Assembly (NCBI RefSeq): GCF_025979705.1
Contig: NZ_CP110136.1
Location: 1,426,001 to 1,490,000 of the forward strand
Origin: Hymenobacter sp. YIM 151858-1
Lineage (GTDB): Bacteria; Bacteroidota; Bacteroidia; Cytophagales; Hymenobacteraceae
Reading direction: 5' to 3'
DNA length: 64,000 nt
The notes beneath the pieces are model-generated. The model was not told where the DNA came from and did not search any database. It was given only the letters and a program-made list of their open reading frames with translations. Of this stretch, positions 1-64,000 are shown in pieces; within the stretch, counting starts at the first letter, position 1, and each line of letters begins with the position of its first letter. The position numbers were made by a program, and so were the translations under genes.

Positions 1-1
1 A

Positions 2-1324
2 GCCACCTACGACTACTTTGTACGGGGCGGCCCGCTGGCCATTACGGGCTTCTATCCCATCCCCAACAACCACGTGCTGTTCAGCCTGCTCAGCTACCCG
101 CTCGTGGGGCTCGGCATCCGGCACGATGTGCTGGTGCTGCGCTTGCCCACCTTGCTGATCAGCAGTGCCGGCACCGTGCTGCTGTACGCCATGCTGGCGC
201 GGGTGCTCACCTTTCGGGTGGCTACGCTGGCCGTGGGGCTGTTTTGCCTGGCCCCGTTGGCGCTGTACTATTCGGTAGCGGGCCGCGGCTATTTTTTGCT
301 GGTGAACCTGGCGGCCGGGCAGTTTTTTGCCATGCTGGCCGTGCTGCATTACTCGCATTACCAGCGGCTGGGCTGGCTGGCGTTTGTGATGCTGGGCGTG
401 CTGGGCCTCTACACCATTCCTACCTACGCCTATGTGCTGGTGTCGGTGGGAGGCTGGCTGGCGCTGAGCTTCGGGGCTGCGCGCCGGTGGCGGGCCCTAG
501 GTGCTTTGGCCACGGCGGCCGGCCTGATCGGCGCCGGAGCCGCGCTGGCCTACGCGCCCATTGTGTGCGTATCGGGGCTGCCGGCCCTCACGGCCAACCA
601 GTACATTGCCCCGCAAACCCAGGCCGAGTTTTGGGGCGCGTACGGGGCTTTTCTGCTGAAGCCCGCGCGCGAGCTGTTCGGCCACGACACCCTCGCCGAC
701 GAGCTGTTTATTGGGGCAGTGCTGGCGTGCCTGCTCTCGTTGCGCTGGTTGCCCGCCCGGTGGCGCCGCGTGGGGGCGCCATGCCTGTTCGTGGTACTGC
801 TGCCCTTCGTGCTGATGCCGCTGCAGCGCGTGTACGCGCCCTCGCGGGTGCTGCTCTACGCCTCGTTGTTTTTCTTCGTGGCGGCGGTGCTGGCTGGTGA
901 GTGGGTGCTGCTTCGGTTGCGCCTGGCCGCCCGTACCGGCTGGGCGCTAGGGCTGCTGTTGCTGGCGGGCTACGCGTGGTTTCAGGTGGTGCATTTCCGG
1001 CACCATATCGGCCGTGCTGCCCACACCGATGCCTACCTGCGCCGCGCCTATGCCTGGCTGCGGCCCCGGCAGCCGCAGCGGGTGTACTTTGCCGCACCGT
1101 TCCACAAACTATATTTCCATCACTACGCCACCATCGAGCAGTACCCGCTGCAGCTGTTCGAGGCCGCCTCGGCGCAGGGCCAGCAGTACGATTTTTTGGT
1201 GGTAGCGCACGATCAGCCGCCCGCCCCGCGCTGGGTGCGCGCCCCCGCCTACCGCCCCGTATACACCGACGCGGAGGTGACCATTTTCGCAGCGGGCCGA
1301 GCCGCCCCAAACCGGGCCAAGTAG
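2..1324 (+). CDS. GT-C type membrane glycosyltransferase, 5'-truncated
   Basis: The reading frame is open to the left edge (in frame from base 2), so the N-terminus is missing. The visible part is a polytopic membrane protein with about eight hydrophobic segments and a soluble tail of about 90 residues. Near the visible start it reads GFYPIPNNHVLFS, which resembles a loop of family 39/ArnT-type GT-C glycosyltransferases that use polyprenyl-phosphate sugars. That family assignment is inference from topology and this motif; substrate and acceptor are unknown. The next gene, lpxD, follows after 23 bp and has its own promoter, so the two need not share a transcript. The Leu-Gly pair near base 497 uses a CTA codon inside CCTAGG. 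Confidence 0.7.
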   Translation, partial: ATYDYFVRGGPLAITGFYPIPNNHVLFSLLSYPLVGLGIRHDVLVLRLPTLLISSAGTVLLYAMLARVLTFRVATLAVGLFCLAPLALYYSVAGRGYFLLVNLAAGQFFAMLAVLHYSHYQRLGWLAFVMLGVLGLYTIPTYAYVLVSVGGWLALSFGAARRWRALGALATAAGLIGAGAALAYAPIVCVSGLPALTANQYIAPQTQAEFWGAYGAFLLKPARELFGHDTLADELFIGAVLACLLSLRWLPARWRRVGAPCLFVVLLPFVLMPLQRVYAPSRVLLYASLFFFVAAVLAGEWVLLRLRLAARTGWALGLLLLAGYAWFQVVHFRHHIGRAAHTDAYLRRAYAWLRPRQPQRVYFAAPFHKLYFHHYATIEQYPLQLFEAASAQGQQYDFLVVAHDQPPAPRWVRAPAYRPVYTDAEVTIFAAGRAAPNRAK

Positions 1325-1333
1325 ATAATTCCC

Positions 1334-1341
1334 TACTTTTG
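1334..1341 (+). promoter_or_regulatory. Bacteroidota -7 promoter box for lpxD
   Basis: TACTTTTG matches the Bacteroidota -7 consensus TAnnTTTG. Its end lies only 6 bases before the lpxD ATG, so the predicted transcript would be nearly leaderless. Confidence 0.65.
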
Positions 1342-1347
1342 CCGCCT

Positions 1348-2397
1348 ATGGAATTCACGGTAGGCCAGATTGCGGGCATTTTGAACGGCACGGTAGAAGG
1401 TGATTCTGCCCTGCGCGTCGACCGGCTGGCAAAAATCGAAGAGGCCCGCACGGGCGCCGTGGCCTTTCTGGCCAACTCCAAGTACGAGCCCCATCTGTAC
1501 ACCACCGAAGCCTCGGCGGTTATCGTAAGCAAAACCCTCGAGCTCAAGCAGCCCGTGCACGCGGCCCTCATTCGGGTTGATGACCCTTACCTAGGGTTCA
1601 CGATGCTGCTCGAGTTTTACCAGCAGTTCACGAGGGCTGGCAAGCGCGGCGTAGAGCAACCCTCGTTTGTGGGCCAGGGCTGTGAGCTAGGCGACGAGGG
1701 CTACCGCGGTGCTTTCTCCTACGTGGGCGAAAACTGCCAGATTGCCAAAGGTGTGCTGATTTTCCCGCACGCTACCATTGGCGACCGGGTGCGCATTGGC
1801 GAGGGCACCATCATCTACGCCGGTGCCAAAATCTACGCCGACACCGTTATCGGGGCGCGCTGTGTAATTCATGCCGGGGCCGTTATCGGCTCCGATGGTT
1901 TTGGCTTTGCCCCCCAACCCGATGGCTCGTACCGCCCTATTCCGCAGATCGGCAACGTGGTACTCGAAGACAACGTGAGCGTAGGTGCCAACGCCACCAT
2001 CGACTGCGCCACCATGGGTTCGACCATCATCCGCGAAGGCAGCAAAATCGATAACCTCGTGCAAATTGCGCACAACGTGGAGGTGGGCCGCCACACCGTT
2101 ATTGCCTCGCAAACAGGCATTTCGGGCTCCACTAAAATCGGCGACTTCTGCGTGCTGGCCGGGCAAACCGGCCTGGCCGGGCACCTTACGCTGGCCAACC
2201 GCACCACGGTTACGGCGCAGTCGGGCGTGGGCAAATCCATCAAAGAAGAAGGGCAGTTTCTGCAGGGTTCCCCCGCCTTCAATTTGCGCGACAGCCTGCG
2301 GGCCAATGCGGTTTTCAGGCACCTGCCCGAGCTGGAGCGCCGCCTCCTGGCGCTGGAACGCGCCCAGGCAAAGCCAGACGAGGCGGAAAAGTCATAG
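1348..2397 (+). CDS. lpxD: UDP-3-O-acylglucosamine N-acyltransferase LpxD
   Basis: 349 residues. LpxD adds the N-linked 3-hydroxyacyl chain in lipid A synthesis, after LpxC. The N-terminal uridine-binding domain (about residues 1-100) is followed by a left-handed beta-helix of hexapeptide repeats, with the typical HAGAVIGSDGFGFAP segment that carries the catalytic His, and a C-terminal helical tail (LPELERRLLALERA). The frame stays open upstream to base 901, but ATG 1348 is chosen because it directly follows a promoter box and gives the family's normal N-terminus (MEFTVGQIAGIL). lpxC-fabZ and lpxA follow on the same strand, separated by palindromic repeat arrays. Confidence 0.96.
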   Translation: MEFTVGQIAGILNGTVEGDSALRVDRLAKIEEARTGAVAFLANSKYEPHLYTTEASAVIVSKTLELKQPVHAALIRVDDPYLGFTMLLEFYQQFTRAGKRGVEQPSFVGQGCELGDEGYRGAFSYVGENCQIAKGVLIFPHATIGDRVRIGEGTIIYAGAKIYADTVIGARCVIHAGAVIGSDGFGFAPQPDGSYRPIPQIGNVVLEDNVSVGANATIDCATMGSTIIREGSKIDNLVQIAHNVEVGRHTVIASQTGISGSTKIGDFCVLAGQTGLAGHLTLANRTTVTAQSGVGKSIKEEGQFLQGSPAFNLRDSLRANAVFRHLPELERRLLALERAQAKPDEAEKS

Positions 2398-2410
2398 CTT
2401 TGCAGCGTCG

Positions 2411-2516
2411 GAGCTGTTAGCTGACAGCGGTTAGCTGTTAGCGTTTTTCGGTTTTCGCACAATCTGATTTCCCTAGCCCTTCAGCTCACAGCTAACGGCT
2501 GTCAGCTAACAGCTAA
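2411..2516. repeat. 7-nt periodic inverted-repeat array (word GTTAGCT) between lpxD and lpxC
   Basis: The left arm (2411-2442) is built of AGCTGTT/AGCTGAC-like heptamers. The right arm (2482-2516) is its complement, matching at about 29 of 31 positions, with a unique spacer of about 40 bp. The array starts 13 bp after the lpxD stop and ends 3 bp before the lpxC ATG, so it fills the intergenic space. In RNA it would form a long hairpin covering the ribosome-binding region of lpxC. Confidence 0.9.
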
Positions 2517-2519
2517 CCC

Positions 2520-3914
2520 ATGTTCGACAAACAGCATACGATTAAGGCCCCGGTTACCGTGAGCGGTGTGGGGCTGCATACGGGCGTGCAGGCTACCATG
2601 ACCTTCTGCCCTGCTCCCGTAAACCACGGCTACAAGTTCCAGCGCATCGACCTAGAGGGCCAGCCCATCGTGGATGCCGACGTGGACAACGTGGTTGACC
2701 TTTCGCGCGGCACCACCATCGAGCAGAACGGTGCCCGCGTAAACACCGTGGAGCACACGCTGGCTGCCCTGGTTGGTTTGCAAATCGACAATGTACTGAT
2801 TCAACTCGATGGCCCCGAGCCGCCCATCATGGATGGTTCGTCGCTGCCGTTTGTGGAAGCCTTGCAGGCCGTGGGCCTCGAAGAGCAGAACGCCCTGCGC
2901 AACTACTTCGAGATTCCCGACGAAATCCGCTTTGTCGACAATGCCCGCGGCGTGGAAATTGCCGCCCTGCCGCTGAACGATTACCGCGTAACGGTAATGG
3001 TTGACTACAACTCGCCGGTACTGGGCTCGCAGCACGCTTCGCTCACCAACATCGAGCAGTTTTCCGAAGAAATTGCGGCATCGCGCACCTTCTGCTTTCT
3101 GCACGAGCTCGAAGCCCTTTATAAGTCGAACCTGATTAAGGGCGGCGACCTGAGCAACGCCATTGTGGTGGTCGACCGCGTGGTGAGCGAAGAAGAGCTG
3201 GGCGACCTGGCTACCATGCTGGGCAAGCCCAAAGTGGCCGTCAAGAAGGAAGGCATCCTGAACAACGTAGACCTGCGCCACAAAAACGAGCCTGCCCGCC
3301 ACAAGCTGCTCGACGTAGTGGGCGACCTGGCGTTGGTAGGCCGCCCCATCAAAGGCCAAATTCTGGCTGCCCGGCCCGGCCACGCGGCCAACGTGGCCTT
3401 TGCCAAGAAGATCAAGAAGAAAATGCAGGAGGTGGATACCTCGCCGGTGCCGCAGTACGATCCGTCGCGCCCGCCGGTAATGGACATCAACCAGATTGCC
3501 CAAACGCTGCCGCACCGTTACCCTTTCCTGCTCATCGACAAGATCATCCACCTGGATGGCACTACGGTAACGGGCGTGAAGAACGTGACGATGAACGAAC
3601 AGTTCTTCACGGGGCACTTCCCGGGCAACCCCGTGATGCCGGGCGTGCTACAAATTGAGGCCATGGCCCAAACGGGCGGTATTCTGGTGCTGAACACCGT
3701 GCCCGACCCCGAGAACTACTGGACGTATTTCCTGGGCATCGAAAACTGCCGCTTCCGCCGCAAGGTTATCCCCGGCGACACCATCATTTTCAAGTGTCAG
3801 CTGGTTTCGCCGGTTAAGCGTGGTATCGCCAAAATGCGCGGCCAGGCTTTTGTAAATGGCAAAGTGGTAATGGAGGCAGAAATGTCGGCCAGCATTGTTC
3901 GGAAAGACGCTTAA
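2520..3914 (+). CDS. lpxC: LpxC-FabZ fusion: UDP-3-O-acyl-GlcNAc deacetylase / 3-hydroxyacyl-ACP dehydratase
   Basis: 464 residues; a natural fusion typical of Bacteroidota. The LpxC part (about residues 1-310) is a zinc deacetylase catalysing the committed lipid A step: it shows VEHTLAAL with zinc-ligand His79 and the HKLLDVVGDLAL segment with His and Asp ligands. The FabZ part (from about residue 321) is a hot-dog dehydratase of fatty acid synthesis with LPHRYPFLLID (catalytic His) and HFPGNPVMPGVLQIEAMAQ (catalytic Glu). Joining them puts the enzymes that compete for and consume 3-hydroxyacyl-ACP chemistry under one expression signal. ATG 2520 lies 3 bp after an inverted-repeat array. Confidence 0.97.
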   Translation: MFDKQHTIKAPVTVSGVGLHTGVQATMTFCPAPVNHGYKFQRIDLEGQPIVDADVDNVVDLSRGTTIEQNGARVNTVEHTLAALVGLQIDNVLIQLDGPEPPIMDGSSLPFVEALQAVGLEEQNALRNYFEIPDEIRFVDNARGVEIAALPLNDYRVTVMVDYNSPVLGSQHASLTNIEQFSEEIAASRTFCFLHELEALYKSNLIKGGDLSNAIVVVDRVVSEEELGDLATMLGKPKVAVKKEGILNNVDLRHKNEPARHKLLDVVGDLALVGRPIKGQILAARPGHAANVAFAKKIKKKMQEVDTSPVPQYDPSRPPVMDINQIAQTLPHRYPFLLIDKIIHLDGTTVTGVKNVTMNEQFFTGHFPGNPVMPGVLQIEAMAQTGGILVLNTVPDPENYWTYFLGIENCRFRRKVIPGDTIIFKCQLVSPVKRGIAKMRGQAFVNGKVVMEAEMSASIVRKDA

Positions 3915-3915
3915 A

Positions 3916-4019
3916 CCAATTATCAATGATCAATGAACAATTTTCACCGAACGCAGAAGCCCGGAAATCCGGCCTAATCGTTGTTCGCTGATCATTGCTC
4001 ATTGCTAATTGTTCATTGC
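3916..4019. repeat. 7-nt periodic inverted-repeat array (word CAATGAW) between lpxC-fabZ and lpxA
   Basis: The left arm (3917-3942) repeats TCAATGA/CAATGAAC-type words. The right arm (3989-4019) repeats their complement (TCATTGC, TCATTGC, TAATTGT, TCATTGC). The array begins 2 bp after the lpxC-fabZ stop and ends about 5 bp before the lpxA ATG. The spacer contains a small GC hairpin (CCGGAAATCCGG). Confidence 0.9.
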
Positions 4020-4023
4020 ATAA

Positions 4024-4821
4024 ATGAATCAACCGCTCGCCTACATACACCCCGACGCGCGCATTGCGCAGAACGTGGTGGTCGAACCGTTTTCCACCAT
4101 CGCGCAAGACGTAGAAATTGGGGAAGGCACCTGGATTGGCCCCAACGTCACGATTATGCCGGGGGCGCGCATCGGCAAAAACGTAAAGATTTTTCCGGGC
4201 GCAGTAATTTCGGCCATTCCGCAAGACCTGAAGTTTGCCGGCGAGAAAACCACGGCCCACATCGGCGATAATACCGTTATCCGCGAGTGCGTAACGATTA
4301 ACCGCGGCACCATCGATCGGATGAAAACGGTGGTGGGCAGCAACTGCCTGCTGCAGGCCTACGTGCACATTGCCCACGACTGCTTTGTGGGCGACAACTG
4401 CATCCTATCGAATACCACGCAGCTGGCCGGCCACGTGGTGGTAGGCGATTGGGCCATCCTGGGTGGCACTTCGGCGGTGCACCAGTTTGTGCACATCGGG
4501 CAGCATGCCTTTATCGGTGGCGGCTCGTTGGTGCGCAAAGATGTGCCCCCGTTCATCAAAGTAGGTCGCGAACCCCTCACCTACGCCGGCGTGAATTCGG
4601 TTGGCCTGCGTCGCCGCGGGTTCAGCGAAGAGGCCATTCTTCAGATTCAGCAGTGCTTCCGCTTGCTCTTTATGAGCGGCCTGAACACCAGCGATGCGCT
4701 CGATAAGATTGAGTTGGAGCTGCTGCCCTCGCCCGAGCGCGACGAGGTGGTAAACTTCGTGCGCAACTCGAGCCGCGGCATTATCAAGGGCTACTCGCGC
4801 AACGGCAACAGTGCAGATTGA
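4024..4821 (+). CDS. lpxA: Acyl-ACP--UDP-N-acetylglucosamine O-acyltransferase LpxA
   Basis: 265 residues, the normal length. It catalyses the first lipid A step, moving a 3-hydroxyacyl chain from ACP to UDP-GlcNAc in the cytoplasm. A left-handed beta-helix of hexapeptide repeats (residues 1-190) is followed by the C-terminal helical acetyltransferase domain. The segment LLQAYVHIAHDCFVGDNC carries the catalytic His region. It is the third lipid A gene in the cluster, and its last 11 bases overlap the next gene's GTG start, which suggests translational coupling. Confidence 0.97.
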   Translation: MNQPLAYIHPDARIAQNVVVEPFSTIAQDVEIGEGTWIGPNVTIMPGARIGKNVKIFPGAVISAIPQDLKFAGEKTTAHIGDNTVIRECVTINRGTIDRMKTVVGSNCLLQAYVHIAHDCFVGDNCILSNTTQLAGHVVVGDWAILGGTSAVHQFVHIGQHAFIGGGSLVRKDVPPFIKVGREPLTYAGVNSVGLRRRGFSEEAILQIQQCFRLLFMSGLNTSDALDKIELELLPSPERDEVVNFVRNSSRGIIKGYSRNGNSAD

Positions 4822-5437
4822 GGCCATCGGCCTGGGCAAACGCTTCGGCCGTGATTGGATCTTCCGTGAGCTGACGCACACGTTCAGCCCCGGCACTGCC
4901 ACGGCATTGCTTGGGCCCAACGGAGCCGGCAAAAGCACGCTTTTGCAGGTACTGGCGGCCTATACCCTGCCCTCGGCCGGCGAGCTGCGCTTTAGCCTGC
5001 AAGGCCACCGGGTGCCGGCCGACGAGGTAGCCCGGCACCTAGGGCTGTGCGCCCCCTACCTGGAGCTGATTGAGGAGCTTACCCTGGCCGAGCTGGTGCA
5101 TTTTCATACCCGGTTCCGGCCTTTGCGCGCCGGCATGTCGCCGGCGCAGCTCATCGACCTGATGCAGCTGCCGCACGCCCGCCACAAGCTGGTACGCGAC
5201 TTTTCGTCGGGCATGAAGCAACGGGTAAAGCTGGCCTTAGCCTTGTATGCCGCTGCCCCGCTGCTGCTCCTCGACGAGCCCACTACCAACCTCGACCGGA
5301 CGGGGGTGGCGTGGTACCACGAGCACGTGGCTGCTACCACGCCCAACCGCTTGGTGCTGGTAAGCTCGAACGTAGAAGAGGAGTACGCCTTTTGCCAGGC
5401 GCGGCTGCACGTAACGGACTTCGCCCCGCGCAAGTAG
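4811..5437 (+). CDS. Single-domain ABC transporter ATP-binding protein
   Basis: 208 residues with Walker A (LLGPNGAGKST), the signature motif (FSSGMKQRVKLAL) and Walker B (LLLLDEPTTNLD). It begins with GTG inside the 3' end of lpxA (11-nt overlap). No permease gene lies beside it, so its membrane partner is not visible here. Coupling to lpxA suggests an envelope role, but that is inference; CcmA-like or EF-P-linked ATPases in this phylum look similar. The C-terminal end is short, with no extra domain. Confidence 0.85.
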   Translation: MQIEAIGLGKRFGRDWIFRELTHTFSPGTATALLGPNGAGKSTLLQVLAAYTLPSAGELRFSLQGHRVPADEVARHLGLCAPYLELIEELTLAELVHFHTRFRPLRAGMSPAQLIDLMQLPHARHKLVRDFSSGMKQRVKLALALYAAAPLLLLDEPTTNLDRTGVAWYHEHVAATTPNRLVLVSSNVEEEYAFCQARLHVTDFAPRK

Positions 5438-5640
5438 TTTCTTGCGGCCATTACGGCGTCCTTCCGGCTTTTGCTGCTTATCTTAGGATAAGTGCCTGCA
5501 CGTTTCAACTCTTTTTTCTGCTAACTGCCAACCGCTTTCGGCTAACCCCGTAACCTGCACTTCTGAGCCTGCGTTTCCCGGCTCAATTAAAGCTGCTCCC
5601 TTATTTTTACCCCGCTCAACCCCATCAACTCACCGCTCTC

Positions 5641-6018
5641 ATGAGAAGCTACGACGACCTCGACGACGATCTGTTCGATGATGACGACGAGCTTGATAGC
5701 TCCATCTCCAACAGCCGCCCCAGCAAGGGCAGCCGCAAAGGCGCTTCCCCGGAAGACTCGCTGGCGACGAAATATGCCGATTACCTGATGTGGCGCGACA
5801 CCGGCTCGTCGCACGATGAGGCCCTTGATTTGGCCAGCCTCACCGAAGACGAATTTGCCGCTGCCGAAGCCCAGGAAGACCCCGAAGGCTCGGGCCGGTA
5901 CGGCTCGGGTGGGTTCGACGATGACGAAGAATCCGGCGACCTGGACGACGACGACAGCTACGAGGCGCAGCGCCGCAGCCGCCGGGGCAACCGCGACTAC
6001 GACGAAGACGAGTTTTAA
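5641..6018 (+). CDS. Highly acidic low-complexity protein, unknown function
   Basis: 125 residues, not recognised. The N-terminus is an Asp-rich block (DDLDDDLFDDDDELD). The middle contains an ordered-looking helix (EDSLATKYADYLMWRDTGSSHDEALDLASLTEDEFAAAEA), followed by a second acidic tract and a basic RRSRRGNR patch before DYDEDEF. No signal peptide or membrane segment is seen, so it is probably cytoplasmic and mostly disordered. A strong terminator follows at once. The 200 bp upstream hold no gene, only a T-rich stretch. Confidence 0.7.
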   Translation: MRSYDDLDDDLFDDDDELDSSISNSRPSKGSRKGASPEDSLATKYADYLMWRDTGSSHDEALDLASLTEDEFAAAEAQEDPEGSGRYGSGGFDDDEESGDLDDDDSYEAQRRSRRGNRDYDEDEF

Positions 6019-6046
6019 GCCATACGCCTAGCCGTGCTACGGCACA

Positions 6047-6087
6047 CGAAAAGGCCCGCCGGAACTGTGTTCCGGCGGGCCTTTTCG
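6047..6087. terminator. Rho-independent terminator
   Basis: A 19-bp perfect stem (AAAAGGCCCGCCGGAAC core) with a TGT loop. Flanking A and T tracts make it bidirectional between the acidic protein gene and the DUF4197 gene on the minus strand. Confidence 0.85.
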
Positions 6088-6178
6088 TTTTGAGACATGC
6101 TTGCGGTAAAGCGGGCTGAACTCCCACGCCTGTCCGCTCAGGTGCAAGCTCTAACTTTTGGGCTCTCACGGCTACATT

Positions 6179-6946
6179 CTAACTCCGCTTGCTGCCGAAT
6201 ACGCGCTTGAGCAGCTCGGTGGTGCGGGCTACAGGGTTTTCGCGGATGTTGGCTTCTTCTTGCGCAATCAGCGTGAACAGGCCATCGACGGCTTTTCCGG
6301 TGGCGTACTCGTTGAGGTTGGGATTGACGGGCTGAACCAGCGGAATCTGGTTGTAGCGCGTAACCAAGGCCGAGTAGTACCGGGTGGCGTTGGTTTGGTC
6401 GAGCGCCTGCTGCATAATGGGCGAAAATGCCGTTACCAGCTGCGTGGTGGTGGTACGCTTGAGGTACTGCGTGGCCGCGTCCTTCTCGCCCGACAGGATA
6501 TTCCACACATCCTTAAAGGTCAGGCTCTTGATGGCCGAAACGAAAATAGGCTTGGCGCTGGTAGCCGCTTGCTCGGCCCCGCGGTTGAGGGCCAGCTCAA
6601 ATCTATCTACTTCGGAGCCCAAACCCAGGCGGCGCATGGTGGTGGCTACGCGCTGGGCATCCTGCGGGAAGGGAATGCGGATCAGCTTGTTCAGGTAAAA
6701 ACCGTCCTGCTTCGAGGCTTGGTCGGCTCCTTTGCTGATGCCTTGGGTTAGCGCCTCTTTCAGACCTAGGGCTGCCTCCTCCTGCGACAAGCCGCCGATT
6801 TTACCGCCGGTAGTGGTAGCAGGCTTGGGCAGCTGAATGGTGGTACCGCCAACCTTGGGCAGCTTAATCAGTTGTGCTTCGGCCGACGAGGTAGCACCTA
6901 GGGCAAAGCAGGCAGCCAAAAGGGTAACGTAGCGAGTGGTCTTCAT
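6179..6946 (-). CDS. DUF4197 family secreted protein
   Basis: 255 residues with an N-terminal signal peptide (MKTTRYVTLLAACFALGATSSAEA). The remainder is helical and matches DUF4197: LKEALTQGISKGADQASKQDGFY near the N-terminus and a YATGKAVDGLFTLIAQEEANIRENPVART motif near the C-terminus. The family is periplasmic or surface-exposed and its function is unknown. A second, clearly related copy lies immediately upstream on the same strand (7038-7868), so this is a tandem duplication. Confidence 0.85.
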   Translation of the reverse strand: MKTTRYVTLLAACFALGATSSAEAQLIKLPKVGGTTIQLPKPATTTGGKIGGLSQEEAALGLKEALTQGISKGADQASKQDGFYLNKLIRIPFPQDAQRVATTMRRLGLGSEVDRFELALNRGAEQAATSAKPIFVSAIKSLTFKDVWNILSGEKDAATQYLKRTTTTQLVTAFSPIMQQALDQTNATRYYSALVTRYNQIPLVQPVNPNLNEYATGKAVDGLFTLIAQEEANIRENPVARTTELLKRVFGSKRS

Positions 6947-7037
6947 AACGGAATAGCCAGTAAAGCGGCTCTGGATGCGGTAATGGCAGAAACCGGACCA
7001 AAGTTCAAGCGAGTTGATTGGCCGGCACGCCTGCTGA

Positions 7038-7868
7038 TTAACGCGACCCGAACACGCGCTGCAATGAGGCCGTGGTGCGGGCCGATGCGTTCAGCCGAAT
7101 GCGGCTTTCCTCATCGGCAATTAGCGTGTAAATGCCTTCGGTGATGCCGCCCGTGGCGTAAGTGGTGAGGTCGGTGCTGATGGGCGTTACGAGCGGCACC
7201 TTTTTGTAGCGCAGCATTAGCTCGCCGTAGAGTTGCTTGGCGCCGGTTTGCTCCAGGGCCGCGGCCACCAGGGGCTTTAGCTCCTCCTGTACCTGCGCGG
7301 CGGTTTGCTGCTTGAGCAATTGCGCGGCCGCGCGGCCTTCGCGGGAGTTTACCAGGGCCAGCGCATCGGCAATGGCCAGGCGCTGCAGGGCGTTGTTGAA
7401 GATGGCAGCGGTTTGCGGATTGGCGGCTACGCTTTCGGCGCTGCGGTTTAGCAGCACCTCGAACTTATCGATGACCGCCCCCATGCGCAGGCCGCGCAGG
7501 GTGGTGGCTACCAGCTCGGCCTCAGGCGGAAAACCCAGCCGCACATCGGGGTTGGTATTGAAACCGTCGGCTTGCCCGCCGGCTTCGAGGCCGCGCGTAA
7601 TGCTAACGGACAGGGCCTCGCGCACGCCGGCCGTTGCTTCCTCCGCCGTTAGCGGTGCGGGGGCAGGTGCAGTCGGAGCCTTGGTGGTAGCGGCCACCTT
7701 GGTAGAGGTGGTTTTGGTAACTGCCGGCTTTGCGGTGGTTTTCGCAGCGGGCTTTTTGGTGGTTGTGGTCGTTTTTTTGGTAGTAGTGGTTTTGGTTTGG
7801 GCCGAAGCGGCCGGGGCGGCCATCAGGCCCACGGCCAGGGCCAGAAACGTAAAGCGAGAAGCTGACAT
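7038..7868 (-). CDS. DUF4197 family secreted protein with Lys/Thr-rich linker
   Basis: 276 residues. ATG 7868 is preferred because it gives a clean signal peptide (MSASRFTFLALAVGLMAAPAASA); the frame extends further upstream without one. A stretch of about 50 residues made almost only of K, T, A and P separates the signal from the DUF4197 domain (VREALSVSITRGLEAGGQADGF ... YATGGITEGIYTLIADEESRIRL). The downstream paralogue lacks most of this linker. It is divergent from cinA, with 98 bp between the two starts. Confidence 0.85.
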   Translation of the reverse strand: MSASRFTFLALAVGLMAAPAASAQTKTTTTKKTTTTTKKPAAKTTAKPAVTKTTSTKVAATTKAPTAPAPAPLTAEEATAGVREALSVSITRGLEAGGQADGFNTNPDVRLGFPPEAELVATTLRGLRMGAVIDKFEVLLNRSAESVAANPQTAAIFNNALQRLAIADALALVNSREGRAAAQLLKQQTAAQVQEELKPLVAAALEQTGAKQLYGELMLRYKKVPLVTPISTDLTTYATGGITEGIYTLIADEESRIRLNASARTTASLQRVFGSR

Positions 7869-7966
7869 GCGCAGAAATGTGTAAACCGGAAGGCTCCGGG
7901 CGTGGTCTGTAGGAAACGAGTGCACAAATTGCGCCGAAATTGCCTGCTTTCAACGCTCCTCTCGCT

Positions 7967-9226
7967 ATGTCCCAAATTCCTGCCGTCGAAATCATCACCA
8001 TTGGCGACGAACTGCTCTACGGCCAAGTTATCGATACCAACTCGGCCTGGATGGGCCAGGAGCTGGGCAAAATCGGCCTGCGCATCCGCCAGATCAGCTC
8101 CGTATCAGATAAAGCCGAGGAGATAGTGCGCGCCCTCGACGAAGCCCGCCGGCGCGCCCAGGTGGTGCTGATGACCGGCGGCCTGGGCCCTACCAAAGAC
8201 GACCTGACCAAACACGTGCTGGCCCGCTACTTCAGCTCGAAGCTGGAGCTGTACGAACCCTCGCTTCGCGACGTGGAGGCCATTTTTGCCCGCTTCAACC
8301 GGCCCATGCTCGAGGTAAACCGCCAGCAGGCCTACTTGCCCAAATCGTGCACCCCGCTGCGCAACACCGTGGGCACCGCGCCCGGCATGTGGTTCGAGGA
8401 GGGCGGCGTGGTATTCGTGTCGATGCCCGGGGTGCCCTTCGAAATGAAGCATCTGATGACCACGCACGTGCTGCCTAAGCTGCAGGAGTACTTTCGGGTG
8501 CCGCCCATCGAGCACGCGGTGCTGCAAACGGTTGGACAGGGCGAATCCTTTCTGGCCGAGCAAATTGCCGATTGGGAAGCACAGTTGCCGGCCAACATGA
8601 AATTGGCCTACCTACCCTACCTGGGCGGGGTGCGCCTGCGCCTCACCGCCACCGACGACGGCCAGCCCAATCTGCGCGGGCGGCTCGAAGCTCAGCTTCC
8701 GCAGCTGCGCGCCCTCATCGGCCCTTACTTGTTTGCCGAAGGCGAGGTGCCCTTGGAGGCCGCCCTAGGTGCCATGCTGCAGGAACGCGGCCTCACCATC
8801 GGCTCGGCCGAAAGCTGCACCGGCGGCGCCATTGCCCACAAGCTTACGGGCGTAGCAGGCAGCTCGGCGTACTTCATGGGCAGCGTTGTAGCATATGCCA
8901 ACGAGGTAAAAGTGAGGCAGCTGGGCGTGCAGCCTGCTACGCTCGAAGCCCACGGCGCCGTAAGCGAGGAAACCGTGCGGCAGATGGCCGAAGGTGCCCG
9001 CCGCCACCTGGGCGTTGATGTAGCCGTGGCCACCAGCGGCATTGCCGGCCCCGGCGGCGGCTCCGACGACAAGCCCGTGGGCACATTCTGGCTGGCCTAC
9101 GCCGACGCGCACCAAACCGTAGCCCGCAAAATCACGTTCAACCGCGGCCGACAGCTCAACATTGAGTTCATAACCACGGCTGCGCTGAACCTGGTGCGCC
9201 AGCACTTGCCCCCCATTGGGCAATAG
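7967..9226 (+). CDS. cinA: CinA family nicotinamide-nucleotide amidohydrolase
   Basis: 419 residues. The N-terminal MoCF/COG1058 domain (IITIGDELLYGQVIDTN ... MTGGLGPTKDDLT) is linked to a C-terminal PncC deamidase domain (SAESCTGGAIAHKLTGVAGSSAYF). PncC converts NMN to NaMN in pyridine nucleotide salvage, and the N-terminal domain acts on ADP-ribose-type substrates in related proteins. ATG 7967 is used rather than an upstream alternative at 7940 because it matches the family N-terminus. It stands alone, divergent from DUF4197. Confidence 0.93.
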   Translation: MSQIPAVEIITIGDELLYGQVIDTNSAWMGQELGKIGLRIRQISSVSDKAEEIVRALDEARRRAQVVLMTGGLGPTKDDLTKHVLARYFSSKLELYEPSLRDVEAIFARFNRPMLEVNRQQAYLPKSCTPLRNTVGTAPGMWFEEGGVVFVSMPGVPFEMKHLMTTHVLPKLQEYFRVPPIEHAVLQTVGQGESFLAEQIADWEAQLPANMKLAYLPYLGGVRLRLTATDDGQPNLRGRLEAQLPQLRALIGPYLFAEGEVPLEAALGAMLQERGLTIGSAESCTGGAIAHKLTGVAGSSAYFMGSVVAYANEVKVRQLGVQPATLEAHGAVSEETVRQMAEGARRHLGVDVAVATSGIAGPGGGSDDKPVGTFWLAYADAHQTVARKITFNRGRQLNIEFITTAALNLVRQHLPPIGQ

Positions 9227-9333
9227 CAGCGCACTACTGATTTACCTTGCTGTGGATCAGCGGATTGGTCTTCTCCCCTAACGACTGTTCGCCGACCTAG
9301 GCTTGCACATGAGGTAGCATACCGCAAATCAGC

Positions 9334-9341
9334 TACCTTTG
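9334..9341 (+). promoter_or_regulatory. Bacteroidota -7 promoter box for the E2 gene
   Basis: TACCTTTG fits TAnnTTTG and lies 80 bp before the ATG of the dihydrolipoamide acyltransferase gene, implying a leader of about 70 nt. Confidence 0.55.
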
Positions 9342-9420
9342 GCCCCGATTTCAGGCCGCTACCGCCTGTTTTCTCACGTTCTAGCTTCCTTTCCCACCCC
9401 AATTATTCTAATCAAACCGC

Positions 9421-10830
9421 ATGGCACGAGTGGAAATGGTGATGCCCAAAATGGGCGAAAGTATCATGGAAGGCACCGTCCTCAAATGGCTCAAGCAGGT
9501 GGGCGACACCATTGACCAGGACGAATCGGTGCTGGAAGTGGCCACCGATAAAGTGGACACCGAGGTGCCCGCCATCCACGCCGGCGTGTTGCAGCAGATT
9601 TTGGTGGAAGAAGGCCAGGTGGTAGCCGTAGGCGCCCCCATCGCCATCATCGAAACCGACGCCGCTGCTGCCTCCAATGGCCAGGCTCCGGCTGCCGAAG
9701 CTGCTCCCGTGGCTGTTGAGGCCGAAGCTGCCCAGGTTGCCGAGCAAGTGCCGTTCGTGCCGAATGCCGCTGCTGCGTCAGCCGCCGCAACGGGTGGTTC
9801 GCAACTGGGCGAGGCCCAGCCCGGCCGCTTCTACTCGCCGCTGGTGCTCAACATCGCCCGCGAGGAAGGCATTTCGATGGCTGACCTGGAGCGCCTGCCC
9901 GGCACCGGCCAGGGCGGCCGCGTTACCAAAAAAGACATCCTCGATTTCGTGGCCAACCGTGGCCAACAGCCGGCCCAGGCTGCTCCGGCAGCAGTTGCTC
10001 CGGTAGCCCAAGCCGCTGCCCCGGCCCCGCAGGCTACGGCGGCAGTTGCCGCCCCCGCTCCTGCCGCTCAGCCTGCCGCGGTTGCAGCATCGGCCAGCAA
10101 ACCGGCACCCTCGGTAAGCGGCAACCAGGAGCTGATCGAGATGGACCGCATGCGCAAGATGATTGCGCAGCGCATGGTCGACTCGAAGCGCATTTCGCCG
10201 CACGTTACCTCGTTTGTGGAGGCCGACGTAACGAACATCGTGCAGTGGCGCGAGAAGCACAAAGACGCCTACAAAAAGCGCGAAGGCGAAAACCTGACCT
10301 ACACCCCCATTCTGGTGCAGGCCATCGTGAAAGCCATTCAGGACTTCCCGAACATCAACGTGTCGGTTGATGGCGACTACATCATCAAGAAGCGCGACAT
10401 CAACATCGGCCTGGCCGTGGCGCTGCCCTCGGGCAACCTCATTGTGCCGGTGATTCACAACGCCGATCAGCTGAACCTGAATGGCCTGAGCAAGCGCGTG
10501 AACGACCTCGCTAACCGCGCCCGCCAGAACAAGCTGAAGCCCGAAGACCTGGCCAACGGCACCTACACCGTGTCGAACGTGGGCTCGTTTGGCAACGTGA
10601 TGGGCACGCCCATCATCATGCAGCCGCAGGTGGCCATCATGGCCCTAGGTGCCATCAAGAAAAAGCCGGCCGTGATTGAGACGCCGCAGGGCGACTTGAT
10701 CGGTATCCGCCACTTCATGTTCCTGTCGCACTCCTACGACCACCGCGTGGTTGATGGTTCGCTGGGTGGCATGTTCGTGCGCCGCGTGGCCGACTACCTC
10801 GAGCAGTTCGACCCCAACACGACCATCTAA
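9421..10830 (+). CDS. 2-oxo acid dehydrogenase E2 (dihydrolipoamide acyltransferase)
   Basis: 469 residues. It has one lipoyl domain (about residues 1-80, lipoyl-lysine K44 in ATDKVDTEV), an Ala/Pro linker, a peripheral subunit-binding domain (SPLVLNIAREEGI ... GTGQGGRVTKKDI), a second Ala/Pro linker and the catalytic acyltransferase domain with HRVVDG (His441). It moves the acyl group from lipoate to CoA in the core of a pyruvate, branched-chain or 2-oxoglutarate dehydrogenase complex. E1 and E3 genes are not adjacent, so which complex it serves cannot be told from context. Confidence 0.93.
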   Translation: MARVEMVMPKMGESIMEGTVLKWLKQVGDTIDQDESVLEVATDKVDTEVPAIHAGVLQQILVEEGQVVAVGAPIAIIETDAAAASNGQAPAAEAAPVAVEAEAAQVAEQVPFVPNAAAASAAATGGSQLGEAQPGRFYSPLVLNIAREEGISMADLERLPGTGQGGRVTKKDILDFVANRGQQPAQAAPAAVAPVAQAAAPAPQATAAVAAPAPAAQPAAVAASASKPAPSVSGNQELIEMDRMRKMIAQRMVDSKRISPHVTSFVEADVTNIVQWREKHKDAYKKREGENLTYTPILVQAIVKAIQDFPNINVSVDGDYIIKKRDINIGLAVALPSGNLIVPVIHNADQLNLNGLSKRVNDLANRARQNKLKPEDLANGTYTVSNVGSFGNVMGTPIIMQPQVAIMALGAIKKKPAVIETPQGDLIGIRHFMFLSHSYDHRVVDGSLGGMFVRRVADYLEQFDPNTTI

Positions 10831-10839
10831 AAAGCCGAA

Positions 10840-10910
10840 AGCCGTGGCAGCTGCAAACGCTTTTGCCACGGCTTAGTACTTGAACAAGCCCGTCAGATCG
10901 GCGGGCTTTT
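10840..10910 (+). terminator. Double hairpin terminator after the E2 gene
   Basis: Hairpin one pairs AGCCGTGGCA (10840-10849) with TGCCACGGCT (10864-10873). Hairpin two pairs AAGCCCG (10886-10892) with CGGGCTT (10902-10908) and is followed by a T-rich run. Confidence 0.75.
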
Positions 10911-10931
10911 CTTTTTGATTTCTTTCAGGTT

Positions 10932-11150
10932 ATGAAAAATTTTGTGACCCTAGGTGCGCTGGTAATTTCGCTGGCCCTGATCATCTACCTGTACGTGCGC
11001 CTCTCCGCCACGGAGCGGCAGTTGGCCGATGCTCAACGGCGCATGGCCGACTGCGAGCAGGTAACCTTTCAGCTGCAAAACCAGCTAAGCCAGCAAGCCC
11101 GTATGCAGGCGCGCGAGGCAGGTCGGCCGGTTCCGGGCGAGCAGGAGTAG
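10932..11150 (+). CDS. Small single-pass membrane protein with coiled coil
   Basis: 72 residues, not recognised. One N-terminal transmembrane helix (about residues 5-22, LGALVISLALIIYLYV) is followed by a predicted coiled coil (SATERQLADAQRRMADCEQVTFQLQNQLSQQA) and a polar tail. It is bracketed by terminators on both sides, so it is a separate transcription unit. Codon use, including CCCTAGGTGCG near the start, is like that of its neighbours. An envelope-anchored coiled-coil role is likely but no function can be stated. Confidence 0.65.
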   Translation: MKNFVTLGALVISLALIIYLYVRLSATERQLADAQRRMADCEQVTFQLQNQLSQQARMQAREAGRPVPGEQE

Positions 11151-11181
11151 CAGCCCGCGTTGCCGGGCTTGCGCTGACAAA

Positions 11182-11216
11182 CAAAGCGGCCACACCTTTT
11201 GGGTGTGGCCGCTTTG
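11182..11216. terminator. Bidirectional Rho-independent terminator
   Basis: A 15-bp perfect stem (CAAAGCGGCCACACC) with a TTTTG loop, between the small membrane protein (+) and valS (-). Confidence 0.85.
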
Positions 11217-11235
11217 CTTTAAATCAGTTGGCAGC

Positions 11236-13920
11236 TTACAGCGCCGCCAGGCTTTGCTCGAGGGCTGCGATTTTAGCCTCGGCATCGGCCAGCTTCTGCC
11301 GCTCGCGCTCTACCAGGTCGGCCTTGGCGTTCTGCACAAACTTCTCATTGGCGAGCTTTTTCAGCACCGAGTCGCGGAAGCCCTGCGCGTACTCCAGCTC
11401 CTTGGTCAGACGCTCACGCTCGGCCCCTAGGTCGATCTGGCCTTCCATGGGCACGAAGAACTCGGCACCACCCGAAACGAAGCCTACCGCCGCAGCCGGG
11501 GCAGCATCTACCACGCTGATTTCGGTGAGGGCCGCCAGCTTACGGATGATGCCATCGAAATCCTGCAGCAGAGCTGTGTCCTCGGTTTTGGCCGCCAGCG
11601 TGAGGGGCTTGTTCGGACCCAGGCCTTTCTGGTTGCGAATGTTACGCACACCGGCCACCACATCCAGTGCCTTTTCCACCCGGCCCAGCAGCTCGGCGCC
11701 GCCCTCAACGAGCTGTTGCTTGGGCCAGGCGGCTACGCAGAGGTAGTCCTTGGGGCCGCGCTCGGCCAGGTGGTGCCATATTTCCTCCGTGATGAACGGC
11801 ATGAACGGGTGCAGCAGCTTCAGGAGTTGCTCGAAGAAGCCGGTGGTGCGGCGCAGCGTTTCGGCATCGATGGGGGCCTGGTAAGCCGGCTTGATCATCT
11901 CCAGGTACACCGAGCAGAAGTCGTCCCACACCAGCTTGTAGATGGTCATGAGCGCGTCGGACATCCGGAACTTGTCGAAGTGCTCGTCGAGCTCGGCCAG
12001 GGTGCTCTGCAGCTTCGCCTGAAACCACTCCGTGGCCCGCTCGTTCACGAACGGCAGCTCCTCGCTTACCTCCCACCCCTGCGTGAGGCGGAAGGCGTTC
12101 CAGAGCTTGTTGGTGAAGTTGCGGCCCTGCTCTACCAGCTTAATATCGAACAGCAAGTCGTTGCCGGCCGGCGACGAGAACAGCATGCCGGTACGCACAC
12201 CGTCGGCGCCGTACTGCGCAATGAGGTCGAGCGGGTCGGGCGAGTTGCCCAGGCTCTTGCTCATCTTGCGGCCCTGCGCATCTCGCACAATACCGGTGAG
12301 ATACACGTTGCGGAACGGCACATCCTTGCGATACTCCAGGCCGGCCATGATCATGCGCGCTACCCAGAAGAACAGGATTTCCGGGGCCGTTACGAGGTCG
12401 TCGGTCGGGTAGTAATAGTTGACGTCGGGGTTATCCGGATCCTTAAATCCGTCGAATACCGAGATGGGCCACAGCCACGACGAGAACCAGGTATCAAGCA
12501 CGTCTTCGTCCTGGCGTAAGTCGCTAGCTTGCAGCTCGCTGTTGCCGCTTTGCTCACGCGCCAGTTGAAGTGCTTCCTCGTCGGTGAGGGCCACCACAAA
12601 GGTGCCATCGGGCAGGTAATAGGCCGGAATGCGCTGGCCCCACCACAGCTGACGCGAGATGCACCAGTCGCGCACGTTCTCCATCCACACCCGGTACATG
12701 TTCTTGAACTTGGGCGGGTGCAGCTTCACGGCGTCGTTCTCCACTACCTCCAGGGCGGGGCCGGCGAGGTGCTCCATTTTCAGGAACCACTGCAACGACA
12801 GGCGCGGCTCGATAACGGCCCCGGTGCGCTCCGAGGTCTGCAGCACGCTCTGGTACTCTTCCACCTTGTCGAGCAGCTCGGCGTCGCCTAGGTCCTTCAC
12901 GATGTTGCGGCGCGCGGCAAAGCGGTCCTGCCCCACGTACAGCACGGCCTTCTCGTTCAGGAAGCCGCCGTCGTCCAGGATATCAATTACCGGCAGCTTG
13001 TGCTTCAGGCCCAGCTCGTAGTCGTTCAGGTCGTGCGCGGGCGTTACCTTCAGCGCCCCCGTTCCGAAATCAATGGCTACGTACTCATCAAGAATAACCG
13101 GAATTTCGCGACCTAGGAGCGGAATGCGCACCTTGGCACCGTGCAGGTGCTTGTAGCGCTCATCGTTCGGGTTCACGGCCACGGCCACGTCGGCCATGAT
13201 GGTTTCGGGGCGCGAGGTGGCGACGGTTAGGTAGGTAACAGGTGATGAGGTGACAAGTGACACGTCTTCATTTTCACCTGTTGCTTGTCCCTTGTTACCT
13301 GTCACCACCTCATACCGCAGGTGGTACATCTTGGCCACGGTGTCCTTCGGAATTACTTCCTCATCCGACAAGGCCGTGCGGCCCTGCGGGTCCCAGTTCA
13401 CCATGCGAATGCCGCGGTAAATCAGGCCCTTGCGGTACAAATCGACGAACACGCGCAGTACGGCCTCGGTCAGGTCGGGCTCCATGGTGAAGCGCGTGCG
13501 CGACCAGTCGCAGGAGGCGCCGAGCTTTTTCAGCTGCTCCAGGATAATGCCGCCGTACTTCTCCTTCCACTCCCAGGCATACTTCAGAAACTCCTCCCGC
13601 GAGAGGTCTTTCTTCTCGATGCCCCGCTCCTTCAGCATCTGCACCACTTTGGCTTCGGTGGCGATGGAGGCGTGGTCGGTGCCGGGCACCCAGCAGGCTT
13701 CTTTGCCCTGCATGCGGGCGCGGCGCACCAGCACATCCTGAATGGTGTTGTTCAGCATGTGGCCCATGTGCAGCACGCCGGTTACGTTCGGGGGCGGAAT
13801 CACCACCGAGTAAGCAGGTTTGCGCGGATTGGGCTTCGAGTTAAAAAAGCCTTGCTCCTGCCAGCGTTGGTACCATTTATCTTCTACCTCGGCTGGCTGG
13901 TAGGTTTTTGGGATGGACAT
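11236..13920 (-). CDS. valS: Valyl-tRNA synthetase
   Basis: 894 residues; class I synthetase charging tRNA-Val. HIGH is present as HMGH (residues 51-54), KMSKS at residues 552-556, the CP1 editing domain between them (VATSRPETI), and a C-terminal coiled-coil arm ([18 protein letters not shown]). Unusually, residues about 205-229, just before the editing-domain strand [11 protein letters not shown], are encoded by a 7-nt-periodic inverted repeat of the kind otherwise found between genes. It is inserted in frame and adds a linker rich in T, G, E, N and V. The gene otherwise looks intact, so the insertion must be tolerated. Confidence 0.97.
13231..13308. repeat. 7-nt periodic inverted-repeat array inside valS
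   Basis: The left arm (13234-13263) reads as GGTAACA, GGTGATG, AGGTGACA, AGTGACA-type words. The right arm (13273-13306) is the complementary series (TCACCTG, TTGCTTG, TCCCTTG, TTACCTG). The arms share their word with the arrays at 50192-50349 and 60664-60743. The insertion keeps the reading frame. Confidence 0.9.
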
Positions 13921-13948
13921 AGTCGCTCTGGAATCAGTTCGGAAGCGG

Positions 13949-13956
13949 CAAAAGTA
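13949..13956 (-). promoter_or_regulatory. Bacteroidota -7 promoter box for valS
   Basis: The minus strand reads TACTTTTG, 28 bp upstream of the valS ATG. Confidence 0.6.
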
Positions 13957-14137
13957 GGCATTTCGGGCCGGGGGCGGAAGCGCGGGCCAAGGGTGCGGCT
14001 GCGCACGTGTGCCACAGGGCCCGTATTTTCGCCCCCGACAACTGAGCTACTCAAAGGTTTAACGCGTCAATCCCCTATTTTTAAGGTTTGGCGCGTTGCC
14101 CAACGCAAGGCTCCGGATCTGAAGCTTTCCTCTGCTC

Positions 14138-15073
14138 ATGAATTCGCTTTTTAGTCGGTGGAAGAAGCCCGCCTCCCCGGCACCGGCTCCTACTCCTTCA
14201 AGTGCGCCCGCTGCAGCAGCTCCCACGCAGGGCACGCTGCGCGTGGGCATGGCGCAGCTGCTGGTGGAAGGCGGCGAACCGCACCGCAATCTGGAGCGCG
14301 CGGCGCAAATGATTGCCCAGGCTGCCCAGCAAGGCTGCGCGTTGGTACTCCTGCCCGAAACCCTTGATTTTGCCTGGACGCACCCCAGCGCCCTCGCCGA
14401 GGCCCAGCCAATTCCCGGCCCCCACTCCGACCGGCTTTGCCAGGAGGCCGCAACGCACAATATCTACGTGTGCGCCGGCCTGACCGAACGCGCCGCCGAC
14501 GGCCGCATTTTCAACGCGGCCCTTCTCATCAGCCCCCAAGGCGAAATCCTGCTTAAATACCACAAGATCAACCTACTGGCTGTAGAGCAGCCGTTTTACC
14601 AGGTAGGCCAAACCCTGAACGTCGTCGATACGCCCCTAGGTAAAATCGGCGTCAACATCTGCGCCGACAACTACCTCGATGGCTTGTCGATTGGGCACAC
14701 GCTGGCGCGCATGGGGGCCGAAATCATCCTCTCGCCCTCTTCCTGGACGGTTGATTACTCGCTTACCGAAGAGCACGACCCGTACCAGGAAAAATGGGTG
14801 AAGCCCTACAAGATTCTGGCCTCGCTCTACAACGTGGTGGTAGTGGGCACTACCTCGGTGGGCTACATCGTGGGCGGGCCCTACGAGGGCAAAAAGAGCG
14901 TGGGCTGCTCGCTGGCCGTAGCGGCCGATGGCATCAAAGCCCAGGGCACCTTCAACGAGTTTGCCGGCGAGCTGATTGTGGCCGACTTACCGCGCCCACA
15001 CCGCCCCGAGCGCGGCACGGCCATCAGCGACAAACTGCGGCAACTGGGCTACCGCTTCGACGAACTTCTGTAA
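14138..15073 (+). CDS. Carbon-nitrogen hydrolase (nitrilase superfamily amidase)
   Basis: 311 residues. The nitrilase-fold catalytic triad is visible: Glu74 (LLPETLDF), Lys143 (KYHKINL) and Cys175 (GVNICADNY). About 30 N-terminal residues are an Ala/Pro/Ser extension that is not part of the domain. The next gene, 42 bp downstream on the same strand, is a PP-loop amidotransferase. In glutamine-dependent NAD synthetase the same two folds are fused, with the nitrilase domain acting as the ammonia-releasing glutaminase. A similar partnership here is inference. No signal peptide is seen, so it is probably cytoplasmic. Confidence 0.88.
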   Translation: MNSLFSRWKKPASPAPAPTPSSAPAAAAPTQGTLRVGMAQLLVEGGEPHRNLERAAQMIAQAAQQGCALVLLPETLDFAWTHPSALAEAQPIPGPHSDRLCQEAATHNIYVCAGLTERAADGRIFNAALLISPQGEILLKYHKINLLAVEQPFYQVGQTLNVVDTPLGKIGVNICADNYLDGLSIGHTLARMGAEIILSPSSWTVDYSLTEEHDPYQEKWVKPYKILASLYNVVVVGTTSVGYIVGGPYEGKKSVGCSLAVAADGIKAQGTFNEFAGELIVADLPRPHRPERGTAISDKLRQLGYRFDELL

Positions 15074-15115
15074 TCCCTCACTTTTCAGCTGCGCCTATTG
15101 AAACAGTTCTACTCC

Positions 15116-16336
15116 ATGAAAGTACCCCTCGCACAGCCTCATACTCATTCGGTCCCTTTGGCATCAGCTACCTCGCAGGTAGCCGGGCAACGCTGCACGC
15201 GTTGCATTATGGATACCACCGTTCCGGGTATTAGCTTTGAGGCCAATGGCGAGTGCAACTTTTGCGCGTTGCACGATAAAATGGACCGCGAAAATCCCCT
15301 AGGTCCGGCGGGAGAGCGGTACGTGCAGGAGGTAGCCGCCGAGCTGAAGCACCTAGGGCGGGGTAAAAAATACGACTGCGTGCTGGGCGTGAGCGGCGGC
15401 CGCGACAGCAGCTTTACCCTCTGGTACTGCGTGGTGAAGCTCGGCCTGCGGCCGTTGGCCGTGCACTTCAACGACGGCTTTGGCAACCCGGTGGCGGGCG
15501 AAAACATGGTGAAAGCCTGCCGCAAGCTGGGCGTAGAGCTGCGTACCATCACCTCCGACTGGCGCGAATCGAAGGACCTGAAAATTGCTTTCCTGAAAGC
15601 TTCGACGCCGGATATCGAGGAAGGCACCGATGTGGGCATTGCCACCGCGCTGTACGGTGTGGCGGCCAAAGAGGGCCTCACGCGCATCATCATCGGGCAA
15701 AGCTTCCGCACCGAAGGCATCTGCCCCCTGTCGTGGAACTACCTCGACGGCAAGTACCTGAAGGCTGTGCACCGGCAGTTTGGTACCGTGCCGCTGCGTA
15801 AATGGACGCCCAATGATCCGGGCTTCAATCTGGATCTGAAGGAGATGTTCTACTACTCAGTTATCCGGGGTATTCGTACGGTAACGCTGCTGTACCACGT
15901 GCCCTACGTGCGTGCCGAGGTGGATGAGTTGCTGCAGCGCGAGCTGGATTGGGTAAACCCCGGCGCCCATTACTTCGACGACCTCTACCAGAGCGTGATT
16001 TACTACCTCAACCGCACCAAGTTCAACATCGACCGGCGCTTGTTCAACTACTCGGCGCTGGTGCGCTCGGGCCAGATGACGCGCACCGAAGCCCTGGAGC
16101 GCTGCCAGCACGTAAATGCCATTGAGGACGAGAAAGTCATCAACCTGTGCATCAAACGCCTGGGCCTCACGCGCGAGGAGTTTGAGCAGATTGTGGCCGC
16201 GCCGGTGAAAACCTTCCGCGACTACCCCAACAACTACGCACTCATCCGGCTATTGCGCTGGCCCATCAAAATTGCCAGCAAGCTGCGCCTGCTGCCCGAG
16301 TCGGCTTACGATAAGTATTTCAACTGCGGCACTTAA
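15116..16336 (+). CDS. N-acetyl sugar amidotransferase (PP-loop ATPase, WbpG/PseA-like)
   Basis: 406 residues from ATG 15116 (a TTG at 15098 is also in frame). Four cysteines (C27, C30, C47, C50, as CTRC ... CNFC) look like a zinc site. The PP-loop SGGRDSS (residues 93-99) marks an ATP pyrophosphatase that adenylates its substrate. Family members add ammonia to N-acetylated surface-sugar precursors to make acetamidino sugars, normally with a HisH-type glutaminase. No HisH homologue is nearby; a nitrilase-fold amidase lies directly upstream instead and is the obvious candidate ammonia source. Confidence 0.85.
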   Translation: MKVPLAQPHTHSVPLASATSQVAGQRCTRCIMDTTVPGISFEANGECNFCALHDKMDRENPLGPAGERYVQEVAAELKHLGRGKKYDCVLGVSGGRDSSFTLWYCVVKLGLRPLAVHFNDGFGNPVAGENMVKACRKLGVELRTITSDWRESKDLKIAFLKASTPDIEEGTDVGIATALYGVAAKEGLTRIIIGQSFRTEGICPLSWNYLDGKYLKAVHRQFGTVPLRKWTPNDPGFNLDLKEMFYYSVIRGIRTVTLLYHVPYVRAEVDELLQRELDWVNPGAHYFDDLYQSVIYYLNRTKFNIDRRLFNYSALVRSGQMTRTEALERCQHVNAIEDEKVINLCIKRLGLTREEFEQIVAAPVKTFRDYPNNYALIRLLRWPIKIASKLRLLPESAYDKYFNCGT

Positions 16337-16371
16337 ACAGCTGTTTCACTCATCTGCGGTAAGCAAAGCGA

Positions 16372-16430
16372 AGAACCTTATTGCACCGATAGTAAAAACT
16401 ACCTAGGCGCGATAAGGTCCTTCGCTTGGG
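16372..16430. repeat. REP-like inverted repeat between convergent genes
   Basis: AAGCGAAGAACCTTAT on the left pairs with ATAAGGTCCTTCGCTT on the right at 15 of 16 positions, with a loop of about 25 bp that contains CCTAGG. It lies between the sugar amidotransferase and ferredoxin genes. The right arm runs on into GGGCTCAGGATGACC, a phrase that looks like part of a dispersed intergenic repeat. Confidence 0.7.
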
Positions 16431-16454
16431 CTCAGGATGACCGAAAAAAGTCTT

Positions 16455-16805
16455 CTAGGCGATGTGCAGCCAGTCTTTCTTCTTCAGGAGCTGATCCTGC
16501 GACTCGCGGTAATCGGGGTCGTCAACGCAGCAGTCGACGGGGCACACCGCCGCGCACTGGGGTTCCTCGTGGAAGCCAACGCACTCGGTGCATTTGTCCG
16601 ATACGATGTAGTAGTACTCGTCGGAAACGGGTACTTGGGGGCTGGTGGCATCTACTTGCTTGCCGCCATCCACCTCAATGGTGCCTTTCAAGGTGGTACC
16701 GTCGGCCCAGCGCCAGTTTGCGCCGCCTTCGTAGATGGCGTTGTTGGGGCACTCGGGTTCGCAGGCACCACAGTTGATGCACTCGTCGGTAATCATGATG
16801 GCCAT
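16455..16805 (-). CDS. 2[4Fe-4S] ferredoxin
   Basis: 116 residues. The first cluster motif is C9, C12, C15, C19 (CINCGACEPECP). The second is C72, C75, C84, C88 (CTECVGFHEEPQCAAVCP), with an insert of about 50 residues between the two motifs. This is the dicluster ferredoxin type common in Bacteroidota. It is an electron carrier in the cytoplasm. It is divergent from an acyl-CoA reductase, so one divergent region may control both. Confidence 0.92.
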   Translation of the reverse strand: MAIMITDECINCGACEPECPNNAIYEGGANWRWADGTTLKGTIEVDGGKQVDATSPQVPVSDEYYYIVSDKCTECVGFHEEPQCAAVCPVDCCVDDPDYRESQDQLLKKKDWLHIA

Positions 16806-16916
16806 GGCCGTAGGTCGTCAGGTTTGGTAAGGGAAGTGTTTCTGATACGCAGCCGCCGGGGCTTGGGGTTGTTGGATTCAACCGGAAGCTCGGCGGTAGG
16901 TTCTGACACAGTCGGG

Positions 16917-16924
16917 CAAAAGTA
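16917..16924 (-). promoter_or_regulatory. Bacteroidota -7 promoter box for the ferredoxin gene
   Basis: The minus strand reads TACTTTTG, 112 bp upstream of the ferredoxin ATG, in the divergent region shared with the acyl-CoA reductase. Confidence 0.5.
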
Positions 16925-16970
16925 GTACTGCCCGCGGTTTCTTACGAACTTTCGGCCCTGATTCCCGCTT

Positions 16971-17996
16971 ATGCCCCCTATGACCCAAGCCGAACGTCTT
17001 GCTGCCTTCGTACGCCTAGGCCAGCGCCTGCGCACCCTCCCCGACGATGAACTGACCTCGCTGGCCCGGCGCGCCCGCAGCCACAACCCCTGGTTCGACG
17101 AAGGCAACGTGCGCGCCGCCGTACAGGGCGTAGCCCATCTGCTCGAGGAAGAGGCCCTGCGCGAGTGGGCAGGCCGCTACGCGGCCGAGCCCCTGGGCAC
17201 GCCGCGCCGCGTGGGAGTGGTAATGGCGGGCAACATCCCGATGGTCGGCTTCCACGACTTGCTGTGCGTGCTGCTCAGCGGCCACATCCTGCTGGCCAAG
17301 CTTTCGGCCGACGACAACATCCTGCTGCGCTGGGCTGCCGACGAGCTGCTGCAAATCGAGCCTAGGTTTCAGGAAAGCCTGCGCTTTGTGGAGATGCTGC
17401 GCGAGGCCGATGCGTTCATCGCCACCGGCTCCGACAACACGGCCCGGTACTTCGAGTTCTATTTCAGCAAAAAGCCCCATCTCATCCGCCGCAACCGCTC
17501 GAGCATTGGCGTAATTGCCGGCCTGGAGCCCGAAGCCGAGCTGGCGCAGTTCGGGCCCGATATCTTCCAATACTATGGCCTGGGTTGCCGCAACGTTTCT
17601 AAACTGCTGGTGCCGGCCGGGTATGACTTCGTACCCTTCCTGAACGCCATGCACGCGTGGAGCAACGTGCTGGATCATAACCGGTACAACAACAACTACG
17701 ACTACCAGAAAAGCCTGCTGCTCGTGAACCGGGTACCGCACCTCGATTCGGGCTTTCTGATGCTCACGGAAAGCATGCAGCTGGTGTCGCCGATTTCGGT
17801 GGTGCACTACAGCCAATACCAGGACCAAGACGACCTGCGCCAGCAATTGGCCGAAGCGGCCCCGAAAACGCAAATCGTAGTGTCGGTAAATGGCTGGTAC
17901 CCGGGCAGCGTGCCGGCCGGGCGGGCCCAGCAACCCAGCATCAGCGACTATGCCGACGGCGTAGATACTATGGCATTTCTGACGGCTTTAGCTTAA
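16971..17996 (+). CDS. Acyl-CoA reductase (LuxC-like)
   Basis: 341 residues; matches the acyl-CoA reductase family related to LuxC within the aldehyde dehydrogenase fold. The segment VGVVMAGNIPMVGFHDLL is characteristic, and YYGLGCRNVSKLLVP supplies the nucleophilic Cys. It reduces an acyl-CoA or acyl-enzyme to an aldehyde; the physiological product in this phylum is not known. The second in-frame ATG (16980) is an alternative start. It is divergent from the ferredoxin gene. Confidence 0.85.
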   Translation: MPPMTQAERLAAFVRLGQRLRTLPDDELTSLARRARSHNPWFDEGNVRAAVQGVAHLLEEEALREWAGRYAAEPLGTPRRVGVVMAGNIPMVGFHDLLCVLLSGHILLAKLSADDNILLRWAADELLQIEPRFQESLRFVEMLREADAFIATGSDNTARYFEFYFSKKPHLIRRNRSSIGVIAGLEPEAELAQFGPDIFQYYGLGCRNVSKLLVPAGYDFVPFLNAMHAWSNVLDHNRYNNNYDYQKSLLLVNRVPHLDSGFLMLTESMQLVSPISVVHYSQYQDQDDLRQQLAEAAPKTQIVVSVNGWYPGSVPAGRAQQPSISDYADGVDTMAFLTALA

Positions 17997-18109
17997 CTTA
18001 TAGGAGCCGCGCTCCACAAGGTCGTTCTTCACGCGGAATTCACTTGCTGCAGACTTTCTAGCACGGTTGTTTGTTAAGTGTGTACCCACTACACCGATTT
18101 TGTACGCCT

Positions 18110-18409
18110 ATGCAAGTCGTCACCCAATCGGCCGAAACCGTTGCGAAAGAAACGATTCCGACCCTCCGCTTTCCGCACGAAGACGTGCTGCCCACCGTTG
18201 CCGAACAAAAAGTTCGCCGCTTCGATGCCGAGCGAGCTTGTGCCCTAGGTAACAACTACCACGGCAAGCTCGACATCTACTTTCAGACAGAGGACGGCCG
18301 TGTAAAACGCGTGCAAACCACCGTGTGGGCCGTGCACGAAAATTACATCACCCTTAAAGCCGGCATTACCATTCCGCTGAACGCCATCATCGGCTTTGAC
18401 TTCTACTAA
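18110..18409 (+). CDS. Small conserved-looking protein, unknown function
   Basis: 99 residues from ATG 18110; an upstream in-frame extension to 18071 is less likely. No signal peptide or membrane segment. The C-terminal half (YHGKLDIYFQTEDGRVKRVQTTVWAVHENYITLKAGITIPLNAIIGFDFY) has the alternating pattern of a small beta-barrel. Not assigned to a family here. Its stop codon is immediately followed by the left inverted repeat of the GxxExxY element. Confidence 0.7.
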   Translation: MQVVTQSAETVAKETIPTLRFPHEDVLPTVAEQKVRRFDAERACALGNNYHGKLDIYFQTEDGRVKRVQTTVWAVHENYITLKAGITIPLNAIIGFDFY

Positions 18410-18449
18410 CCACGGATTCGAGCGGATTTTTCGGATTCCGCGGATTTGG
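18410..18449 (+). repeat. Left 40-nt inverted repeat of GxxExxY element
   Basis: Contains GGATT four times at 9-10-nt spacing. It is complementary to 18977-19017 apart from one mismatch and one indel. Confidence 0.9.
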
Positions 18450-18476
18450 TAGAAGGCTAATTTCTCGGTTGTGTTA

Positions 18477-18524
18477 CCAGCCGCGGCAACTTCCTACGAG
18501 TTTGTAGGAAGTTGCCGCGGCTGG
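18477..18524. terminator. 21-bp hairpin overlapping the 3' end of the GxxExxY gene
   Basis: A perfect 21-bp stem with a 6-nt loop, followed on the plus strand by TTTTTA. The last ten or so codons and the stop of the minus-strand GxxExxY gene are written inside the stem. It would end plus-strand transcription coming from 18110-18409. Confidence 0.8.
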
Positions 18525-18898
18525 TTTTTAAGAAAGCGCTTGAACCTCAGGCTTGCTTCGCCAAAATTGATCAGCAACCCAACTTCTAATCTGTACGCTT
18601 CCAAATAATTTATCGTCTGGGCGAAATGCACCTGGGTTAATTCTTTCGAAGCTTTAAGCTCGACCAGAACGTTTTCTTCGATCAAGAAATCTACGCGCCT
18701 GGCACCCACTTCCTGGCCTTTATAGAAGATCGGAAGCGCAACTTCTCGCTGAAAAGCCAGCCCGTTTTCCTCTAGCTCAATTGCCAAGCAACGCTGATAA
18801 ATATTCTCGGGAAAACCATTGCCTAACTTCTGGTGAACGGCCATTGCGCAGCCGATGATGCGGTGCGTTATCGGGTTGAATCGGGTATCTGATAGCAT
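18494..18898 (-). CDS. GxxExxY family protein (PD-(D/E)XK nuclease superfamily)
   Basis: 134 residues. The defining GxxExxY motif is GFPENIY (G28, E31, Y34). A PD-(D/E)XK-like core follows: Asp70 in RRVDFLIEE and E80-L-K82 in VLVELKA. The family resembles small nuclease-fold proteins, but a biological role has not, to my knowledge, been shown. ATG 18898 is chosen; the frame extends to a TTG at 18916. A palindromic terminator with a six-T run ends on the base before the ATG, so read-through transcription should stop before the gene. Lower GC than its neighbours suggests acquisition. Confidence 0.88.
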   Translation of the reverse strand: MLSDTRFNPITHRIIGCAMAVHQKLGNGFPENIYQRCLAIELEENGLAFQREVALPIFYKGQEVGARRVDFLIEENVLVELKASKELTQVHFAQTINYLEAYRLEVGLLINFGEASLRFKRFLKNQPRQLPTNS

Positions 18899-18902
18899 AA
18901 AA

Positions 18903-18930
18903 AAGCTGGGCCGCAATTGCGGCCCAGCTT
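18903..18930. terminator. 28-bp perfect palindromic terminator upstream of GxxExxY start
   Basis: AAGCTGGGCCGCAA and its exact complement, flanked by A- and T-rich tracts. On the minus strand the T run directly precedes the ATG of the GxxExxY gene. Confidence 0.75.
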
Positions 18931-18976
18931 AAAATTAACCAACGTCTGGCGAAATCGCGCCACGCTACAAACGTCC

Positions 18977-19017
18977 CCAAAATCCGCGGAATCCGAAAAC
19001 TCCGCTCGAATCCGTGG
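18977..19017 (-). repeat. Right 41-nt inverted repeat of GxxExxY element
   Basis: Near-perfect reverse complement of 18410-18449. It ends one base before the stop codon of the nucleoside phosphorylase gene. Confidence 0.9.
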
Positions 19018-19018
19018 T

Positions 19019-19891
19019 CTAGGCGCGGTCCAGCGTTTTGGCAATCAGGTCGTTTACAATCTGGTCGCCGTTCTCGGCAAACTCGCCGGTGGCGCGGTTG
19101 GCCACAATGGCATTCAACGACACCACCTCGTGGCCCAGCATTCGACCTAGGGCGTAATAGCCGGCCGTTTCCATCTCGAAGTTGGTGAGGCGGAACGTGC
19201 CCTCGGGGTTGCTGAACTGCACGCTGCGCAGACGCTCGAGCAAATCGGGGTAGCGGAGCCCGAGCCGAAGCGAACGGCCCTGCGGACCGTAGAAGCCCGG
19301 GCACGTTACGGTATTGCCGTTGAGCATGCCGGCGCCCAGTTGCTCACGCAGCAAGTCGGAACCAAGCACGCAGTACGGGCGGTAATCGAGGCCAACAGCT
19401 TGCTGCACGGTGGTGGCAAACTCCACTTCCGCGCCCGTCTCCACCAGGGGGTAGAACTGCACCAACGACTCCAGGCCGATGGCGTGCTCAGTAACCAAGT
19501 GCGCCCCTACCGGCACATCGGGCTGCAGCGCGCCGCTGGTGCCCACCCGGATGATGCGCAACGAAATGCGCTCTTCGAGCGGGCGGGGCTCACGGGTTAC
19601 AAAATCAATGTTTACCAGCGCGTCCAGCTCATTCAGCACAATGTCGATGTTATCGGTACCGATACCTGTGGAAAGCACCGTAAGGCGCTTGCCGCGGTAG
19701 TACCCCACGTGCGTCACAAATTCGCGTTTGGCAACCTCGGTTTCAATCGAGTCGAAGTGTTGGCTTACCAGCGCCACACGGTCGGGGTCGCCCACGGTGA
19801 TGATGGTATCGGAAATGTGATCGGGCAGCAGGTTCAGGTGGTAGATGCTACCATCGCGGTTCAGGATGAGCTCCGACGAAGGAATCGGCAT
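19019..19891 (-). CDS. Nucleoside phosphorylase (uridine phosphorylase family)
   Basis: 290 residues from ATG 19891; the frame runs on to 20032 but that part reads through a terminator hairpin. Family marks are TVGDPDRVALVSQHF (phosphate site), GIGTDNIDIVLNEL, RVGTSGALQPDVPVG and FEMETAGYYALGRMLGH (nucleoside site with the catalytic-loop Glu-Met-Glu). It splits nucleosides with phosphate to free base and ribose-1-phosphate in salvage. Base specificity cannot be set from sequence alone. Its 3' end abuts the GxxExxY element. Confidence 0.9.
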   Translation of the reverse strand: MPIPSSELILNRDGSIYHLNLLPDHISDTIITVGDPDRVALVSQHFDSIETEVAKREFVTHVGYYRGKRLTVLSTGIGTDNIDIVLNELDALVNIDFVTREPRPLEERISLRIIRVGTSGALQPDVPVGAHLVTEHAIGLESLVQFYPLVETGAEVEFATTVQQAVGLDYRPYCVLGSDLLREQLGAGMLNGNTVTCPGFYGPQGRSLRLGLRYPDLLERLRSVQFSNPEGTFRLTNFEMETAGYYALGRMLGHEVVSLNAIVANRATGEFAENGDQIVNDLIAKTLDRA

Positions 19892-19945
19892 AGCAGGAAG
19901 GGAATGAAGAATGAGGAAGGACGAAGTACGCAGATTAACTGAAAA

Positions 19946-19978
19946 CGGCGCGGCGTAAACAAGGTTTACGCCGCGCCG
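19946..19978 (-). terminator. Terminator for trhO (minus strand)
   Basis: A 15-bp stem (CGGCGCGGCGTAAAC) with a 3-nt loop, followed by TTTTC on the minus strand. Confidence 0.7.
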
Positions 19979-20067
19979 CAGGGCAATTGTTCGGGTAAGT
20001 TGCTGAGCCCGCGCTTGCACGGGTGCCGGCAACGCATTCCGCGTTGTTTATTGATTACCCATCGGGG

Positions 20068-21021
20068 TTACCGTACCGGCGGGCAGTACGAAAGCAGGCC
20101 CTGCTCGGGGTTGTAGTGGTTGCTCAGCTTGGGGTAGTTGCCGGTGCCGTCGTAGGGGCGTTTGTCGGGGTGCTGCTGGCAGGCTTCGGAGCAAGCGCCG
20201 TCGAGCTTTTCGCCGCAGCTTTCGCATTGCACCACGTGGTCGTTGCAATGGGGGTTGGCGCAGTTCACCATCCGCTCGTTGGGCTGGCCGCAGCATACGC
20301 AGTGCGCTAGCACGGTGGGGTTTACGGAGTTCACATCCACGGCCACCCGACCATCAAACACGTAGCACTTGCCCTCAAAGTCTTCGCCGCCCGCTTCGAG
20401 GCCGTACTTGATGATGCCGCCGTGGAGCTGGTATACGTTTTCGAACCCTTGCTCGAGCAGGTACGCCGAGGCCTTTTCGCACTTAATACCGCCGGTGCAA
20501 TACGTCAGAATCTTCTTGTCCTGATACTTCCGCAACTCCTCCACCTTCTCCGGAAACTCCCGGAAGTTGCCGATGTCGAGGGTAACAGCATTCTTGAACC
20601 GGCCCAGGTTGTGCTCGTAATCGGAGCGCACGTCCAGAATTACCACGTCGTCGCGGTCTTTCATGTCGCGGAATTCTTTCGGCGACAAGTGCACCCCGGT
20701 ACGCTCGTAGGGCTTGATGGCGGGCAAGCCCACGTGCACGATTTCGGGCTTGATGCGCACGTGCAGTTTCTGAAAGGCATGGGCTGGCGCCTCCTCGATT
20801 TTAAACTCCAAAGCATCGAAGCGCGCGTCGGCCTTCACGGCCTGCATGTAGGCCTCGCAGTTTTCCTGCGTGCCCGAAACGGTGCCGTTCAGGCCTTCCT
20901 CGGCCACAATAATGCGGCCGCGCAAATCGAGTTTCAGGCAGAGGCGGTGGTGCTCTTCGCGAAACGCCAGTACATCGTCGATGGGCGTGTAGCAGTAGTA
21001 AAGCAGTACGCGGTAGTCCAT
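20068..21021 (-). CDS. trhO: tRNA uridine(34) hydroxylase TrhO (YceA rhodanese family)
   Basis: 317 residues. An N-terminal acylphosphatase-like domain (LYYCYTPIDDVLAFREEHHRL) is followed by a rhodanese domain (VILDVRSDYEHNLGRFKNAVTLDIGNFREFP) with the active loop CTGGIKCEK. The C-terminal Cys/His-rich domain (CVCCGQPN ... CANPHCNDHVVQCESCGEKLDGACSEACQQHP) is typical. TrhO makes 5-hydroxyuridine at the wobble base of tRNA. An AT-rich inverted-repeat array starts 6 bp upstream of the ATG. Confidence 0.93.
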   Translation of the reverse strand: MDYRVLLYYCYTPIDDVLAFREEHHRLCLKLDLRGRIIVAEEGLNGTVSGTQENCEAYMQAVKADARFDALEFKIEEAPAHAFQKLHVRIKPEIVHVGLPAIKPYERTGVHLSPKEFRDMKDRDDVVILDVRSDYEHNLGRFKNAVTLDIGNFREFPEKVEELRKYQDKKILTYCTGGIKCEKASAYLLEQGFENVYQLHGGIIKYGLEAGGEDFEGKCYVFDGRVAVDVNSVNPTVLAHCVCCGQPNERMVNCANPHCNDHVVQCESCGEKLDGACSEACQQHPDKRPYDGTGNYPKLSNHYNPEQGLLSYCPPVR

Positions 21022-21027
21022 CTTGTT

Positions 21028-21125
21028 AATTATGAATTAATAATTCTGAATTATGAATTGACCGGATGGCTGCTTGGCTACACCTCTGGCGCTGAAAAGA
21101 TTCAGCATTCAGAATTCAGAATTAC
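21028..21125. repeat. 7-nt periodic inverted-repeat array (word AATTCTG/AATTATG)
   Basis: The left arm (21028-21060) repeats AATTATG/AATTAAT/AATTCTG-type words. The right arm (21099-21125) repeats ATTCAGC/ATTCAGA. It fills the space between the acetyltransferase gene, whose stop codon at 21122-21124 lies in the right arm, and the trhO start. Confidence 0.88.
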
Positions 21126-21754
21126 ACCTTCGCAGCTGGGTTGCCGAAAACGGTTTGGCCGGCGGGCACATCGGCCACTACCACGGCGCCGGCTCCTACG
21201 CGCGCTTTGGCCCCGATTTTAACCCCGGACACAACCACCGCGCCCGAGCCGATAAAGGCTTGCTCCTCCACCACGACTTCGCTGTTGATGATGGCCCCGG
21301 CGCCAACTTGCACGTAGTCGGCGAGCTGGGCGCGCACATCTACCACGGCCCGGGCGCCAATCAGGCAACCGTTGCCGATTTTGCAATCGGAGCTGAGCAC
21401 GGCGCCGGCCGACACCAGGTTGCCGTGGCCCAGCCAAGCGTGCTCCGAAACGCTGGCCGCCCGGTGAATGGCGTTTACGGGCACTTGCTCGTACTCCTGG
21501 CGCAGCATGTTGGTGAGGGCTCGGCGGCTGGCCGTGTCTTCGGTAGCCACGAACACCTCGCATTTTTTGCCCAGCAGCTTCAGAAACTGCTCGTCGTCGG
21601 TGCTGCCCATCACCGGAATGTCGTGCAGATCGGTGTTCTGCAGGTTCTGGTTGTCGTCGAGCAGACAGTACACCACCACTTCGTTGCTGTTGAAGGCATC
21701 GAGGGCGGCGGTGCCAACGTTTTGGGCACCGAGGATGATAACGGGATTTTCCAT
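21122..21754 (-). CDS. NeuD-like sugar O-acetyltransferase (left-handed beta-helix)
   Basis: 210 residues from ATG 21754. The N-terminal PglD/NeuD-type nucleotide-sugar-binding domain (VIILGAQNVGTAALDAFNSNEVVVYCLLDD) is followed by hexapeptide repeats (GHGNLVSAGAVLSSDCKIGNGCLIGARAVV ... GNPAAKV). Family members acetylate sialic-acid-like or amino sugars for surface polysaccharide. It lies near envelope genes but not in a clear polysaccharide operon, so the substrate is unknown. Confidence 0.85.
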   Translation of the reverse strand: MENPVIILGAQNVGTAALDAFNSNEVVVYCLLDDNQNLQNTDLHDIPVMGSTDDEQFLKLLGKKCEVFVATEDTASRRALTNMLRQEYEQVPVNAIHRAASVSEHAWLGHGNLVSAGAVLSSDCKIGNGCLIGARAVVDVRAQLADYVQVGAGAIINSEVVVEEQAFIGSGAVVVSGVKIGAKARVGAGAVVVADVPAGQTVFGNPAAKV

Positions 21755-21799
21755 GCGCGAAGCTTCTGGGGGTGCGCCACACCTAGGCGCCACAAGCCG

Positions 21800-21807
21800 C
21801 AAAGATA
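21800..21807 (-). promoter_or_regulatory. Bacteroidota -7 promoter box for the acetyltransferase
   Basis: The minus strand reads TATCTTTG, 45 bp upstream of ATG 21754. Confidence 0.55.
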
Positions 21808-21871
21808 CGGCACCCGCTCCCGAAAGTCATTGCCCAGGCCCGGCAAAGCGGCGGCGCGGGCCTCCTCAGGG

Positions 21872-23146
21872 TTAGCGCAGCACAAACACGCGCAAGCGGC
21901 GCAGCACGTTGGCAACCGTTGGCTGGCAGCTTAGCACCAATACCAGCATGGGCAGCATAGGCGCCCGGTAGCGGCTGAGCGTGCCCAGGTTGGGGGTGCT
22001 CAGGCCAAGCAAGGCAGCCAGCACAAAGCAATAGGCAAGCAGCGCCAGCCCCAACGCAAACGGCAGCACCTCGCGGCGGTGCCGGCGGCCTAGGTCCCAA
22101 CTGGCCAATGCCATCAGCAGCAGCAAACCCAGGTTTTCGAGGGCCGCAAACCCGTAGAACATGCTGTCGCCCTCCCAGGCAAAAGGCCGCAGCAGCGCGC
22201 TGGCTACCGCTTTGGGCGTGTAGCGCGCAATGCTTTCGGCGGTGGGCGCAAGGTGCGGCAACGCAATGTGCGGGCGCCCCACCGATTTTTGCTGCAGCGC
22301 CGAATAAGTGCGCGTGAGCTGGCTGGCAAACTTGTTGAAGCGAAACACCGGGCTTACCTCGCCGGCGGCAAAAGCACCTACCCCAAGCGTAAGGGCAAAA
22401 ATCGCCACTTGCCACAGCTTCCGAAGGGCAAACAAATGCTGCGCTACCCGCACCACTCCCAACGCTAACAGCGCCGCCAACAGCGTCCCGCCGTAGAAAA
22501 AACGCATCTTGAAGTTCAGGAAAGCGCAAAGCAACCCCGCTGCCACCCAAAGCCAAGGCCGCCTAGGTGAGCCGTACAGCAGCATTACTGCGGCAGCCAC
22601 CAGCCCCGCGCTGCTGGCCATCAGCAAGCTTTCCTTGGTAATGCCTGCCGACCAATACAGCGCCGACGGCCAGAACAGCAAGCCCAGCATGGCCGCGCCC
22701 TTGGTGCCGGGCAGCACCCTGCCAAACACTTGTACCGCCAGCCAGCAACCCGCAAAGCTGATCAGCGACAAGTACAAGGCCGTGAGTAACATGGAGCCGC
22801 CCGTAAGCAGGTTGAGGGCTGAAAGCAGCTTGATAAAGAAAAACGTGTTGGAGTACCCGTGGAACACCAGCTCGTTGCCGGCAAAGCGAAACTCTTCCCC
22901 TGCCAATGTCCTTAGCCAGGCGGCCGGGCTGTGCCACAGCTGATCGTTGAGCCACTGCGCCCACTCGTGGTAGTATCTGGCATCGGAGGTGGGGCGCACT
23001 ACGCTGATGCCCCCTGCCAGCAAACGCAGCACCAGTGCGGGCAGCAATGCGTACCGAAAGCCCGCCACGTGGCGCTGGGCGCGCAGCCAACGCCAGAGCA
23101 GCCAAACTACCCCAAGGTTTCCGGCAATGGCCAGCAGCAACTTCAC
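21872..23146 (-). CDS. Polytopic membrane protein, possible GT-C-like
   Basis: 424 residues with about ten hydrophobic segments. The extracytoplasmic-looking loop SVVRPTSDARYYHEWAQWLNDQLWHSPAAW and a later WSAGITKESLLMASSA segment resemble uncharacterised Bacteroidota membrane proteins with a GT-C-like layout; enzyme activity is not established. Its ATG overlaps the last 4 bases of the upstream DUF2851 gene (23143-23146), so the two are probably translationally coupled. Confidence 0.75.
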   Translation of the reverse strand: MKLLLAIAGNLGVVWLLWRWLRAQRHVAGFRYALLPALVLRLLAGGISVVRPTSDARYYHEWAQWLNDQLWHSPAAWLRTLAGEEFRFAGNELVFHGYSNTFFFIKLLSALNLLTGGSMLLTALYLSLISFAGCWLAVQVFGRVLPGTKGAAMLGLLFWPSALYWSAGITKESLLMASSAGLVAAAVMLLYGSPRRPWLWVAAGLLCAFLNFKMRFFYGGTLLAALLALGVVRVAQHLFALRKLWQVAIFALTLGVGAFAAGEVSPVFRFNKFASQLTRTYSALQQKSVGRPHIALPHLAPTAESIARYTPKAVASALLRPFAWEGDSMFYGFAALENLGLLLLMALASWDLGRRHRREVLPFALGLALLAYCFVLAALLGLSTPNLGTLSRYRAPMLPMLVLVLSCQPTVANVLRRLRVFVLR

Positions 23147-24447
23147 TTCGTAGCCGAAACGTTTCGTTGGAGAATGCGGCTGCCGATGGCGCAGTGCAGG
23201 CAGCGCCGGGGGGCACAGTAGCCGTGGTGCAAAGCTAGCAGCCCTTGCGAGTCGGCGGCCGAGCGGTGCCGAAACTGCAGCTCCTCGTACACGGCCAAAA
23301 TGCTGTTTTGCTCGCGCGGCAGCTGCGTCAGCAAATCCACCGCGGCCTCTACGCCCGCCTGGTTATCGATGGAGCGGGCGTGGGCCACCCGCAGCGGCAC
23401 CACCACGTTGATGATGAGCAGGTGGGCGCTGCTTTTGCCCAGGCCCGGCACCTTGGCCGCCGGCACGCCGGGCCGGTAGTGCTGCTGCCAGTACGCCGAA
23501 ACGGGGGCCAGCAGCACCTTCTCCAACGTGCGCACGTCGGGCGCATCGAGCAGGGGCTGAAACAGCCGGGGCTGCGCGTGCAGTAAGGCGGCCAATTGCG
23601 CCAAACGAACCGTCGGGAAATTAGCCGGGCGCAGGCGCAGAAAATTCCACTCGTGCGCGGCCATGGCCGCCGGGCCCAGTTTGTACTTGTGCGCCAGAAA
23701 ATCGTACTCGCGGCGCAGGGCGGCGCAGTACTCATCGGGCGCCGCCTCGGCCGGAGGCAGCAAGCCGGCCTGCCCGAAGAGCAAGGCCTCGGTTTGGCGC
23801 GCGTCGTGGCGGTGCTTTCGCAAAACGGCCAGCGGCAAGGCCTGCGCGAGCCGGGTCAGCGGCTCGGTGTTTTTCTTGAACCCGAAGCCGGCGGCCAGGG
23901 CATGCCAGGCGGTGCTTTCCCAGTCGTGGCCGGTGCGGGCGTGCAGGGCCTGCAGTGCGGTGGCCTTCTCGGTTACGCGGTCGAGCAGCACGCGCTCCAC
24001 CATCATCAGGCGGGTAAGCTCGGGCACGGCTGGCAGGGCGCCGGCACAAGGCAACAGCGTGGGCAGCGGGGCCGTGGTGAGGGCCTCGTAGGCAGCCAGC
24101 AGCGCCGGCTCGATGCGCGGCCCTAGGTGGAGCGTGGGCACGGGGCTGCCATCGGTGCGGTGCACGGGGGCGTCGGCGGTGTGCACCACGTGCAGCACCA
24201 CCTGATCGTACTTCTTGTCGGTCTGATGGTTGTGCCGGCGCCAATCGGAGGCGCGCAAGTGGATTTCCACGGCGCCGTTCCACTCCACCTCGCCAATGAG
24301 CAGGCGCGCGTTCAAAAAATCGGGGCCAGCATCGGCGTTGCGGTAGCCGGGCCGCAGCACGGTTATGGGCTCTCCGGCTTCGGTGCAAAGCGTGGTTTTA
24401 TCGAAGTACTGATGCTGCCAGACGTAGTGAATAAAATCTTCCTGCAT
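23143..24447 (-). CDS. DUF2851 family protein
   Basis: 434 residues from ATG 24447 (MQEDFIHYVWQHQYF); an upstream extension to 24504 is less likely. Characteristic parts are the N-terminal LRPGYRNADAGPDFLNARLLIGEVEWNGAVEIHLRASDWRRH and a His-rich VVLHVVHT strand. The C-terminus has cysteines (HHGYCAPRRCLHCAIGSRIL). The fold of the first part recalls nuclease-like proteins, but no activity has been shown. It is coupled to the downstream membrane protein by a 4-nt overlap. Confidence 0.85.
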   Translation of the reverse strand: MQEDFIHYVWQHQYFDKTTLCTEAGEPITVLRPGYRNADAGPDFLNARLLIGEVEWNGAVEIHLRASDWRRHNHQTDKKYDQVVLHVVHTADAPVHRTDGSPVPTLHLGPRIEPALLAAYEALTTAPLPTLLPCAGALPAVPELTRLMMVERVLLDRVTEKATALQALHARTGHDWESTAWHALAAGFGFKKNTEPLTRLAQALPLAVLRKHRHDARQTEALLFGQAGLLPPAEAAPDEYCAALRREYDFLAHKYKLGPAAMAAHEWNFLRLRPANFPTVRLAQLAALLHAQPRLFQPLLDAPDVRTLEKVLLAPVSAYWQQHYRPGVPAAKVPGLGKSSAHLLIINVVVPLRVAHARSIDNQAGVEAAVDLLTQLPREQNSILAVYEELQFRHRSAADSQGLLALHHGYCAPRRCLHCAIGSRILQRNVSATK

Positions 24448-24564
24448 ACCTGATATTATACCCAAGGATAACCCGACGAAATTACGGCGTTCGGCCCACA
24501 ACACCGCGGCCCGCCCCTGCCTAGGTGGCAGAAGCGGGCCGCGGGCAATGGCACCTAGGGCAGC

Positions 24565-25209
24565 TTAGCGCAGGTCAACGACCTTCACGCCTTTGTACTT
24601 GGCCTTGTCGAAGTTAAAGGTAGCGCCATCAACGGGCGGGTTGGGCTCGAACTTCTTGATGGCGAAGGTGTAGCGGTTGCCGTTCTTCTTGAACATCTTC
24701 CAGCTTTTGACCGACTTATCCTTCTTGCTCACGTTCAGGCGCACTTTGTACACCTGGTTGTTGTGGTCTTCGGGCGAAAGCTCGATTACGTCGCAGGGCA
24801 CGCCGCCTTCCACGGTTTCGCCGGCGTAGGCATACTTATAGCCCTTTTTGTAGAGCGTGTAGATCTGCGAAGGCGAAATTTCCTGGTCCTCGGGGTCGTA
24901 ATCCGAGATATTCACCTCGTTTTCGGCCTTCATGTAGGTCCACATCGTCTGGCCGTTGTTGATGACCTCCTGGCCATTCAGCTTCAGCCGGAACTTGGGG
25001 CCGCTCACGATGATGTCGCCGTTCATGTTCTCCTTCACCTTCGCCGACTGGTTTTCCAGCGTTTGGGTGAACGAGGCCCGGAACGCTTTCATCGCCTGGT
25101 ACTTGGCACTCATCTGATCCAGGATTTTAGCGGCTTTGGGGTCTTGCTGCGCCACGGCCAACTGAAATGACGAAACGGCAATGGCCAACAGGGCAACGAA
25201 TTTTTTCAT
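24565..25209 (-). CDS. lolA: Outer membrane lipoprotein carrier protein LolA
   Basis: 214 residues with a signal peptide (MKKFVALLAIAVSSFQLAVA). LolA carries lipoproteins across the periplasm. The fold marks are FRASFTQTLENQSAKVKENMNGDIIVSGPKFRLKL, and NNGQTMWTYMKAENEVNISDYD. It lies downstream of ftsK on the same strand, an arrangement also found in other bacteria. Confidence 0.92.
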   Translation of the reverse strand: MKKFVALLAIAVSSFQLAVAQQDPKAAKILDQMSAKYQAMKAFRASFTQTLENQSAKVKENMNGDIIVSGPKFRLKLNGQEVINNGQTMWTYMKAENEVNISDYDPEDQEISPSQIYTLYKKGYKYAYAGETVEGGVPCDVIELSPEDHNNQVYKVRLNVSKKDKSVKSWKMFKKNGNRYTFAIKKFEPNPPVDGATFNFDKAKYKGVKVVDLR

Positions 25210-25324
25210 GGGGGAGAGTGGGGTTTCAGCGCTTAGATACGAAAGCAGAGAACTTAGTTTAAAGCGGGTTGGTGGTTTCGGGCCAAAAAAAGTCTAAGCG
25301 CTGATTTCGGCTCGGTTGGTTCTC

Positions 25325-28300
25325 TTACTTGGGGAGGCTATTCAACAACTGTTCCAAAGCGTACTCGTCGGGTATCAAAACCTCGCGGGCCTTGCTGCCT
25401 TCAAACGGCCCAACGATGCCCGCGTGTTCCAATTGGTCGATTAATCGGCCGGCGCGGTTGTAGCCCAGCTTCAAGCGGCGCTGCAGCAGCGAGGTGCTGC
25501 CTTGCTGATGCTGCACGATTACGCGGGCGGCTTCCTCAAACATCGAGTCGCGGTCGGCGGGGTCCATGTCCTCGTTGCCGCCGCCGGCGTCGCCGTCGGA
25601 GCCGGCTACTTCCGGTAGCATATAAGCATCGGAGTAGCCTTGTTGTTCACCGATAAAGTCGCACACGCGGTCCACCTCGGGCGTGTCGATGAATGCGCAC
25701 TGCACGCGAATCAGGTCGGAGCCGGCCGAGAACAGCATGTCGCCCTGGCCGATCAGCTGGTCGGCGCCGCCCGTGTCCAGAATGGTCCGCGAGTCAATCT
25801 TGGAGGTAACCTTGAAGCTGATGCGGCACGGGAAGTTGGCCTTGATGATACCGGTAATAACGTTTACCGAGGGGCGCTGCGTAGCCACAATCAGGTGAAT
25901 ACCAATGGCACGGGCCAGCTGCGCGAGGCGGGCAATCGGGGTTTCAACCTCCTTGCCGGCGGTCATCATCAGGTCGGCCAGCTCGTCGATTACCAGCACA
26001 ATGAAGGGCATGTAGCGGTGCCCCTTTTTGGGGTTCAGGCGACGCTCCGTGAACTTGCGGTTGTACTCGCTCAGGTTGCGGCAGCCGGCGTCCTTCAGCA
26101 GGTCGTAGCGGCGGTCCATTTCCATGCACAGCGAGTTTAGCGTGTTCACCACTTTTTTGGTATCGGTGATGATGGCCTCCTCGGTATCGGGCAGCTTAGC
26201 CAGGTAGTGTCGCTCAATCTTGTTGAAGATGCTGAGTTCCACCTTCTTCGGGTCGACGAGCACAAACTTCAGCTGGGCGGGGTGGCGCTTGTAGAGCAGC
26301 GAGGCCAGAATCACGTTCAGGCCCACCGACTTACCCTGGCCGGTGGCACCAGCCATCAGCAAGTGCGGCATCTTGGCCAGGTCGGCCACAAACACCTCGT
26401 TGGTAATGGTGCGGCCGAAGGCGATGGGCAGGCTCATCTCGCTGTTCCGGAACTTCTCCGTGCTGAGCACCGAGCGAATCGACACCATTTCCTTTTTGGT
26501 GTTCGGCACCTCGATACCGATGGTGCCTTTGCCCGGAATGGGCGCGATGATGCGGATACCCAGGGCGGCCAGGCTCAGGGCAATGTCGTCTTCGAGGCTC
26601 TTGATTTTGCTGATGCGCACGCCGGCATCGGGTACGATTTCGTAGAGCGTAACCGTGGGGCCGATGGTGGCTTTGATGGAGGCGATGTTGATGCCGTAGT
26701 GGCCCAGCGTCTCCACGATGCGGTCTTTGTTGGCCTCCAGTTCTTCCTTGCTTACCTGCGCTTTGGCCTGCCCGTAATCGTTGAGCAGCTCGAGCGTGGG
26801 GTACTGGTAGCGGGGCAGATCGAGCGTGGGGTCGTAGTTCACCATGGGCATGGCGTCCTCGTCCTCCTCTACCACGGCCGCCACGGCGGCGCCGGCGGCA
26901 GGGTCCAGCTCATCCGTGTCGGTTTCGATGGCCAGCACCGGCGCGGGTTCGGGCTCGCGCGGCATCTCTACCTCAAACGCCGGGCCTTTGGCAGCGGTAG
27001 GCGCGGGCAGCGGCGCGTCGTTATCGGCCAAATCGGCCAACGACAGCGGCGTAGGAATGCTGCTCGCCGCAAATACCGGGGCGGGCTCGGGCTCGGCGGC
27101 CGGGGCTTCGAAGGAGAAACTGGGGCCGCTGCTGGCCACCGTAGCGGCTGCTGCCGCCCCTAGGGCCGGGGCTGCGGCCTGCGCCACGCCGCCCATGGCC
27201 AACGAGGCCGCCACACCGGCCGCCGAAGCCGCCGGGCTGAGGCTGATGGCCGCGGGCGTTTGCTCCTCCTCGCCGTCGTCGTCGAGGGCGAAGGCCAAGG
27301 CGGGGCGGGCGGGTTCGGGTTTCGGCTCGGGCTTGGCGGCTTTGGCCGGAGCGGGCTTTTCGGGCTCGGCCAGGGGGCCTACGCGGCGGAGCGTAAAGCC
27401 CATCGAATCGTCGTCGGCGTCGTCGCCATCGAGCGAGGCCCCGGGGTTGGCGGCGTGGTTGACACCTAGGCCGGTTTGGCCGTACAGGGCCGGCTCGGGC
27501 ATGTTGGCTGGCGCCTCCGCGTCGTCGTCGGCCGCGGCACCTAGGCGACGCGGCAGGTTGAGGGTGGTAACGTTGAAGAAGCCTACCACAAAGGAAATCA
27601 GCAGGAAAGCCAGCAGCAGCACCGTACCCCAGCCAATCAGGCTATCGAGCCACAGGGCGGCCTCGTAGCCCACGCCGCCGCTCAAAAAGTCGAGGCTGTG
27701 CGCCACGCGCGGGTCGGCGTCGGGCGTTTGAATGCTTAGCACCAGGTAGCCCATCAGCATGCTAAGCCACAGCATGGCAAACATGCACACGGCCGACACA
27801 AAGCTGAGTGACACCTCGGCCCGCCGGAACACCACTTTGTAGCCGGCCGCAAAGGCCACCGGTATCAGCGCAAAGGCGGCAATGCCAAAGCCTTGCTGAA
27901 TAAGCAGTTGCGAAACCCAGGCCCCCAGCAGCCCCAGCCAGTTGCCCGACTCCTGCCCGGCTTCTTTTACCGAGGTCTGGTCGAGGCCCTCCACCACGCT
28001 TTGGTCGGCGTGGCCCGTGAACAGGTACGAGAGGAAGGCAATGGTGAGGTACAGCGAGGTGAGCAGGAAGAAAAAGCCCACGAACAGCTGAAAGCGCCGG
28101 TCGCGCAGGAAGGCAAACGAAAGCCCGATGTTGGGCAGCTTCAGGGGCTGGCGCGGCGCTTTGGGAGCGGCCGGCGGGGCCGGGCGTTTGGGTTCGCGCA
28201 CCGGCTCGGCCGCGGCCGCCTTGGGTTGGTTGCGCGGGCGGGGCTCGTTGGTGGCCCGAGGAGCCGGGGCATTCGCGGGTTTGTACGTATTCTTTGCCAT
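25325..28300 (-). CDS. ftsK: DNA translocase FtsK/SpoIIIE
   Basis: 991 residues from ATG 28300. The N-terminus is Pro/Ala/Arg-rich. Four transmembrane helices follow (about residues 85-265), then a Pro/Ala/Glu-rich linker of about 250 residues, the RecA-like motor with Walker A (GATGQGKS, about residue 645) and Walker B (VLVIDELADLM), and a C-terminal gamma winged helix (STSLLQRRLKLGYNRAGRLIDQLEHAGIVGP) that reads orienting sequences. It pumps chromosome dimers through the septum for XerCD resolution; a tyrosine recombinase of the Xer type lies 1.9 kb upstream. Confidence 0.96.
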   Translation of the reverse strand: MAKNTYKPANAPAPRATNEPRPRNQPKAAAAEPVREPKRPAPPAAPKAPRQPLKLPNIGLSFAFLRDRRFQLFVGFFFLLTSLYLTIAFLSYLFTGHADQSVVEGLDQTSVKEAGQESGNWLGLLGAWVSQLLIQQGFGIAAFALIPVAFAAGYKVVFRRAEVSLSFVSAVCMFAMLWLSMLMGYLVLSIQTPDADPRVAHSLDFLSGGVGYEAALWLDSLIGWGTVLLLAFLLISFVVGFFNVTTLNLPRRLGAAADDDAEAPANMPEPALYGQTGLGVNHAANPGASLDGDDADDDSMGFTLRRVGPLAEPEKPAPAKAAKPEPKPEPARPALAFALDDDGEEEQTPAAISLSPAASAAGVAASLAMGGVAQAAAPALGAAAAATVASSGPSFSFEAPAAEPEPAPVFAASSIPTPLSLADLADNDAPLPAPTAAKGPAFEVEMPREPEPAPVLAIETDTDELDPAAGAAVAAVVEEDEDAMPMVNYDPTLDLPRYQYPTLELLNDYGQAKAQVSKEELEANKDRIVETLGHYGINIASIKATIGPTVTLYEIVPDAGVRISKIKSLEDDIALSLAALGIRIIAPIPGKGTIGIEVPNTKKEMVSIRSVLSTEKFRNSEMSLPIAFGRTITNEVFVADLAKMPHLLMAGATGQGKSVGLNVILASLLYKRHPAQLKFVLVDPKKVELSIFNKIERHYLAKLPDTEEAIITDTKKVVNTLNSLCMEMDRRYDLLKDAGCRNLSEYNRKFTERRLNPKKGHRYMPFIVLVIDELADLMMTAGKEVETPIARLAQLARAIGIHLIVATQRPSVNVITGIIKANFPCRISFKVTSKIDSRTILDTGGADQLIGQGDMLFSAGSDLIRVQCAFIDTPEVDRVCDFIGEQQGYSDAYMLPEVAGSDGDAGGGNEDMDPADRDSMFEEAARVIVQHQQGSTSLLQRRLKLGYNRAGRLIDQLEHAGIVGPFEGSKAREVLIPDEYALEQLLNSLPK

Positions 28301-28317
28301 TTGACGCGCCAAAGGGC

Positions 28318-28325
28318 CAAAATTA
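28318..28325 (-). promoter_or_regulatory. Bacteroidota -7 promoter box for ftsK
   Basis: The minus strand reads TAATTTTG, 17 bp upstream of the ftsK ATG. Confidence 0.5.
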
Positions 28326-28389
28326 TGGGTTTTTCGCCGGTAGCCGACGAGAACTAACACTTGAAACGGCCCGCTGAAGGGGCTATTAC

Positions 28390-30123
28390 CTAGGGCCGTA
28401 TTTCGTAAATATAGAGGGCCCAGTACGCGGTTGGGCTATCGGGCTGCGCAATTAGCTGCAAACCAGCGCGGGCTGGATGCGCCAACCGCACGGCCGACAG
28501 CACATAACGCCCGCCCATTGCGCGAAAGGCCGCCGTGTCGAGCCGGAAGTCCTGTACCACCACGCCATCGGTGCGGCCCACGCGGAAATTGCGCCCCAGC
28601 CCGGCCGCGAACAGGTAGCAGCGGTTGCCCCAGTCGTCGAAATAGCGCCGCAGCTCGGGACTTTTGGCCAGCTCGGGCGCAATGATGCGGCGAAACCGGT
28701 GCTTGTAGGGCAAGGGGTAATTGTTCTGGTAGCTATCGAGGGTGTAAAAATCATTGAGCTGCGCCACGGCGGGCGGCAGGCCCAGGCACGCCACCCGCCA
28801 CGCGGCGGCCGGCTGGCCGCTGCGCTGCTCCAGCTGCCGCCGGGCTTGCCCGAACAGCTCGGGGGCTACAAACTGCCGCCACGTGGGCTCGTGTGGGGCG
28901 GGGCGGCCGGCCCACAAGCGCAGGTTGTTCAGCCACTCGGCGTTGCTGCCCAGGCCAATGGCAAGCTGCAGCACGATCAGGCCGGTGCGCAGCGGGCCGG
29001 CGGCCAACCGGCGCAGGGCCAGTACCCACAGGCCAAACCACAACAGCGGCATCAGGAAATGGAAGCGCGTGAGGTTGAAGGCGCCCAGCGCGGGCGCCAC
29101 GCGCTGGATGGGGCCCATGGCTTGCGGGTAAAATCCGCAGAAAACCGACAGTGCCACCAGCACCGCCAGCCCCGCTCCTACCCGCTGCCGCCAGGCTTGC
29201 CGTGCGGGCCTAGGTGCCCGCCGCAGCTGCCACGCGGCCGCTACCAGCGCCAGGGCCACGCCGCCATGAAAAAACCGGCTGCTGTGGTACTGCCCCCACC
29301 CTAGGTACTGCAGGGTGCTGCGCAGCCCGGCAGCCAGGCCTTGCGGCGCCAGCTCGGCCAGCCGGAACTCCACGCGGTGCGGCACAAACTGCGGCCGCAG
29401 CAGCACGGAGCTGATCAGCGGCCACTCGGTAACGCAGTAGCCCAGGCCCAGCACCACTACCCCACCGCAGGCCGCCAGCGCCAAGCGGCGGTGCCGCAGC
29501 CAGTCGGCAGCGAGCAGCAGGCTCAGCGCAGCTACCACAAAAAAGCCCCCCAGCACCAGCATCGACCACAGCGGAAAAGCCACCAGCACCAGCCAGGGCC
29601 ACCACGCGCGGCTGCCGCGGCGCAGCTCCAGCACTGCCAGCACCGGCCAGGGCGTGCCCAGCGCCGACAACCCGTAGATGGTGTAGGCCGGCAACACGGC
29701 CCAGGCCAGGGCCACGGCGGCGGCCAATGGCCGGTGCGGCTGGGCAGCCAGCCCATAGCGGCGCACCAGGCAGTACATGCCCAGCAACGCCACCACGCGC
29801 ACCAACAGCTGATTTACCCAGTAGGCCGTAAGCGGCCCGAACACCCCAAACAAAGCCACGGTAGCGTTCAGGCCCGGCCGCAGGGCGTTGCGGGGCAAGC
29901 CGTTCATCACGGCGGGCACTTGCGCGGCGGGCCGGTAGTCAAGCGCTACCCCAAAGTGCTGCAGCAGGTACGGCACGCTGATTTCCGCATCGAGGTTATC
30001 GTCGATCAGCACGTAGCTATCGGGGCCGCGCAACACGCAGGGCAGCCACAGGAGCAGCAAAGCCAGCAGCGCCAACAGCCAGGGCGCTTGGGCGGCGGTT
30101 AGGATTCGGGAACGGGTCGTCAT
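28390..30123 (-). CDS. Large polytopic membrane protein (YfhO/DUF6044-like)
   Basis: 577 residues with about eleven hydrophobic segments and a soluble C-terminal domain of about 150 residues (YTLDSYQNNYPLPYKHRFRRIIAPELAKS). The first loop contains YVLIDDNLDAEISVPYLLQHF, which fits the membrane-proximal acidic motif of YfhO-type GT-C proteins. A polysaccharide or lipid glycosylation role is likely but unproven. High Leu/Ala content and strong use of CTG are normal for this genome. Confidence 0.72.
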   Translation of the reverse strand: MTTRSRILTAAQAPWLLALLALLLLWLPCVLRGPDSYVLIDDNLDAEISVPYLLQHFGVALDYRPAAQVPAVMNGLPRNALRPGLNATVALFGVFGPLTAYWVNQLLVRVVALLGMYCLVRRYGLAAQPHRPLAAAVALAWAVLPAYTIYGLSALGTPWPVLAVLELRRGSRAWWPWLVLVAFPLWSMLVLGGFFVVAALSLLLAADWLRHRRLALAACGGVVVLGLGYCVTEWPLISSVLLRPQFVPHRVEFRLAELAPQGLAAGLRSTLQYLGWGQYHSSRFFHGGVALALVAAAWQLRRAPRPARQAWRQRVGAGLAVLVALSVFCGFYPQAMGPIQRVAPALGAFNLTRFHFLMPLLWFGLWVLALRRLAAGPLRTGLIVLQLAIGLGSNAEWLNNLRLWAGRPAPHEPTWRQFVAPELFGQARRQLEQRSGQPAAAWRVACLGLPPAVAQLNDFYTLDSYQNNYPLPYKHRFRRIIAPELAKSPELRRYFDDWGNRCYLFAAGLGRNFRVGRTDGVVVQDFRLDTAAFRAMGGRYVLSAVRLAHPARAGLQLIAQPDSPTAYWALYIYEIRP

Positions 30124-30219
30124 GGGGGCCGCAAAGGTCGGGGGCCGGGGCCTTACGCCCTAGGTGGTGTGGGCCGAAGGTCGCGGCAACAGGCACCCGG
30201 TTGGCAACTGCCGGCGCGG

Positions 30220-31125
30220 CTAGCTGCGCGGGTGAAAGGAGGTAATCACCTGGCGCAGGTAGTCGCGGTCGAGGTGGGTGTAAATCTCGGTGGTGGTAAT
30301 GCTTTCGTGGCCGAGCATCTCCTGCACAGCGCGCAAATCGGCGCCGCCCTCAATCAGGTGCGTGGCAAACGAGTGCCGGAAGGTGTGCGGGCTGATGGTT
30401 TTGCGGATGCCCGCTTTGGCCGCCGTGTCCTTGATAATGTTGAACACCATCACCCGCGACATGGCCCCGCCCCGCCGGTTCAGGAACACGATGTCCTCGG
30501 AGCCGTGCTGAATATCGAGGTGGCAGCGCACGCCCTCCAGGTAAAGCCCTAGGTGCTTGAGCGCGTCGCGGCCAATGGGCACCAGGCGTTCCTTGGAGCC
30601 CTTGCCCAGCACCCGCACAAAGCCCTGGTCCACGTAGATATTCGACAACCGCAGGCCCGTCAGCTCCGATACGCGCAGGCCCGAGGAGTACAGTACTTCC
30701 AGCATGGCGCGGTTGCGGGTGCCCTCGTTGGTGCTCAAATCAATGGCCTCCAGCAGCTGCACCACCTCCTCGTAGGCCAGCGTATCGGGCAGTTTGCGGC
30801 CGAGCTTGGGCGAATCGACGGTATCGGTGGGGTCCTGGGTGGCGAGGTCTTCGATCAGCAGAAACTTGTAAAAGGCCCGCAGGCCCGACAAGGTGCGCGC
30901 CTGCGAGGTGGCCGTCATGCCCAGCTCGCCCAGCCAGGCCAGAAAGTCGCGGATGATGCGGCTGGTAACCTGGTCGGGCCGCGCGGGCAGCTTGCTGATG
31001 TCGAGGTACTGGCGCAGCTTGTCCACGTCGCGCACGTAGGCCTCCACGGAATGGCCCGAAAGCGACTTTTCGAGGCGCAGGTAGCCCTGAAATTGTTTTA
31101 GGCAGAGGGTCCAGTTCAAGCTCAT
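30220..31125 (-). CDS. xerD: Site-specific tyrosine recombinase XerD
   Basis: 301 residues from ATG 31125. The N-terminal SAM-like DNA-binding domain (FQGYLRLEKSLSGHSVEAYVRDVDKLRQYL) precedes the catalytic domain. All catalytic residues are present: Arg in SSGLRVSEL, Lys in GKGSKERLVP, HTFRH, His in MLGHESI, and the Tyr nucleophile in TEIYTHL. With XerC it resolves chromosome dimers at dif. The longer frame to 31329 is rejected because a promoter box lies 6 bp before ATG 31125. Confidence 0.94.
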   Translation of the reverse strand: MSLNWTLCLKQFQGYLRLEKSLSGHSVEAYVRDVDKLRQYLDISKLPARPDQVTSRIIRDFLAWLGELGMTATSQARTLSGLRAFYKFLLIEDLATQDPTDTVDSPKLGRKLPDTLAYEEVVQLLEAIDLSTNEGTRNRAMLEVLYSSGLRVSELTGLRLSNIYVDQGFVRVLGKGSKERLVPIGRDALKHLGLYLEGVRCHLDIQHGSEDIVFLNRRGGAMSRVMVFNIIKDTAAKAGIRKTISPHTFRHSFATHLIEGGADLRAVQEMLGHESITTTEIYTHLDRDYLRQVITSFHPRS

Positions 31126-31131
31126 CGGCCG

Positions 31132-31139
31132 CAAAAGTA
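31132..31139 (-). promoter_or_regulatory. Bacteroidota -7 promoter box for xerD
   Basis: The minus strand reads TACTTTTG, ending 6 bases before the ATG, so the predicted transcript is nearly leaderless. Confidence 0.65.
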
Positions 31140-31267
31140 CCGGTTGTTGGGTGGCAGGCCCACAGGCACCTGGGGTTTGTGGCCCGGCAGCGGGCAATAA
31201 ATGCGGCCTAGCTTTTGCCGTTGTGCCGCGCATTGGGGTACCTTGCCGCGGCACACCCCTTATTGCT

Positions 31268-31714
31268 ATGCAAATCCTTATCCTCAACGGCCCCAACCTC
31301 AACCTGTTGGGCCGCCGCGAAGTCAGCATCTACGGTACCCGCTCGTTCGACGACTACCTCCCCGAACTCAAAGACGCCTTCCCCGATTTTGCCATCGAGC
31401 ACTTTCAGTCGAACCACGAAGGCGAACTGATTGACAAGTTGCACGAAGTAGGCTACAGCTACCACGGCGTTATCCTGAACGCGGGCGGCTACACCCACAC
31501 CAGCGTGGCCCTGGCCGATGCCATTGCCGCCATCAGCACGCCCGTTATCGAAGTACACCTCTCCAACCTGGCCGCGCGCGAGGAGTTCCGGCAGCGCAGC
31601 CTTATCGGGCGCCACTGCACGGGCTCTATCAGCGGCTTTAAGCTCGAGAGCTACCGCCTGGCCCTGCAGTACTTCCAGAACATGCGCCCCAAGCGCGTGG
31701 GCTTTAAGGTGTAG
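31268..31714 (+). CDS. aroQ: 3-dehydroquinate dehydratase type II
   Basis: 148 residues, the normal length. Third step of the shikimate pathway. Motifs are NGPNLNLLGRREVSIYG (active-site Arg and Tyr), FQSNHEGELIDKLHE, ILNAGGYTHTSVALADAI and PVIEVHLSNLAAREEFR (catalytic His). ATG 31268 is chosen over an upstream frame because the family starts MxILILNGPNLN. Divergent from xerD. Confidence 0.96.
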   Translation: MQILILNGPNLNLLGRREVSIYGTRSFDDYLPELKDAFPDFAIEHFQSNHEGELIDKLHEVGYSYHGVILNAGGYTHTSVALADAIAAISTPVIEVHLSNLAAREEFRQRSLIGRHCTGSISGFKLESYRLALQYFQNMRPKRVGFKV

Positions 31715-31888
31715 CACCGGCGGCGGTATAGCCGGGCAGAAACTAAGCCGCTAAGGCTTATGCGCTTCCGGGAATGTGTGCCCCGCGGCTCACGAAAACC
31801 CGCTGCCCTGCCGTTACGGTAGGGCTTTTTGCTGACCTAGGGCCCCACGGCCCGGGGCTTTTGCCTTCGTTTCCACGCCGGGGCGGTC

Positions 31889-31896
31889 TACCTTTG
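31889..31896 (+). promoter_or_regulatory. Bacteroidota -7 promoter box for the aminotransferase
   Basis: TACCTTTG, 33 bp before ATG 31930. Confidence 0.6.
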
Positions 31897-31929
31897 CCGG
31901 GCCGCCCCCTCACCTAGCCTTTCCCAACC

Positions 31930-32991
31930 ATGTATACGTTCAATCCGGGTCCGTCGCAAGTATACCCAGCTGTGCGACAGTACCTCACGGCGGCTTTCGA
32001 CGAAGGCTGGCTTTCGGCGCCGCACCGCGGCGACCGGTTTACGGCCCTGGTGCGCCAAACCGTAACCGAGCTCAAAACCAAGCTGAACATCCCGCAGGAT
32101 TACTTTATTTTCTTCACCTCCTCGGCCACGGAGTGCTGGGAAATTATTGCCCAGAGCCTCACCGAGCGCAGCAGCTTCCACCTCTACAACGGGTCGTTTG
32201 GCGAAAAGTGGCTCGACTACGCCCGCGCCATCCGGCCCGGCAGCCGGGGCCACCGCTTCGAGCTGGAGGAAGTGCCCGATGCCGCGCTGATTCCGGACGA
32301 TGCCGAGGTGGTCTGCATCACCCAAAACGAATCCAGCACCGCCACCCAGCTGCGCGACGGCGCCGTGCTGAACCTGTACAACCGCTGCCAGCAGCTCGGT
32401 GCCTTGCTGGCCGTCGATGTTACCTCGTCCCTGGGTGGCATTCAGCTCAAGCACATCAAGGCCGATATCTGGTTTGCCTCGGTGCAAAAGTGCTTTGGCC
32501 TGCCCGCCGGCCTAGGGCTGCTGATTTGCTCGCCGCGAGCCGTGGCGCGGGCCCGCGAGCTGGGCGAAAAAGGCCACTACAACAGCCTGGTGAGCATGTA
32601 CGAGAAGATGCTCAACTTCCAGACCACGCACACGCCCAACGTGCTCAACATTTACCTGCTCTGCCGCGTGCTGCTCGACCGCGCCCCCATCAAGGCCATC
32701 GACCAGCACCTGCGCGACCGGGCGGCCCGCCTGTACCAGTTCTTCGAGGAAAACCCGCAGTTCAGCCCGCTGGTGCAAAACCCCGAAACCCGCTCCACCA
32801 CCGTAATTGCGGTGCAGGCCCCCGCGGCCCTCATCGACGAAACCAAGCGCCGGGCCGCGGCCGCGGGCCTCACCCTAGGTAGCGGCTACGGCAAGTGGGC
32901 CAAGAGCACGTTCCGGATTGCCAACTTCCCGGCCCTGCCCGATGTCGCCTTCGAGCAGCTTACCCAAATGCTGGCCGCGGTGCAGGCCTAA
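31930..32991 (+). CDS. Class V aminotransferase (SerC-like)
   Basis: 353 residues. Fold-type I PLP enzyme with the PLP lysine in WFASVQKCFGLPAGLG. The N-terminus FNPGPSQVYPAVRQYL and HRGDRFTALV resemble phosphoserine and alanine-glyoxylate aminotransferases. Whether it makes phosphoserine cannot be decided; there is no serA or serB beside it. It has its own promoter and a separate neighbour (marC) 90 bp downstream. Confidence 0.82.
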   Translation: MYTFNPGPSQVYPAVRQYLTAAFDEGWLSAPHRGDRFTALVRQTVTELKTKLNIPQDYFIFFTSSATECWEIIAQSLTERSSFHLYNGSFGEKWLDYARAIRPGSRGHRFELEEVPDAALIPDDAEVVCITQNESSTATQLRDGAVLNLYNRCQQLGALLAVDVTSSLGGIQLKHIKADIWFASVQKCFGLPAGLGLLICSPRAVARARELGEKGHYNSLVSMYEKMLNFQTTHTPNVLNIYLLCRVLLDRAPIKAIDQHLRDRAARLYQFFEENPQFSPLVQNPETRSTTVIAVQAPAALIDETKRRAAAAGLTLGSGYGKWAKSTFRIANFPALPDVAFEQLTQMLAAVQA

Positions 32992-33005
32992 GCCACCGCG
33001 GGCCG

Positions 33006-33013
33006 TAGTTTTG
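33006..33013 (+). promoter_or_regulatory. Bacteroidota -7 promoter box for marC
   Basis: TAGTTTTG, 71 bp before ATG 33085. Confidence 0.5.
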
Positions 33014-33084
33014 CGGCGCCGGGCGCCCCGGCGCCGCGGGCTTCGGGCCCATTTGCATTGTTACCGCCACCGCTGCTGCCTGCC

Positions 33085-33666
33085 ATGACCGATTTTGCCG
33101 CCATGTTTTCGCTGAAACAAATCACGTCGGTAACCCTGACGTTGTTTGCCATCATCGACATCCTGGGTTCCATCCCGATCATCATCCAGATCCGGCAGCG
33201 CGAAGGCAAAATCAACTCCGAGGTGGCCACGCTGGTGGCGGGCGTGCTCATGATTGCCTTCCTGTTTCTGGGGCAAAGCATTCTGGCCTTGTTCAGCGTC
33301 GATATCCCGTCGTTTGCCCTGGCCGGCTCGCTCATTATTTTTCTGCTGGGCCTCGAAATGATTCTGGGCGTCGAGCTTTTCAAGCACAACACCTTGGCCA
33401 GCGGCACCGGCTCCATTGTGCCCCTGGCGTTTCCGCTGATTGTGGGCGCCGGCACCATGACAACCTTGCTCTCGCTGCGGGCCCTTTACTCGTTGCCCAA
33501 CGTGCTGGTGGGCATCGTGGCCAACCTGGTGTTCGTGTACCTGGTGCTGAAAAGCAGCGCCTGGATTGAGCGCAAGCTGGGCAAGGCCGGCGAAGACATT
33601 CTGCGCCGCGTGTTCGGCGTGATTCTGCTGGCCATTGCCATCAAACTCTTTAAAGCAAACTTTTGA
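33085..33666 (+). CDS. MarC family integral membrane protein
   Basis: 193 residues with six predicted transmembrane helices. The family marks are TLFAIIDILGSIPIIIQIR and PLAFPLIVGAGTMTTLLSL. MarC proteins are widespread inner-membrane proteins; an earlier claim of a multidrug role was not upheld, and the function is unknown. ATG 33085 gives the best N-terminus. The stop codon is followed at once by an inverted-repeat array. Confidence 0.88.
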   Translation: MTDFAAMFSLKQITSVTLTLFAIIDILGSIPIIIQIRQREGKINSEVATLVAGVLMIAFLFLGQSILALFSVDIPSFALAGSLIIFLLGLEMILGVELFKHNTLASGTGSIVPLAFPLIVGAGTMTTLLSLRALYSLPNVLVGIVANLVFVYLVLKSSAWIERKLGKAGEDILRRVFGVILLAIAIKLFKANF

Positions 33667-33818
33667 TAGTTAGGGAGTTTAAGAGTTTTGAGTTAGTGAG
33701 TTACGGGGTCTAGCGTTAGCTCATGGCACCAGCCAAATGCGCATTCAGCTAAACCCCTTAACTCACTAACTCATAAACCCAAAACTCCTAAACTCCCTAA
33801 CTCCTTAACTCCCAAACT
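33667..33818. repeat. 8-nt periodic inverted-repeat array (word AGTTAGGG/CTAACTCC) between marC and rnhA
   Basis: The left arm (33667-33708) reads AGTTAGGG, AGTTTAAG, AGTTTTG, AGTTAGTG, AGTTACGG. The right arm (33754-33818) is a longer series of complementary words (TTAACTCA, CTAACTCA, AAAACTCC, TAAACTCC, CTAACTCC, TTAACTCC). It begins on the base after the marC stop and ends 3 bp before the rnhA start. Confidence 0.9.
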
Positions 33819-33821
33819 GAC

Positions 33822-34292
33822 TTGATTTACCTGTTTACCGACGGTTCGTCGCGCGGCAACCCGGGGCCCGGCGGCTACGGCACCATTTTGCGCTACGGCC
33901 CCCACGAAAAGGAGCTTACCCAGGGTTTTCGGCTGACCACCAACAACCGCATGGAGCTGCTGGCCGTGATTATCGGCCTGGAGGCCATTACCCGCCCCGA
34001 GCTGCCCGTGATGGTGGTGTCGGACTCGAAATACGTGGTGGAAGCCGTGGACAAGAAGTGGGTGTTCGGCTGGGAGAAAAAACCCGACTTCGGCAAGAAA
34101 GCCAACGAAGATTTGTGGCGCCGTTTCCTGAAAGTGTACCGCAAGCGCAACGTGCAGTTCAAGTGGATTAAAGGCCACGCCGGCCACCGCGAAAACGAAC
34201 GTTGCGACCAGCTCGCGGTGCGCAGCGCCCTGCAAGGCCCCTTGCTCGTCGACGAAGGTTACGAACGCATCGAGGCCTCGCGGCTGCTGTAG
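33822..34292 (+). CDS. rnhA: Ribonuclease HI
   Basis: 156 residues. RNase HI cuts the RNA strand of RNA-DNA hybrids. The acidic active site is visible: TDGSSRGNPGPGG (Asp7), NNRMELLAVI (Glu), VSDSKYVV (Asp) and NERCDQLA (Asp), with the KWIKGHAGH His. The start is a TTG, chosen because it gives the exact family N-terminus (M-I-Y-L-F-T-D-G-S) and no ATG or GTG lies in frame nearby; the repeat array ends just 3 bp upstream. Confidence 0.94.
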   Translation: MIYLFTDGSSRGNPGPGGYGTILRYGPHEKELTQGFRLTTNNRMELLAVIIGLEAITRPELPVMVVSDSKYVVEAVDKKWVFGWEKKPDFGKKANEDLWRRFLKVYRKRNVQFKWIKGHAGHRENERCDQLAVRSALQGPLLVDEGYERIEASRLL

Positions 34293-34364
34293 CCTGCCGG
34301 CACCTGGGCCCCGCGCGCCGCGGCCCTAGGTGCCCGCGGCGCCGTTATTCCCGACCGGCCCCTC

Positions 34365-35510
34365 ATGCCCACCAAGCCCTACTACCACCCGCTTACCGGC
34401 CTGCGGGCCGTGGCGGCGCTGTTGGTGTACTTGCACCACTACAACCCCGGCCTCACGCTGCTGGGCAGCGAGTGGCTGTACGCCCTCGGTCGCGAGCTGC
34501 ACGTGGGCGTTACGGTGTTTTTCACGCTCAGCGGCTTTCTGATTACCACGCGCTACTACGGCCGGGTGCAACCAACGCGGCGGTTTGTGGCCGAATACCT
34601 GGCCAAACGCTTTGCCCGCATTTACCCGCTGTACTTTCTGCTGACCACGGCCTTGTACGCCACCCTGGTGTGGCAGCGCGGCTTTGCCGGCGGGCTTCTG
34701 CACGAGTACTGGCTGAACATCAGCTTTCTGCGGGGCTTCTCGTACCGGTACTTCGGCACGGGGCTGCCGCAGGGCTGGTCGCTCACGGTAGAGGAAAGTT
34801 TCTACGGGTTTGCCCTGGTGCTGCTGCCCGCGTTGCAAGGCGGCCGCCGCACGCGGCTTAAAACGCTGTTGCTTTGCTGCCTGGGGCTGCCGCTGCTGGG
34901 TGTGGGGCTGGTGGTGCTGAGCCGGCAAACCGGCTGGCCGTACTTCGAGAACCTGCCTTTTGTAGCCTCCTACACGTTTCTTGGGCGGTTTTTCGAGTTT
35001 CTGGCCGGCTGCGTACTTGCCCTGTGGCTGCGCCCCGCGGCGCCGTTGCGCGCCACGCCCTGGCTTACGTACCTGGGCGTGGCGCTGTGCGGGCTGGGCG
35101 TGGCGGGCCTGATGCTGGTAACGCACCGCTACCGCCTCAGCTACGGCACCGCGCACCCGCTGGGGGTGTTGGTAAACAACGTGTTTCTGCCGCTGGCCAT
35201 CTGCGCCACCATAGCTGGCCTGCTTACCGAGCGCAGCGGGTTGGCGCGCCTGCTGGGCAGCCGCGTTTTCGGGGTGTTGGGCAAAAGCTCGTACGCGTTG
35301 TACCTCGTGCACATGGGCTTTACGCACAGCCTGCTCGCGTTTTTCGACGAGCAAACCTGGCCGGGCTACCTCGGCAACTTTGCTTTGCTGTTGCTGCTTT
35401 CCATCGGGTTGTACTACCTCGTAGAGCAGCCCGCCAACCGCTTTATTCGCTCCCTGATTTCGCATCGTCGGTGGCCAATTCCTACTTCCGCTTCAAACAC
35501 TTCCGCGTAG
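34365..35510 (+). CDS. Acyltransferase 3 family membrane protein
   Basis: 381 residues with about ten transmembrane helices. The N-terminal motif is LTGLRAVAALLVYLHHYNPG, with the usual His, and VGVTVFFTLSGFLITTRYY follows. The family O-acetylates or O-acylates surface sugars and antibiotics across the inner membrane. The target is not indicated by context. The 3' end overlaps the next gene's start by 40 nt in another frame. Confidence 0.9.
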   Translation: MPTKPYYHPLTGLRAVAALLVYLHHYNPGLTLLGSEWLYALGRELHVGVTVFFTLSGFLITTRYYGRVQPTRRFVAEYLAKRFARIYPLYFLLTTALYATLVWQRGFAGGLLHEYWLNISFLRGFSYRYFGTGLPQGWSLTVEESFYGFALVLLPALQGGRRTRLKTLLLCCLGLPLLGVGLVVLSRQTGWPYFENLPFVASYTFLGRFFEFLAGCVLALWLRPAAPLRATPWLTYLGVALCGLGVAGLMLVTHRYRLSYGTAHPLGVLVNNVFLPLAICATIAGLLTERSGLARLLGSRVFGVLGKSSYALYLVHMGFTHSLLAFFDEQTWPGYLGNFALLLLLSIGLYYLVEQPANRFIRSLISHRRWPIPTSASNTSA

Positions 35511-36193
35511 AGCAGGCTCATTGCGCCATGAAGGTGTGCACCGATGCCTGCATTCTGGGGGCCTCGGCCAACCTAGGGGCTGCGCCGCGCATCCTTGATG
35601 TGGGCACCGGCACCGGCCTGCTGGCCCTCATGGCCGCCCAGCGCAACCCCACGGCCCGCATCGAAGCGGTGGAGATTGATGCTGCGGCTGCGGCGCAAGC
35701 CTTGCAGAACGCCCATGGCAGCCCGTGGGCCGGGCGCATCGGCGTTTACGCCGGCAGCCTGGCTCAGTTTGCCGCCACGCAGCCCGCGCCCTACCAGCAT
35801 ATCCTCTGCAACCCGCCGTTCTTTCGGTACTCGCTTCGCTCGCCCGATGCGGCCCGCACCACCGCCCGCCACACCGCCCCCGATACCCTCACGTTTGCGG
35901 AGCTGGCCGCTTTTGCCGCGCAGCATTTAACTGCCGATGGCCGCTTAACGGTGTTGCTGCCGCCTCCCGAGATGCAGGTATTTGAGCTGGAAGCCAACCG
36001 CACCGGCCTCTACCCCACCACCCGGCTGGTGGTGCGCCACCGGCCCGGCAGCAAGGCCCTGCGGCACCTCACCGAATTCGGGTTCGTGGCCCAACCCACG
36101 GCCAACTACGAGCTGGCCATTCACGCGGCCGATTCCGAAGAATATTCCGCGGAGTTCCGAAGCCTGATGCGCGACTTTTACCTGGCTTTTTAA
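35471..36193 (+). CDS. tRNA1(Val) (adenine(37)-N6)-methyltransferase TrmN6 family
   Basis: 240 residues from GTG 35471, which gives the family start (SYFRFKHFRVEQAHCAMKVCTDACILGA). SAM-binding motif is ILDVGTGTGLLALMAAQR; the catalytic NPPF motif (CNPPFF) marks an N6-adenine methyltransferase. It overlaps the acyltransferase gene by 40 nt out of frame, so the true start lies inside that gene. A strong terminator follows. Confidence 0.88.
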   Translation: MANSYFRFKHFRVEQAHCAMKVCTDACILGASANLGAAPRILDVGTGTGLLALMAAQRNPTARIEAVEIDAAAAAQALQNAHGSPWAGRIGVYAGSLAQFAATQPAPYQHILCNPPFFRYSLRSPDAARTTARHTAPDTLTFAELAAFAAQHLTADGRLTVLLPPPEMQVFELEANRTGLYPTTRLVVRHRPGSKALRHLTEFGFVAQPTANYELAIHAADSEEYSAEFRSLMRDFYLAF

Positions 36194-36198
36194 CCCGC

Positions 36199-36240
36199 AA
36201 ACGCCGCGGCCCCAGCTACATGCGCGGGGCCGCGGCGTTT
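36199..36240 (+). terminator. Rho-independent terminator
   Basis: A 15-bp perfect stem (AAACGCCGCGGCCCC) with a 12-nt loop and a run of five T, 5 bp after the TrmN6 stop. Confidence 0.85.
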
Positions 36241-36256
36241 TTGCGCTTGCTGAACA

Positions 36257-36260
36257 CTAG
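36257..36260. repeat. Target-site duplication CTAG, left copy
   Basis: The same four bases flank the other end of the IS element at 37107-37110. Confidence 0.7.
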
Positions 36261-36277
36261 GCCGTGTTCTCATTTAA
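36261..36277 (+). repeat. IS left terminal inverted repeat
   Basis: GCCGTGTTCTCATTTAA; pairs with 37090-37106 at 15 of 17 positions. Confidence 0.85.
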
Positions 36278-37050
36278 GCCACATCAACATGGCTCTGGCG
36301 TAGACAAAGGCGAGGTAGCTGTCGGCGCGTTTGTCGTAGCGGGTGGCGATGCGGCGGTGCTGCTTAAGGCGGTTGACAAGGCGCTCGATTTGGTTTCGGT
36401 CGCGGTAGGCGGCGCGGTCCAGCGGCGGGGGCTGACGGCGGTTGGGCGTGGGCGGAATCACGGCTACGGCGCCGGAAGTGCTGATTTGGGCGCGCAGCGC
36501 GTCGGCGTCGTAGGCCGCGTCGGCCAGCACGAGGCGGCCCGGCGCCAGGTGCGGGGCCAGCAGGGCGGCGGCTTGCGGCGCGTCGCCGGCCTGGCCGGCC
36601 GTCAGGACGAAGCCCAGCGGGTAGCCGCCGGCGTCGCCGGCCAAATGCAGCTTGGTGGAGAAGCCGCCGCGGCTACGCCCCAGCGCCTGCGGGCCGTTTT
36701 TTGCGCGCTCCGGCCGCGTGCTGGTGCGCCCGCACCGTGGTCGAGTCCACTTGCACCTGCCGGCTGCGCGGGCTGGCCACGGCGCGGCCCCGGGCTTGCA
36801 AGGTGGCCAAGACCCGCGCCCACACGCCGCCCTGCCGCCAGCGCGCGAAGCGCACGAACACCCGGTGCCACTGGCCCAGGTGCGGCGGCAAATCGCGCCA
36901 GGGCAGCCCGGTGCGGCCTACCCAAAGCACGGCCTCCACGAAGCGCCGGTTGTCCGCGGCTGTCACCCCGCGCGTGCCCACCCGGCCCGGCAGCAACGGG
37001 GCCAACAGGGCCCACTCGGCATCACTCAACAAGGTGCGGTCTGCGTTCAT
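36270..37050 (-). CDS. IS5-family transposase, two frames joined at a slippery A6
   Basis: The upstream frame (37050 down to 36673, 125 codons) starts MNADRTLLSDAEWALLAPLLPG and carries the first DDE Asp in VQVDSTTVRAH. The downstream frame holds the second Asp (LADAAYDADALR) and the Glu (RNQIERLVNRLK) and ends ...YARAMLMWLK at 36270. The frames join at CGCAAAAAACGGCCC: reading one A fewer gives ...RKNGPQALGRSRGGFSTKLHLAGDAGGYP, the family sequence. This fits programmed slippage or a +1 shift as in related IS427 elements, but it could equally be an inactivating mutation. Confidence 0.85.
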
Positions 37051-37089
37051 AGCCTCAAATTAACCTGCTACGGCATCCTTGCCCGCTGG

Positions 37090-37106
37090 TTAATTGAGAA
37101 CACCGC
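37090..37106 (-). repeat. IS right terminal inverted repeat
   Basis: TTAATTGAGAACACCGC; pairs with 36261-36277. Confidence 0.85.
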
Positions 37107-37110
37107 CTAG
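37107..37110. repeat. Target-site duplication CTAG, right copy
   Basis: Contains the stop codon (minus-strand TAG) of the adjacent gene. Confidence 0.7.
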
Positions 37111-38456
37111 GCCAGCGCGTACTCGGTTTCTACGAATCGGATGCCATAATCGGCCTGCAGCTCTTCCAGAATAGGCTCGTACAAATCGGCGTGCACGGGC
37201 ACCACCACGCCTTGGTGCGGTACCATACCTAGGGCCAACCGGCGCACGGCCATGCCCAGCGGCAGCCCCACGGTTTTGGCCATGGCGGTGTGCACGGCAT
37301 CGTCGCCGGTTACTACCAGCGACGACGTGCGCTGCCGCCGCTCGCCGTCGAGGTCGAACTCGAACAGGTGCTGCATCACGATCATGTCGTGGTCGGTGGG
37401 TTGCAGCTGCCACTTGGCCGTTAGCAGCCGCTCGAGCAGCTGCGCGGGCGTGGCATCGGGCAGGCCCACCGGCTCCTGCGAAAACAACCCGGCCCAGGCC
37501 AGGCGCTGCATTTCCTCGCCATTGGCCCTTAGCCCTAGGTACTGGGCCACCCGCGCGGGCAAAGGAGCGTTGGCCGGGGCCTGCGGCAAGTACGATTCAA
37601 TCAGCTCGGCCCAGGGCAGCTCGGCGCGGTTGCCCAAGCGGTACGAGTCGTCGGTGAGGCCCAGGGTTACCAGGGCTTGCCAGGCGGCGCAGTAGCCCGG
37701 CCGCCGCAGCGTGCCGCGCAGCATCGTAGGGATATTTTCGAGCCCGTACAGCGGGCGGTAGCTCAGCGAGTCGCGGTTGGCGTAGCCCTCGAACTGGCCG
37801 TAGCCGGGCACCTCCAGCTGCTCTACCCGCCGAAACAGCTGCTGGTACGGAATAAACCTAGGGTGGCCGCCTTCGATGTAGCGCGCGGTGCCCTGCCCGG
37901 CCACCACCACGTTGCGGGGGTTCCAGGTAAACTTGTAGCGCCAGGGGTTGTCGCCCTCGGAGTCGGGCGCCATCAGGCCACCGCAGTACGACTTAAAGGA
38001 TGTAAGCTGCCCGCCCTGCGCGCGTATCTCGTTGATGATGGGCATAGCCGACATATGATCCAGCCCCGGGTCGAGGCCACATTCCATCAGCAGCGTGAGG
38101 CCCAGGCTGCGCGCCTCGGCATCAAAGGCCCTGATTTCTTCGGTGGCGTAGCTGGCCGTGGCCAGGTGGCGGCGGTGCTGCAGGCAGGCCCGGGCTACCA
38201 GCGGGTGAAACAGCGCCGGTAACATCGAAATAACAATGTCGTGCCCGGCTACCAACTGCCCTAGCTTCTCTTGTTCGCTGATTTCGAAAGGCACGGCCGT
38301 AGCCCGCTCGGCAAAGGGCTGCACCAGGGGCTGCAGCGGCGCAGGGTTTACGTCGGCAATGGTGAGGTGCCACTGGTGCTGGGTGGTTTGGCGGAGCAGG
38401 TACTGAATAAGAGCCGAGGCCGAGCGGCCGGCCCCGAGCAGCAAAATTCGCGTCAT
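37107..38456 (-). CDS. Saccharopine dehydrogenase family protein
   Basis: 449 residues. Rossmann domain with ILLLGAGRSASALIQYL (NAD(P) binding) and ATASYATEEIRAF; the catalytic-domain segment is MECGLDPGLDHMSAMPIINEI. Family members act in lysine metabolism (glutamate-forming saccharopine dehydrogenase) or polyamine pathways. The last codon abuts the IS insertion, and the stop is supplied by the duplicated target. Gene length looks complete. Confidence 0.85.
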   Translation of the reverse strand: MTRILLLGAGRSASALIQYLLRQTTQHQWHLTIADVNPAPLQPLVQPFAERATAVPFEISEQEKLGQLVAGHDIVISMLPALFHPLVARACLQHRRHLATASYATEEIRAFDAEARSLGLTLLMECGLDPGLDHMSAMPIINEIRAQGGQLTSFKSYCGGLMAPDSEGDNPWRYKFTWNPRNVVVAGQGTARYIEGGHPRFIPYQQLFRRVEQLEVPGYGQFEGYANRDSLSYRPLYGLENIPTMLRGTLRRPGYCAAWQALVTLGLTDDSYRLGNRAELPWAELIESYLPQAPANAPLPARVAQYLGLRANGEEMQRLAWAGLFSQEPVGLPDATPAQLLERLLTAKWQLQPTDHDMIVMQHLFEFDLDGERRQRTSSLVVTGDDAVHTAMAKTVGLPLGMAVRRLALGMVPHQGVVVPVHADLYEPILEELQADYGIRFVETEYALA

Positions 38457-38666
38457 GGGAGAATGCAGGTGGGTGGATGGGTGGTGAGCGAGCAGTTGCG
38501 GTACCCTCCGGGCCGTGCATCATGGGTAATTACCAACCCCGACGACAGCCCACGGGCTACCAGCAACCATTTTCCGCTGAAATGTACTATTTTCGTCCCC
38601 CGTGGCCCAACGGGGCCACCGTCAGGTGGCCGATTTACACACATTCCCGCCGTTTTTGCGCCTCCA

Positions 38667-39155
38667 ATGGCACAAACCCTTAACCTGACCATCTCCGCCG
38701 AGGTACTGACCGAGGCCGAACTCTCCGCCGAAGAAGCCAAGTGCTGGCAGGCTGCCAAAGCCGCTACCGAGCACTCCTACGCCCCCTACTCGCATTTCCA
38801 CGTAGGCGCGGCCCTGCTGCTCGACGATGACACCATTGTCTGGAACACCAACCAGGAAAACGCCGCTTACCCTTCGGGCCTGTGCGCCGAGCGCACCGTG
38901 TTGTTTGGCCTGAACGGGCATTCCAAACAGCAAATCAGGTGCATGGCCGTGGCCGCCCGCCCCCAACACGGCCAGTTTGTGCCCGTAACCTCGTGCGGGG
39001 CCTGCCGCCAGGTAATGATTGAGTTCGAAAACCGGCAGCACGAGCCCATTGCCCTGCTGCTGCCCGGCCCCGATGGCACCATCTGGCGCTTTAAGCAGCT
39101 AGCCGATTTGCTGCCCTTCCAGTTTTCGCCCGACGTACTGCCGCCGCGCGCGTAA
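38667..39155 (+). CDS. cdd: Cytidine deaminase
   Basis: 162 residues from ATG 38667. Zinc site: CAE in PSGLCAERTVLFGL, and CGAC in TSCGACRQVMIEF. The usual PCGxCRQ reads SCGACRQ here, a Pro to Ser change next to the zinc cysteines. It deaminates cytidine and deoxycytidine to uridine forms in salvage. Its stop overlaps the next start (TAATG), so the two are coupled. Confidence 0.92.
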   Translation: MAQTLNLTISAEVLTEAELSAEEAKCWQAAKAATEHSYAPYSHFHVGAALLLDDDTIVWNTNQENAAYPSGLCAERTVLFGLNGHSKQQIRCMAVAARPQHGQFVPVTSCGACRQVMIEFENRQHEPIALLLPGPDGTIWRFKQLADLLPFQFSPDVLPPRA

Positions 39156-39838
39156 TGGCCGCCGAACCGCTCGAAGCGCAGCAGCACAGCCTGGTGGTGC
39201 CGCGCACGGCCCGCTATTTTCAGCTGGGCAACCTGGCCACGGCCAAGCGCCTGTGGGTAGTGTGCCACGGCTACGGGCAGCTGGCCTCGTTTTTTGTGCG
39301 GCATTTTCGGGTGGTGCTCGAGCAGGCGCCCGATACCGCCGTGGTGGCTCCCGAAGGCCTCTCGCGGTTTTACCTGCAAGGCACCAGCGGCCGCGTGGGC
39401 GCCACTTGGATGACGCGCGAAGACCGCCTCAGCGAAATCGAGGATTACTCGGCGTACCTCGATCTGCTGCTCTCGCAGCTGGTAGCCGCTTGCCCGCCCG
39501 GCGTGGAGGTAACGCTCCTGGGGTTTTCGCAGGGTGCGTCCACGCTCAGCCGCTGGCTTATGCGCAGCGCCTTCACCCCGGCCCGGCTGGTGCTGTGGGC
39601 CGGCGCGTTTCCCGAAGACGTGGAGCCCGCCACCGCGCAGGCACTGTTCCGGCGCCTGCCCCAGCTGAGCTACGTGTGCGGCGACGCCGACGAGTACATT
39701 ACCGAGGCCCGTTTGCAGGCGCAGCTCGCGCATTTGGCCCAGCTCGGCGCCAGCCCTAGGGTGCTGCGCTTCGTAGGTGGCCATCAGCTTGACGCCGCCG
39801 TGCTGCGGCAACTAACGCAGGAGCCCGACCCCAGGTAG
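39155..39838 (+). CDS. Alpha/beta hydrolase (carboxylesterase/phospholipase family)
   Basis: 227 residues. The nucleophile motif is LLGFSQGAST (GFSQGAS), the Asp is in YVCGDADEYI, and the His in VGGHQLD. This is the YpfH/lysophospholipase-like carboxylesterase fold; the substrate is unknown. Its ATG overlaps the cdd stop codon. Confidence 0.85.
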   Translation: MAAEPLEAQQHSLVVPRTARYFQLGNLATAKRLWVVCHGYGQLASFFVRHFRVVLEQAPDTAVVAPEGLSRFYLQGTSGRVGATWMTREDRLSEIEDYSAYLDLLLSQLVAACPPGVEVTLLGFSQGASTLSRWLMRSAFTPARLVLWAGAFPEDVEPATAQALFRRLPQLSYVCGDADEYITEARLQAQLAHLAQLGASPRVLRFVGGHQLDAAVLRQLTQEPDPR

Positions 39839-39840
39839 CA

Positions 39841-39869
39841 AAACAGCCCGCTTAATTAGCGGGCTGTTT
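39841..39869. terminator. Bidirectional terminator containing the SDR gene stop
   Basis: AAACAGCCCGCT pairs with AGCGGGCTGTTT around a 5-nt loop; the stop of the minus-strand SDR gene lies inside. Confidence 0.8.
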
Positions 39870-40607
39870 GTTTATCACGGTGGCAGCAGCTTGGGCACTC
39901 GGCAAGATGAGCACTTCGGCAATGTTTACGTGCGGCGGGCGCGTCACCATAAACTGAATGAGGTCGGCCACGTCTTCGGCGCGCAACGGCTCGAAGCCCT
40001 GGTACACGCTGGCGGCGCGGGCTTTGTCGCCCTTGAAGCGCACCTCCGAAAACTCCGTCTCCACGGCTCCCGGGTTTACCTCGGCCACCCGGATACCTAG
40101 GGCCACCAGATCGATGCGCATGCCCTTGCTGAGCGAGGCCACGGCGGCCTTGGAGGCGCAGTACACATTGCCATTGGCGTAGGCTTCGTGTCCGGCAATG
40201 GAGCCGATGTTGATGATGAAACCGCTGCGGCGCTCCTGCATGGCGGGCAGCACGGCGCGCGTTACGTTCAGCAGCCCGCGCACGTTGGTATCCAGCATCA
40301 GGTCCCAGTCGTGCGCGTCGCCCTGCTGAATAGGCGCCAGGCCGTGCGCGTTGCCGGCGTTGTTGATGAGCACATCCACCTGCCGAAACTCGGCGGGCAG
40401 GCTGCCGATGGCGGCCTCCACCTCGGCGCGGTTGCGCACGTCGAACGTAAGGATGTGCACCGGCACAGGCGCTACCTCCTGGGCCAGCTCTTCGAGCCGT
40501 TCGCGCCGGCGGCCGGTAACCACCAGTTGGTAGCCCACTTTCGCCAAAGCCACGGCGGTGGCCCGGCCAATCCCCGACGAAGCGCCGGTAACCAAAGCAG
40601 TTTTCAT
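39852..40607 (-). CDS. Short-chain dehydrogenase/reductase
   Basis: 251 residues from ATG 40607. Classical SDR: VTGASSGIGRATAVAL (NADP-type glycine motif with RRRER after beta-2), NNAGNAHG, and YCASKAAVASL (catalytic Tyr and Lys). It resembles YdfG-type 3-hydroxy acid dehydrogenases. The substrate cannot be deduced. Confidence 0.88.
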   Translation of the reverse strand: MKTALVTGASSGIGRATAVALAKVGYQLVVTGRRRERLEELAQEVAPVPVHILTFDVRNRAEVEAAIGSLPAEFRQVDVLINNAGNAHGLAPIQQGDAHDWDLMLDTNVRGLLNVTRAVLPAMQERRSGFIINIGSIAGHEAYANGNVYCASKAAVASLSKGMRIDLVALGIRVAEVNPGAVETEFSEVRFKGDKARAASVYQGFEPLRAEDVADLIQFMVTRPPHVNIAEVLILPSAQAAATVINKQPAN

Positions 40608-40624
40608 GGGTGTAGTATAAAGTC

Positions 40625-40695
40625 GAAATGCTGCGCGGCTTGCCGCCAGCTGCCCCATTGCGGGAGCAGGTGGCCGGCAAGCCGCGCAGCATTTC
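40625..40695. repeat. Long hairpin between SDR gene and porT
   Basis: A perfect 21-bp stem (GAAATGCTGCGCGGCTTGCCG) with a 29-nt loop that can itself pair. No T run on either strand, so it looks like a REP-type element rather than a plain terminator. Confidence 0.75.
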
Positions 40696-40704
40696 ACCTA
40701 GGCG

Positions 40705-41502
40705 TTATTCAAAATTGAGGTACAGCGTTACGGTGCTGCTGCGCACCCGCTGAAAGCTGTTGGTGTACACGTCGTTGCCCGATTGCAGCATGTTCGGTAA
40801 GCCGTGCGAGAAGCGCAGCTCGGGCGCAAACTTGAAGAAGGGGTAAAATAAATCCAACCCCACGCCATACTCAATGGCCAGATCGGAGTTGCCCAGCTTC
40901 AGCTGGCTGCTCACCGGGTCGCGGCGCCGGGTGCCCACGTTCACGCTGGGGCGCACACCGCCCACCAGGTACACGCGCGTATTCCGCCGCCGCTCCGACT
41001 TTAGCTTGAACAGCAAGGGCAAATCAAGCTGCGTGAAGCTGATTTCCTGATCCACGATGGTATCGGCCACGCTGCCGATTTTCTTGAACTCCACCTGCCG
41101 CGTCAGAAACGAAACGCCCGGCGTAAAGCGGATGCTCAAATAATCCGTCAGGCGGGCATCGCCGATAAAGCCTACCGCAAAGCCGGGGCTGAACTTGGCG
41201 TTGGCCGCAATACCCTGCCCGTTCTGCAGGTTATTAACGTACGCTTGGGAGTGCTCGAGGCGGTAGCGGCTGCCGTTCACGCCCACGAAAAAGCCCGGAT
41301 GAAACCAGCGGGTATCGTAGCCGGGCAGGTTGTTTACCGTAACCGACTTTACGCGGCCGTTTTTGCCGCGGCTGGCTTTGCTGTAGCTGCTTTTCTGACC
41401 TAGGGCTGCCGTGGGCAGGGCCAGCAGCAGCAGCACGCCGAGGCGCAGGGTTACTTGGTGGCGGTGTAAATGGAGCTTATGCCAAACGTGAGCGGTTGCC
41501 AT
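40705..41502 (-). CDS. porT: PorT family outer membrane beta-barrel protein (type IX secretion)
   Basis: 265 residues. The N-terminus has a long signal peptide ([23 protein letters not shown]). The body is an eight-strand-type outer membrane barrel with alternating aromatic strands ([16 protein letters not shown] ... [15 protein letters not shown] ... TVTLYLNFE, ending in aromatic Phe). Position just downstream of ubiE, with a 52-nt overlap, is the usual PorT synteny in Bacteroidota. PorT is needed for the type IX secretion system that exports adhesins and enzymes. Confidence 0.85.
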
Positions 41503-42176
41503 TGGGGAGAGTTAAAGCCGACTTGCTTCAGGATGGCCTGGAATGCGGGGCCATCCGGAAAAGCCTGCACCGATTCGGGGAGGTACGAGTACGCGGCGCG
41601 GTCTTTGGAAATCAGTTTGCCGAATACCGGCAAAATATGCCGGAAGTAAAAATTGTATGCCTGCTTAAACGGAAAAACCCGGGGTTTCGAAAACTCCAGA
41701 ATCACCACCTTGCCGCCGGGCTTCAGCACCCGGTGCATTTCGGCCAGGCCTTGTTGCAGATTCTCGAAGTTGCGCACCCCGAACGAGGCCGTTACGGCAT
41801 CAAACGTGTTGTCGTCGAAGGGCAGGTTTTCGGAGTCGCCGAGCTGCAGCTCCACGCGGTGGCCCAGGCCCCGCTCCCGCACCTTGCGGCGCCCCACCTC
41901 GAGCATGCCCTCCGAGATGTCGACGCCGGTGACTTTTACTTGCGCACCCAGGCGTAGGGTTTCAAAAGCGAAGTCGCCGGTGCCGGTGGCAATGTCCAGA
42001 ATGCGCGCCGGGCGCAGCTGCCGCAGCTCGCCCACGGCTTTGCGGCGCCAGTAAATATCGGTGCCGGCGCTCAGGAAGTGGTTGAGGAAGTCGTACTTGC
42101 CCGCGATGCTGTTGAACATCTGGGCCACTTGCGACTTCTTGCCGGTGGGGTCGTCTTTGTAGGGAAGTACGGTCAT
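41451..42176 (-). CDS. ubiE: Demethylmenaquinone methyltransferase UbiE/MenG
   Basis: 241 residues from ATG 42176. Motifs: [30 protein letters not shown], the SAM site [18 protein letters not shown], and [17 protein letters not shown]. It makes menaquinone from demethylmenaquinone. The 3' end overlaps porT by 52 nt. Confidence 0.95.
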
Positions 42177-42302
42177 GGGGTGCGGTACAAACGGCCAAAC
42201 AGGCCGCAAATTGCCCAATAACAACGGGCCGACGCGCATAATGTTAAAAAAAACGGGCCGGGCTACTGGCCCGACCCGTTTTTGGCGCTAGCACCTAGGG
42301 CG

Positions 42303-44627
42303 CTATTCTACTTTGGTTTTCACCTTGGTTTTGTCGCCGGCCTCGTCTTTGGCTTTCGAGTCCAGTTCGCCTTCCTTGGTTACCGTCTTGGATTTTTCGC
42401 CGGTTTCCGACTCGGTTTTCACTTTCACCTTGTCGCTGTCTTCGTCAACCTTGGTCTTCACCTTGGTGCCGTCGGCGGTTTTTACTTTGGTTTTGCCGGG
42501 TTGCAGCGGAGCCGTGGTGCGGGTAGAAGAACCCGTGCCGGTGCCCGTAGCCGAGGTGTTGGAGGTGCCGGTGCCGGAACCAGTGCCCGTACCCGTTCCG
42601 GTGCCCGTGCCAGCGCCGCTGGCAGCACCGGGGTTGGCGCTCTTGTTCAGGTCAGCCATGGTCTGGCCTTCCTTCAGAATCACGCGGAACTCCACGCGGC
42701 GGTTCAGCTGCATGTTCTCCGGCGAATCGTTCGGAGCCGACGGACGACGCTCGCCGTAGCTTACCGTCACCATGCGCGTTTCGCCAATGCCGTTCTTCTT
42801 CAGGTAGTTGTAAGCCGAATTCGAGCGGTTCTGGCCGAGTACCATGTTGTACTCGTCGGTGTTGCGCGAGTCGCAGTGGCCTTCAATCGAGATGTTCACA
42901 CCCGGGTTGGCCTTCAGAATGCCGGCGATGTTGTTCAGCTCACGCACCGACTCGGGGCGCAGGTTGTACTTGTCGGTATCGAAGTAGATCTTCTTGAAGG
43001 CGAACATCGACGCGCTGGTGGTGTCGGTGTACGGCACGTAGAAGTTCTTCACGATCGACGAGGTGTCGTTGGTGATTACCGGCACGGCAAACTCTTCCGT
43101 CGTGATGTTCTGGCCATCCTTGGATACGGCTACCTGGTAGGTACGGCCCGAAAGCACGTTTACCGAGTAGTCGCCGGTTTCGGGCTTGGTTACGTCGCGG
43201 AAGCTGATGGCCGTTTTGTCGGCCTGCGTGCCGCTGAACACCAGCTCCACACCCGGAATAACCGTAGCGCTGTCGCGGGCCGAGAATACCTTGCCGCGGA
43301 TCGTTACGTTCTTGATGTAGTTGATGGTGTAGATGTCCTTTTCGCCGTAGCCACCAATGCGGTACGACGAGAGGTAGGCGTACGAGCCATCGGGCGACAG
43401 ACGGTAGTAGGTATCGTCGTCGGGGGTGTTGATGGGGTAGCCCATGTTCTCGGGGCGGCCCCACTTGTTGGCCACCGAGTCAAAGTCCGACTTGAAGATG
43501 TCGTAACCGCCCATCGTGTTGTAACCACGCGACGAGAAGTACAGCGTCTTGCCGTCGCGGCTCAGGTACGGGCTGTCGTCGTCGTACTTCGAGTTTACGC
43601 CCGCCACCGGCTTGGCTTCGCCCCAGTCGCCGCCCGGCTTGCGGGTAGCGTAGTAAATGTCGAGGGTGTTGTCCTCGGAGTGCTTGCTCGTCGAGAAGTA
43701 GATCGTCAGGCCGTCCGGCGTAATGAAAGCATCCGACTCAAACCCTTTCGAGTTGATGTTGCCGTTCAGCTTCTTCGGCGCCGTCCAGTCGCCGCCGGTG
43801 CGCTCCGTGTAAAAGATGTCGCCGTTTTCGTCCTGGCGGTACATCAGCATCTTCGTGTCGTTGTCGAAGATCTGAATCGAGGCGTCGTGGCCTTTGCCGT
43901 TGAGCGCGCCCGACAGCGAACGGGGCTTTTCCCACTCGTCGTCGCCAATGCGCTTGGCTTCAAAGATGTCTTCGTAGTACTCGCCGTCGGCGGCTACGTT
44001 GCCTTTGCCTTTCTTGGCATCATCGCCCGAGGCATTGGCACCGGTTACGTTCTCGGAGCGCGAGGTGAACAGCAGCAGCTTGTCGTCGGACGAGATTACC
44101 GGGCTGTGCTCCGAGTATGCCGTATTGATCGACGGCCCTAGGTTCTTCACGAAGATATCCTTGGGGCTGTTGAACTGAATCTTGGCGTTTTTGGAATGCT
44201 GAATCAGCAAACCCAATTCAGCCTTGCGCGTGTCCTTCTTTTTCAGCGAGGCATTGTATGCCTGAAAGTGCGCAATGGCTTCGTCGAAGTTGTAGTTCAG
44301 GTGGTCGACACGGCCCAGCCAGTATTCAACGTCCTTCGAAACGTTCTTTTTGATGCGCTGCGACTTGTAGATGTAGTCGCTGGCTTTCTCTTTGTCGAAC
44401 GACATGTACGAGATACCCGCGCGGAACAGAGCCTGAGCGTTGTTGGGCTCTTTGGCCAGCACTTGCTCGTAAAAAGGGATTGCAGCCCGGTAGTTCTCCT
44501 GATCGAAGAATCGGTTAGCAGTTTTTAAGGTCTTTCGCGTGCTTTGGGCCATCGAAGGCTGAGCCACGGCGGCGGCCAGAGCCATTGCGCAAGAGGCCTG
44601 TAGTAACCTTCTGACGAAGTTGTCCAT
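42303..44627 (-). CDS. PorE-like OmpA family protein: TPR, WD40-like propeller, CTD fold, OmpA domain
   Basis: 774 residues. Order: signal peptide, TPR repeats (about residues 30-150), WD40-like beta-propeller with PD40 blades (about 170-450), a carboxypeptidase-regulatory fold (about 455-540), then an OmpA peptidoglycan-binding domain (ISIEGHCDSRNTDEYNMVLGQNRSNSAYNYL and NRRVEFRV). This is the PorE layout of the type IX secretion system. Past the OmpA domain there is an unusual tail of about 110 residues: Gly-Thr repeats, then Lys/Glu/Thr-rich blocks with repeated KTKVK. Nearby porT supports a secretion role. Confidence 0.85.
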   Translation of the reverse strand: MDNFVRRLLQASCAMALAAAVAQPSMAQSTRKTLKTANRFFDQENYRAAIPFYEQVLAKEPNNAQALFRAGISYMSFDKEKASDYIYKSQRIKKNVSKDVEYWLGRVDHLNYNFDEAIAHFQAYNASLKKKDTRKAELGLLIQHSKNAKIQFNSPKDIFVKNLGPSINTAYSEHSPVISSDDKLLLFTSRSENVTGANASGDDAKKGKGNVAADGEYYEDIFEAKRIGDDEWEKPRSLSGALNGKGHDASIQIFDNDTKMLMYRQDENGDIFYTERTGGDWTAPKKLNGNINSKGFESDAFITPDGLTIYFSTSKHSEDNTLDIYYATRKPGGDWGEAKPVAGVNSKYDDDSPYLSRDGKTLYFSSRGYNTMGGYDIFKSDFDSVANKWGRPENMGYPINTPDDDTYYRLSPDGSYAYLSSYRIGGYGEKDIYTINYIKNVTIRGKVFSARDSATVIPGVELVFSGTQADKTAISFRDVTKPETGDYSVNVLSGRTYQVAVSKDGQNITTEEFAVPVITNDTSSIVKNFYVPYTDTTSASMFAFKKIYFDTDKYNLRPESVRELNNIAGILKANPGVNISIEGHCDSRNTDEYNMVLGQNRSNSAYNYLKKNGIGETRMVTVSYGERRPSAPNDSPENMQLNRRVEFRVILKEGQTMADLNKSANPGAASGAGTGTGTGTGTGSGTGTSNTSATGTGTGSSTRTTAPLQPGKTKVKTADGTKVKTKVDEDSDKVKVKTESETGEKSKTVTKEGELDSKAKDEAGDKTKVKTKVE

Positions 44628-45068
44628 TGGAAGGGGAGTTTGGAATAAGGAGTTGCAGAGAAGGGAGGAGCTTTGGCCGTACCGAATGCCTTTTGGGGCA
44701 CCTAGGGCGGCAAAAGCGTCCCTGTATACTTAAAACCCAGTTTAAGGTTAGTCAGCCGCGAAGGAAATTGAGAAAACACACCGCTTCAAAAACAAAGCCA
44801 TGTATTGGTAATCCTGCATATAAGCGCACAAAAAGTGAGCGAACTGCGGGCAAAGATAGAATTTATATAATACGGCCTTAGCCGCATCCTATTTACTTAG
44901 CTAGGCCAGCAGCAGACTTCAATCATTTTGCCGGATGCAAAAAGCCGAAATTTTCTAGTCTGGCCCGCACAAATATATAAGTAGGTTAATAACTGCAATG
45001 GCACAAGGGCAAAATTTAATTCGAACTCAGAAAAAATAGGACTTTCTGAGCGCTAACTCCGGATGCCT
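44628..45068. other. AT-rich intergenic region without a gene
   Basis: About 440 bp between two divergent genes. It holds the PorE-like gene's promoter box (44851-44858) and about 220 nt of leader, a CCTAGG near 44700, and an AT-rich stretch from about 44800. No open reading frame of credible length, no tRNA and no repeat array were seen. Confidence 0.6.
44851..44858 (-). promoter_or_regulatory. Bacteroidota -7 promoter box for the PorE-like gene
   Basis: The minus strand reads TATCTTTG, about 220 bp before the start codon, which implies a long leader. Confidence 0.5.
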
Positions 45069-45076
45069 TACTTTTG
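45069..45076 (+). promoter_or_regulatory. Bacteroidota -7 promoter box for engB
   Basis: TACTTTTG, 36 bp before ATG 45113. Confidence 0.6.
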
Positions 45077-45112
45077 TGGCTCCTTAATTCCTCAATTACC
45101 CGCTCCCCAGCT

Positions 45113-45730
45113 ATGGTTATTCGCGATGCCCGCTTCGTGATGAGCAATACCCGCGTGGAACTGTGCCCCGGCGGCACGTTGCCCGAATATGCTTTCATCG
45201 GCCGCTCCAACGTAGGCAAATCGTCGTTGATAAATATGCTGACGGGGCGTAGCGCCTTGGCAAAAACCTCTTCCCTGCCGGGAAAAACCCAGCTAATCAA
45301 CCATTTCTTAATCAACGACGAATGGTATTTGGTGGATTTACCGGGGTACGGATATGCGCGCGTCAGCAAAGAGTCGCGCGAGAAATGGGGCAAAATGATT
45401 CGGGGTTACTTGGCGAAGCGCGAAACCCTGACCTGTTTATTTGTGCTGATTGACTCGCGCCTTCCCCCGCAGGCCGTCGACCTGGAGTTCATAAACATGG
45501 TGGGCGAAATGGGCGTACCGTTTGCGCTGGTTTTCACCAAAGCCGATAAGCAATCGAATTCGCGCACGCGCCAAAATGTGGAGGTGTTTTTGGAGAAGAT
45601 GCGCGAAAGTTGGGATGAGCTGCCCACTTGGTTTATTAGTTCGGCAGTAGCTCGGGAAGGCCGCGACGACCTGCTGAATTTTATCGACGGCGTGAACCGG
45701 CAGGTAAAGGAAGCGGGCAGGAATGCGTAG
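45113..45730 (+). CDS. engB: Ribosome biogenesis GTPase EngB (YihA/YsxC)
   Basis: 205 residues. G1 GRSNVGKSSLINML, G3 DLPGYGYARV, G4 TKADKQS, G5 SSAVAREG. EngB assists assembly of the large ribosomal subunit. It and the region before it are lower in GC than most of the window. ATG 45113 is used, after the promoter box. Confidence 0.95.
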   Translation: MVIRDARFVMSNTRVELCPGGTLPEYAFIGRSNVGKSSLINMLTGRSALAKTSSLPGKTQLINHFLINDEWYLVDLPGYGYARVSKESREKWGKMIRGYLAKRETLTCLFVLIDSRLPPQAVDLEFINMVGEMGVPFALVFTKADKQSNSRTRQNVEVFLEKMRESWDELPTWFISSAVAREGRDDLLNFIDGVNRQVKEAGRNA

Positions 45731-45805
45731 ATTGGCCCTGTAATTGCCGGGCCTAAGCCGCCATTTTTTCCTTACCCTTTCTTCTTCATTTCCTCTTCTA
45801 CCCCC

Positions 45806-46258
45806 ATGAAAAAGTACACCTTCACGCTGGCCCTGGCCCTGCTGGCACTAGCGGCTACGCCAGCCCTGGCGCAGCAGACTGTGAAAGTGAAACCCGCTAC
45901 CGAAGGCGATGCCCCGGCCGCCCCGGCCGCTGCCCACACCAAATCGGCCGTTATCCCCGTAGCCGATTACTACGAGGGCGGCCAGGAGGCCATGTACGAC
46001 TTCATCTACAAAGAACTGAAGTACCCGCTGATGGCGCGCCGCAACCGCATTCAGGGCACCTGCATCGTGAGCTTCACGCTGAACCCCGACGGCAGCATGA
46101 GCGGCGTAAAGCTGGTAAAGCAAATTGGCGGCGGCTGCGGCGAGGAAGCGTTGCGCGTAGTAAAGCTGCTGAAGTTCAAGAAGCCGGAGTACCCCATTCT
46201 CACGAGCTTGCCCATTGCGTTTAAGCTGGGCGCGGCCGGCAACAACGTAGCCGAGTAG
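45806..46258 (+). CDS. TonB C-terminal domain protein, secreted
   Basis: 150 residues. Signal peptide (MKKYTFTLALALLALAATPALA), a short Ala/Pro/Lys linker, then a TonB-like C-terminal domain (YKELKYPLMARRNRIQGTCIVSFTLNPDGSMSGVKLVKQIGGGCGEEALRVVKLLKF). There is no transmembrane anchor, so it is a periplasmic free-standing TonB-type domain. Its partner receptor is not nearby. Confidence 0.82.
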   Translation: MKKYTFTLALALLALAATPALAQQTVKVKPATEGDAPAAPAAAHTKSAVIPVADYYEGGQEAMYDFIYKELKYPLMARRNRIQGTCIVSFTLNPDGSMSGVKLVKQIGGGCGEEALRVVKLLKFKKPEYPILTSLPIAFKLGAAGNNVAE

Positions 46259-46300
46259 TCACCCCTAGCTAAGCATATTTTCTAACCTTTTTCCGTTTCT

Positions 46301-46858
46301 ATGCCCTACGATTTGAGGGAAATTGCTGCCATCAGCGGCATGAGCGGCCTGTACCGCCTGGTGCGCCCGGCCAACAACGGCGTGCTGGTTGAGACCCTGG
46401 ATGCCCAAGCCCGGCGCTCGGTGGCTTCGGCCCGCAACAAAGTTTCGCTGCTGCACGAAATCTCCATCTACACCGAAGACCCGGACCGCACGGTGCCGCT
46501 GACGGAGGTGTTCGACCAGATTCACCAGAAGTACGGCCAGAACCTGCCCGTTTCGAGCAAATCCGACGAGGCTGCGCTCAGCAGCTTTATGGCCGAGGTG
46601 CTGCCCGACTACGACCGTCAGCGCGTGTACATGTCGGATATCCGCAAGCTGATTACGTGGTACGGCGCCGTAAGCAGCCGCCTACCCTACCAGTCGGCCG
46701 AAGCAGCCCTAGGTGACGAGGCCGCGGCCCGCGCCGAGGAAACGGATGCCACCACCGATACGCTTAGCACGGCGGGCGCCATTCCGGCCCAAAACGCAGA
46801 GGGCTCCTCCGACGATGCCGCTGGCTCGCCCGAAGCCGCTGCTGGCGAAAAAGCCTAG
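46301..46858 (+). CDS. DUF5606 domain protein
   Basis: 185 residues. The first ~125 residues match DUF5606 (DLREIAAISGMSGLYRLVRPANNGVLVETLDAQ ... KLITWYGAVSSRLPYQ). The remaining ~60 are an acidic Ala/Glu/Thr tail that looks disordered. The family is found in Bacteroidota and has no known role. Confidence 0.85.
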   Translation: MPYDLREIAAISGMSGLYRLVRPANNGVLVETLDAQARRSVASARNKVSLLHEISIYTEDPDRTVPLTEVFDQIHQKYGQNLPVSSKSDEAALSSFMAEVLPDYDRQRVYMSDIRKLITWYGAVSSRLPYQSAEAALGDEAAARAEETDATTDTLSTAGAIPAQNAEGSSDDAAGSPEAAAGEKA

Positions 46859-46893
46859 GGAGCTCCTGGCCCGGTTTGGCCAGGCCGCTCCAA

Positions 46894-46931
46894 CAAAAAA
46901 GCCCGCTGCATTGCTGCCGCGGGCTTTTTTG
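46894..46931. terminator. Bidirectional terminator
   Basis: CAAAAAAGCCCGC pairs with GCGGGCTTTTTTG around 12 bases; it ends DUF5606 (+) and fbp (-). Confidence 0.85.
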
Positions 46932-46948
46932 GTGGGCTTACCTAGGGC

Positions 46949-47983
46949 CTAGGACTCTTGGGCTGCCGATACAGCCTGGCGCTCTTTTGCCAGAAACTCC
47001 TCGGCCTTGTTCACCAGTTCGGTAGAGCCGATGTAGAGCGGGCAACGCTCGTGCAGGGAGGTGGGCTCAATTTCCATCAGGCGTTTGGTGCCGTTGCTGG
47101 CCTTGCCGCCGGCTTGCTCCACAATAAAGGCCAGGGCGTTGCCCTCGTACATGAGGCGCAGCTTGCCGTTGGGCGCTTTGGCCGTGGAGGGGTAAATGTA
47201 AATACCGCCTTTCAGCAGGTTGCGGTGGAAATCGGCCACCAGCGAGCCGATGTAGCGGGCCGAGAAATTTTGGTCCTTGCAGTACTGCACAAAGTCGCGC
47301 ACGCCGGCCGTGAAGGAGTTCGACGAGCCCTCGTTGATGGAATAGAGGTTGCCGGTTTTGGGCGTGGTGATGTTGGGGTGCGACAGGAAGAACTCGCCCA
47401 AAGAGGCCTCGTAGGTGAAGCCGTTGACGCCCGCGCCGGTGGTGTACACCAGCATGGTGCTAGAGCCGTAGATAACGTAGCCGGCCGCTACCTGGTGAAT
47501 ACCTTTCTGCAGGCAGTCGGCGAGGGTACCCTCCTGCCCGATGCCCGACTGGCGACGGTAAATCGAGAAGATGGTACCGATGGACACGTTCACGTCGATG
47601 TTCGACGAGCCGTCGAGCGGGTCGATGGCCACCACGTACTTGCCTTGGTTGTTGCCGGTTTGGATCATGTCCTCGTCCTCCTCGGAAATCACCGTGCAAA
47701 CTTCGCCGCCGTTGCGCAACGCCCGGATAAAGCGGATGTTGGCAATTACGTCGAGCTTTTGCTGCTCCTCGCCTTGCACGTTCTGCTGGCCGTACGCGCC
47801 CGTCACATCGATCAGGCCCGAGCGGTTGATTTCGCGGTTTACGATTTTGGCCGCCAGTGCAATGTCGCGCAGCAGCTGCGACAACTCACCGGTTGCGTAC
47901 GGGAAGTCCTCCTGCTTGCGCATGATAAAGCGGTCGAGGGTCGTGCCGACGGGTAGCGCAAGGCGGTCAGAGTTGTGTTCCAT
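46949..47983 (-). CDS. fbp: Fructose-1,6-bisphosphatase class 1
   Basis: 344 residues. FBPase-1 marks: [10 protein letters not shown], the metal site [26 protein letters not shown] and [24 protein letters not shown] (substrate phosphate site). Gluconeogenesis enzyme. Divergent from the aspartate kinase gene. Confidence 0.95.
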
Positions 47984-48023
47984 AAAAGCAAGTAGAAAAC
48001 GGGGCGGGATGTAGTAAGCTAGG

Positions 48024-48031
48024 CAAAACTA
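48024..48031 (-). promoter_or_regulatory. Bacteroidota -7 promoter box for fbp
   Basis: The minus strand reads TAGTTTTG, 40 bp before the fbp ATG. Confidence 0.5.
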
Positions 48032-48063
48032 AGGGATTTCAGCCTTAGTTAGCGGCTGCTTTC

Positions 48064-48071
48064 TACTTTTG
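48064..48071 (+). promoter_or_regulatory. Bacteroidota -7 promoter box for aspartate kinase
   Basis: TACTTTTG ends only 4 bases before ATG 48076, so a leaderless transcript is predicted. Confidence 0.6.
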
Positions 48072-48075
48072 ACGC

Positions 48076-49383
48076 ATGCATCTGTCGCATTCGCTTAGCG
48101 TTTACAAGTTCGGTGGGGCCTCCGTGAAGGACGCGGCCGCCATTCGCAACCTCCAAGCCATTTTGCAGCGCCGCCCGGCCAACCAGCCGTTGCTGGTGGT
48201 GGTATCGGCCATGGGCAAAACCACCAACGCGCTCGAACACATATTTCATTTGGCGCATACCGGCCAGGATTATACCCAGCCGTTGGCGCAGCTGCGCGAT
48301 TTTCACCTAGGCGTAGCCGAGGGCTTGCTGCCCGGGGCCCCGCGCGACGAGCAGGGCCGCCTGGTGTGCGGCGAAGGCGCGGGCTCGTTGCACTGCCTGC
48401 TGCAGGAGCTCGGCGACAGGTTGGCCACCCTCAGCAAGGGCGAGTACGACCGGCAGTACGACCAGGTGGTAAGCTACGGCGAGCTGCTGGCCACCTGCAT
48501 TGTGGCCGCGGCCGTAGGCGCGCGGTGGCTCGATGTGCGCCCGCTGATCCGCACCGACCACTCGTGGCGCGAAGCCCGCGTGGATTGGCCCACCACCGAG
48601 CGCAACGTGCGCGAGCAGGTGCCGCCGCTGTTGCAGCAGGGCGTGGTGCTGACGCAGGGTTTTTTGGGCGGCACGGCCAGCGGCCAAACCACCACCCTGG
48701 GGCGCGAGGGCTCCGATTACACGGCCGCCATTCTGGCCTATTGCCTAGGTGCGGAGTCGGTAACGATTTGGAAGGACGTGGCGGGCCTGCTCAACGCCGA
48801 CCCCAAAATCTTTCCGAACACGGTGCGCTACCCCGAAATCAGCTACCAGGAAACCATTGAAATGGCGTACTACGGGGCCTCGGTGATTCACCCCAAAACC
48901 ATCAAGCCCCTGGCCGTGCAGCGCATTCCGCTCTACGTCAAGTCGTTTGTGGAGCCGGAGGCCGAGGGCACCAAAATCCACGACTGCAAGCACGGCACGC
49001 TGGCCCCGGCGCTGATCCTGAAAACCAACCAGTGCCTGATTTCCTTCGAGTCGAAGGACCTCACCTTTATTTCGGAGGAAAACCTGGAGGTGATTTTTGG
49101 GGCGCTGGCGCAGGTGCGCCTGAAAATCAACCTGATGCAAAACTCGGCCATTTCGTTTTCGGTGTGCACCGATTGGCACGAGTACCGCCTGCGCAAACTG
49201 CTGGAGCACCTGCGCGAGCATTTTACCATTTACTACAACACCGGGCTGGAGCTGTACACCATCAAAAACTACACGCCCGAGGCCATTGCCCAGCTTACCG
49301 ACGGCCGCCAGCTGCTGCTGGAGCAGCGCACCCGCCAAACGTTTCAGTTTGTGGCGCGCGCGGCCGCGGCGCAACCCGCCTAG
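48076..49383 (+). CDS. Aspartate kinase
   Basis: 435 residues. The N-terminal kinase (YKFGGASVKDAAAIRNL; GQTTTLGREGSDYTAAILAYCLGA) is followed by two regulatory ACT domains (SFESKDLTFISEENLEVIFGALAQVRLKINLMQNSAISFSVC). First step of the lysine, threonine and methionine branch. No homoserine dehydrogenase domain is fused. The promoter lies 4 bases upstream, implying a leaderless message. Confidence 0.92.
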   Translation: MHLSHSLSVYKFGGASVKDAAAIRNLQAILQRRPANQPLLVVVSAMGKTTNALEHIFHLAHTGQDYTQPLAQLRDFHLGVAEGLLPGAPRDEQGRLVCGEGAGSLHCLLQELGDRLATLSKGEYDRQYDQVVSYGELLATCIVAAAVGARWLDVRPLIRTDHSWREARVDWPTTERNVREQVPPLLQQGVVLTQGFLGGTASGQTTTLGREGSDYTAAILAYCLGAESVTIWKDVAGLLNADPKIFPNTVRYPEISYQETIEMAYYGASVIHPKTIKPLAVQRIPLYVKSFVEPEAEGTKIHDCKHGTLAPALILKTNQCLISFESKDLTFISEENLEVIFGALAQVRLKINLMQNSAISFSVCTDWHEYRLRKLLEHLREHFTIYYNTGLELYTIKNYTPEAIAQLTDGRQLLLEQRTRQTFQFVARAAAAQPA

Positions 49384-49422
49384 GTTTTTCCTTCTGCCTT
49401 ACTACCCACCACCTACCCTTCC

Positions 49423-50196
49423 ATGGAATTCATTAAAGTAACGCCGCAGGCGCGGCCGCAGGTTGCCCTGATCGAGCTGAACCGCCCCAAAGAGCTGAAC
49501 GCCCTGAACCTGCAGCTGATGCAGGAAGTAGCCGCGGCCCTGAAGGAGCTCGACGACAACGACGCGGTGCGCGTGATTGTGCTGACGGGCTCGGAGCGCG
49601 CCTTCGCGGCCGGCGCCGACATCAAGCAAATGGCCAACCGCACGGCCATCGATATGCTGATTGTGGACCAGTTTACGGTGTGGGACCAGATTCGGAAAAC
49701 CAAGAAGCCCCTGATTGCGGCCGTATCGGGCTTTGCCCTAGGGGGCGGCTGCGAGCTGGCCATGACGTGCGACATGATTGTGGCCTCCGAAACCGCCCAG
49801 TTTGGCCAGCCCGAAATTCGGATTGGGGTTATGCCCGGCGCCGGCGGCACGCAGCGCCTGACGCGCGCCGTGGGCAAGGTCCGCGCCATGGAAATGGTGC
49901 TGACGGGCCAGCCCATCGGGGCCGCGGAAGCGTACCGCGCCGGCCTGGTAAACCGCGTGGTTCCCGTGGGCCAGTACCTCGAAGAAGCCTTCCGGCTGGC
50001 TGCCAGCATTGCCGAAATGTCGCCGGTGGCGGCGCGCCTGGCCAAAGAATCGGTAAACCGCGCCTTCGAAACGCACCTCGACGAAGGCTTGCACTTCGAG
50101 CGCAAAAACTTCTACCTCACCTTCGCCTCCGAAGATCAGAAAGAAGGCATGGCGGCTTTCGTGGAGAAGCGCAAACCGGCGTTTAAGGGGAGGTAA
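49423..50196 (+). CDS. Enoyl-CoA hydratase/isomerase family protein
   Basis: 257 residues. Crotonase fold with oxyanion-hole segments ERAFAAGADIKQMANR and GFALGGGCELAMTCDMIVA; the catalytic Glu pair appears in PEIRIGVMPGAGGTQRL. Likely fatty-acid beta-oxidation, though 3-hydroxybutyryl-CoA dehydratase activity is possible. The last codons and the stop lie in a repeat array's left arm. Confidence 0.9.
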   Translation: MEFIKVTPQARPQVALIELNRPKELNALNLQLMQEVAAALKELDDNDAVRVIVLTGSERAFAAGADIKQMANRTAIDMLIVDQFTVWDQIRKTKKPLIAAVSGFALGGGCELAMTCDMIVASETAQFGQPEIRIGVMPGAGGTQRLTRAVGKVRAMEMVLTGQPIGAAEAYRAGLVNRVVPVGQYLEEAFRLAASIAEMSPVAARLAKESVNRAFETHLDEGLHFERKNFYLTFASEDQKEGMAAFVEKRKPAFKGR

Positions 50197-50349
50197 CAAG
50201 TAACAGGTGATGAGGTGACAGGTAACACCTCGTTTGTCATGTCGAGCGGCAGCGAGACATCTGGGTGCCAGCACCAGCTTGGGGACGGCTTCACGAGTCT
50301 CACTGTAGCTTACTTCCCTGTTGCCTGTCACCTATCACCTGTTACCTGA
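50192..50349. repeat. 7-nt periodic inverted-repeat array (word GGTAACA/GGTGACA) with a nested second repeat
   Basis: The left arm (50192-50229) begins inside the stop codon region of the enoyl-CoA hydratase gene and reads GGTAACA, AGTAACA, GGTGATG, AGGTGACA, GGTAACA. The right arm (50317-50349) is the complement. Between them lies a different repeat-like hairpin (ATGTCGAGCGGCAGCGAGACAT). The arms share their word with the arrays at 13231 and 60664. Confidence 0.88.
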
Positions 50350-50384
50350 ATTAAACCTTTTTGCTTGGGATACGCTTATAGGAC

Positions 50385-50392
50385 TACTTTTG
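50385..50392 (+). promoter_or_regulatory. Bacteroidota -7 promoter box for the Fur-family gene
   Basis: TACTTTTG, 40 bp before ATG 50433. A TTTTTG at about 50358-50363 may be the -33 element. Confidence 0.6.
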
Positions 50393-50432
50393 CACTGGAG
50401 AATGATTCCTATCTGTGAGCCCGACTGAGTTA

Positions 50433-50885
50433 ATGCCTGCCCCGAACCGCGACCAACTGCACCAGCGCCTTACCGCGGCGGGGCTGCGCGCTACGCAGCA
50501 GCGCATTGCCATATTGGAGGCGTTGCTGGTGCTGCCGGGCCACCCCACCGCCGAGCAGGTATTCCGGAGCGTGCGCCCGGCCAACCCCACGGTATCGTTG
50601 GGCACGGTGTACAAAGCCCTCGACTCGTTTGTGGCCGCCGGGCTGCTCAAGCGCGTGGCCGATGCCGATGGCACCCGCCGCCGCTACGACACGGATTGCT
50701 CCAACCACCACCACCTGTTTTGCCAGGAAACGCAGGAAATCATCGATTACTGCGACCCGAAGCTGGATCAGCTGCTGCAGGAGTTTTTCGCTGCCCGCGG
50801 CTTCGACAACTTCCAGCCGCAATCTTTTTCCCTTCACATCAGCGGCAACAAGCTCGACAGCCGCAAGGATGTGAAGCCCCGCTAG
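50433..50885 (+). CDS. Fur-family transcriptional regulator (PerR-like)
   Basis: 150 residues from ATG 50433 (GTG 50415 is the alternative). Winged helix (LRATQQRIAILEALLVLPGHPTAEQVFRSVRPANPTVSLGTVYKALDSF) and the dimerisation-metal region CSNHHHLFCQETQEIIDYCD. A peroxiredoxin gene follows directly, so PerR-type peroxide sensing is the natural guess, though Zur or Fur cannot be excluded. Confidence 0.88.
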   Translation: MPAPNRDQLHQRLTAAGLRATQQRIAILEALLVLPGHPTAEQVFRSVRPANPTVSLGTVYKALDSFVAAGLLKRVADADGTRRRYDTDCSNHHHLFCQETQEIIDYCDPKLDQLLQEFFAARGFDNFQPQSFSLHISGNKLDSRKDVKPR

Positions 50886-50955
50886 CCTAGGTACCCAGGC
50901 CCCAGCACCCCCATCAGACACACCACTACCCACTTACACACAAACCCATTTTAAA

Positions 50956-51600
50956 ATGGCAGTTCTCGTAGGCAAGCGTGCCCCCTCGTTCAAGGCAATG
51001 GCAGTCGTAAACGGTGAAGACTTCGAAGAGGACTTCAACCTCGACCGCTACCTGGGCAAGAAGCACGTTATCTTTTACTTCTACCCCGCCGATTTCACCT
51101 TCGTTTGCCCCACCGAAATCATCGCGTTTCAGGAAAAGCTGGCCGAGTTTGAGGCCAAAGGCGTAGCCGTGGTGGGCTGCTCCACCGACTCGCACTTCTC
51201 GCACTTTGCCTGGTTGCAAACCCCGCGCGAAAACGGCGGCATTGCTGGCGTAACCTACCCGCTGGTGGCTGATGCTACCAAAACCATTGCGGCCAACTAC
51301 GACGTGCTGGGCGGCCACTACGACTACAACGACGCCGGCGAAATGACCTTCGTTGGCTCGCCGGTAGCGTACCGCGGTCTGTTCCTGATCGACAAAGACG
51401 GCATCGTGCGCCACCAGCTGGTGAACGACGGGCCGCTGGGCCGCTCCATCGACGAAGCCATGCGCCTGGTTGATGCCCTGCAGTACTTCGAGAAAAACGG
51501 CGAAGTATGCCCCGCCAACTGGGAAGAAGGCAAAGAGGCCATGTCGGCTACCCGCGAAGGCGTGGCCAACTACCTGGCCAAGCAAGAGGCTACGCGCTAA
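50956..51600 (+). CDS. Typical 2-Cys peroxiredoxin (AhpC/TSA)
   Basis: 214 residues. The peroxidatic cysteine is Cys51 (FTFVCPTEI) and the resolving one Cys185 (GEVCPANWEEG). It reduces peroxides with thioredoxin-type donors. It sits 70 bp downstream of the Fur-family gene on the same strand, consistent with control by it. Confidence 0.95.
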   Translation: MAVLVGKRAPSFKAMAVVNGEDFEEDFNLDRYLGKKHVIFYFYPADFTFVCPTEIIAFQEKLAEFEAKGVAVVGCSTDSHFSHFAWLQTPRENGGIAGVTYPLVADATKTIAANYDVLGGHYDYNDAGEMTFVGSPVAYRGLFLIDKDGIVRHQLVNDGPLGRSIDEAMRLVDALQYFEKNGEVCPANWEEGKEAMSATREGVANYLAKQEATR

Positions 51601-51626
51601 TTGCGCCCCACCCCTGCAAGCTTAGC

Positions 51627-51655
51627 AACAGCCCCGGCCGCCGTGCCGGGGCTGT
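51627..51655 (+). terminator. Rho-independent terminator
   Basis: AACAGCCCCGGC pairs with GCCGGGGCTGTT, followed by T-rich sequence. Confidence 0.8.
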
Positions 51656-51666
51656 TTTCTTTTGGC

Positions 51667-51706
51667 CCTAGGTGCCCGGCGGCGGCCCGGCCGCGTGTAC
51701 CCTAGG
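51667..51706. repeat. Two CCTAGG palindromes 34 bp apart in an intergenic region
   Basis: Both lie in the extended form CCCTAGGTGCC. They are in non-coding DNA, so codon choice cannot explain them. No other feature is seen in this part of the spacer. Confidence 0.75.
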
Positions 51707-51717
51707 TGCCGCCTGAC

Positions 51718-51725
51718 TAACTTTG
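51718..51725 (+). promoter_or_regulatory. Bacteroidota -7 promoter box for waaA
   Basis: TAACTTTG. It lies inside the upstream in-frame extension of the next gene, which argues against a start before base 51730. Confidence 0.5.
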
Positions 51726-51791
51726 CCGCTCGCACCAGCAACCGGCAACGGTTGTGCTGGCCTTTTTTATTGCGCTTCTGCCCTGCCCGTT

Positions 51792-53042
51792 TTGGTTTTT
51801 CTGTACTCGCTTGCTATTCGCCTCTACGGCCTGCTGCTGCTCGCAGTAGCTCCTTTCATCCCGAAGGCCAGGCAATGGGTGGCGGGGCGCCGCAACTGGC
51901 AGGCCCGCATGGCCGCCGACCTAGGTACCGATACCGCCCCGCGCCTGTGGGTGCACTGCGCTTCGCTGGGCGAGTTTGAGCAGGGCCGCCCGCTGATGGA
52001 GGCCATGCGCCGGCAGCACCCGCACCACAAAATCGTGCTCACGTTCTTTTCGCCCTCGGGCTACGAGGTGCGCAGGCAGTGGCCCGGCGCCGATTACATT
52101 TACTACCTCCCGCTCGATACCGCCGCCAACGCCCGCGCCTTTGTGGCGGCCGTGCGCCCGCAGCTAGCCGTGTTTGTGAAGTACGAGTTCTGGTACCACC
52201 ACTTGGCCGAGCTGAAGCGCCAGGGCGTGCCTACGGTGTGCGTGTCGGCTATTTTTCGGCCCGATCAGGTGTTTTTTAAGCCTTGGGGCGGTTTTTTCAG
52301 GAAGGTACTGCACCAACTGACGCATCTTTTCACGCAGGACGAAGCCTCGGCGGAGCTGCTGCGCGGCATCGGGCTAACCCAGGTGAGCGTAGCCGGCGAC
52401 ACGCGCTTCGATACAGTTGTGGATACTGCTGCCGCTCCTGCGCGCGAGCTGCCGTTGGTAGCCGCGTTTGTGGCCGATGGCGCCCCCGTACTGGTGGCCG
52501 GCAGCGTATGGCCGCCCGACGTGGAGGTGCTGGCCCTGGCGCTGCGCCATTGGCAGGGCAGCCTGCGCACAATTGTAGCCCCGCACGAAATAACCGAAGC
52601 GCACCTGCAGCAGGTAGAGGCCGTTTTGCCGGGTCAGGTAGTTCGGTACTCGCAGGCCACCACGGCAAGCGTGGGACAAGCCCGCGTGCTGCTCATCGAC
52701 AACATCGGCTTGCTGCGCGAGCTGTACCGGGCGGGCTCGGTGGCCTACATCGGTGGGGCGTTTGGTAAGGGTTTGCACAATACCCTGGAGGCCGCGGCCT
52801 TCGGCTTGCCGTTGCTCTTCGGCCCTAGGTATCAGAAGTTCAAAGAAGCCCGCGACCTGGTAGCCCTAGGTGCCGCCGCTGCCGTTACCACTGCAGAGGA
52901 AAACGAGCAACAACTCGCGCTCCTGCTCAACAATGCCGCGTACCGCACCGAACTCGGCCAGCGGGCCCGCGCGTATGTACAAGAGTCGGCGGGCGCTACG
53001 GGGCGCATTATGCAGGCGGCGGGGCAGTGGATGAGTGAATGA
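51792..53042 (+). CDS. waaA: 3-deoxy-D-manno-octulosonic acid transferase (Kdo transferase)
   Basis: 416 residues from TTG 51792, chosen because the family begins at this hydrophobic anchor (VFLYSLAIRLYGLLLLAVAPFIPKARQWVAGRRN) and the longer frame runs into the promoter box. GT-B fold; WVHCASLGEFEQGRPLMEAM carries the catalytic Glu and FVKYEFWYHHL the usual Kdo transferase motif. It adds Kdo to lipid IVA at the inner membrane, joining the lipid A genes at the start of the window. The final codons lie in a repeat arm. Confidence 0.92.
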   Translation: MVFLYSLAIRLYGLLLLAVAPFIPKARQWVAGRRNWQARMAADLGTDTAPRLWVHCASLGEFEQGRPLMEAMRRQHPHHKIVLTFFSPSGYEVRRQWPGADYIYYLPLDTAANARAFVAAVRPQLAVFVKYEFWYHHLAELKRQGVPTVCVSAIFRPDQVFFKPWGGFFRKVLHQLTHLFTQDEASAELLRGIGLTQVSVAGDTRFDTVVDTAAAPARELPLVAAFVADGAPVLVAGSVWPPDVEVLALALRHWQGSLRTIVAPHEITEAHLQQVEAVLPGQVVRYSQATTASVGQARVLLIDNIGLLRELYRAGSVAYIGGAFGKGLHNTLEAAAFGLPLLFGPRYQKFKEARDLVALGAAAAVTTAEENEQQLALLLNNAAYRTELGQRARAYVQESAGATGRIMQAAGQWMSE

Positions 53043-53180
53043 GCAAATGAGTAGATGAGTAGATATAAGACCGGTGCAAATCACGCATCCACTCATTCAC
53101 TCATCCACCCATCTACTCATCTACTCATCTACGCATCCACTCACCTACTCATTCACTCATCCACGCATCTACTCATCTCT
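53030..53180. repeat. 8-nt periodic inverted-repeat array (word TCATCTAC/GTAGATGA)
   Basis: The left arm (53030-53064) overlaps the last three codons and stop of waaA. The right arm (53082-53180) is longer: a tandem run of CATCCACT, CATTCACT, CATCTACT-type octamers complementary to the left. It ends 7 bp before the rsgA ATG. The arms are unequal in length. Confidence 0.88.
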
Positions 53181-53186
53181 CCGCAC

Positions 53187-54116
53187 ATGACCGGAACCGT
53201 CGTCAAATCCACAGGCTCGTGGTACGTGGTGCGCGACCACGCCACGCTGCACCTGCACCGCTGCCGCCTGCGCGGGCGCTTCAAGCACAAGGGTTTGAAG
53301 GTGAGCAATCCCCTGGCCGTAGGCGACGTGGTGGAGTTTGAAACCGACGAAACCGGCGACGCAGGCACGGGGGTTATCGACCACATCGAGCCGCGCCGCA
53401 ACTACATCATCCGGCGCTCGGTGCACAAATCGGAGCACTCGCACATTGTGGCGGCCAACCTCGATCAGGCCATGCTGGTGGTTACGCTGGCGTCGCCGGC
53501 CACCTCGTTCGGGTTTATCGACCGGTTTCTGGTAACAGCCGAGGCGTACAGCATTCCGGCCACGCTGGTGTTCAACAAAACCGACATCTACGACGAAGAA
53601 CTGCTCGACTACCTGGGTCAGGTGCAAAAGATGTATGAGCGTACGGGCTACCCCACCCTGCGCAGCTCGGCCCACACCGGCGAGGGCGTGGCCGCCATTG
53701 ATGCCTTGCTCGACGGCAAAACCACGCTGCTTTCGGGCCACTCGGGCGTGGGCAAAAGCACGCTCATCAACGCGCTGGTGCCCGACCTGGAGCTGAAAAC
53801 GGCCGAAATCAGCGAATATTCCGACAAGGGCAAGCACACCACCACCTTTGCCGAAATGCTGGAAGTGCGCCCCGGCACCTACCTCATCGACACGCCCGGC
53901 ATTAAGGAGCTGGGTTTGGTTGACATGAAGCAGGGCGAGCTGGCGCACTACTTTCCCGAAATGCGTGAGCGGCTAAACCAGTGCCGCTACCACAATTGCC
54001 GCCACCTCGAAGAGCCCGGGTGCGCCGTGCGCGAGGCCGTGGAGAAAGGGAAAATTGCCTTCCCGCGCTACGACAGCTACCTGAGCATGATGGCCGACGA
54101 GGACAACCGCCACTAA
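53187..54116 (+). CDS. rsgA: Ribosome small subunit-dependent GTPase RsgA
   Basis: 309 residues from ATG 53187; the longer frame from 53055 only translates the repeat array and is rejected. N-terminal OB fold, circularly permuted GTPase (NKTDIYDE = G4, GHSGVGKSTLINAL = G1, DTPGIKELGL = G3) and a C-terminal zinc finger (CRYHNCRHLEEPGCAV). It checks the 30S subunit in ribosome assembly. Confidence 0.95.
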   Translation: MTGTVVKSTGSWYVVRDHATLHLHRCRLRGRFKHKGLKVSNPLAVGDVVEFETDETGDAGTGVIDHIEPRRNYIIRRSVHKSEHSHIVAANLDQAMLVVTLASPATSFGFIDRFLVTAEAYSIPATLVFNKTDIYDEELLDYLGQVQKMYERTGYPTLRSSAHTGEGVAAIDALLDGKTTLLSGHSGVGKSTLINALVPDLELKTAEISEYSDKGKHTTTFAEMLEVRPGTYLIDTPGIKELGLVDMKQGELAHYFPEMRERLNQCRYHNCRHLEEPGCAVREAVEKGKIAFPRYDSYLSMMADEDNRH

Positions 54117-54199
54117 ACCCCGCGGCCACCACAACTTATGTGCGCTGGGCCCCGAATACGGAGGCAGCAGTTCGTTCCCTGCCTTCACCCCGCGCACCC

Positions 54200-55093
54200 A
54201 TGAAGGAAAACATTGCTTTCGTTGGCCTAGGTCAGATGGGCCAGGCCATGGCTACCAACCTGTTGCTGGCCGGCCACCGCCTTTCTATCTACAACCGCAC
54301 CCCGGGCCGGGCGGCCGCCCTCGAAGAGCGCGGCGCCCGCGTGGCCGACTCGCCCGCCGAGGCCGTGCGCGATGTGCAGGTAGTATTTACCATGGTAACC
54401 GACGACGAGGCGCTGGAGGAGCTTACCACCGGCCCCGACGGCATTCTGGAAGGACTTCAGGCCGGAGCCGTGCACGTATCGTGCAGCACGGTGGCGCCGG
54501 GCACCAACACCCGGCTGGCCCAGGCGCATCAGGAAAAAGGCTCGCAGCTGGTAGCCGCGCCGGTATTCGGCAAACCCATTGTGGCAGCTACCGGCCAGCT
54601 GTGGGTGTGCCTCGCGGGGCCCGCCGAGGCTAAAGCGCGCATTACGCCCTTGCTGCTGCCGCTCAGCCAGGGCACGTTCGACCTAGGCGACGATGTGGGC
54701 GCCGCCAACGTGGTAAAGCTGTGCGGCAACTTTATGCTGGGCGCGGCCATCGAGGCCATGGCCGAGGCGTTTACGCTGGCTGAAAAGTGTGGGGTAAGCC
54801 GCGAACAGATTTACGAAATCATGACTACGTCGCTGTTCGACAGCCTGGCCTACCGCAGCTACGGCCGCATGATTGCCGACGAAGACTACAAACCGGCCGG
54901 CGCGGCTCCCTTTTTGCTACAAAAGGATTTGCGCCTGACGCTGGCCGAAGCGCGCGAGCACCACGTGCCCATGCCCGTGGCCAACATCGTGCTCGACCAC
55001 CTCACGGCCACCGTGGCCCGCCGCTCCTCCGCCGACGAAGACTGGACCTCCTTTGCCCGCCGCATTTCCGAAGGAGCCGGCCTCAGCCGATAA
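54200..55093 (+). CDS. 3-hydroxyisobutyrate dehydrogenase family oxidoreductase
   Basis: 297 residues. Rossmann motif FVGLGQMGQAMATNLLLAGH, the substrate motif SCSTVAPGTNTRLAQAHQEKG, and the catalytic Lys in GAANVVKLCGNF. The arginine after the second beta strand (YNRT) suggests NADP(H). The family includes glyoxylate/succinic-semialdehyde reductases; substrate unknown. Confidence 0.88.
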   Translation: MKENIAFVGLGQMGQAMATNLLLAGHRLSIYNRTPGRAAALEERGARVADSPAEAVRDVQVVFTMVTDDEALEELTTGPDGILEGLQAGAVHVSCSTVAPGTNTRLAQAHQEKGSQLVAAPVFGKPIVAATGQLWVCLAGPAEAKARITPLLLPLSQGTFDLGDDVGAANVVKLCGNFMLGAAIEAMAEAFTLAEKCGVSREQIYEIMTTSLFDSLAYRSYGRMIADEDYKPAGAAPFLLQKDLRLTLAEAREHHVPMPVANIVLDHLTATVARRSSADEDWTSFARRISEGAGLSR

Positions 55094-55173
55094 CCCTAGG
55101 CGCCCAAGCGCACTGCGCGGCCCGGCAGCTATGCAACCGGGCCGCGCGGCATGCGGGCCTAGGTGCCGGCGGG

Positions 55174-55794
55174 CTATTCTTTGGGGGGCAGCAGCACCTT
55201 GTCAATCACGTGCAGCACGCCGTTGCTCGATACCACATCGGGCGTGCTCACGGTGGCGTTGTTCACGGTGATTTTGCCGTTTTTCACGCCGATTTTGATT
55301 TTCTGGCCGTTCAGGGTGGTTAGCTCCTGCCCGTCGCGCAAATCCATGGCCAGCAGACGGCTCTGGATGATGTGGTAGTTCACCAGGCCCTTGAGGTTTT
55401 CCTTGCTTTCGGGCTTCTTCAGGCCGGCCATGGCGCCGTAGGGCAGGTTTCTGAATGCGGCATTGGAAGGCGCAAACACGGTGTAGGGCCCCTCGTTGCC
55501 TAGGTTGCTGGCCAGCCCGGCCAGCTGGGCAGCCTCCAGCAACTGGCTCAGCTCGGGGGTGGCGGCGGTGTTTTGCGCCAGGGTTTTATCGGGTGTGAGC
55601 GAAACTTTACCCACCATTACGCCGGTGGTTTTGCCCATGCGCGCCGAGTCGGTGCTGGCATTGGGGTCGTAGCGGGAGGTATCGGCGGCGGCAGCTTCTT
55701 CGGCGCTGGCCGGGCCGGTGGTTTCGGTAGGGCCCGAGTTGCAGGCCGCCAGCAGCGCCAGCAGGCCGGCCAGGGGTACAAGGCGTTGGTACAT
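55174..55794 (-). CDS. Fasciclin domain lipoprotein
   Basis: 206 residues from ATG 55794. Lipoprotein signal with lipobox LAAC (MYQRLVPLAGLLALLAAC), a linker of about 60 residues rich in Ala, Thr and Ser, then a FAS1 domain (GPYTVFAPSNAAFRNLPYG ... GVLHVIDKVLLPP). Probably anchored in the outer membrane or periplasm and adhesive; partner unknown. Confidence 0.9.
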   Translation of the reverse strand: MYQRLVPLAGLLALLAACNSGPTETTGPASAEEAAAADTSRYDPNASTDSARMGKTTGVMVGKVSLTPDKTLAQNTAATPELSQLLEAAQLAGLASNLGNEGPYTVFAPSNAAFRNLPYGAMAGLKKPESKENLKGLVNYHIIQSRLLAMDLRDGQELTTLNGQKIKIGVKNGKITVNNATVSTPDVVSSNGVLHVIDKVLLPPKE

Positions 55795-55819
55795 GCAGGT
55801 AAGTGGAGTTGGGTATAGC

Positions 55820-55827
55820 CAAAAGTA
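55820..55827 (-). promoter_or_regulatory. Bacteroidota -7 promoter box for the fasciclin gene
   Basis: The minus strand reads TACTTTTG, 25 bp before ATG 55794. Confidence 0.6.
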
Positions 55828-55923
55828 CGTGCCGGGTTGGCGTAGGGGTTGCCGGCACCTAGGCTGAATCATTGAGCGGCGGCCATTGTTTAACCACGGC
55901 AGCAAGGTACTGCGCCGAAAAGC

Positions 55924-55931
55924 TACCTTTG
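55924..55931 (+). promoter_or_regulatory. Bacteroidota -7 promoter box for the cyclophilin gene
   Basis: TACCTTTG, 46 bp before ATG 55978. Confidence 0.55.
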
Positions 55932-55977
55932 CGCCCTTACCACGGCCTTCGGGCCGTATTTACCGTAAACCCACCCC

Positions 55978-56436
55978 ATGAAAACAGCCGAAATCCACAC
56001 CAACAAAGGCGTGATGAAGGTCGAGTTCTTCGAGCAAGACGCCCCCAACACGGTTAAAAACTTCACCGACCTGGCCCAGAAAGGCTACTACGACGGCCTG
56101 AAGTTTCACCGCGTAATTCCCAACTTCGTTATTCAGGGCGGCTGCCCCAACACCCGCGACGGCGCCAAGGGCATGCCCGGCACCGGCGGCCCGGGCTACA
56201 AAATCGCCTGCGAAACCTCGGGCGGCAACCAGCGCCACGACCGCGGCATCCTGAGCATGGCCCACGCCGGCCGCAACACCGGCGGTTCGCAGTTCTTCAT
56301 CTGCCACTCGCGCGACAACACCGCCCACCTCGACGGCGTGCACACCGTGTTCGGCAAAGTGGTGGAGGGCCTGGACGTGATTGACCAGATCAAGCCCAAC
56401 GACTCGATCGACAAAATCGTGGTGAGCGAGGCGTAA
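55978..56436 (+). CDS. Cyclophilin-type peptidyl-prolyl isomerase
   Basis: 152 residues, no signal peptide, so cytoplasmic. [58 protein letters not shown]. It catalyses proline cis-trans change in folding. A strong terminator follows. Confidence 0.93.
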
Positions 56437-56452
56437 GTTCCGCCCCATGGCC

Positions 56453-56493
56453 CACAAAAAAGCCCGGAGCGTTGGCTCCGGGCTTTTTTTGTG
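56453..56493. terminator. Bidirectional terminator
   Basis: CACAAAAAAGCCCGGAGC pairs with GCTCCGGGCTTTTTTTGTG around GTTG. Confidence 0.85.
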
Positions 56494-56510
56494 GGCCGTG
56501 GGGCTACGGT

Positions 56511-58043
56511 CTAGCGCCGGCGGCGCTTGCGCGAGTCAAAATCCTCTTCGTCCTCATCGTCGTCATCCGAGCCAAAGCTGGGCATCGTGAACATCGATGA
56601 AAACAAATCTTTAAACTGGGTGCCGGCCGTGAGGCGGTTGCGCGAAATCAGGCTCATCTCGGCCATGCCGTGCAAGGCAAACTCCATCCAGAAATACTGG
56701 TCGTTTTTGAGCAGCTCGGCTGGTACGCTTTGCTGCACCAGGTCGCGCAGGCCGGGCACGGCCTCCAGGGCAGTGCGGTAATCGGCTTCGGAGGCGTCGT
56801 TCAGCACATCAATCGTGTGCGCACCAAACCAATCCTGTACGGGCTTGAAAGCGTTGGGCTTGTCTTTCTGCTTTTTCACCTTCTCGGGGTCGGGGAAGTA
56901 CTGCAGAAACTGCGTGCGCAGGGCTTTGCCCATCAGCTTTTCGGCCACGATGCCGGCTCCCTCCTGCTCGCCCTCGTACACCAGCTCCACTTTGCCGGTA
57001 ATGGCCGGCACGGCCGCCAGAAAATCGGCTACCCGAATGCGCGTCGTTTCTTCGCCGTTGAGCAGGGCGCGGCGCTCGGCGGCCGCCACCACCTGCTCGT
57101 AGGCCGAAATGGTGAGGCGCGCCGACACGCCCGATTTAGCATCGACGTACTCCGAGCCGCGGGCCTCAATGGCCACCTGCTCAACCAGATCGAGCACTAC
57201 CTCCGTGCCGGCCACGCGCTCCTGCTGCTCGGGCCGCAGGCGGGCCTCCTGGCGGGTAATGCGCTTGCCGATATCGATGGTTTTGGGGTAGTGCGTGATG
57301 ATTTGCGCGTCGATGCGGTCCTTGAGCGGCGTCACGATGGAGCCGCGGTTGGTGTAGTCCTCGGGGTTGGCCGTGAACACGAACTGCAGATCGAGCGGTA
57401 GGCGCACCTTAAAGCCCCGAATCTGGATGTCGCCTTCCTGCAAAATATTGAACAGCGCTACCTGAATGCGGGCCTGCAAGTCGGGCAGCTCGTTGATGAC
57501 GAAAATGCCGCGGTGCGCCCTAGGTATCAGGCCGAAGTGAATGACGCGTTCATCGGAATACGGCAGCTTTAGCGTAGCCGCTTTAATGGGGTCGGCGTCG
57601 CCGATGAGGTCGGCTACGGATACATCGGGCGTGGCCAGCTTTTCGGTGTAGCGCTCGGCGCGGTGCACCCAGGCAATGGGCGTGTCGTCGCCGCGCTCGG
57701 CTACCAGGTCGCGGGCGTAGCGCGAGAGGGGCTGCAGCGGGTCGTCGTTCAGCTCGGAGCCTTCTACCACGGGCATGTACTCGTCGAGCAGCTCCACCAG
57801 TTGGCGCGCAATGCGGGTTTTGGCCTGGCCACGCAAGCCCAGCAGGTTAATGTGGTGCAGGCTCAGGATAGCGCGCTGCAGATCGGGAATAACGGTTTCT
57901 TCGTAGCCGTGGATGCCCGGAAAGGCATTTTCGCGCCGGCGGAGTTTCTGGATAAGGTTATCGCGCAGTTCCTCGCGCACGGAGCGCGACCGATACCCCG
58001 CGGCTTTCAACTGGCCGAGGGTGCTGATTTGTTCGTGATTCAT
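56511..58043 (-). CDS. AAA+ ATPase, magnesium-chelatase (ChlI/BchI)-like
   Basis: 510 residues from ATG 58043. Walker A is GLRGQAKT (residues 69-76), Walker B region GIFVINELPDLQARIQVALFNIL, sensor in FTANPEDYTNRGSIVTPLKDRID. The C-terminus is acidic then basic (DDDDEDEEDFDSRKRRRR). A VWA protein gene (59498-60601) lies on the same strand beyond an oppositely oriented cytochrome gene. AAA/VWA pairs act together in metal-chelatase or MoxR-type remodelling; the client is unknown. Confidence 0.87.
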   Translation of the reverse strand: MNHEQISTLGQLKAAGYRSRSVREELRDNLIQKLRRRENAFPGIHGYEETVIPDLQRAILSLHHINLLGLRGQAKTRIARQLVELLDEYMPVVEGSELNDDPLQPLSRYARDLVAERGDDTPIAWVHRAERYTEKLATPDVSVADLIGDADPIKAATLKLPYSDERVIHFGLIPRAHRGIFVINELPDLQARIQVALFNILQEGDIQIRGFKVRLPLDLQFVFTANPEDYTNRGSIVTPLKDRIDAQIITHYPKTIDIGKRITRQEARLRPEQQERVAGTEVVLDLVEQVAIEARGSEYVDAKSGVSARLTISAYEQVVAAAERRALLNGEETTRIRVADFLAAVPAITGKVELVYEGEQEGAGIVAEKLMGKALRTQFLQYFPDPEKVKKQKDKPNAFKPVQDWFGAHTIDVLNDASEADYRTALEAVPGLRDLVQQSVPAELLKNDQYFWMEFALHGMAEMSLISRNRLTAGTQFKDLFSSMFTMPSFGSDDDDEDEEDFDSRKRRRR

Positions 58044-58367
58044 CAGGTAGTGCGGAATGGGTGGGCACATGCCCCCTGGCTCTAAACCACGAGGTAGGCA
58101 CCTAGGTTCGAAGGCGATGCGCAGTTTACGCAAACCGCCGCGGGTAAGGCGCTTTTCCTTTCGCCTTCCACAAGCCAACGTTGCGCCCGATTGGCACCAA
58201 CCGCGCACCCCTCTCGCTCCCGGGGTTCAAGCTAGCCTGCCGACCTAGGGCCCCGATGTAATTACCCAGCAGGCTCAGAATAAATCATCCAGTGTTAAGA
58301 TGCTGTATAACAGCTCTTTACCGTTGCATCACATGATTATGCTAGTGCCTTGAGTGCAAGACAAAAT
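58044..58367. other. Intergenic region without a gene
   Basis: About 325 bp between the divergent AAA ATPase and cytochrome genes, with two CCTAGG sites (58101, 58245). No promoter box was recognised for the AAA gene, and no reading frame of credible length. Confidence 0.5.
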
Positions 58368-58375
58368 TACTTTTG
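58368..58375 (+). promoter_or_regulatory. Bacteroidota -7 promoter box for the cytochrome c gene
   Basis: TACTTTTG, 27 bp before ATG 58403. Confidence 0.6.
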
Positions 58376-58402
58376 TCACACTCTCTTAACAGCCTTCTTA
58401 TC

Positions 58403-59380
58403 ATGAAAAAAGTCCTCAAGCTCCTCGGCCTGGCGCTGGCAACGGTATTGTTCGTGGCGGTGTGCGCCGCTGCGTTTGTGCAAGTGCGCGGCATTCCGAG
58501 CTACGACGTACCGAAGGTGCCGGCTCAAACCGTGGCCCTCACGCCGGAGCGCGTAGCACAAGGGCACAAAATCGTCAATGCGTTGTGCGGCGACTGCCAC
58601 CTGGACCGCAACACGGGTACCCTCAGCGGCAAATTGCTGACCGAAGTACCACCGGAGTTCGGCAAACTTTACTCGGCCAACATCACCCAGGACAAAACGC
58701 ACGGCATCGGCGCCTGGACCGACGCCGAGCTGATTGCTTTGCTGCGCACCGGCATCGGCCGCGACGGGCGCTTTCGCATCGTGATGCCCAACTTCGTGCA
58801 CATGTCCGACGAGGACGTGGCCAGCGTGGTAGCCTACCTGCGCTCCAACAACCCGCAAGTGCAGGCCAACCCCACGCCCTCGCACGCGCAGGAGCCGTCG
58901 TTCCTGGCCAAAGCCTTGGTGAACACCGTGATGAAGCCCACGCCCGTGCCCACCTCGGCCGTGGCAACGCCACCCGCCTCCGATGCTGTGGCTTACGGCC
59001 GCTACCTGGTGGTGGGGCGCTACAAGTGCTACGACTGCCACTCCAAGGACCACAAGTCCAACAACGCCCTCGAGCCCGAAAAGTCGGAAGGCTACCTAGG
59101 CGGCGGCACCGCCTTCATCACCCCCGACGGCGAGGAAATTCCGAGCCGCAACATCACCATGGACCCCGAAACCGGCATCGGCGACTGGACGGAGGCGCAG
59201 TTTGTGCAATCGGTGCGCTACGGCCAGGGGCCAAACGGCACGCTGAAGCTGCCCATGCCCAAGTTTACCCTCATGGATGAGGCCGAAGCCAAGGCGATTT
59301 ACGCCTATCTGCGCACCGTGCCCGTAATAAAAAATGCCACGCCCGAAGATGGCGCTGGCACCGCTGTGGCTGCGCGTTAG
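58403..59380 (+). CDS. Dihaem cytochrome c, membrane anchored
   Basis: 325 residues from ATG 58403. One N-terminal transmembrane anchor (about residues 7-27), then two cytochrome c domains with haem sites CGDCH (residues 62-66) and CYDCH (209-213) and the downstream motif ligand Met regions (VMPNFVHM; LPMPKFTLM). It carries electrons in the periplasm. It lies between the AAA and VWA genes but on the opposite strand. The gene ends at a strong terminator. Confidence 0.9.
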   Translation: MKKVLKLLGLALATVLFVAVCAAAFVQVRGIPSYDVPKVPAQTVALTPERVAQGHKIVNALCGDCHLDRNTGTLSGKLLTEVPPEFGKLYSANITQDKTHGIGAWTDAELIALLRTGIGRDGRFRIVMPNFVHMSDEDVASVVAYLRSNNPQVQANPTPSHAQEPSFLAKALVNTVMKPTPVPTSAVATPPASDAVAYGRYLVVGRYKCYDCHSKDHKSNNALEPEKSEGYLGGGTAFITPDGEEIPSRNITMDPETGIGDWTEAQFVQSVRYGQGPNGTLKLPMPKFTLMDEAEAKAIYAYLRTVPVIKNATPEDGAGTAVAAR

Positions 59381-59402
59381 GGAAAAACGAAGTCCGGCAC
59401 AA

Positions 59403-59433
59403 AAAACGGCCGCCCAACAAGGGCGGCCGTTTT
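59403..59433. terminator. Bidirectional terminator
   Basis: AAAACGGCCGCCC pairs with GGGCGGCCGTTTT around 5 bases, between cytochrome c (+) and the VWA gene (-). Confidence 0.85.
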
Positions 59434-59497
59434 GCTTTTGTATCCCTAGGTGCTCCGCGGCACAAACAAGGCAAATACCTAGGCAGCCGCTTGGGCC

Positions 59498-60601
59498 CTA
59501 CAAATTCTTGCGGCGGTTACGCTTGTAGTCCTCGAAAATCAGGCCGCCCAGGCCTTTAAGCGAGCTATAATACGCCTTGCCCTGGTTGGTTTCGGTGAAC
59601 TCGCGCACGAACTGCTGCAGGTACGGGTCGGAGGCAATCATGAAGGTGGTGATGGGGATTTTGAGGCGGCGGGCAGCGGCGGCCAGGTTCAGCGTCTTGT
59701 TCACCACTTTGCGGTCGAGGCCAAACGAGTTTTTGTAGTAGCCGCCGGGCTCCTTCAGGCAGGTGGGCTTGCCGTCGGTTATCATGAAGATCTGCTTGTT
59801 GGCGGTTTTGCGCTTGCGCAGCAAATCCATGGCCAGCTCCAGGCCCGCCACCGTGTTGGTGTGGTAGGGGCCCACCTGCAGGTACGGCAAGTCCTTCACC
59901 TCAATTTGCCAGGCATCGTTGCCGAACACGATGATGTCGAGGAAGTCCTTGGGGTACTTCTGCTTCACCAGCTCGGCCAGGGCCATGGCTACTTTTTTGG
60001 CCGGTGTAATGCGGTCTTCGCCGTACAAAATCATCGAGTGCGAGATGTCAATCATCAGCACCGTGGAGGTCTGGGTTTTGTGCTCGGTGTCGCGCACCTC
60101 CAGGTCGCCTTCGGTGAGCAGGTAATTGCCATCGAGGCCGTGGTTGAGCTGGGCGTTGCGCAGGCTCTCGGTCATCTCGATTTGCTCGATGGTGTCGCCA
60201 AACTGGTAGTCGCGCAGGTCGGTGGTCAGCTCGTCGCCCTGGCCCGCGTGCGGGGTGCGGTGGTTGCCCTGCGTGCCGCGCTTCAGCTTGCCGAAAATTT
60301 CTTCGAGGGCCGATTTGCGGATGAGCTGCTCCGATTTGGCCGTAATGCGCAGCTCGCCCAGTTGCTGCTCGTTTTCATCGATGTAGCCTTTCTTTTTCAG
60401 GTCTTCGATGAAGTCGCCCATGCCGTACTCGTCGTCGGTGAGGCCGTACTGCTTATCCAGCTCCGAAAGCCAGGAAAGGGCCTCCGCCACGTCGCCCGAC
60501 GTGATGGTGACCAACTGCATAAACAACTTAAATAGCGTGTCGAAGCCCTTTTCGGTGGATTCTTCGGGCACAAAATCGCGGAAGCGGAAGCCAACTGCCA
60601 T
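59498..60601 (-). CDS. VWA domain protein (chelatase/MoxR-type partner)
   Basis: 367 residues. An N-terminal helical region (about 1-175) precedes a von Willebrand A domain with the MIDAS motif DISHS (Asp185) and a later ITDGKPT. No signal peptide, so cytoplasmic. It is the likely partner of the AAA ATPase at 56511-58043. An inverted-repeat array lies upstream. Confidence 0.87.
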   Translation of the reverse strand: MAVGFRFRDFVPEESTEKGFDTLFKLFMQLVTITSGDVAEALSWLSELDKQYGLTDDEYGMGDFIEDLKKKGYIDENEQQLGELRITAKSEQLIRKSALEEIFGKLKRGTQGNHRTPHAGQGDELTTDLRDYQFGDTIEQIEMTESLRNAQLNHGLDGNYLLTEGDLEVRDTEHKTQTSTVLMIDISHSMILYGEDRITPAKKVAMALAELVKQKYPKDFLDIIVFGNDAWQIEVKDLPYLQVGPYHTNTVAGLELAMDLLRKRKTANKQIFMITDGKPTCLKEPGGYYKNSFGLDRKVVNKTLNLAAAARRLKIPITTFMIASDPYLQQFVREFTETNQGKAYYSSLKGLGGLIFEDYKRNRRKNL

Positions 60602-60663
60602 AGTTCAGAGGAATGTACCGGAAAACAACGGCCAACTCAGGTTAGTTTTTCGTTTGCGATAGA

Positions 60664-60743
60664 AGTAACACGTAACAGGTGACACGTGACAGGTTTTCCG
60701 GTAGTTATGCTCACTTGTTACCTGTTACTTGTCACCTTATCAC
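60664..60743. repeat. 7-nt periodic inverted-repeat array (word GTAACAG/GTGACAG)
   Basis: The left arm (60664-60694) reads AGTAACA, CGTAACA, GGTGACA, CGTGACA. The right arm (60711-60743) is complementary (TTGTTACC, TGTTACT, TGTCACC, TTATCACC). It sits between the VWA and DUF427 genes and ends 11 bp before the DUF427 ATG. Same word as the arrays in valS and after the enoyl-CoA hydratase gene. Confidence 0.88.
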
Positions 60744-60754
60744 CCCTATACCAC

Positions 60755-61036
60755 ATGAAAGCTATCTGGAACAATGCCGTGCTGGCCGAAAGCAATGATA
60801 CCGTGGTGGTTGAAAACAATCATTACTTTCCGGCCGAGTCGCTCAACCGCGAATACTTCGAGGACAGCATAGCCCAAACCAGCTGCCCCTGGAAAGGCCG
60901 GGCCAGCTACTACTCGGTGCGCGTAAACGGCGAGCTGAACAAGGATGCCGCCTGGTACTACCCCGATCCGAAACCTGCGGCCGAAAATATTCGTAATCGC
61001 GTGGCCTTCTGGAAGGGCGTGCAAGTGGTTCGGTAG
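60755..61036 (+). CDS. DUF427 family protein
   Basis: 93 residues from ATG 60755; the longer frame from 60686 only reads the repeat array. Family pattern: MKAIWNNAVLAESNDTVVVENNHYFPAESLNREYF ... SCPWKGRASYYSV ... AAWYYPDPKPAAENIRNRVAFW. A small beta fold with no established activity. Confidence 0.88.
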   Translation: MKAIWNNAVLAESNDTVVVENNHYFPAESLNREYFEDSIAQTSCPWKGRASYYSVRVNGELNKDAAWYYPDPKPAAENIRNRVAFWKGVQVVR

Positions 61037-61130
61037 CAGTTTTTGTAACCCGCTGCCAACACTCGCGTTTGCATATATGGATTTCCATATTTGCTTTGCT
61101 ACTTCTTCTCCACTCCTTTTTCAGCAACTC

Positions 61131-61793
61131 ATGAAATTTTCTGCTACGGCCTGGTGGTTTGGTGCCGCCGCCCTGCTTCTTACGGCCAGCTGCGACTCGG
61201 CGCGCAACGCGACCGACGATGCGACGAGCGACGCCGCTGTTTCGACTGCCGTTGAATCCACTCCCGCCGACGTTACCTTCAACCGCGACCTGACCCAGGG
61301 CGAATACCGCTTCCAGGTGCAATCGGCTAACCTCGACAACGGCCAGCAGCTTACCATTCGTACCCGCCGGGGCGACGCGCTGGTTACCGACCCCATTCGC
61401 CTGAACGTGCAAGGCAGCGTTACCGATGCCATCATGGGCGACCTGAACGGCAACGGCAACCCCGAGCTGTACGTGATTACCAGCGGCTCGGGCACGGGCT
61501 CGTTTGGCGGCGTGGAGGCTTACGAGTTTGTGGAGCGCGCTTTCCGCCCCATTCAGGCTCCGCCCAAGCTGAGCGCCGACCTGGCTGCCGGCTACAGCGG
61601 CCAGGATAAGTACGAGGTGCGCGGCAACCGTTTGGTGCGCACGTTCCCGGTAAGCGCGGGCACGGCCAGCGGCACTACCACCTCGGCCGATGCCGGCACC
61701 ACCGGCAGCACCCGTACCGTGGAGTACACCCTGAACAAGGACGGCATGCTGATGCCCGTGAGCACGCCTGCCGGCACCAACAACAAGCGCTAG
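61131..61793 (+). CDS. PliI-like lysozyme-inhibitor lipoprotein (copy 1)
   Basis: 220 residues. Lipoprotein signal with lipobox TASC (MKFSATAWWFGAAALLLTASC) and a short disordered linker. The domain reads VTDAIMGDLNGNGNPELYVITSGSGTGSFGGVEAYEFVERAFRPI, then AGYSGQDKYEVRGNRLVRTFPV and RTVEYTL, which matches the pattern of periplasmic inhibitors of I-type lysozyme as I recall it. A paralogue follows at 61952-62584. Function is inferred. Confidence 0.65.
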   Translation: MKFSATAWWFGAAALLLTASCDSARNATDDATSDAAVSTAVESTPADVTFNRDLTQGEYRFQVQSANLDNGQQLTIRTRRGDALVTDPIRLNVQGSVTDAIMGDLNGNGNPELYVITSGSGTGSFGGVEAYEFVERAFRPIQAPPKLSADLAAGYSGQDKYEVRGNRLVRTFPVSAGTASGTTTSADAGTTGSTRTVEYTLNKDGMLMPVSTPAGTNNKR

Positions 61794-61815
61794 TACCCAC
61801 TGCCAGCTATTGCTC

Positions 61816-61842
61816 AAAAGCCCGCCTCCCAGGCGGGCTTTT
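61816..61842 (+). terminator. Rho-independent terminator
   Basis: AAAAGCCCGCCT pairs with AGGCGGGCTTTT around 3 bases, followed by TT. Confidence 0.8.
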
Positions 61843-61951
61843 TTGTTGGGCGGCAGGGCGGCCGCCGCAGGTGCGCAACTCATTAGGCGGCAGGGCGTTT
61901 GTATAAGGCAATTGTGTGCCGAAGGCATCCGCTCATCCATTTGCCTGCTTT

Positions 61952-62584
61952 ATGACCAGCCCTGCCTTTTGCCTGCGCCCCGCTGCCCTGGGGTGGCTGG
62001 CGGCGGCCCTGCTTAGCAGCTGCGACTCGCAGCGCACGGCCACCGAAACCGCCGCCCCCAACCCCACGGCCAGTACCGCCGTGCCCGCGCCGAACGAGAG
62101 CTTCCGGAAAGAGATGAGCCGCGGCGACTACAATTTTGCCGTGCGCACCGTAGGCAGCGGCTCGCAGCGCCAGCTTACGCTGGAGGCCAAACGCCTGGGC
62201 CGCGAGCTGATGGCCTCCAGCACCAGCATCGAGGGCGTGGTGGCCGATGCCGTGGTTACCAACCTCAACAACGACGATTACCCCGAGCTGCTCGTGTTCA
62301 TGAACGCGGCCGGCAGCGGCTCGTACGGCAAGCTCGTGGGCTACGAATTTCTGAGCCGGGGCCGCCGCAACCTGGTGTTGCCGGCCCTCGATGGCCCTGC
62401 CGCGGTGGGCTACCTAGGCCACGACTCGTTTCGGGTTGAGGACCGCAAAATCATCCGCAGCTTTCCGGTGTACCTGCCCACCGACCCCAACAGCTCGCCC
62501 TCGGGCGGCACGCGCGTGGTGGAGTACGAACTGCCCAAACAGGGCGGCTCCATTACCATGGTGAGGCACCGCACGCTGCCCTAG
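61952..62584 (+). CDS. PliI-like lysozyme-inhibitor lipoprotein (copy 2)
   Basis: 210 residues from ATG 61952. Lipobox SSC (LAAALLSSC). It shares with copy 1 the segments GDYNFAVRT, ADAVVTNLNNDDYPELLVFMNAAGSGSYGKLVGYEF, VGYLGHDSFRVEDRKIIRSFPVY and RVVEYEL. The two have diverged well beyond a recent duplication. A terminator separates them, so each has its own signals. Confidence 0.65.
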   Translation: MTSPAFCLRPAALGWLAAALLSSCDSQRTATETAAPNPTASTAVPAPNESFRKEMSRGDYNFAVRTVGSGSQRQLTLEAKRLGRELMASSTSIEGVVADAVVTNLNNDDYPELLVFMNAAGSGSYGKLVGYEFLSRGRRNLVLPALDGPAAVGYLGHDSFRVEDRKIIRSFPVYLPTDPNSSPSGGTRVVEYELPKQGGSITMVRHRTLP

Positions 62585-62611
62585 GTGCCCGGCCCGGGCG
62601 GCTACCAAAAC

Positions 62612-62647
62612 ACCGCGCCCCGGCCTGCAGGCAGGTCGGGGCGCGGT
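62612..62647. terminator. GC-rich hairpin after copy 2
   Basis: ACCGCGCCCCG pairs with CGGGGCGCGGT around 14 bases; the T run is weak. Confidence 0.65.
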
Positions 62648-62670
62648 TGGTATTCCAACACGTTCAGCGG

Positions 62671-63648
62671 CTACTCAATCCACTTGAACTTGTACTCGAG
62701 CTTGGGCACCGGCATGCGGTCGGCTACGCGGCGCAGGCGGGCCGGCAGGGCCATGATGTAGTCGCGGGCTTTTTCGGCCTGGCCGTTGAGGCCGGTAATC
62801 TGGTCGATTTTCCATGTGTTGATCAGGCCTTCCAGAATGTCGGTGTAATCCTGGCTGGTGTACACGCCCAGGCGCTGGGCGGCATCGGTGAAGTGGCCGA
62901 AGGTTTTGCCCATCTCCACGCCCAGCTCGCGCATGTAGTGCGCGGGCATCACAATCTTCTTGCGCATCATGTCTTCGAAGGCGAGCATCATTTCCGACGG
63001 GTCTACTTCAAAGATTTTCTCCACGAAGGTTTGGTACACGCGGGCGTGGCGCGATTCGTCGCCGGCAATCATACCGCAAAGCTTGGAAAGAGCCCCGTCG
63101 CCGGCTTTGCGGGCCAGGGTGCCCACGCGGCGGTGCGAGAGGTTGGTAGCGGCCTCCTGATACGAAGTGTACACGAAAGCGCGGTACGGATCGTGGGCGG
63201 TGCCCAGGTCGAAACCGTCGGCAATAAGGTACTGGGTACTGATTTCGAACTCGCGCATGTTTACGCGGCCACACAGGTAGAGGTAGCGGTTCAGCAGGTC
63301 GCCGTGGCGGTTTTCCTCGGCCGTCCAGCCCCGGATCCACTGGGCCCAGCCGTTGTTGGGGTCGCGGTTCAGGTTGTCGAGCGAATGAAACCAGGCTTCG
63401 TAGTTGGGCAGCGCTTCTTCGGTGATGGTGTCGCCGATAAGTACGGCCAACAGGTCGTAGCTCAGCTCCTTGGCCCGCTCGCGCAGGGCCTTCACTTCGT
63501 CGAAAAAGTTGTCGAGGCGCGAATCGGGCAGAAAATCAGAGGGCTGCCAGCTGTCTTCAACTTTCTTGAGGAAAGTACCAATGTTCTCACGCAGAAATAC
63601 TTCGAGGTGCTCAAGTACTTCGCCGCGCGATGTCATGGAGGCAATCAT
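62671..63648 (-). CDS. Acyl-ACP desaturase (fatty acid desaturase type 2)
   Basis: 325 residues from ATG 63648 (ATG 63636 is an alternative). Diiron ligand motifs EENRHGD and DESRHARVY (EExxH and DExxH). Soluble stearoyl-ACP-type desaturase that sets unsaturation of membrane fatty acids. It has a promoter box 53 bp upstream. Confidence 0.88.
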   Translation of the reverse strand: MIASMTSRGEVLEHLEVFLRENIGTFLKKVEDSWQPSDFLPDSRLDNFFDEVKALRERAKELSYDLLAVLIGDTITEEALPNYEAWFHSLDNLNRDPNNGWAQWIRGWTAEENRHGDLLNRYLYLCGRVNMREFEISTQYLIADGFDLGTAHDPYRAFVYTSYQEAATNLSHRRVGTLARKAGDGALSKLCGMIAGDESRHARVYQTFVEKIFEVDPSEMMLAFEDMMRKKIVMPAHYMRELGVEMGKTFGHFTDAAQRLGVYTSQDYTDILEGLINTWKIDQITGLNGQAEKARDYIMALPARLRRVADRMPVPKLEYKFKWIE

Positions 63649-63701
63649 GTACGATGGGGAAAAGAGGTGATGAGGGGATGTTGGAGCAGTTGGGGAAAGC
63701 T

Positions 63702-63709
63702 CAAAAGTA
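63702..63709 (-). promoter_or_regulatory. Bacteroidota -7 promoter box for the desaturase
   Basis: The minus strand reads TACTTTTG, 53 bp before ATG 63648. Confidence 0.6.
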
Positions 63710-63774
63710 GGCAATCGGCAGCAGCTTGTTACCACCGGTGCCTACGCGCTGCCTACTATACGTACAAAACGGCA

Positions 63775-64000
63775 TTACGGCTGAACTGCCGGCCCGGCAA
63801 TGGTACGGGCAGTGGGCCACGCTACGCCCACCCAATTGTACAAATAAACGCGCCAAAATGCGGCGGCCTCGCCGGGCGGCAGGTACAACACGGTATTGGG
63901 GCGTGCGGCCAGGCGGCGCAGGGCCTCGGGCTGGCTGCGCGTGCCGGTAAGCCGCTGCCGCAACCGCGCCTGCGAGGGGTCGAGGGTGTTCCAGCCCACC
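63775..64000 (-). CDS. 3' end of a gene of unknown function, truncated by the window edge
   Basis: Minus-strand frame open to the right edge; the visible C-terminus is about 75 residues (WNTLDPSQARLRQRL ... EAAAFWRVYLYNWVGVAWPTARTIAGPAVQP). Not recognised. One hydrophobic stretch near the end could be a membrane helix. Confidence 0.45.
   Translation of the reverse strand, partial: VGWNTLDPSQARLRQRLTGTRSQPEALRRLAARPNTVLYLPPGEAAAFWRVYLYNWVGVAWPTARTIAGPAVQP

Follow-up and report, generated by a model that had tools for sequence, protein, structure and literature searches.

Inverted-repeat arrays of 7- and 8-nt words at gene ends in Hymenobacter: hairpins kept while their words change

The window analysed here, a 64-kb stretch of the Hymenobacter sp. 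YIM 151858-1 genome whose genes were called with our own codon-usage script, contains eight inverted-repeat arrays built from 7- or 8-nt words (A1 to A8; Table 1), all of them close to where the original prediction had placed them. Their RNA fold z-scores range from -4.0 (A8) to -12.0 (A5). The hairpin score was reached by none of 500 dinucleotide shuffles for six of the eight arrays, by 2 of 500 for A4 and by 14 of 500 for the valS array (A3). An ungapped hairpin detector, at its threshold, overlooked half of these inverted repeats, and another detector was used instead; an Rfam scan of the window returned no family at its gathering score. The proposed common rule of construction, namely periodic words in opposed arms with the word differing by locus, is supported by this examination, which also confirms a single word at the three loci 13231, 50192 and 60664 and the location of seven arrays between genes and one in frame within valS. 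The arrays had further been said to sit at stop and start codons, mostly beginning just after a stop. A1, A2, A4, A5 and A7 indeed fill stop-to-start gaps; however, A6 ends 83 nt short of the next start, A8 is flanked by divergent starts and hence is not of the stop-to-start kind, and A6 and A7 contain the upstream stop codon instead of following it. The spacer of A6 includes part of another repeat (GTCATGTCGAGCG...).

Table 1. Location, arms, words and neighbouring genes of the eight arrays (positions in the window).
Array	Extent	Left arm	Right arm	Spacer	Period	Word (left / right)	Neighbours
A1	2412..2517	2412-2442	2484-2517	41 nt	7 nt	AGCTGTT / AACAGCT	lpxD stop 2397; lpxC-fabZ start 2520
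A2	3917..4019	3917-3941	3981-4019		7 nt	CAATGAA / TTCATTG	fabZ stop 3914; lpxA start 4024
A3	13228..13310				7 nt	GGT(A/G)ACA	in frame in valS (11236-13920, minus strand)
A4	21028..21123	21028-21059	21100-21123		7 nt	AATTATG / CATAATT	two minus-strand genes: upstream 21122-21754, downstream 20068-21021
A5	33668..33818	33668-33714	33748-33818		8 nt	AGTTAGGG	MarC-family gene stop 33666; RNase H gene start TTG 33822
A6	50191..50350	50191-50227	50318-50350		7 nt	GGT(A/G)ACA	enoyl-CoA hydratase gene end 50196
A7	53026..53177	53026-53064	53082-53177		8 nt	AGTRRATG	upstream gene end 53042; RsgA gene start 53187
A8	60658..60741				7 nt	GGT(A/G)ACA	divergent genes: 59498-60601 minus; start 60755 plus

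A scan beyond the window, as the original prediction had proposed, revealed that the arrays belong to a wider class: sampling the same genome at 16 evenly spaced stretches of 20 kb gave 11 hairpins, and 631 kb from g5, a neighbouring genus, gave 75. Most of them fill stop-to-start or stop-to-stop gaps, and divergent gaps are seldom occupied. In g5 hairpins occur in 61 of 227 co-directional gaps of at least 80 nt, 4 of 72 convergent and none of 71 divergent ones, counts in which identical gaps recur because the stretches are centred on the lpx operon. The co-directional g5 hairpins begin a median of 9 nt past the stop and end a median of 7 nt before the start, both ends lying within 25 nt of these codons in 55 of 61. 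A significant arm period of 7 or 8 nt is present in 40 of 57 hairpins from the window, 20 stretches of its genome and five congeners (lag 7 in 31, lag 8 in 9) and in 75 of 95 from g5 (66 and 9, respectively). Overlap with a gene or stretch edge was seen for 4 of 40 hairpins from the window, its genome and the congeners and for 10 of 75 from g5. The class thus shares with heptanucleotide repeat arrays of the STRR / LSSR kind tandem 7-nt units that lie mostly outside genes; all eight window arrays have an inverted partner, and a long array of purely direct repeats occurs at least once elsewhere (G000:C1:425439-425577).

The arms show a fixed polarity, in that the 7- or 8-nt words keep a set 5'/3' orientation. 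Two conjectures about the left arm were rejected. Stop triplets exceed dinucleotide shuffles in left arms (354 vs 300) and right arms (299 vs 209) alike, so that the excess is not specific to a left arm supplying stop codons. Likewise, C-poor left arms do not avoid self-folding (-3.88 kcal/mol vs -3.30 in GC-matched random arms); it is the right arms that self-fold less (-2.46 kcal/mol). In-frame arrays are carried by valS and pheS. The valS insert occupies one site, the site of A3 having inserts in other species as well, and is present in 8 of 30 genes and absent from 22; its spacer appears similar by eye in genomes G004, G077, G043 and G061, with an arm word of two kinds.

Comparison of the two orthologous lpx gaps over 70 genomes, likewise suggested by the original prediction, showed that the hairpin is usually kept with a word that differs between species, a stronger result than the prediction could draw from one sequence. 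It is present in 46 of 62 Hymenobacter-type genomes at lpxD-lpxC and in 41 of 62 at fabZ-lpxA. The lpxD-lpxC word is AGCTGTT in G000, AGGAGCT in G004 and G003, AGTTGTC in G007 and CGTTGCC in G001; the same gap of G005 has no hairpin. Word class at A1 carries no phylogenetic signal (31 changes vs a shuffled mean of 32.0, minimum 27), a coarse count since the single linkage also merges unlike words such as AGTTGTC and AGAAGTG; at A2 the linkage merges the classes into two, and parsimony is thus informative at A1 only. Among ten same-word pairs with a measurable spacer, selected by an arm identity of at least 0.75, arms are more alike (0.919) than spacers (0.785) or fourfold sites (0.782). In word-replacement pairs with a spacer of at least 12 nt, drawn from the best 70 of 127 rows, spacer identity falls below 0.5 in 7 of 11, and simple arm-to-arm copying is therefore insufficient to account for them.

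The two arms co-vary. Across 11 same-word groups there are 33 double differences from one Watson-Crick pair to another, and 50 close pairs, which overlap and hence give non-independent counts, contain 32 double changes (11 of them transversions) vs 1.1 expected from independent change; each double may have arisen in one step or in two. Compensating base changes are usually read as proof of a working RNA. However, an RNA stem should tolerate G-U above A-C, and the larger counts lack this preference: mispairs in 93 co-directional hairpins number 153 G-U and 159 A-C, as against 97 and 44 in 214 terminator-like hairpins of the same genomes (Fisher p 1e-4), and unique mispair states number 77 and 70. 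Contrary counts come from close-species pairs (63 G-U, 22 A-C; pairs non-independent) and from one quality bin (34 and 18). In the original prediction the arrays would fold over the translation start; the sequence itself bears this out, yet the absence of a general preference for G-U argues against RNA folding as what maintains the pairing. These data bear on the possibility that the arrays are selected mRNA hairpins which, from stop to start, govern translational coupling, attenuation or mRNA stability, with the stem alone mattering and the words drifting. The co-directional bias and end positions in g5, the retention at both lpx gaps, and the compensating changes with the close-pair G-U count all fit such an element. 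Against it stand, besides the wobble counts, the in-frame copies within valS and pheS and the evenly spaced stretches of the window's own genome, where hairpins occupy 8 of 87 co-directional gaps and, at a similar rate, 3 of 29 convergent ones, so that a start codon is unnecessary. On balance we regard this interpretation as unlikely.

Words also recur between loci. The A1 word of G000 is matched 36 times within that genome, spread over 12 places (A1 included), as against 3 in G004, 2 in G001 and none in the other five genomes, and the valS array (13231) and A6 (50192) have 21 nt in common, including an irregular 8-nt unit. The earlier description of the arrays as written to a pattern and not copied is therefore right in that words differ by locus but too strong, given that one word recurs with shared irregular units at many loci of one genome. 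The A1 word of G007 itself has no other match within G007 at E 0.01, and that of G004 has just two further places in G004, which argues against within-genome copying there. The recurrence of irregular units could point to a miniature element of the MITE or REP kind that a transposase moves, with each word a subfamily; the valS arrays, found in a minority of genes and hardly growable in frame by single 7-nt units, would agree with this. By eye, however, no shared ends or spacer could be made out within a word family. Furthermore, the distribution of the Y1 transposase (PF01797; 28 of 36 genomes) rejects RAYT/Y1 as the driver: array-bearing G007 has no match at E 0.001, and the domain is present in genomes such as G168, G184 and G161, whose sampled 20 kb contain no array. 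We consider mobility of this kind quite improbable.

Some gaps resemble those of other genomes: at A2, G002 and G007 have gaps most like g5 alleles (0.69), the A1 gap of G003 is most like that of G004 (0.72), and G143 and G107 have an identical fabZ-lpxA gap and a near-identical first 120 nt of lpxA, while their lpxC genes are 92% alike. Flanking coding sequence up to 60 nt from the gap has its nearest match within the same genus in each of the four tested cases (A1 of G003, A1 and A2 of G002, A2 of G007); deeper in lpxC, G002 also has 60-nt windows that are equally close to a g5 genome. Ordinary homologous recombination circulating gap alleles between species, so that words merely appear replaced, would account for the shared gaps but neither for flanks that stay native right up to the gap nor for the origin of the alternative words, and is very unlikely.

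We propose, with about even confidence, that the arrays are DNA-level hairpins whose complementarity replication maintains and whose words it rewrites, through template switching combined with 7- or 8-nt slippage. When a fork stalls, the nascent strand might fold back or switch strand and copy one arm over its counterpart (quasipalindrome correction), whereby a change in one arm would be written into its partner. Slippage by one word would lengthen and homogenise the arms, and a rarer switch to another array in the genome, or to an allele from another species, could replace the whole word at once. Arrays would survive where promoter and reading frame are unharmed, that is, from stop to start, from stop to stop, or in frame in a tolerant stretch of protein; effects on translation or mRNA would be secondary. 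In favour of template switching count the replacement of words with the hairpin kept, which stayed within the gap in each of four cases examined, the coupled arm changes without overall G-U preference, and the word recurrence in the window's genome. Counting against it are the persistence of hairpins at both lpx gaps in most of the group, which pure mutation does not require, the greater similarity of arms than of spacers or fourfold sites, the contrary G-U counts, and the polarity of the arms, for which the model does not account. Alternatively, a cellular process of these bacteria could actively write heptamer-armed hairpins at gene ends, in a fixed polarity and from a shared vocabulary, and rewrite them wholesale in an otherwise untouched gap, so that the class is inherited as shape and not as sequence, although we deem this improbable.

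The comparative result is the new part: relatives have a hairpin in the same gap, often with the word swapped, so that shape outlasts letters. Stems do so at many loci, and no clear wobble signature points to RNA selection. Should template switching be the correct explanation, the group would be a natural laboratory for the origin and maintenance of hairpins, as well as a warning for the inference of structure from covariation. The gaps also lend themselves to a sharp test of the reason for the favoured bacterial repeat length of 7 nt.

Searches of an open-access library yielded no paper on such hairpins in Hymenobacter or Bacteroidetes. The original prediction's statement that no name or mechanism exists was nevertheless too strong: heptamer repeats, the word-switching heptamer stems of Nostoc trnL P6b and template switching have all been published. 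REP/RAYT palindromes carry a conserved tag at one of their ends and are partnered by a Y1 transposase, which does not track the present arrays. The likeness lies in short palindromes in many copies (PMC3733652). Template switching has been argued to make and mend hairpins (PMC8794818), and as quasipalindrome correction it is reported to yield multibase compensating changes (PMC8794818; PMC7202029; PMC8604942). Unlike the present arrays it is a mutation mechanism and not a repeat family, and the account of PMC8794818 mentions no periodic words. According to a citing account, 7 nt is the commonest unit of long simple sequence repeats in most genomes studied, with polymerase slippage as the proposed cause (Mrazek 2007, cited in PMC4679880); these repeats resemble ours in their 7-nt units, and that account does not describe an inverted architecture. 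The closest precedents are the TAACTGA heptamer repeats and the Nostoc trnL P6b stem. The former are reported as intergenic direct repeats just before start codons in Beggiatoaceae (MacGregor 2015, PMC4679880), occurring also in Cyanobacteria and five Bacteroidetes, with close relatives lacking them in the equivalent gap. The words AGTTATC/AGTTGTC of the present arrays correspond, on the right-arm strand, to TAACTGA. As that paper describes them, however, they are a single word in direct orientation, inverted just once in the main genome (PMC4679880), unlike the paired complementary arms and dozens of words found here. The P6b stem of the Nostoc tRNA-Leu (UAA) intron is described as built from one of two degenerate 7-nt repeat motifs, replaced repeatedly across lineages with the stem retained; for one group the authors prefer replacement of the whole region (PMC4476775). 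The lpx gaps likewise keep a heptamer stem at the same site while the motif is swapped between relatives. P6b, as described, is one locus in a group I intron with a functional RNA structure, whereas the present arrays, with no overall wobble preference, draw on many more words and lie at many loci, between protein genes and within valS and pheS.

All eight arrays reported in the window, each a hairpin with two complementary arms of tandem 7- or 8-nt words around a spacer, are present as judged by hairpin scores and fold z-scores against dinucleotide shuffles. For six of them the hairpin score is matched in 0/500 shuffles, that of A4 is reached in 2/500 and that of the in-frame valS array in 14/500, with fold z-scores ranging from -4.0 to -12.0. 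The window genes were called with a codon-usage script, and Pfam identified ten flanking proteins: LpxD, LpxC-FabZ, LpxA, valyl-tRNA synthetase, a UPF0176/rhodanese protein, a hexapeptide-repeat protein, a MarC-family protein, RNase H, enoyl-CoA hydratase and RsgA.

Coordinates of the window and of individual features in the Hymenobacter sp. YIM 151858-1 genome (G000)
Feature	Position	Locus	Description
Window	contig 1, bases 1426001-1490000		stretch of the 4.62 Mb genome
Different hairpin family (part)	window 50230-50300		GTCATTCCGAGCGAAG... / GTCATGTCGAGCG...
Direct array	G000:C1:425439-425577	in L012	about 20 GTTAGCT units
In-frame pheS array	G000:C1:3000720-3000786	L150	GGTGACA hairpin array flanked by DTFFL and LLRTHTS

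Scanning the window and 20 stretches of G000 with a gapped hairpin search recovered 97 hairpins scoring at least 23 versus none in one shuffled copy, many of the 97 being, by eye, ordinary short terminators. When hairpins scoring at least 15 were surveyed in these stretches and in five congeners (80 kb apiece), 57/273 had significantly periodic arms, with a period of 7 in 31 and of 8 in 9. The neighbouring genus g5 (32 loci, 631 kb) shows period 7 or 8 in 75/95 periodic hairpins. Arrays with 7-/8-nt words number 11 in 16 evenly spaced G000 stretches (320 kb) and 5 in four other genera of the family (eight loci, 160 kb), and occur in just 2/20 genomes that belong to different families of the phylum, G247 (5) and G182 (2), where each genome was sampled by a 20-kb stretch surrounding lpxC. 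The density of the class is therefore high in Hymenobacter-type genomes and uneven outside them. The five arrays of G247 are 7/8-nt hairpin arrays within the 20 kb of locus L159, with none in two other sampled genomes of its family. These scans bear out the original prediction that the arrays constitute one class of element: they are real, well above chance and broader than first noted.

The placement of arrays at stop and start codons, as first proposed, holds for co-directional gaps of g5, where hairpins start a median of 9 nt past the stop and end a median of 7 nt ahead of the start codon, both codons lying within 25 nt in 55/61 cases. In convergent g5 gaps (n=4) hairpins span stop to stop at most 9 nt from either, some overlapping a stop codon. 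A8, which lies between divergent genes, is, along with one in G003, one of two divergent exceptions in the first survey. In g5, arrays occupy 61/227 co-directional, 4/72 convergent and 0/71 divergent gaps, the same gaps being counted repeatedly as all stretches are centred around the lpx operon; 10 further hairpins overlap a gene or stretch edge. Among G000 gaps of at least 80 nt, the corresponding counts are 8/87, 3/29 and 0/39 in the 16 evenly spaced stretches (p 0.066) and 11/116, 4/40 and 0/52 in all 20, four of which had been picked for hits (p 0.025).

Coding identity to congeners is 86-89% within the nearest clade and about 80% beyond, and in their orthologous gaps the hairpin is often retained with a different word. 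A check for array-free alleles in relatives found them at lpxD-lpxC in G005 and, in some congeners, at the sites of A6 (at the end of the enoyl-CoA hydratase gene) and A7 (ahead of the RsgA gene). Of 150 family genomes searched, 70 supplied sequence for the lpxD-lpxC and fabZ-lpxA gaps; at the thresholds used, 46/62 and 41/62 Hymenobacter-type genomes, respectively, have a significant periodic hairpin. At lpxD-lpxC, 12 word classes require 31 changes on the lpxC tree (66 taxa), against a mean of 32.0 and a minimum of 27 for shuffled labels. Even G003 and G002, with lpxC 94.7% identical, have different words at both lpx gaps. Arm identity among relatives with lpxC at least 0.88 identical (127 comparisons) is bimodal, with peaks near 0.6 and near 0.9: as a rule an arm is either conserved or replaced. 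In all four replacement cases examined, the coding sequence up to 60 nt from the gap is still closest to its own genus. One apparent import is the fabZ-lpxA gap (A2), identical in G143 (L073) and G107 (L108), whose lpxC are 92% alike; near-identity continues through about the first 120 nt of lpxA, making this a short conversion tract. The different hairpin family listed in the table also occupies the orthologues of the rnhA gap in G003 and G007 (L037-L044), in G003 instead of the heptamer hairpin.

Of 30 valS genes compared, the best 30 from a search of 80 genomes, eight have an insert at one identical site, which makes the stretch 51 to 81 nt longer than the 78 nt found in the remaining 22. 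Six inserts pass as hairpins whose arms have 7-nt periods (G000, G004, G028, G077, G046, G061); that of G043 is periodic with a non-significant hairpin (p 0.21), and that of G064 fails both tests. By eye, the inserts comprise five kinds of word, and those of G004, G077, G043 and G061 appear to share a recognisable spacer, with words of two kinds. As one 7-nt unit per arm shifts the reading frame, in-frame valS arrays must, we infer, have arrived or changed in large steps. Among the best 80 loci, the PheS proteins nearest to that of G000 come from Hymenobacter edaphi and H. jeollabukensis, and H. edaphi pheS (L181) has an array of an 8-nt word at the same DTFFL/LLRTHTS site as G000. This site was located in 10 of 12 loci inspected out of 81; apart from G000 and H. 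edaphi, five of these have a short form (78-84 nt), H. profundi has a decayed-looking 135 nt without a significant hairpin, and the inserts of H. actinosclerus and strain CA1UV-4 are longer but lack 7/8-nt arms.

Selection for RNA pairing predicts more G-U than A-C mispairs, an excess that the larger counts do not show. In 93 co-directional hairpins these number 153 and 159, versus 97 and 44 in 214 terminator-like hairpins (Fisher p 1e-4); they are 77 and 70 with each state counted once, while the two lpx gaps give 77 to 67 and 50 to 48. Contrary counts come from differences between close same-word pairs (63 G-U versus 22 A-C; 50 overlapping pairs) and from hairpins with 0.85-0.92 pairing (34 versus 18). 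Coupled arm changes are in excess: close same-word pairs show 32 doubles versus 1.1 expected, and the grouped count gives 33. We take this to mean that pairing is probably created and repaired in the DNA, RNA selection being weak or absent.

The outward arm word is C-poor (C 0.138 versus G 0.268), with G>C in 100, C>G in 17 and equality in 3 of 120 periodic hairpins, which are not independent since many come from orthologous loci. Within-genome locus pairs with a common 11-mer have the same polarity in 19 cases and opposite in 0 (26 versus 3 for 9-mers), between-genome pairs in 381 and 27; 69 word classes include no reverse-complement pairs but one near-palindromic pair. Matches to the G000 lpxD-lpxC word number 36 in G000 (spread over 12 places), 3 in G004, 2 in G001 and 0 in the other five; that of G004 has 15 each in G002 and G003, 4 in G000, 3 in G004 and 0 in the other four. 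The G007 word has 14 in G002, 16 in G003, 5 in G004, 3 in G000, 2 in G005 and 0 in G006 and G001, matching itself alone in G007. Hence within-genome copying fits G000 and G003, but not G007.

Whole-word replacement without flanks, together with fixed polarity, is covered by no tested explanation, and the mechanism of the arrays is one we can only infer. Intergenic TAACTGA direct repeats precede start codons, including in five Bacteroidetes, and close relatives can have repeat-free versions of these gaps (MacGregor, PMC4679880). In Nostoc, a single intron site holds a stem built from 7-nt motifs, and this motif has been replaced repeatedly (Kaasalainen and others, PMC4476775), and template switching has been argued to make and mend hairpins (PMC8794818). 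The available portions of these papers describe neither a genome-wide class of paired heptamer arms that occupies the spaces between genes nor a polarity rule, and an open-access literature search found no other paper on either. The closest known kin of the arrays are the heptamer repeats and the Nostoc stem.
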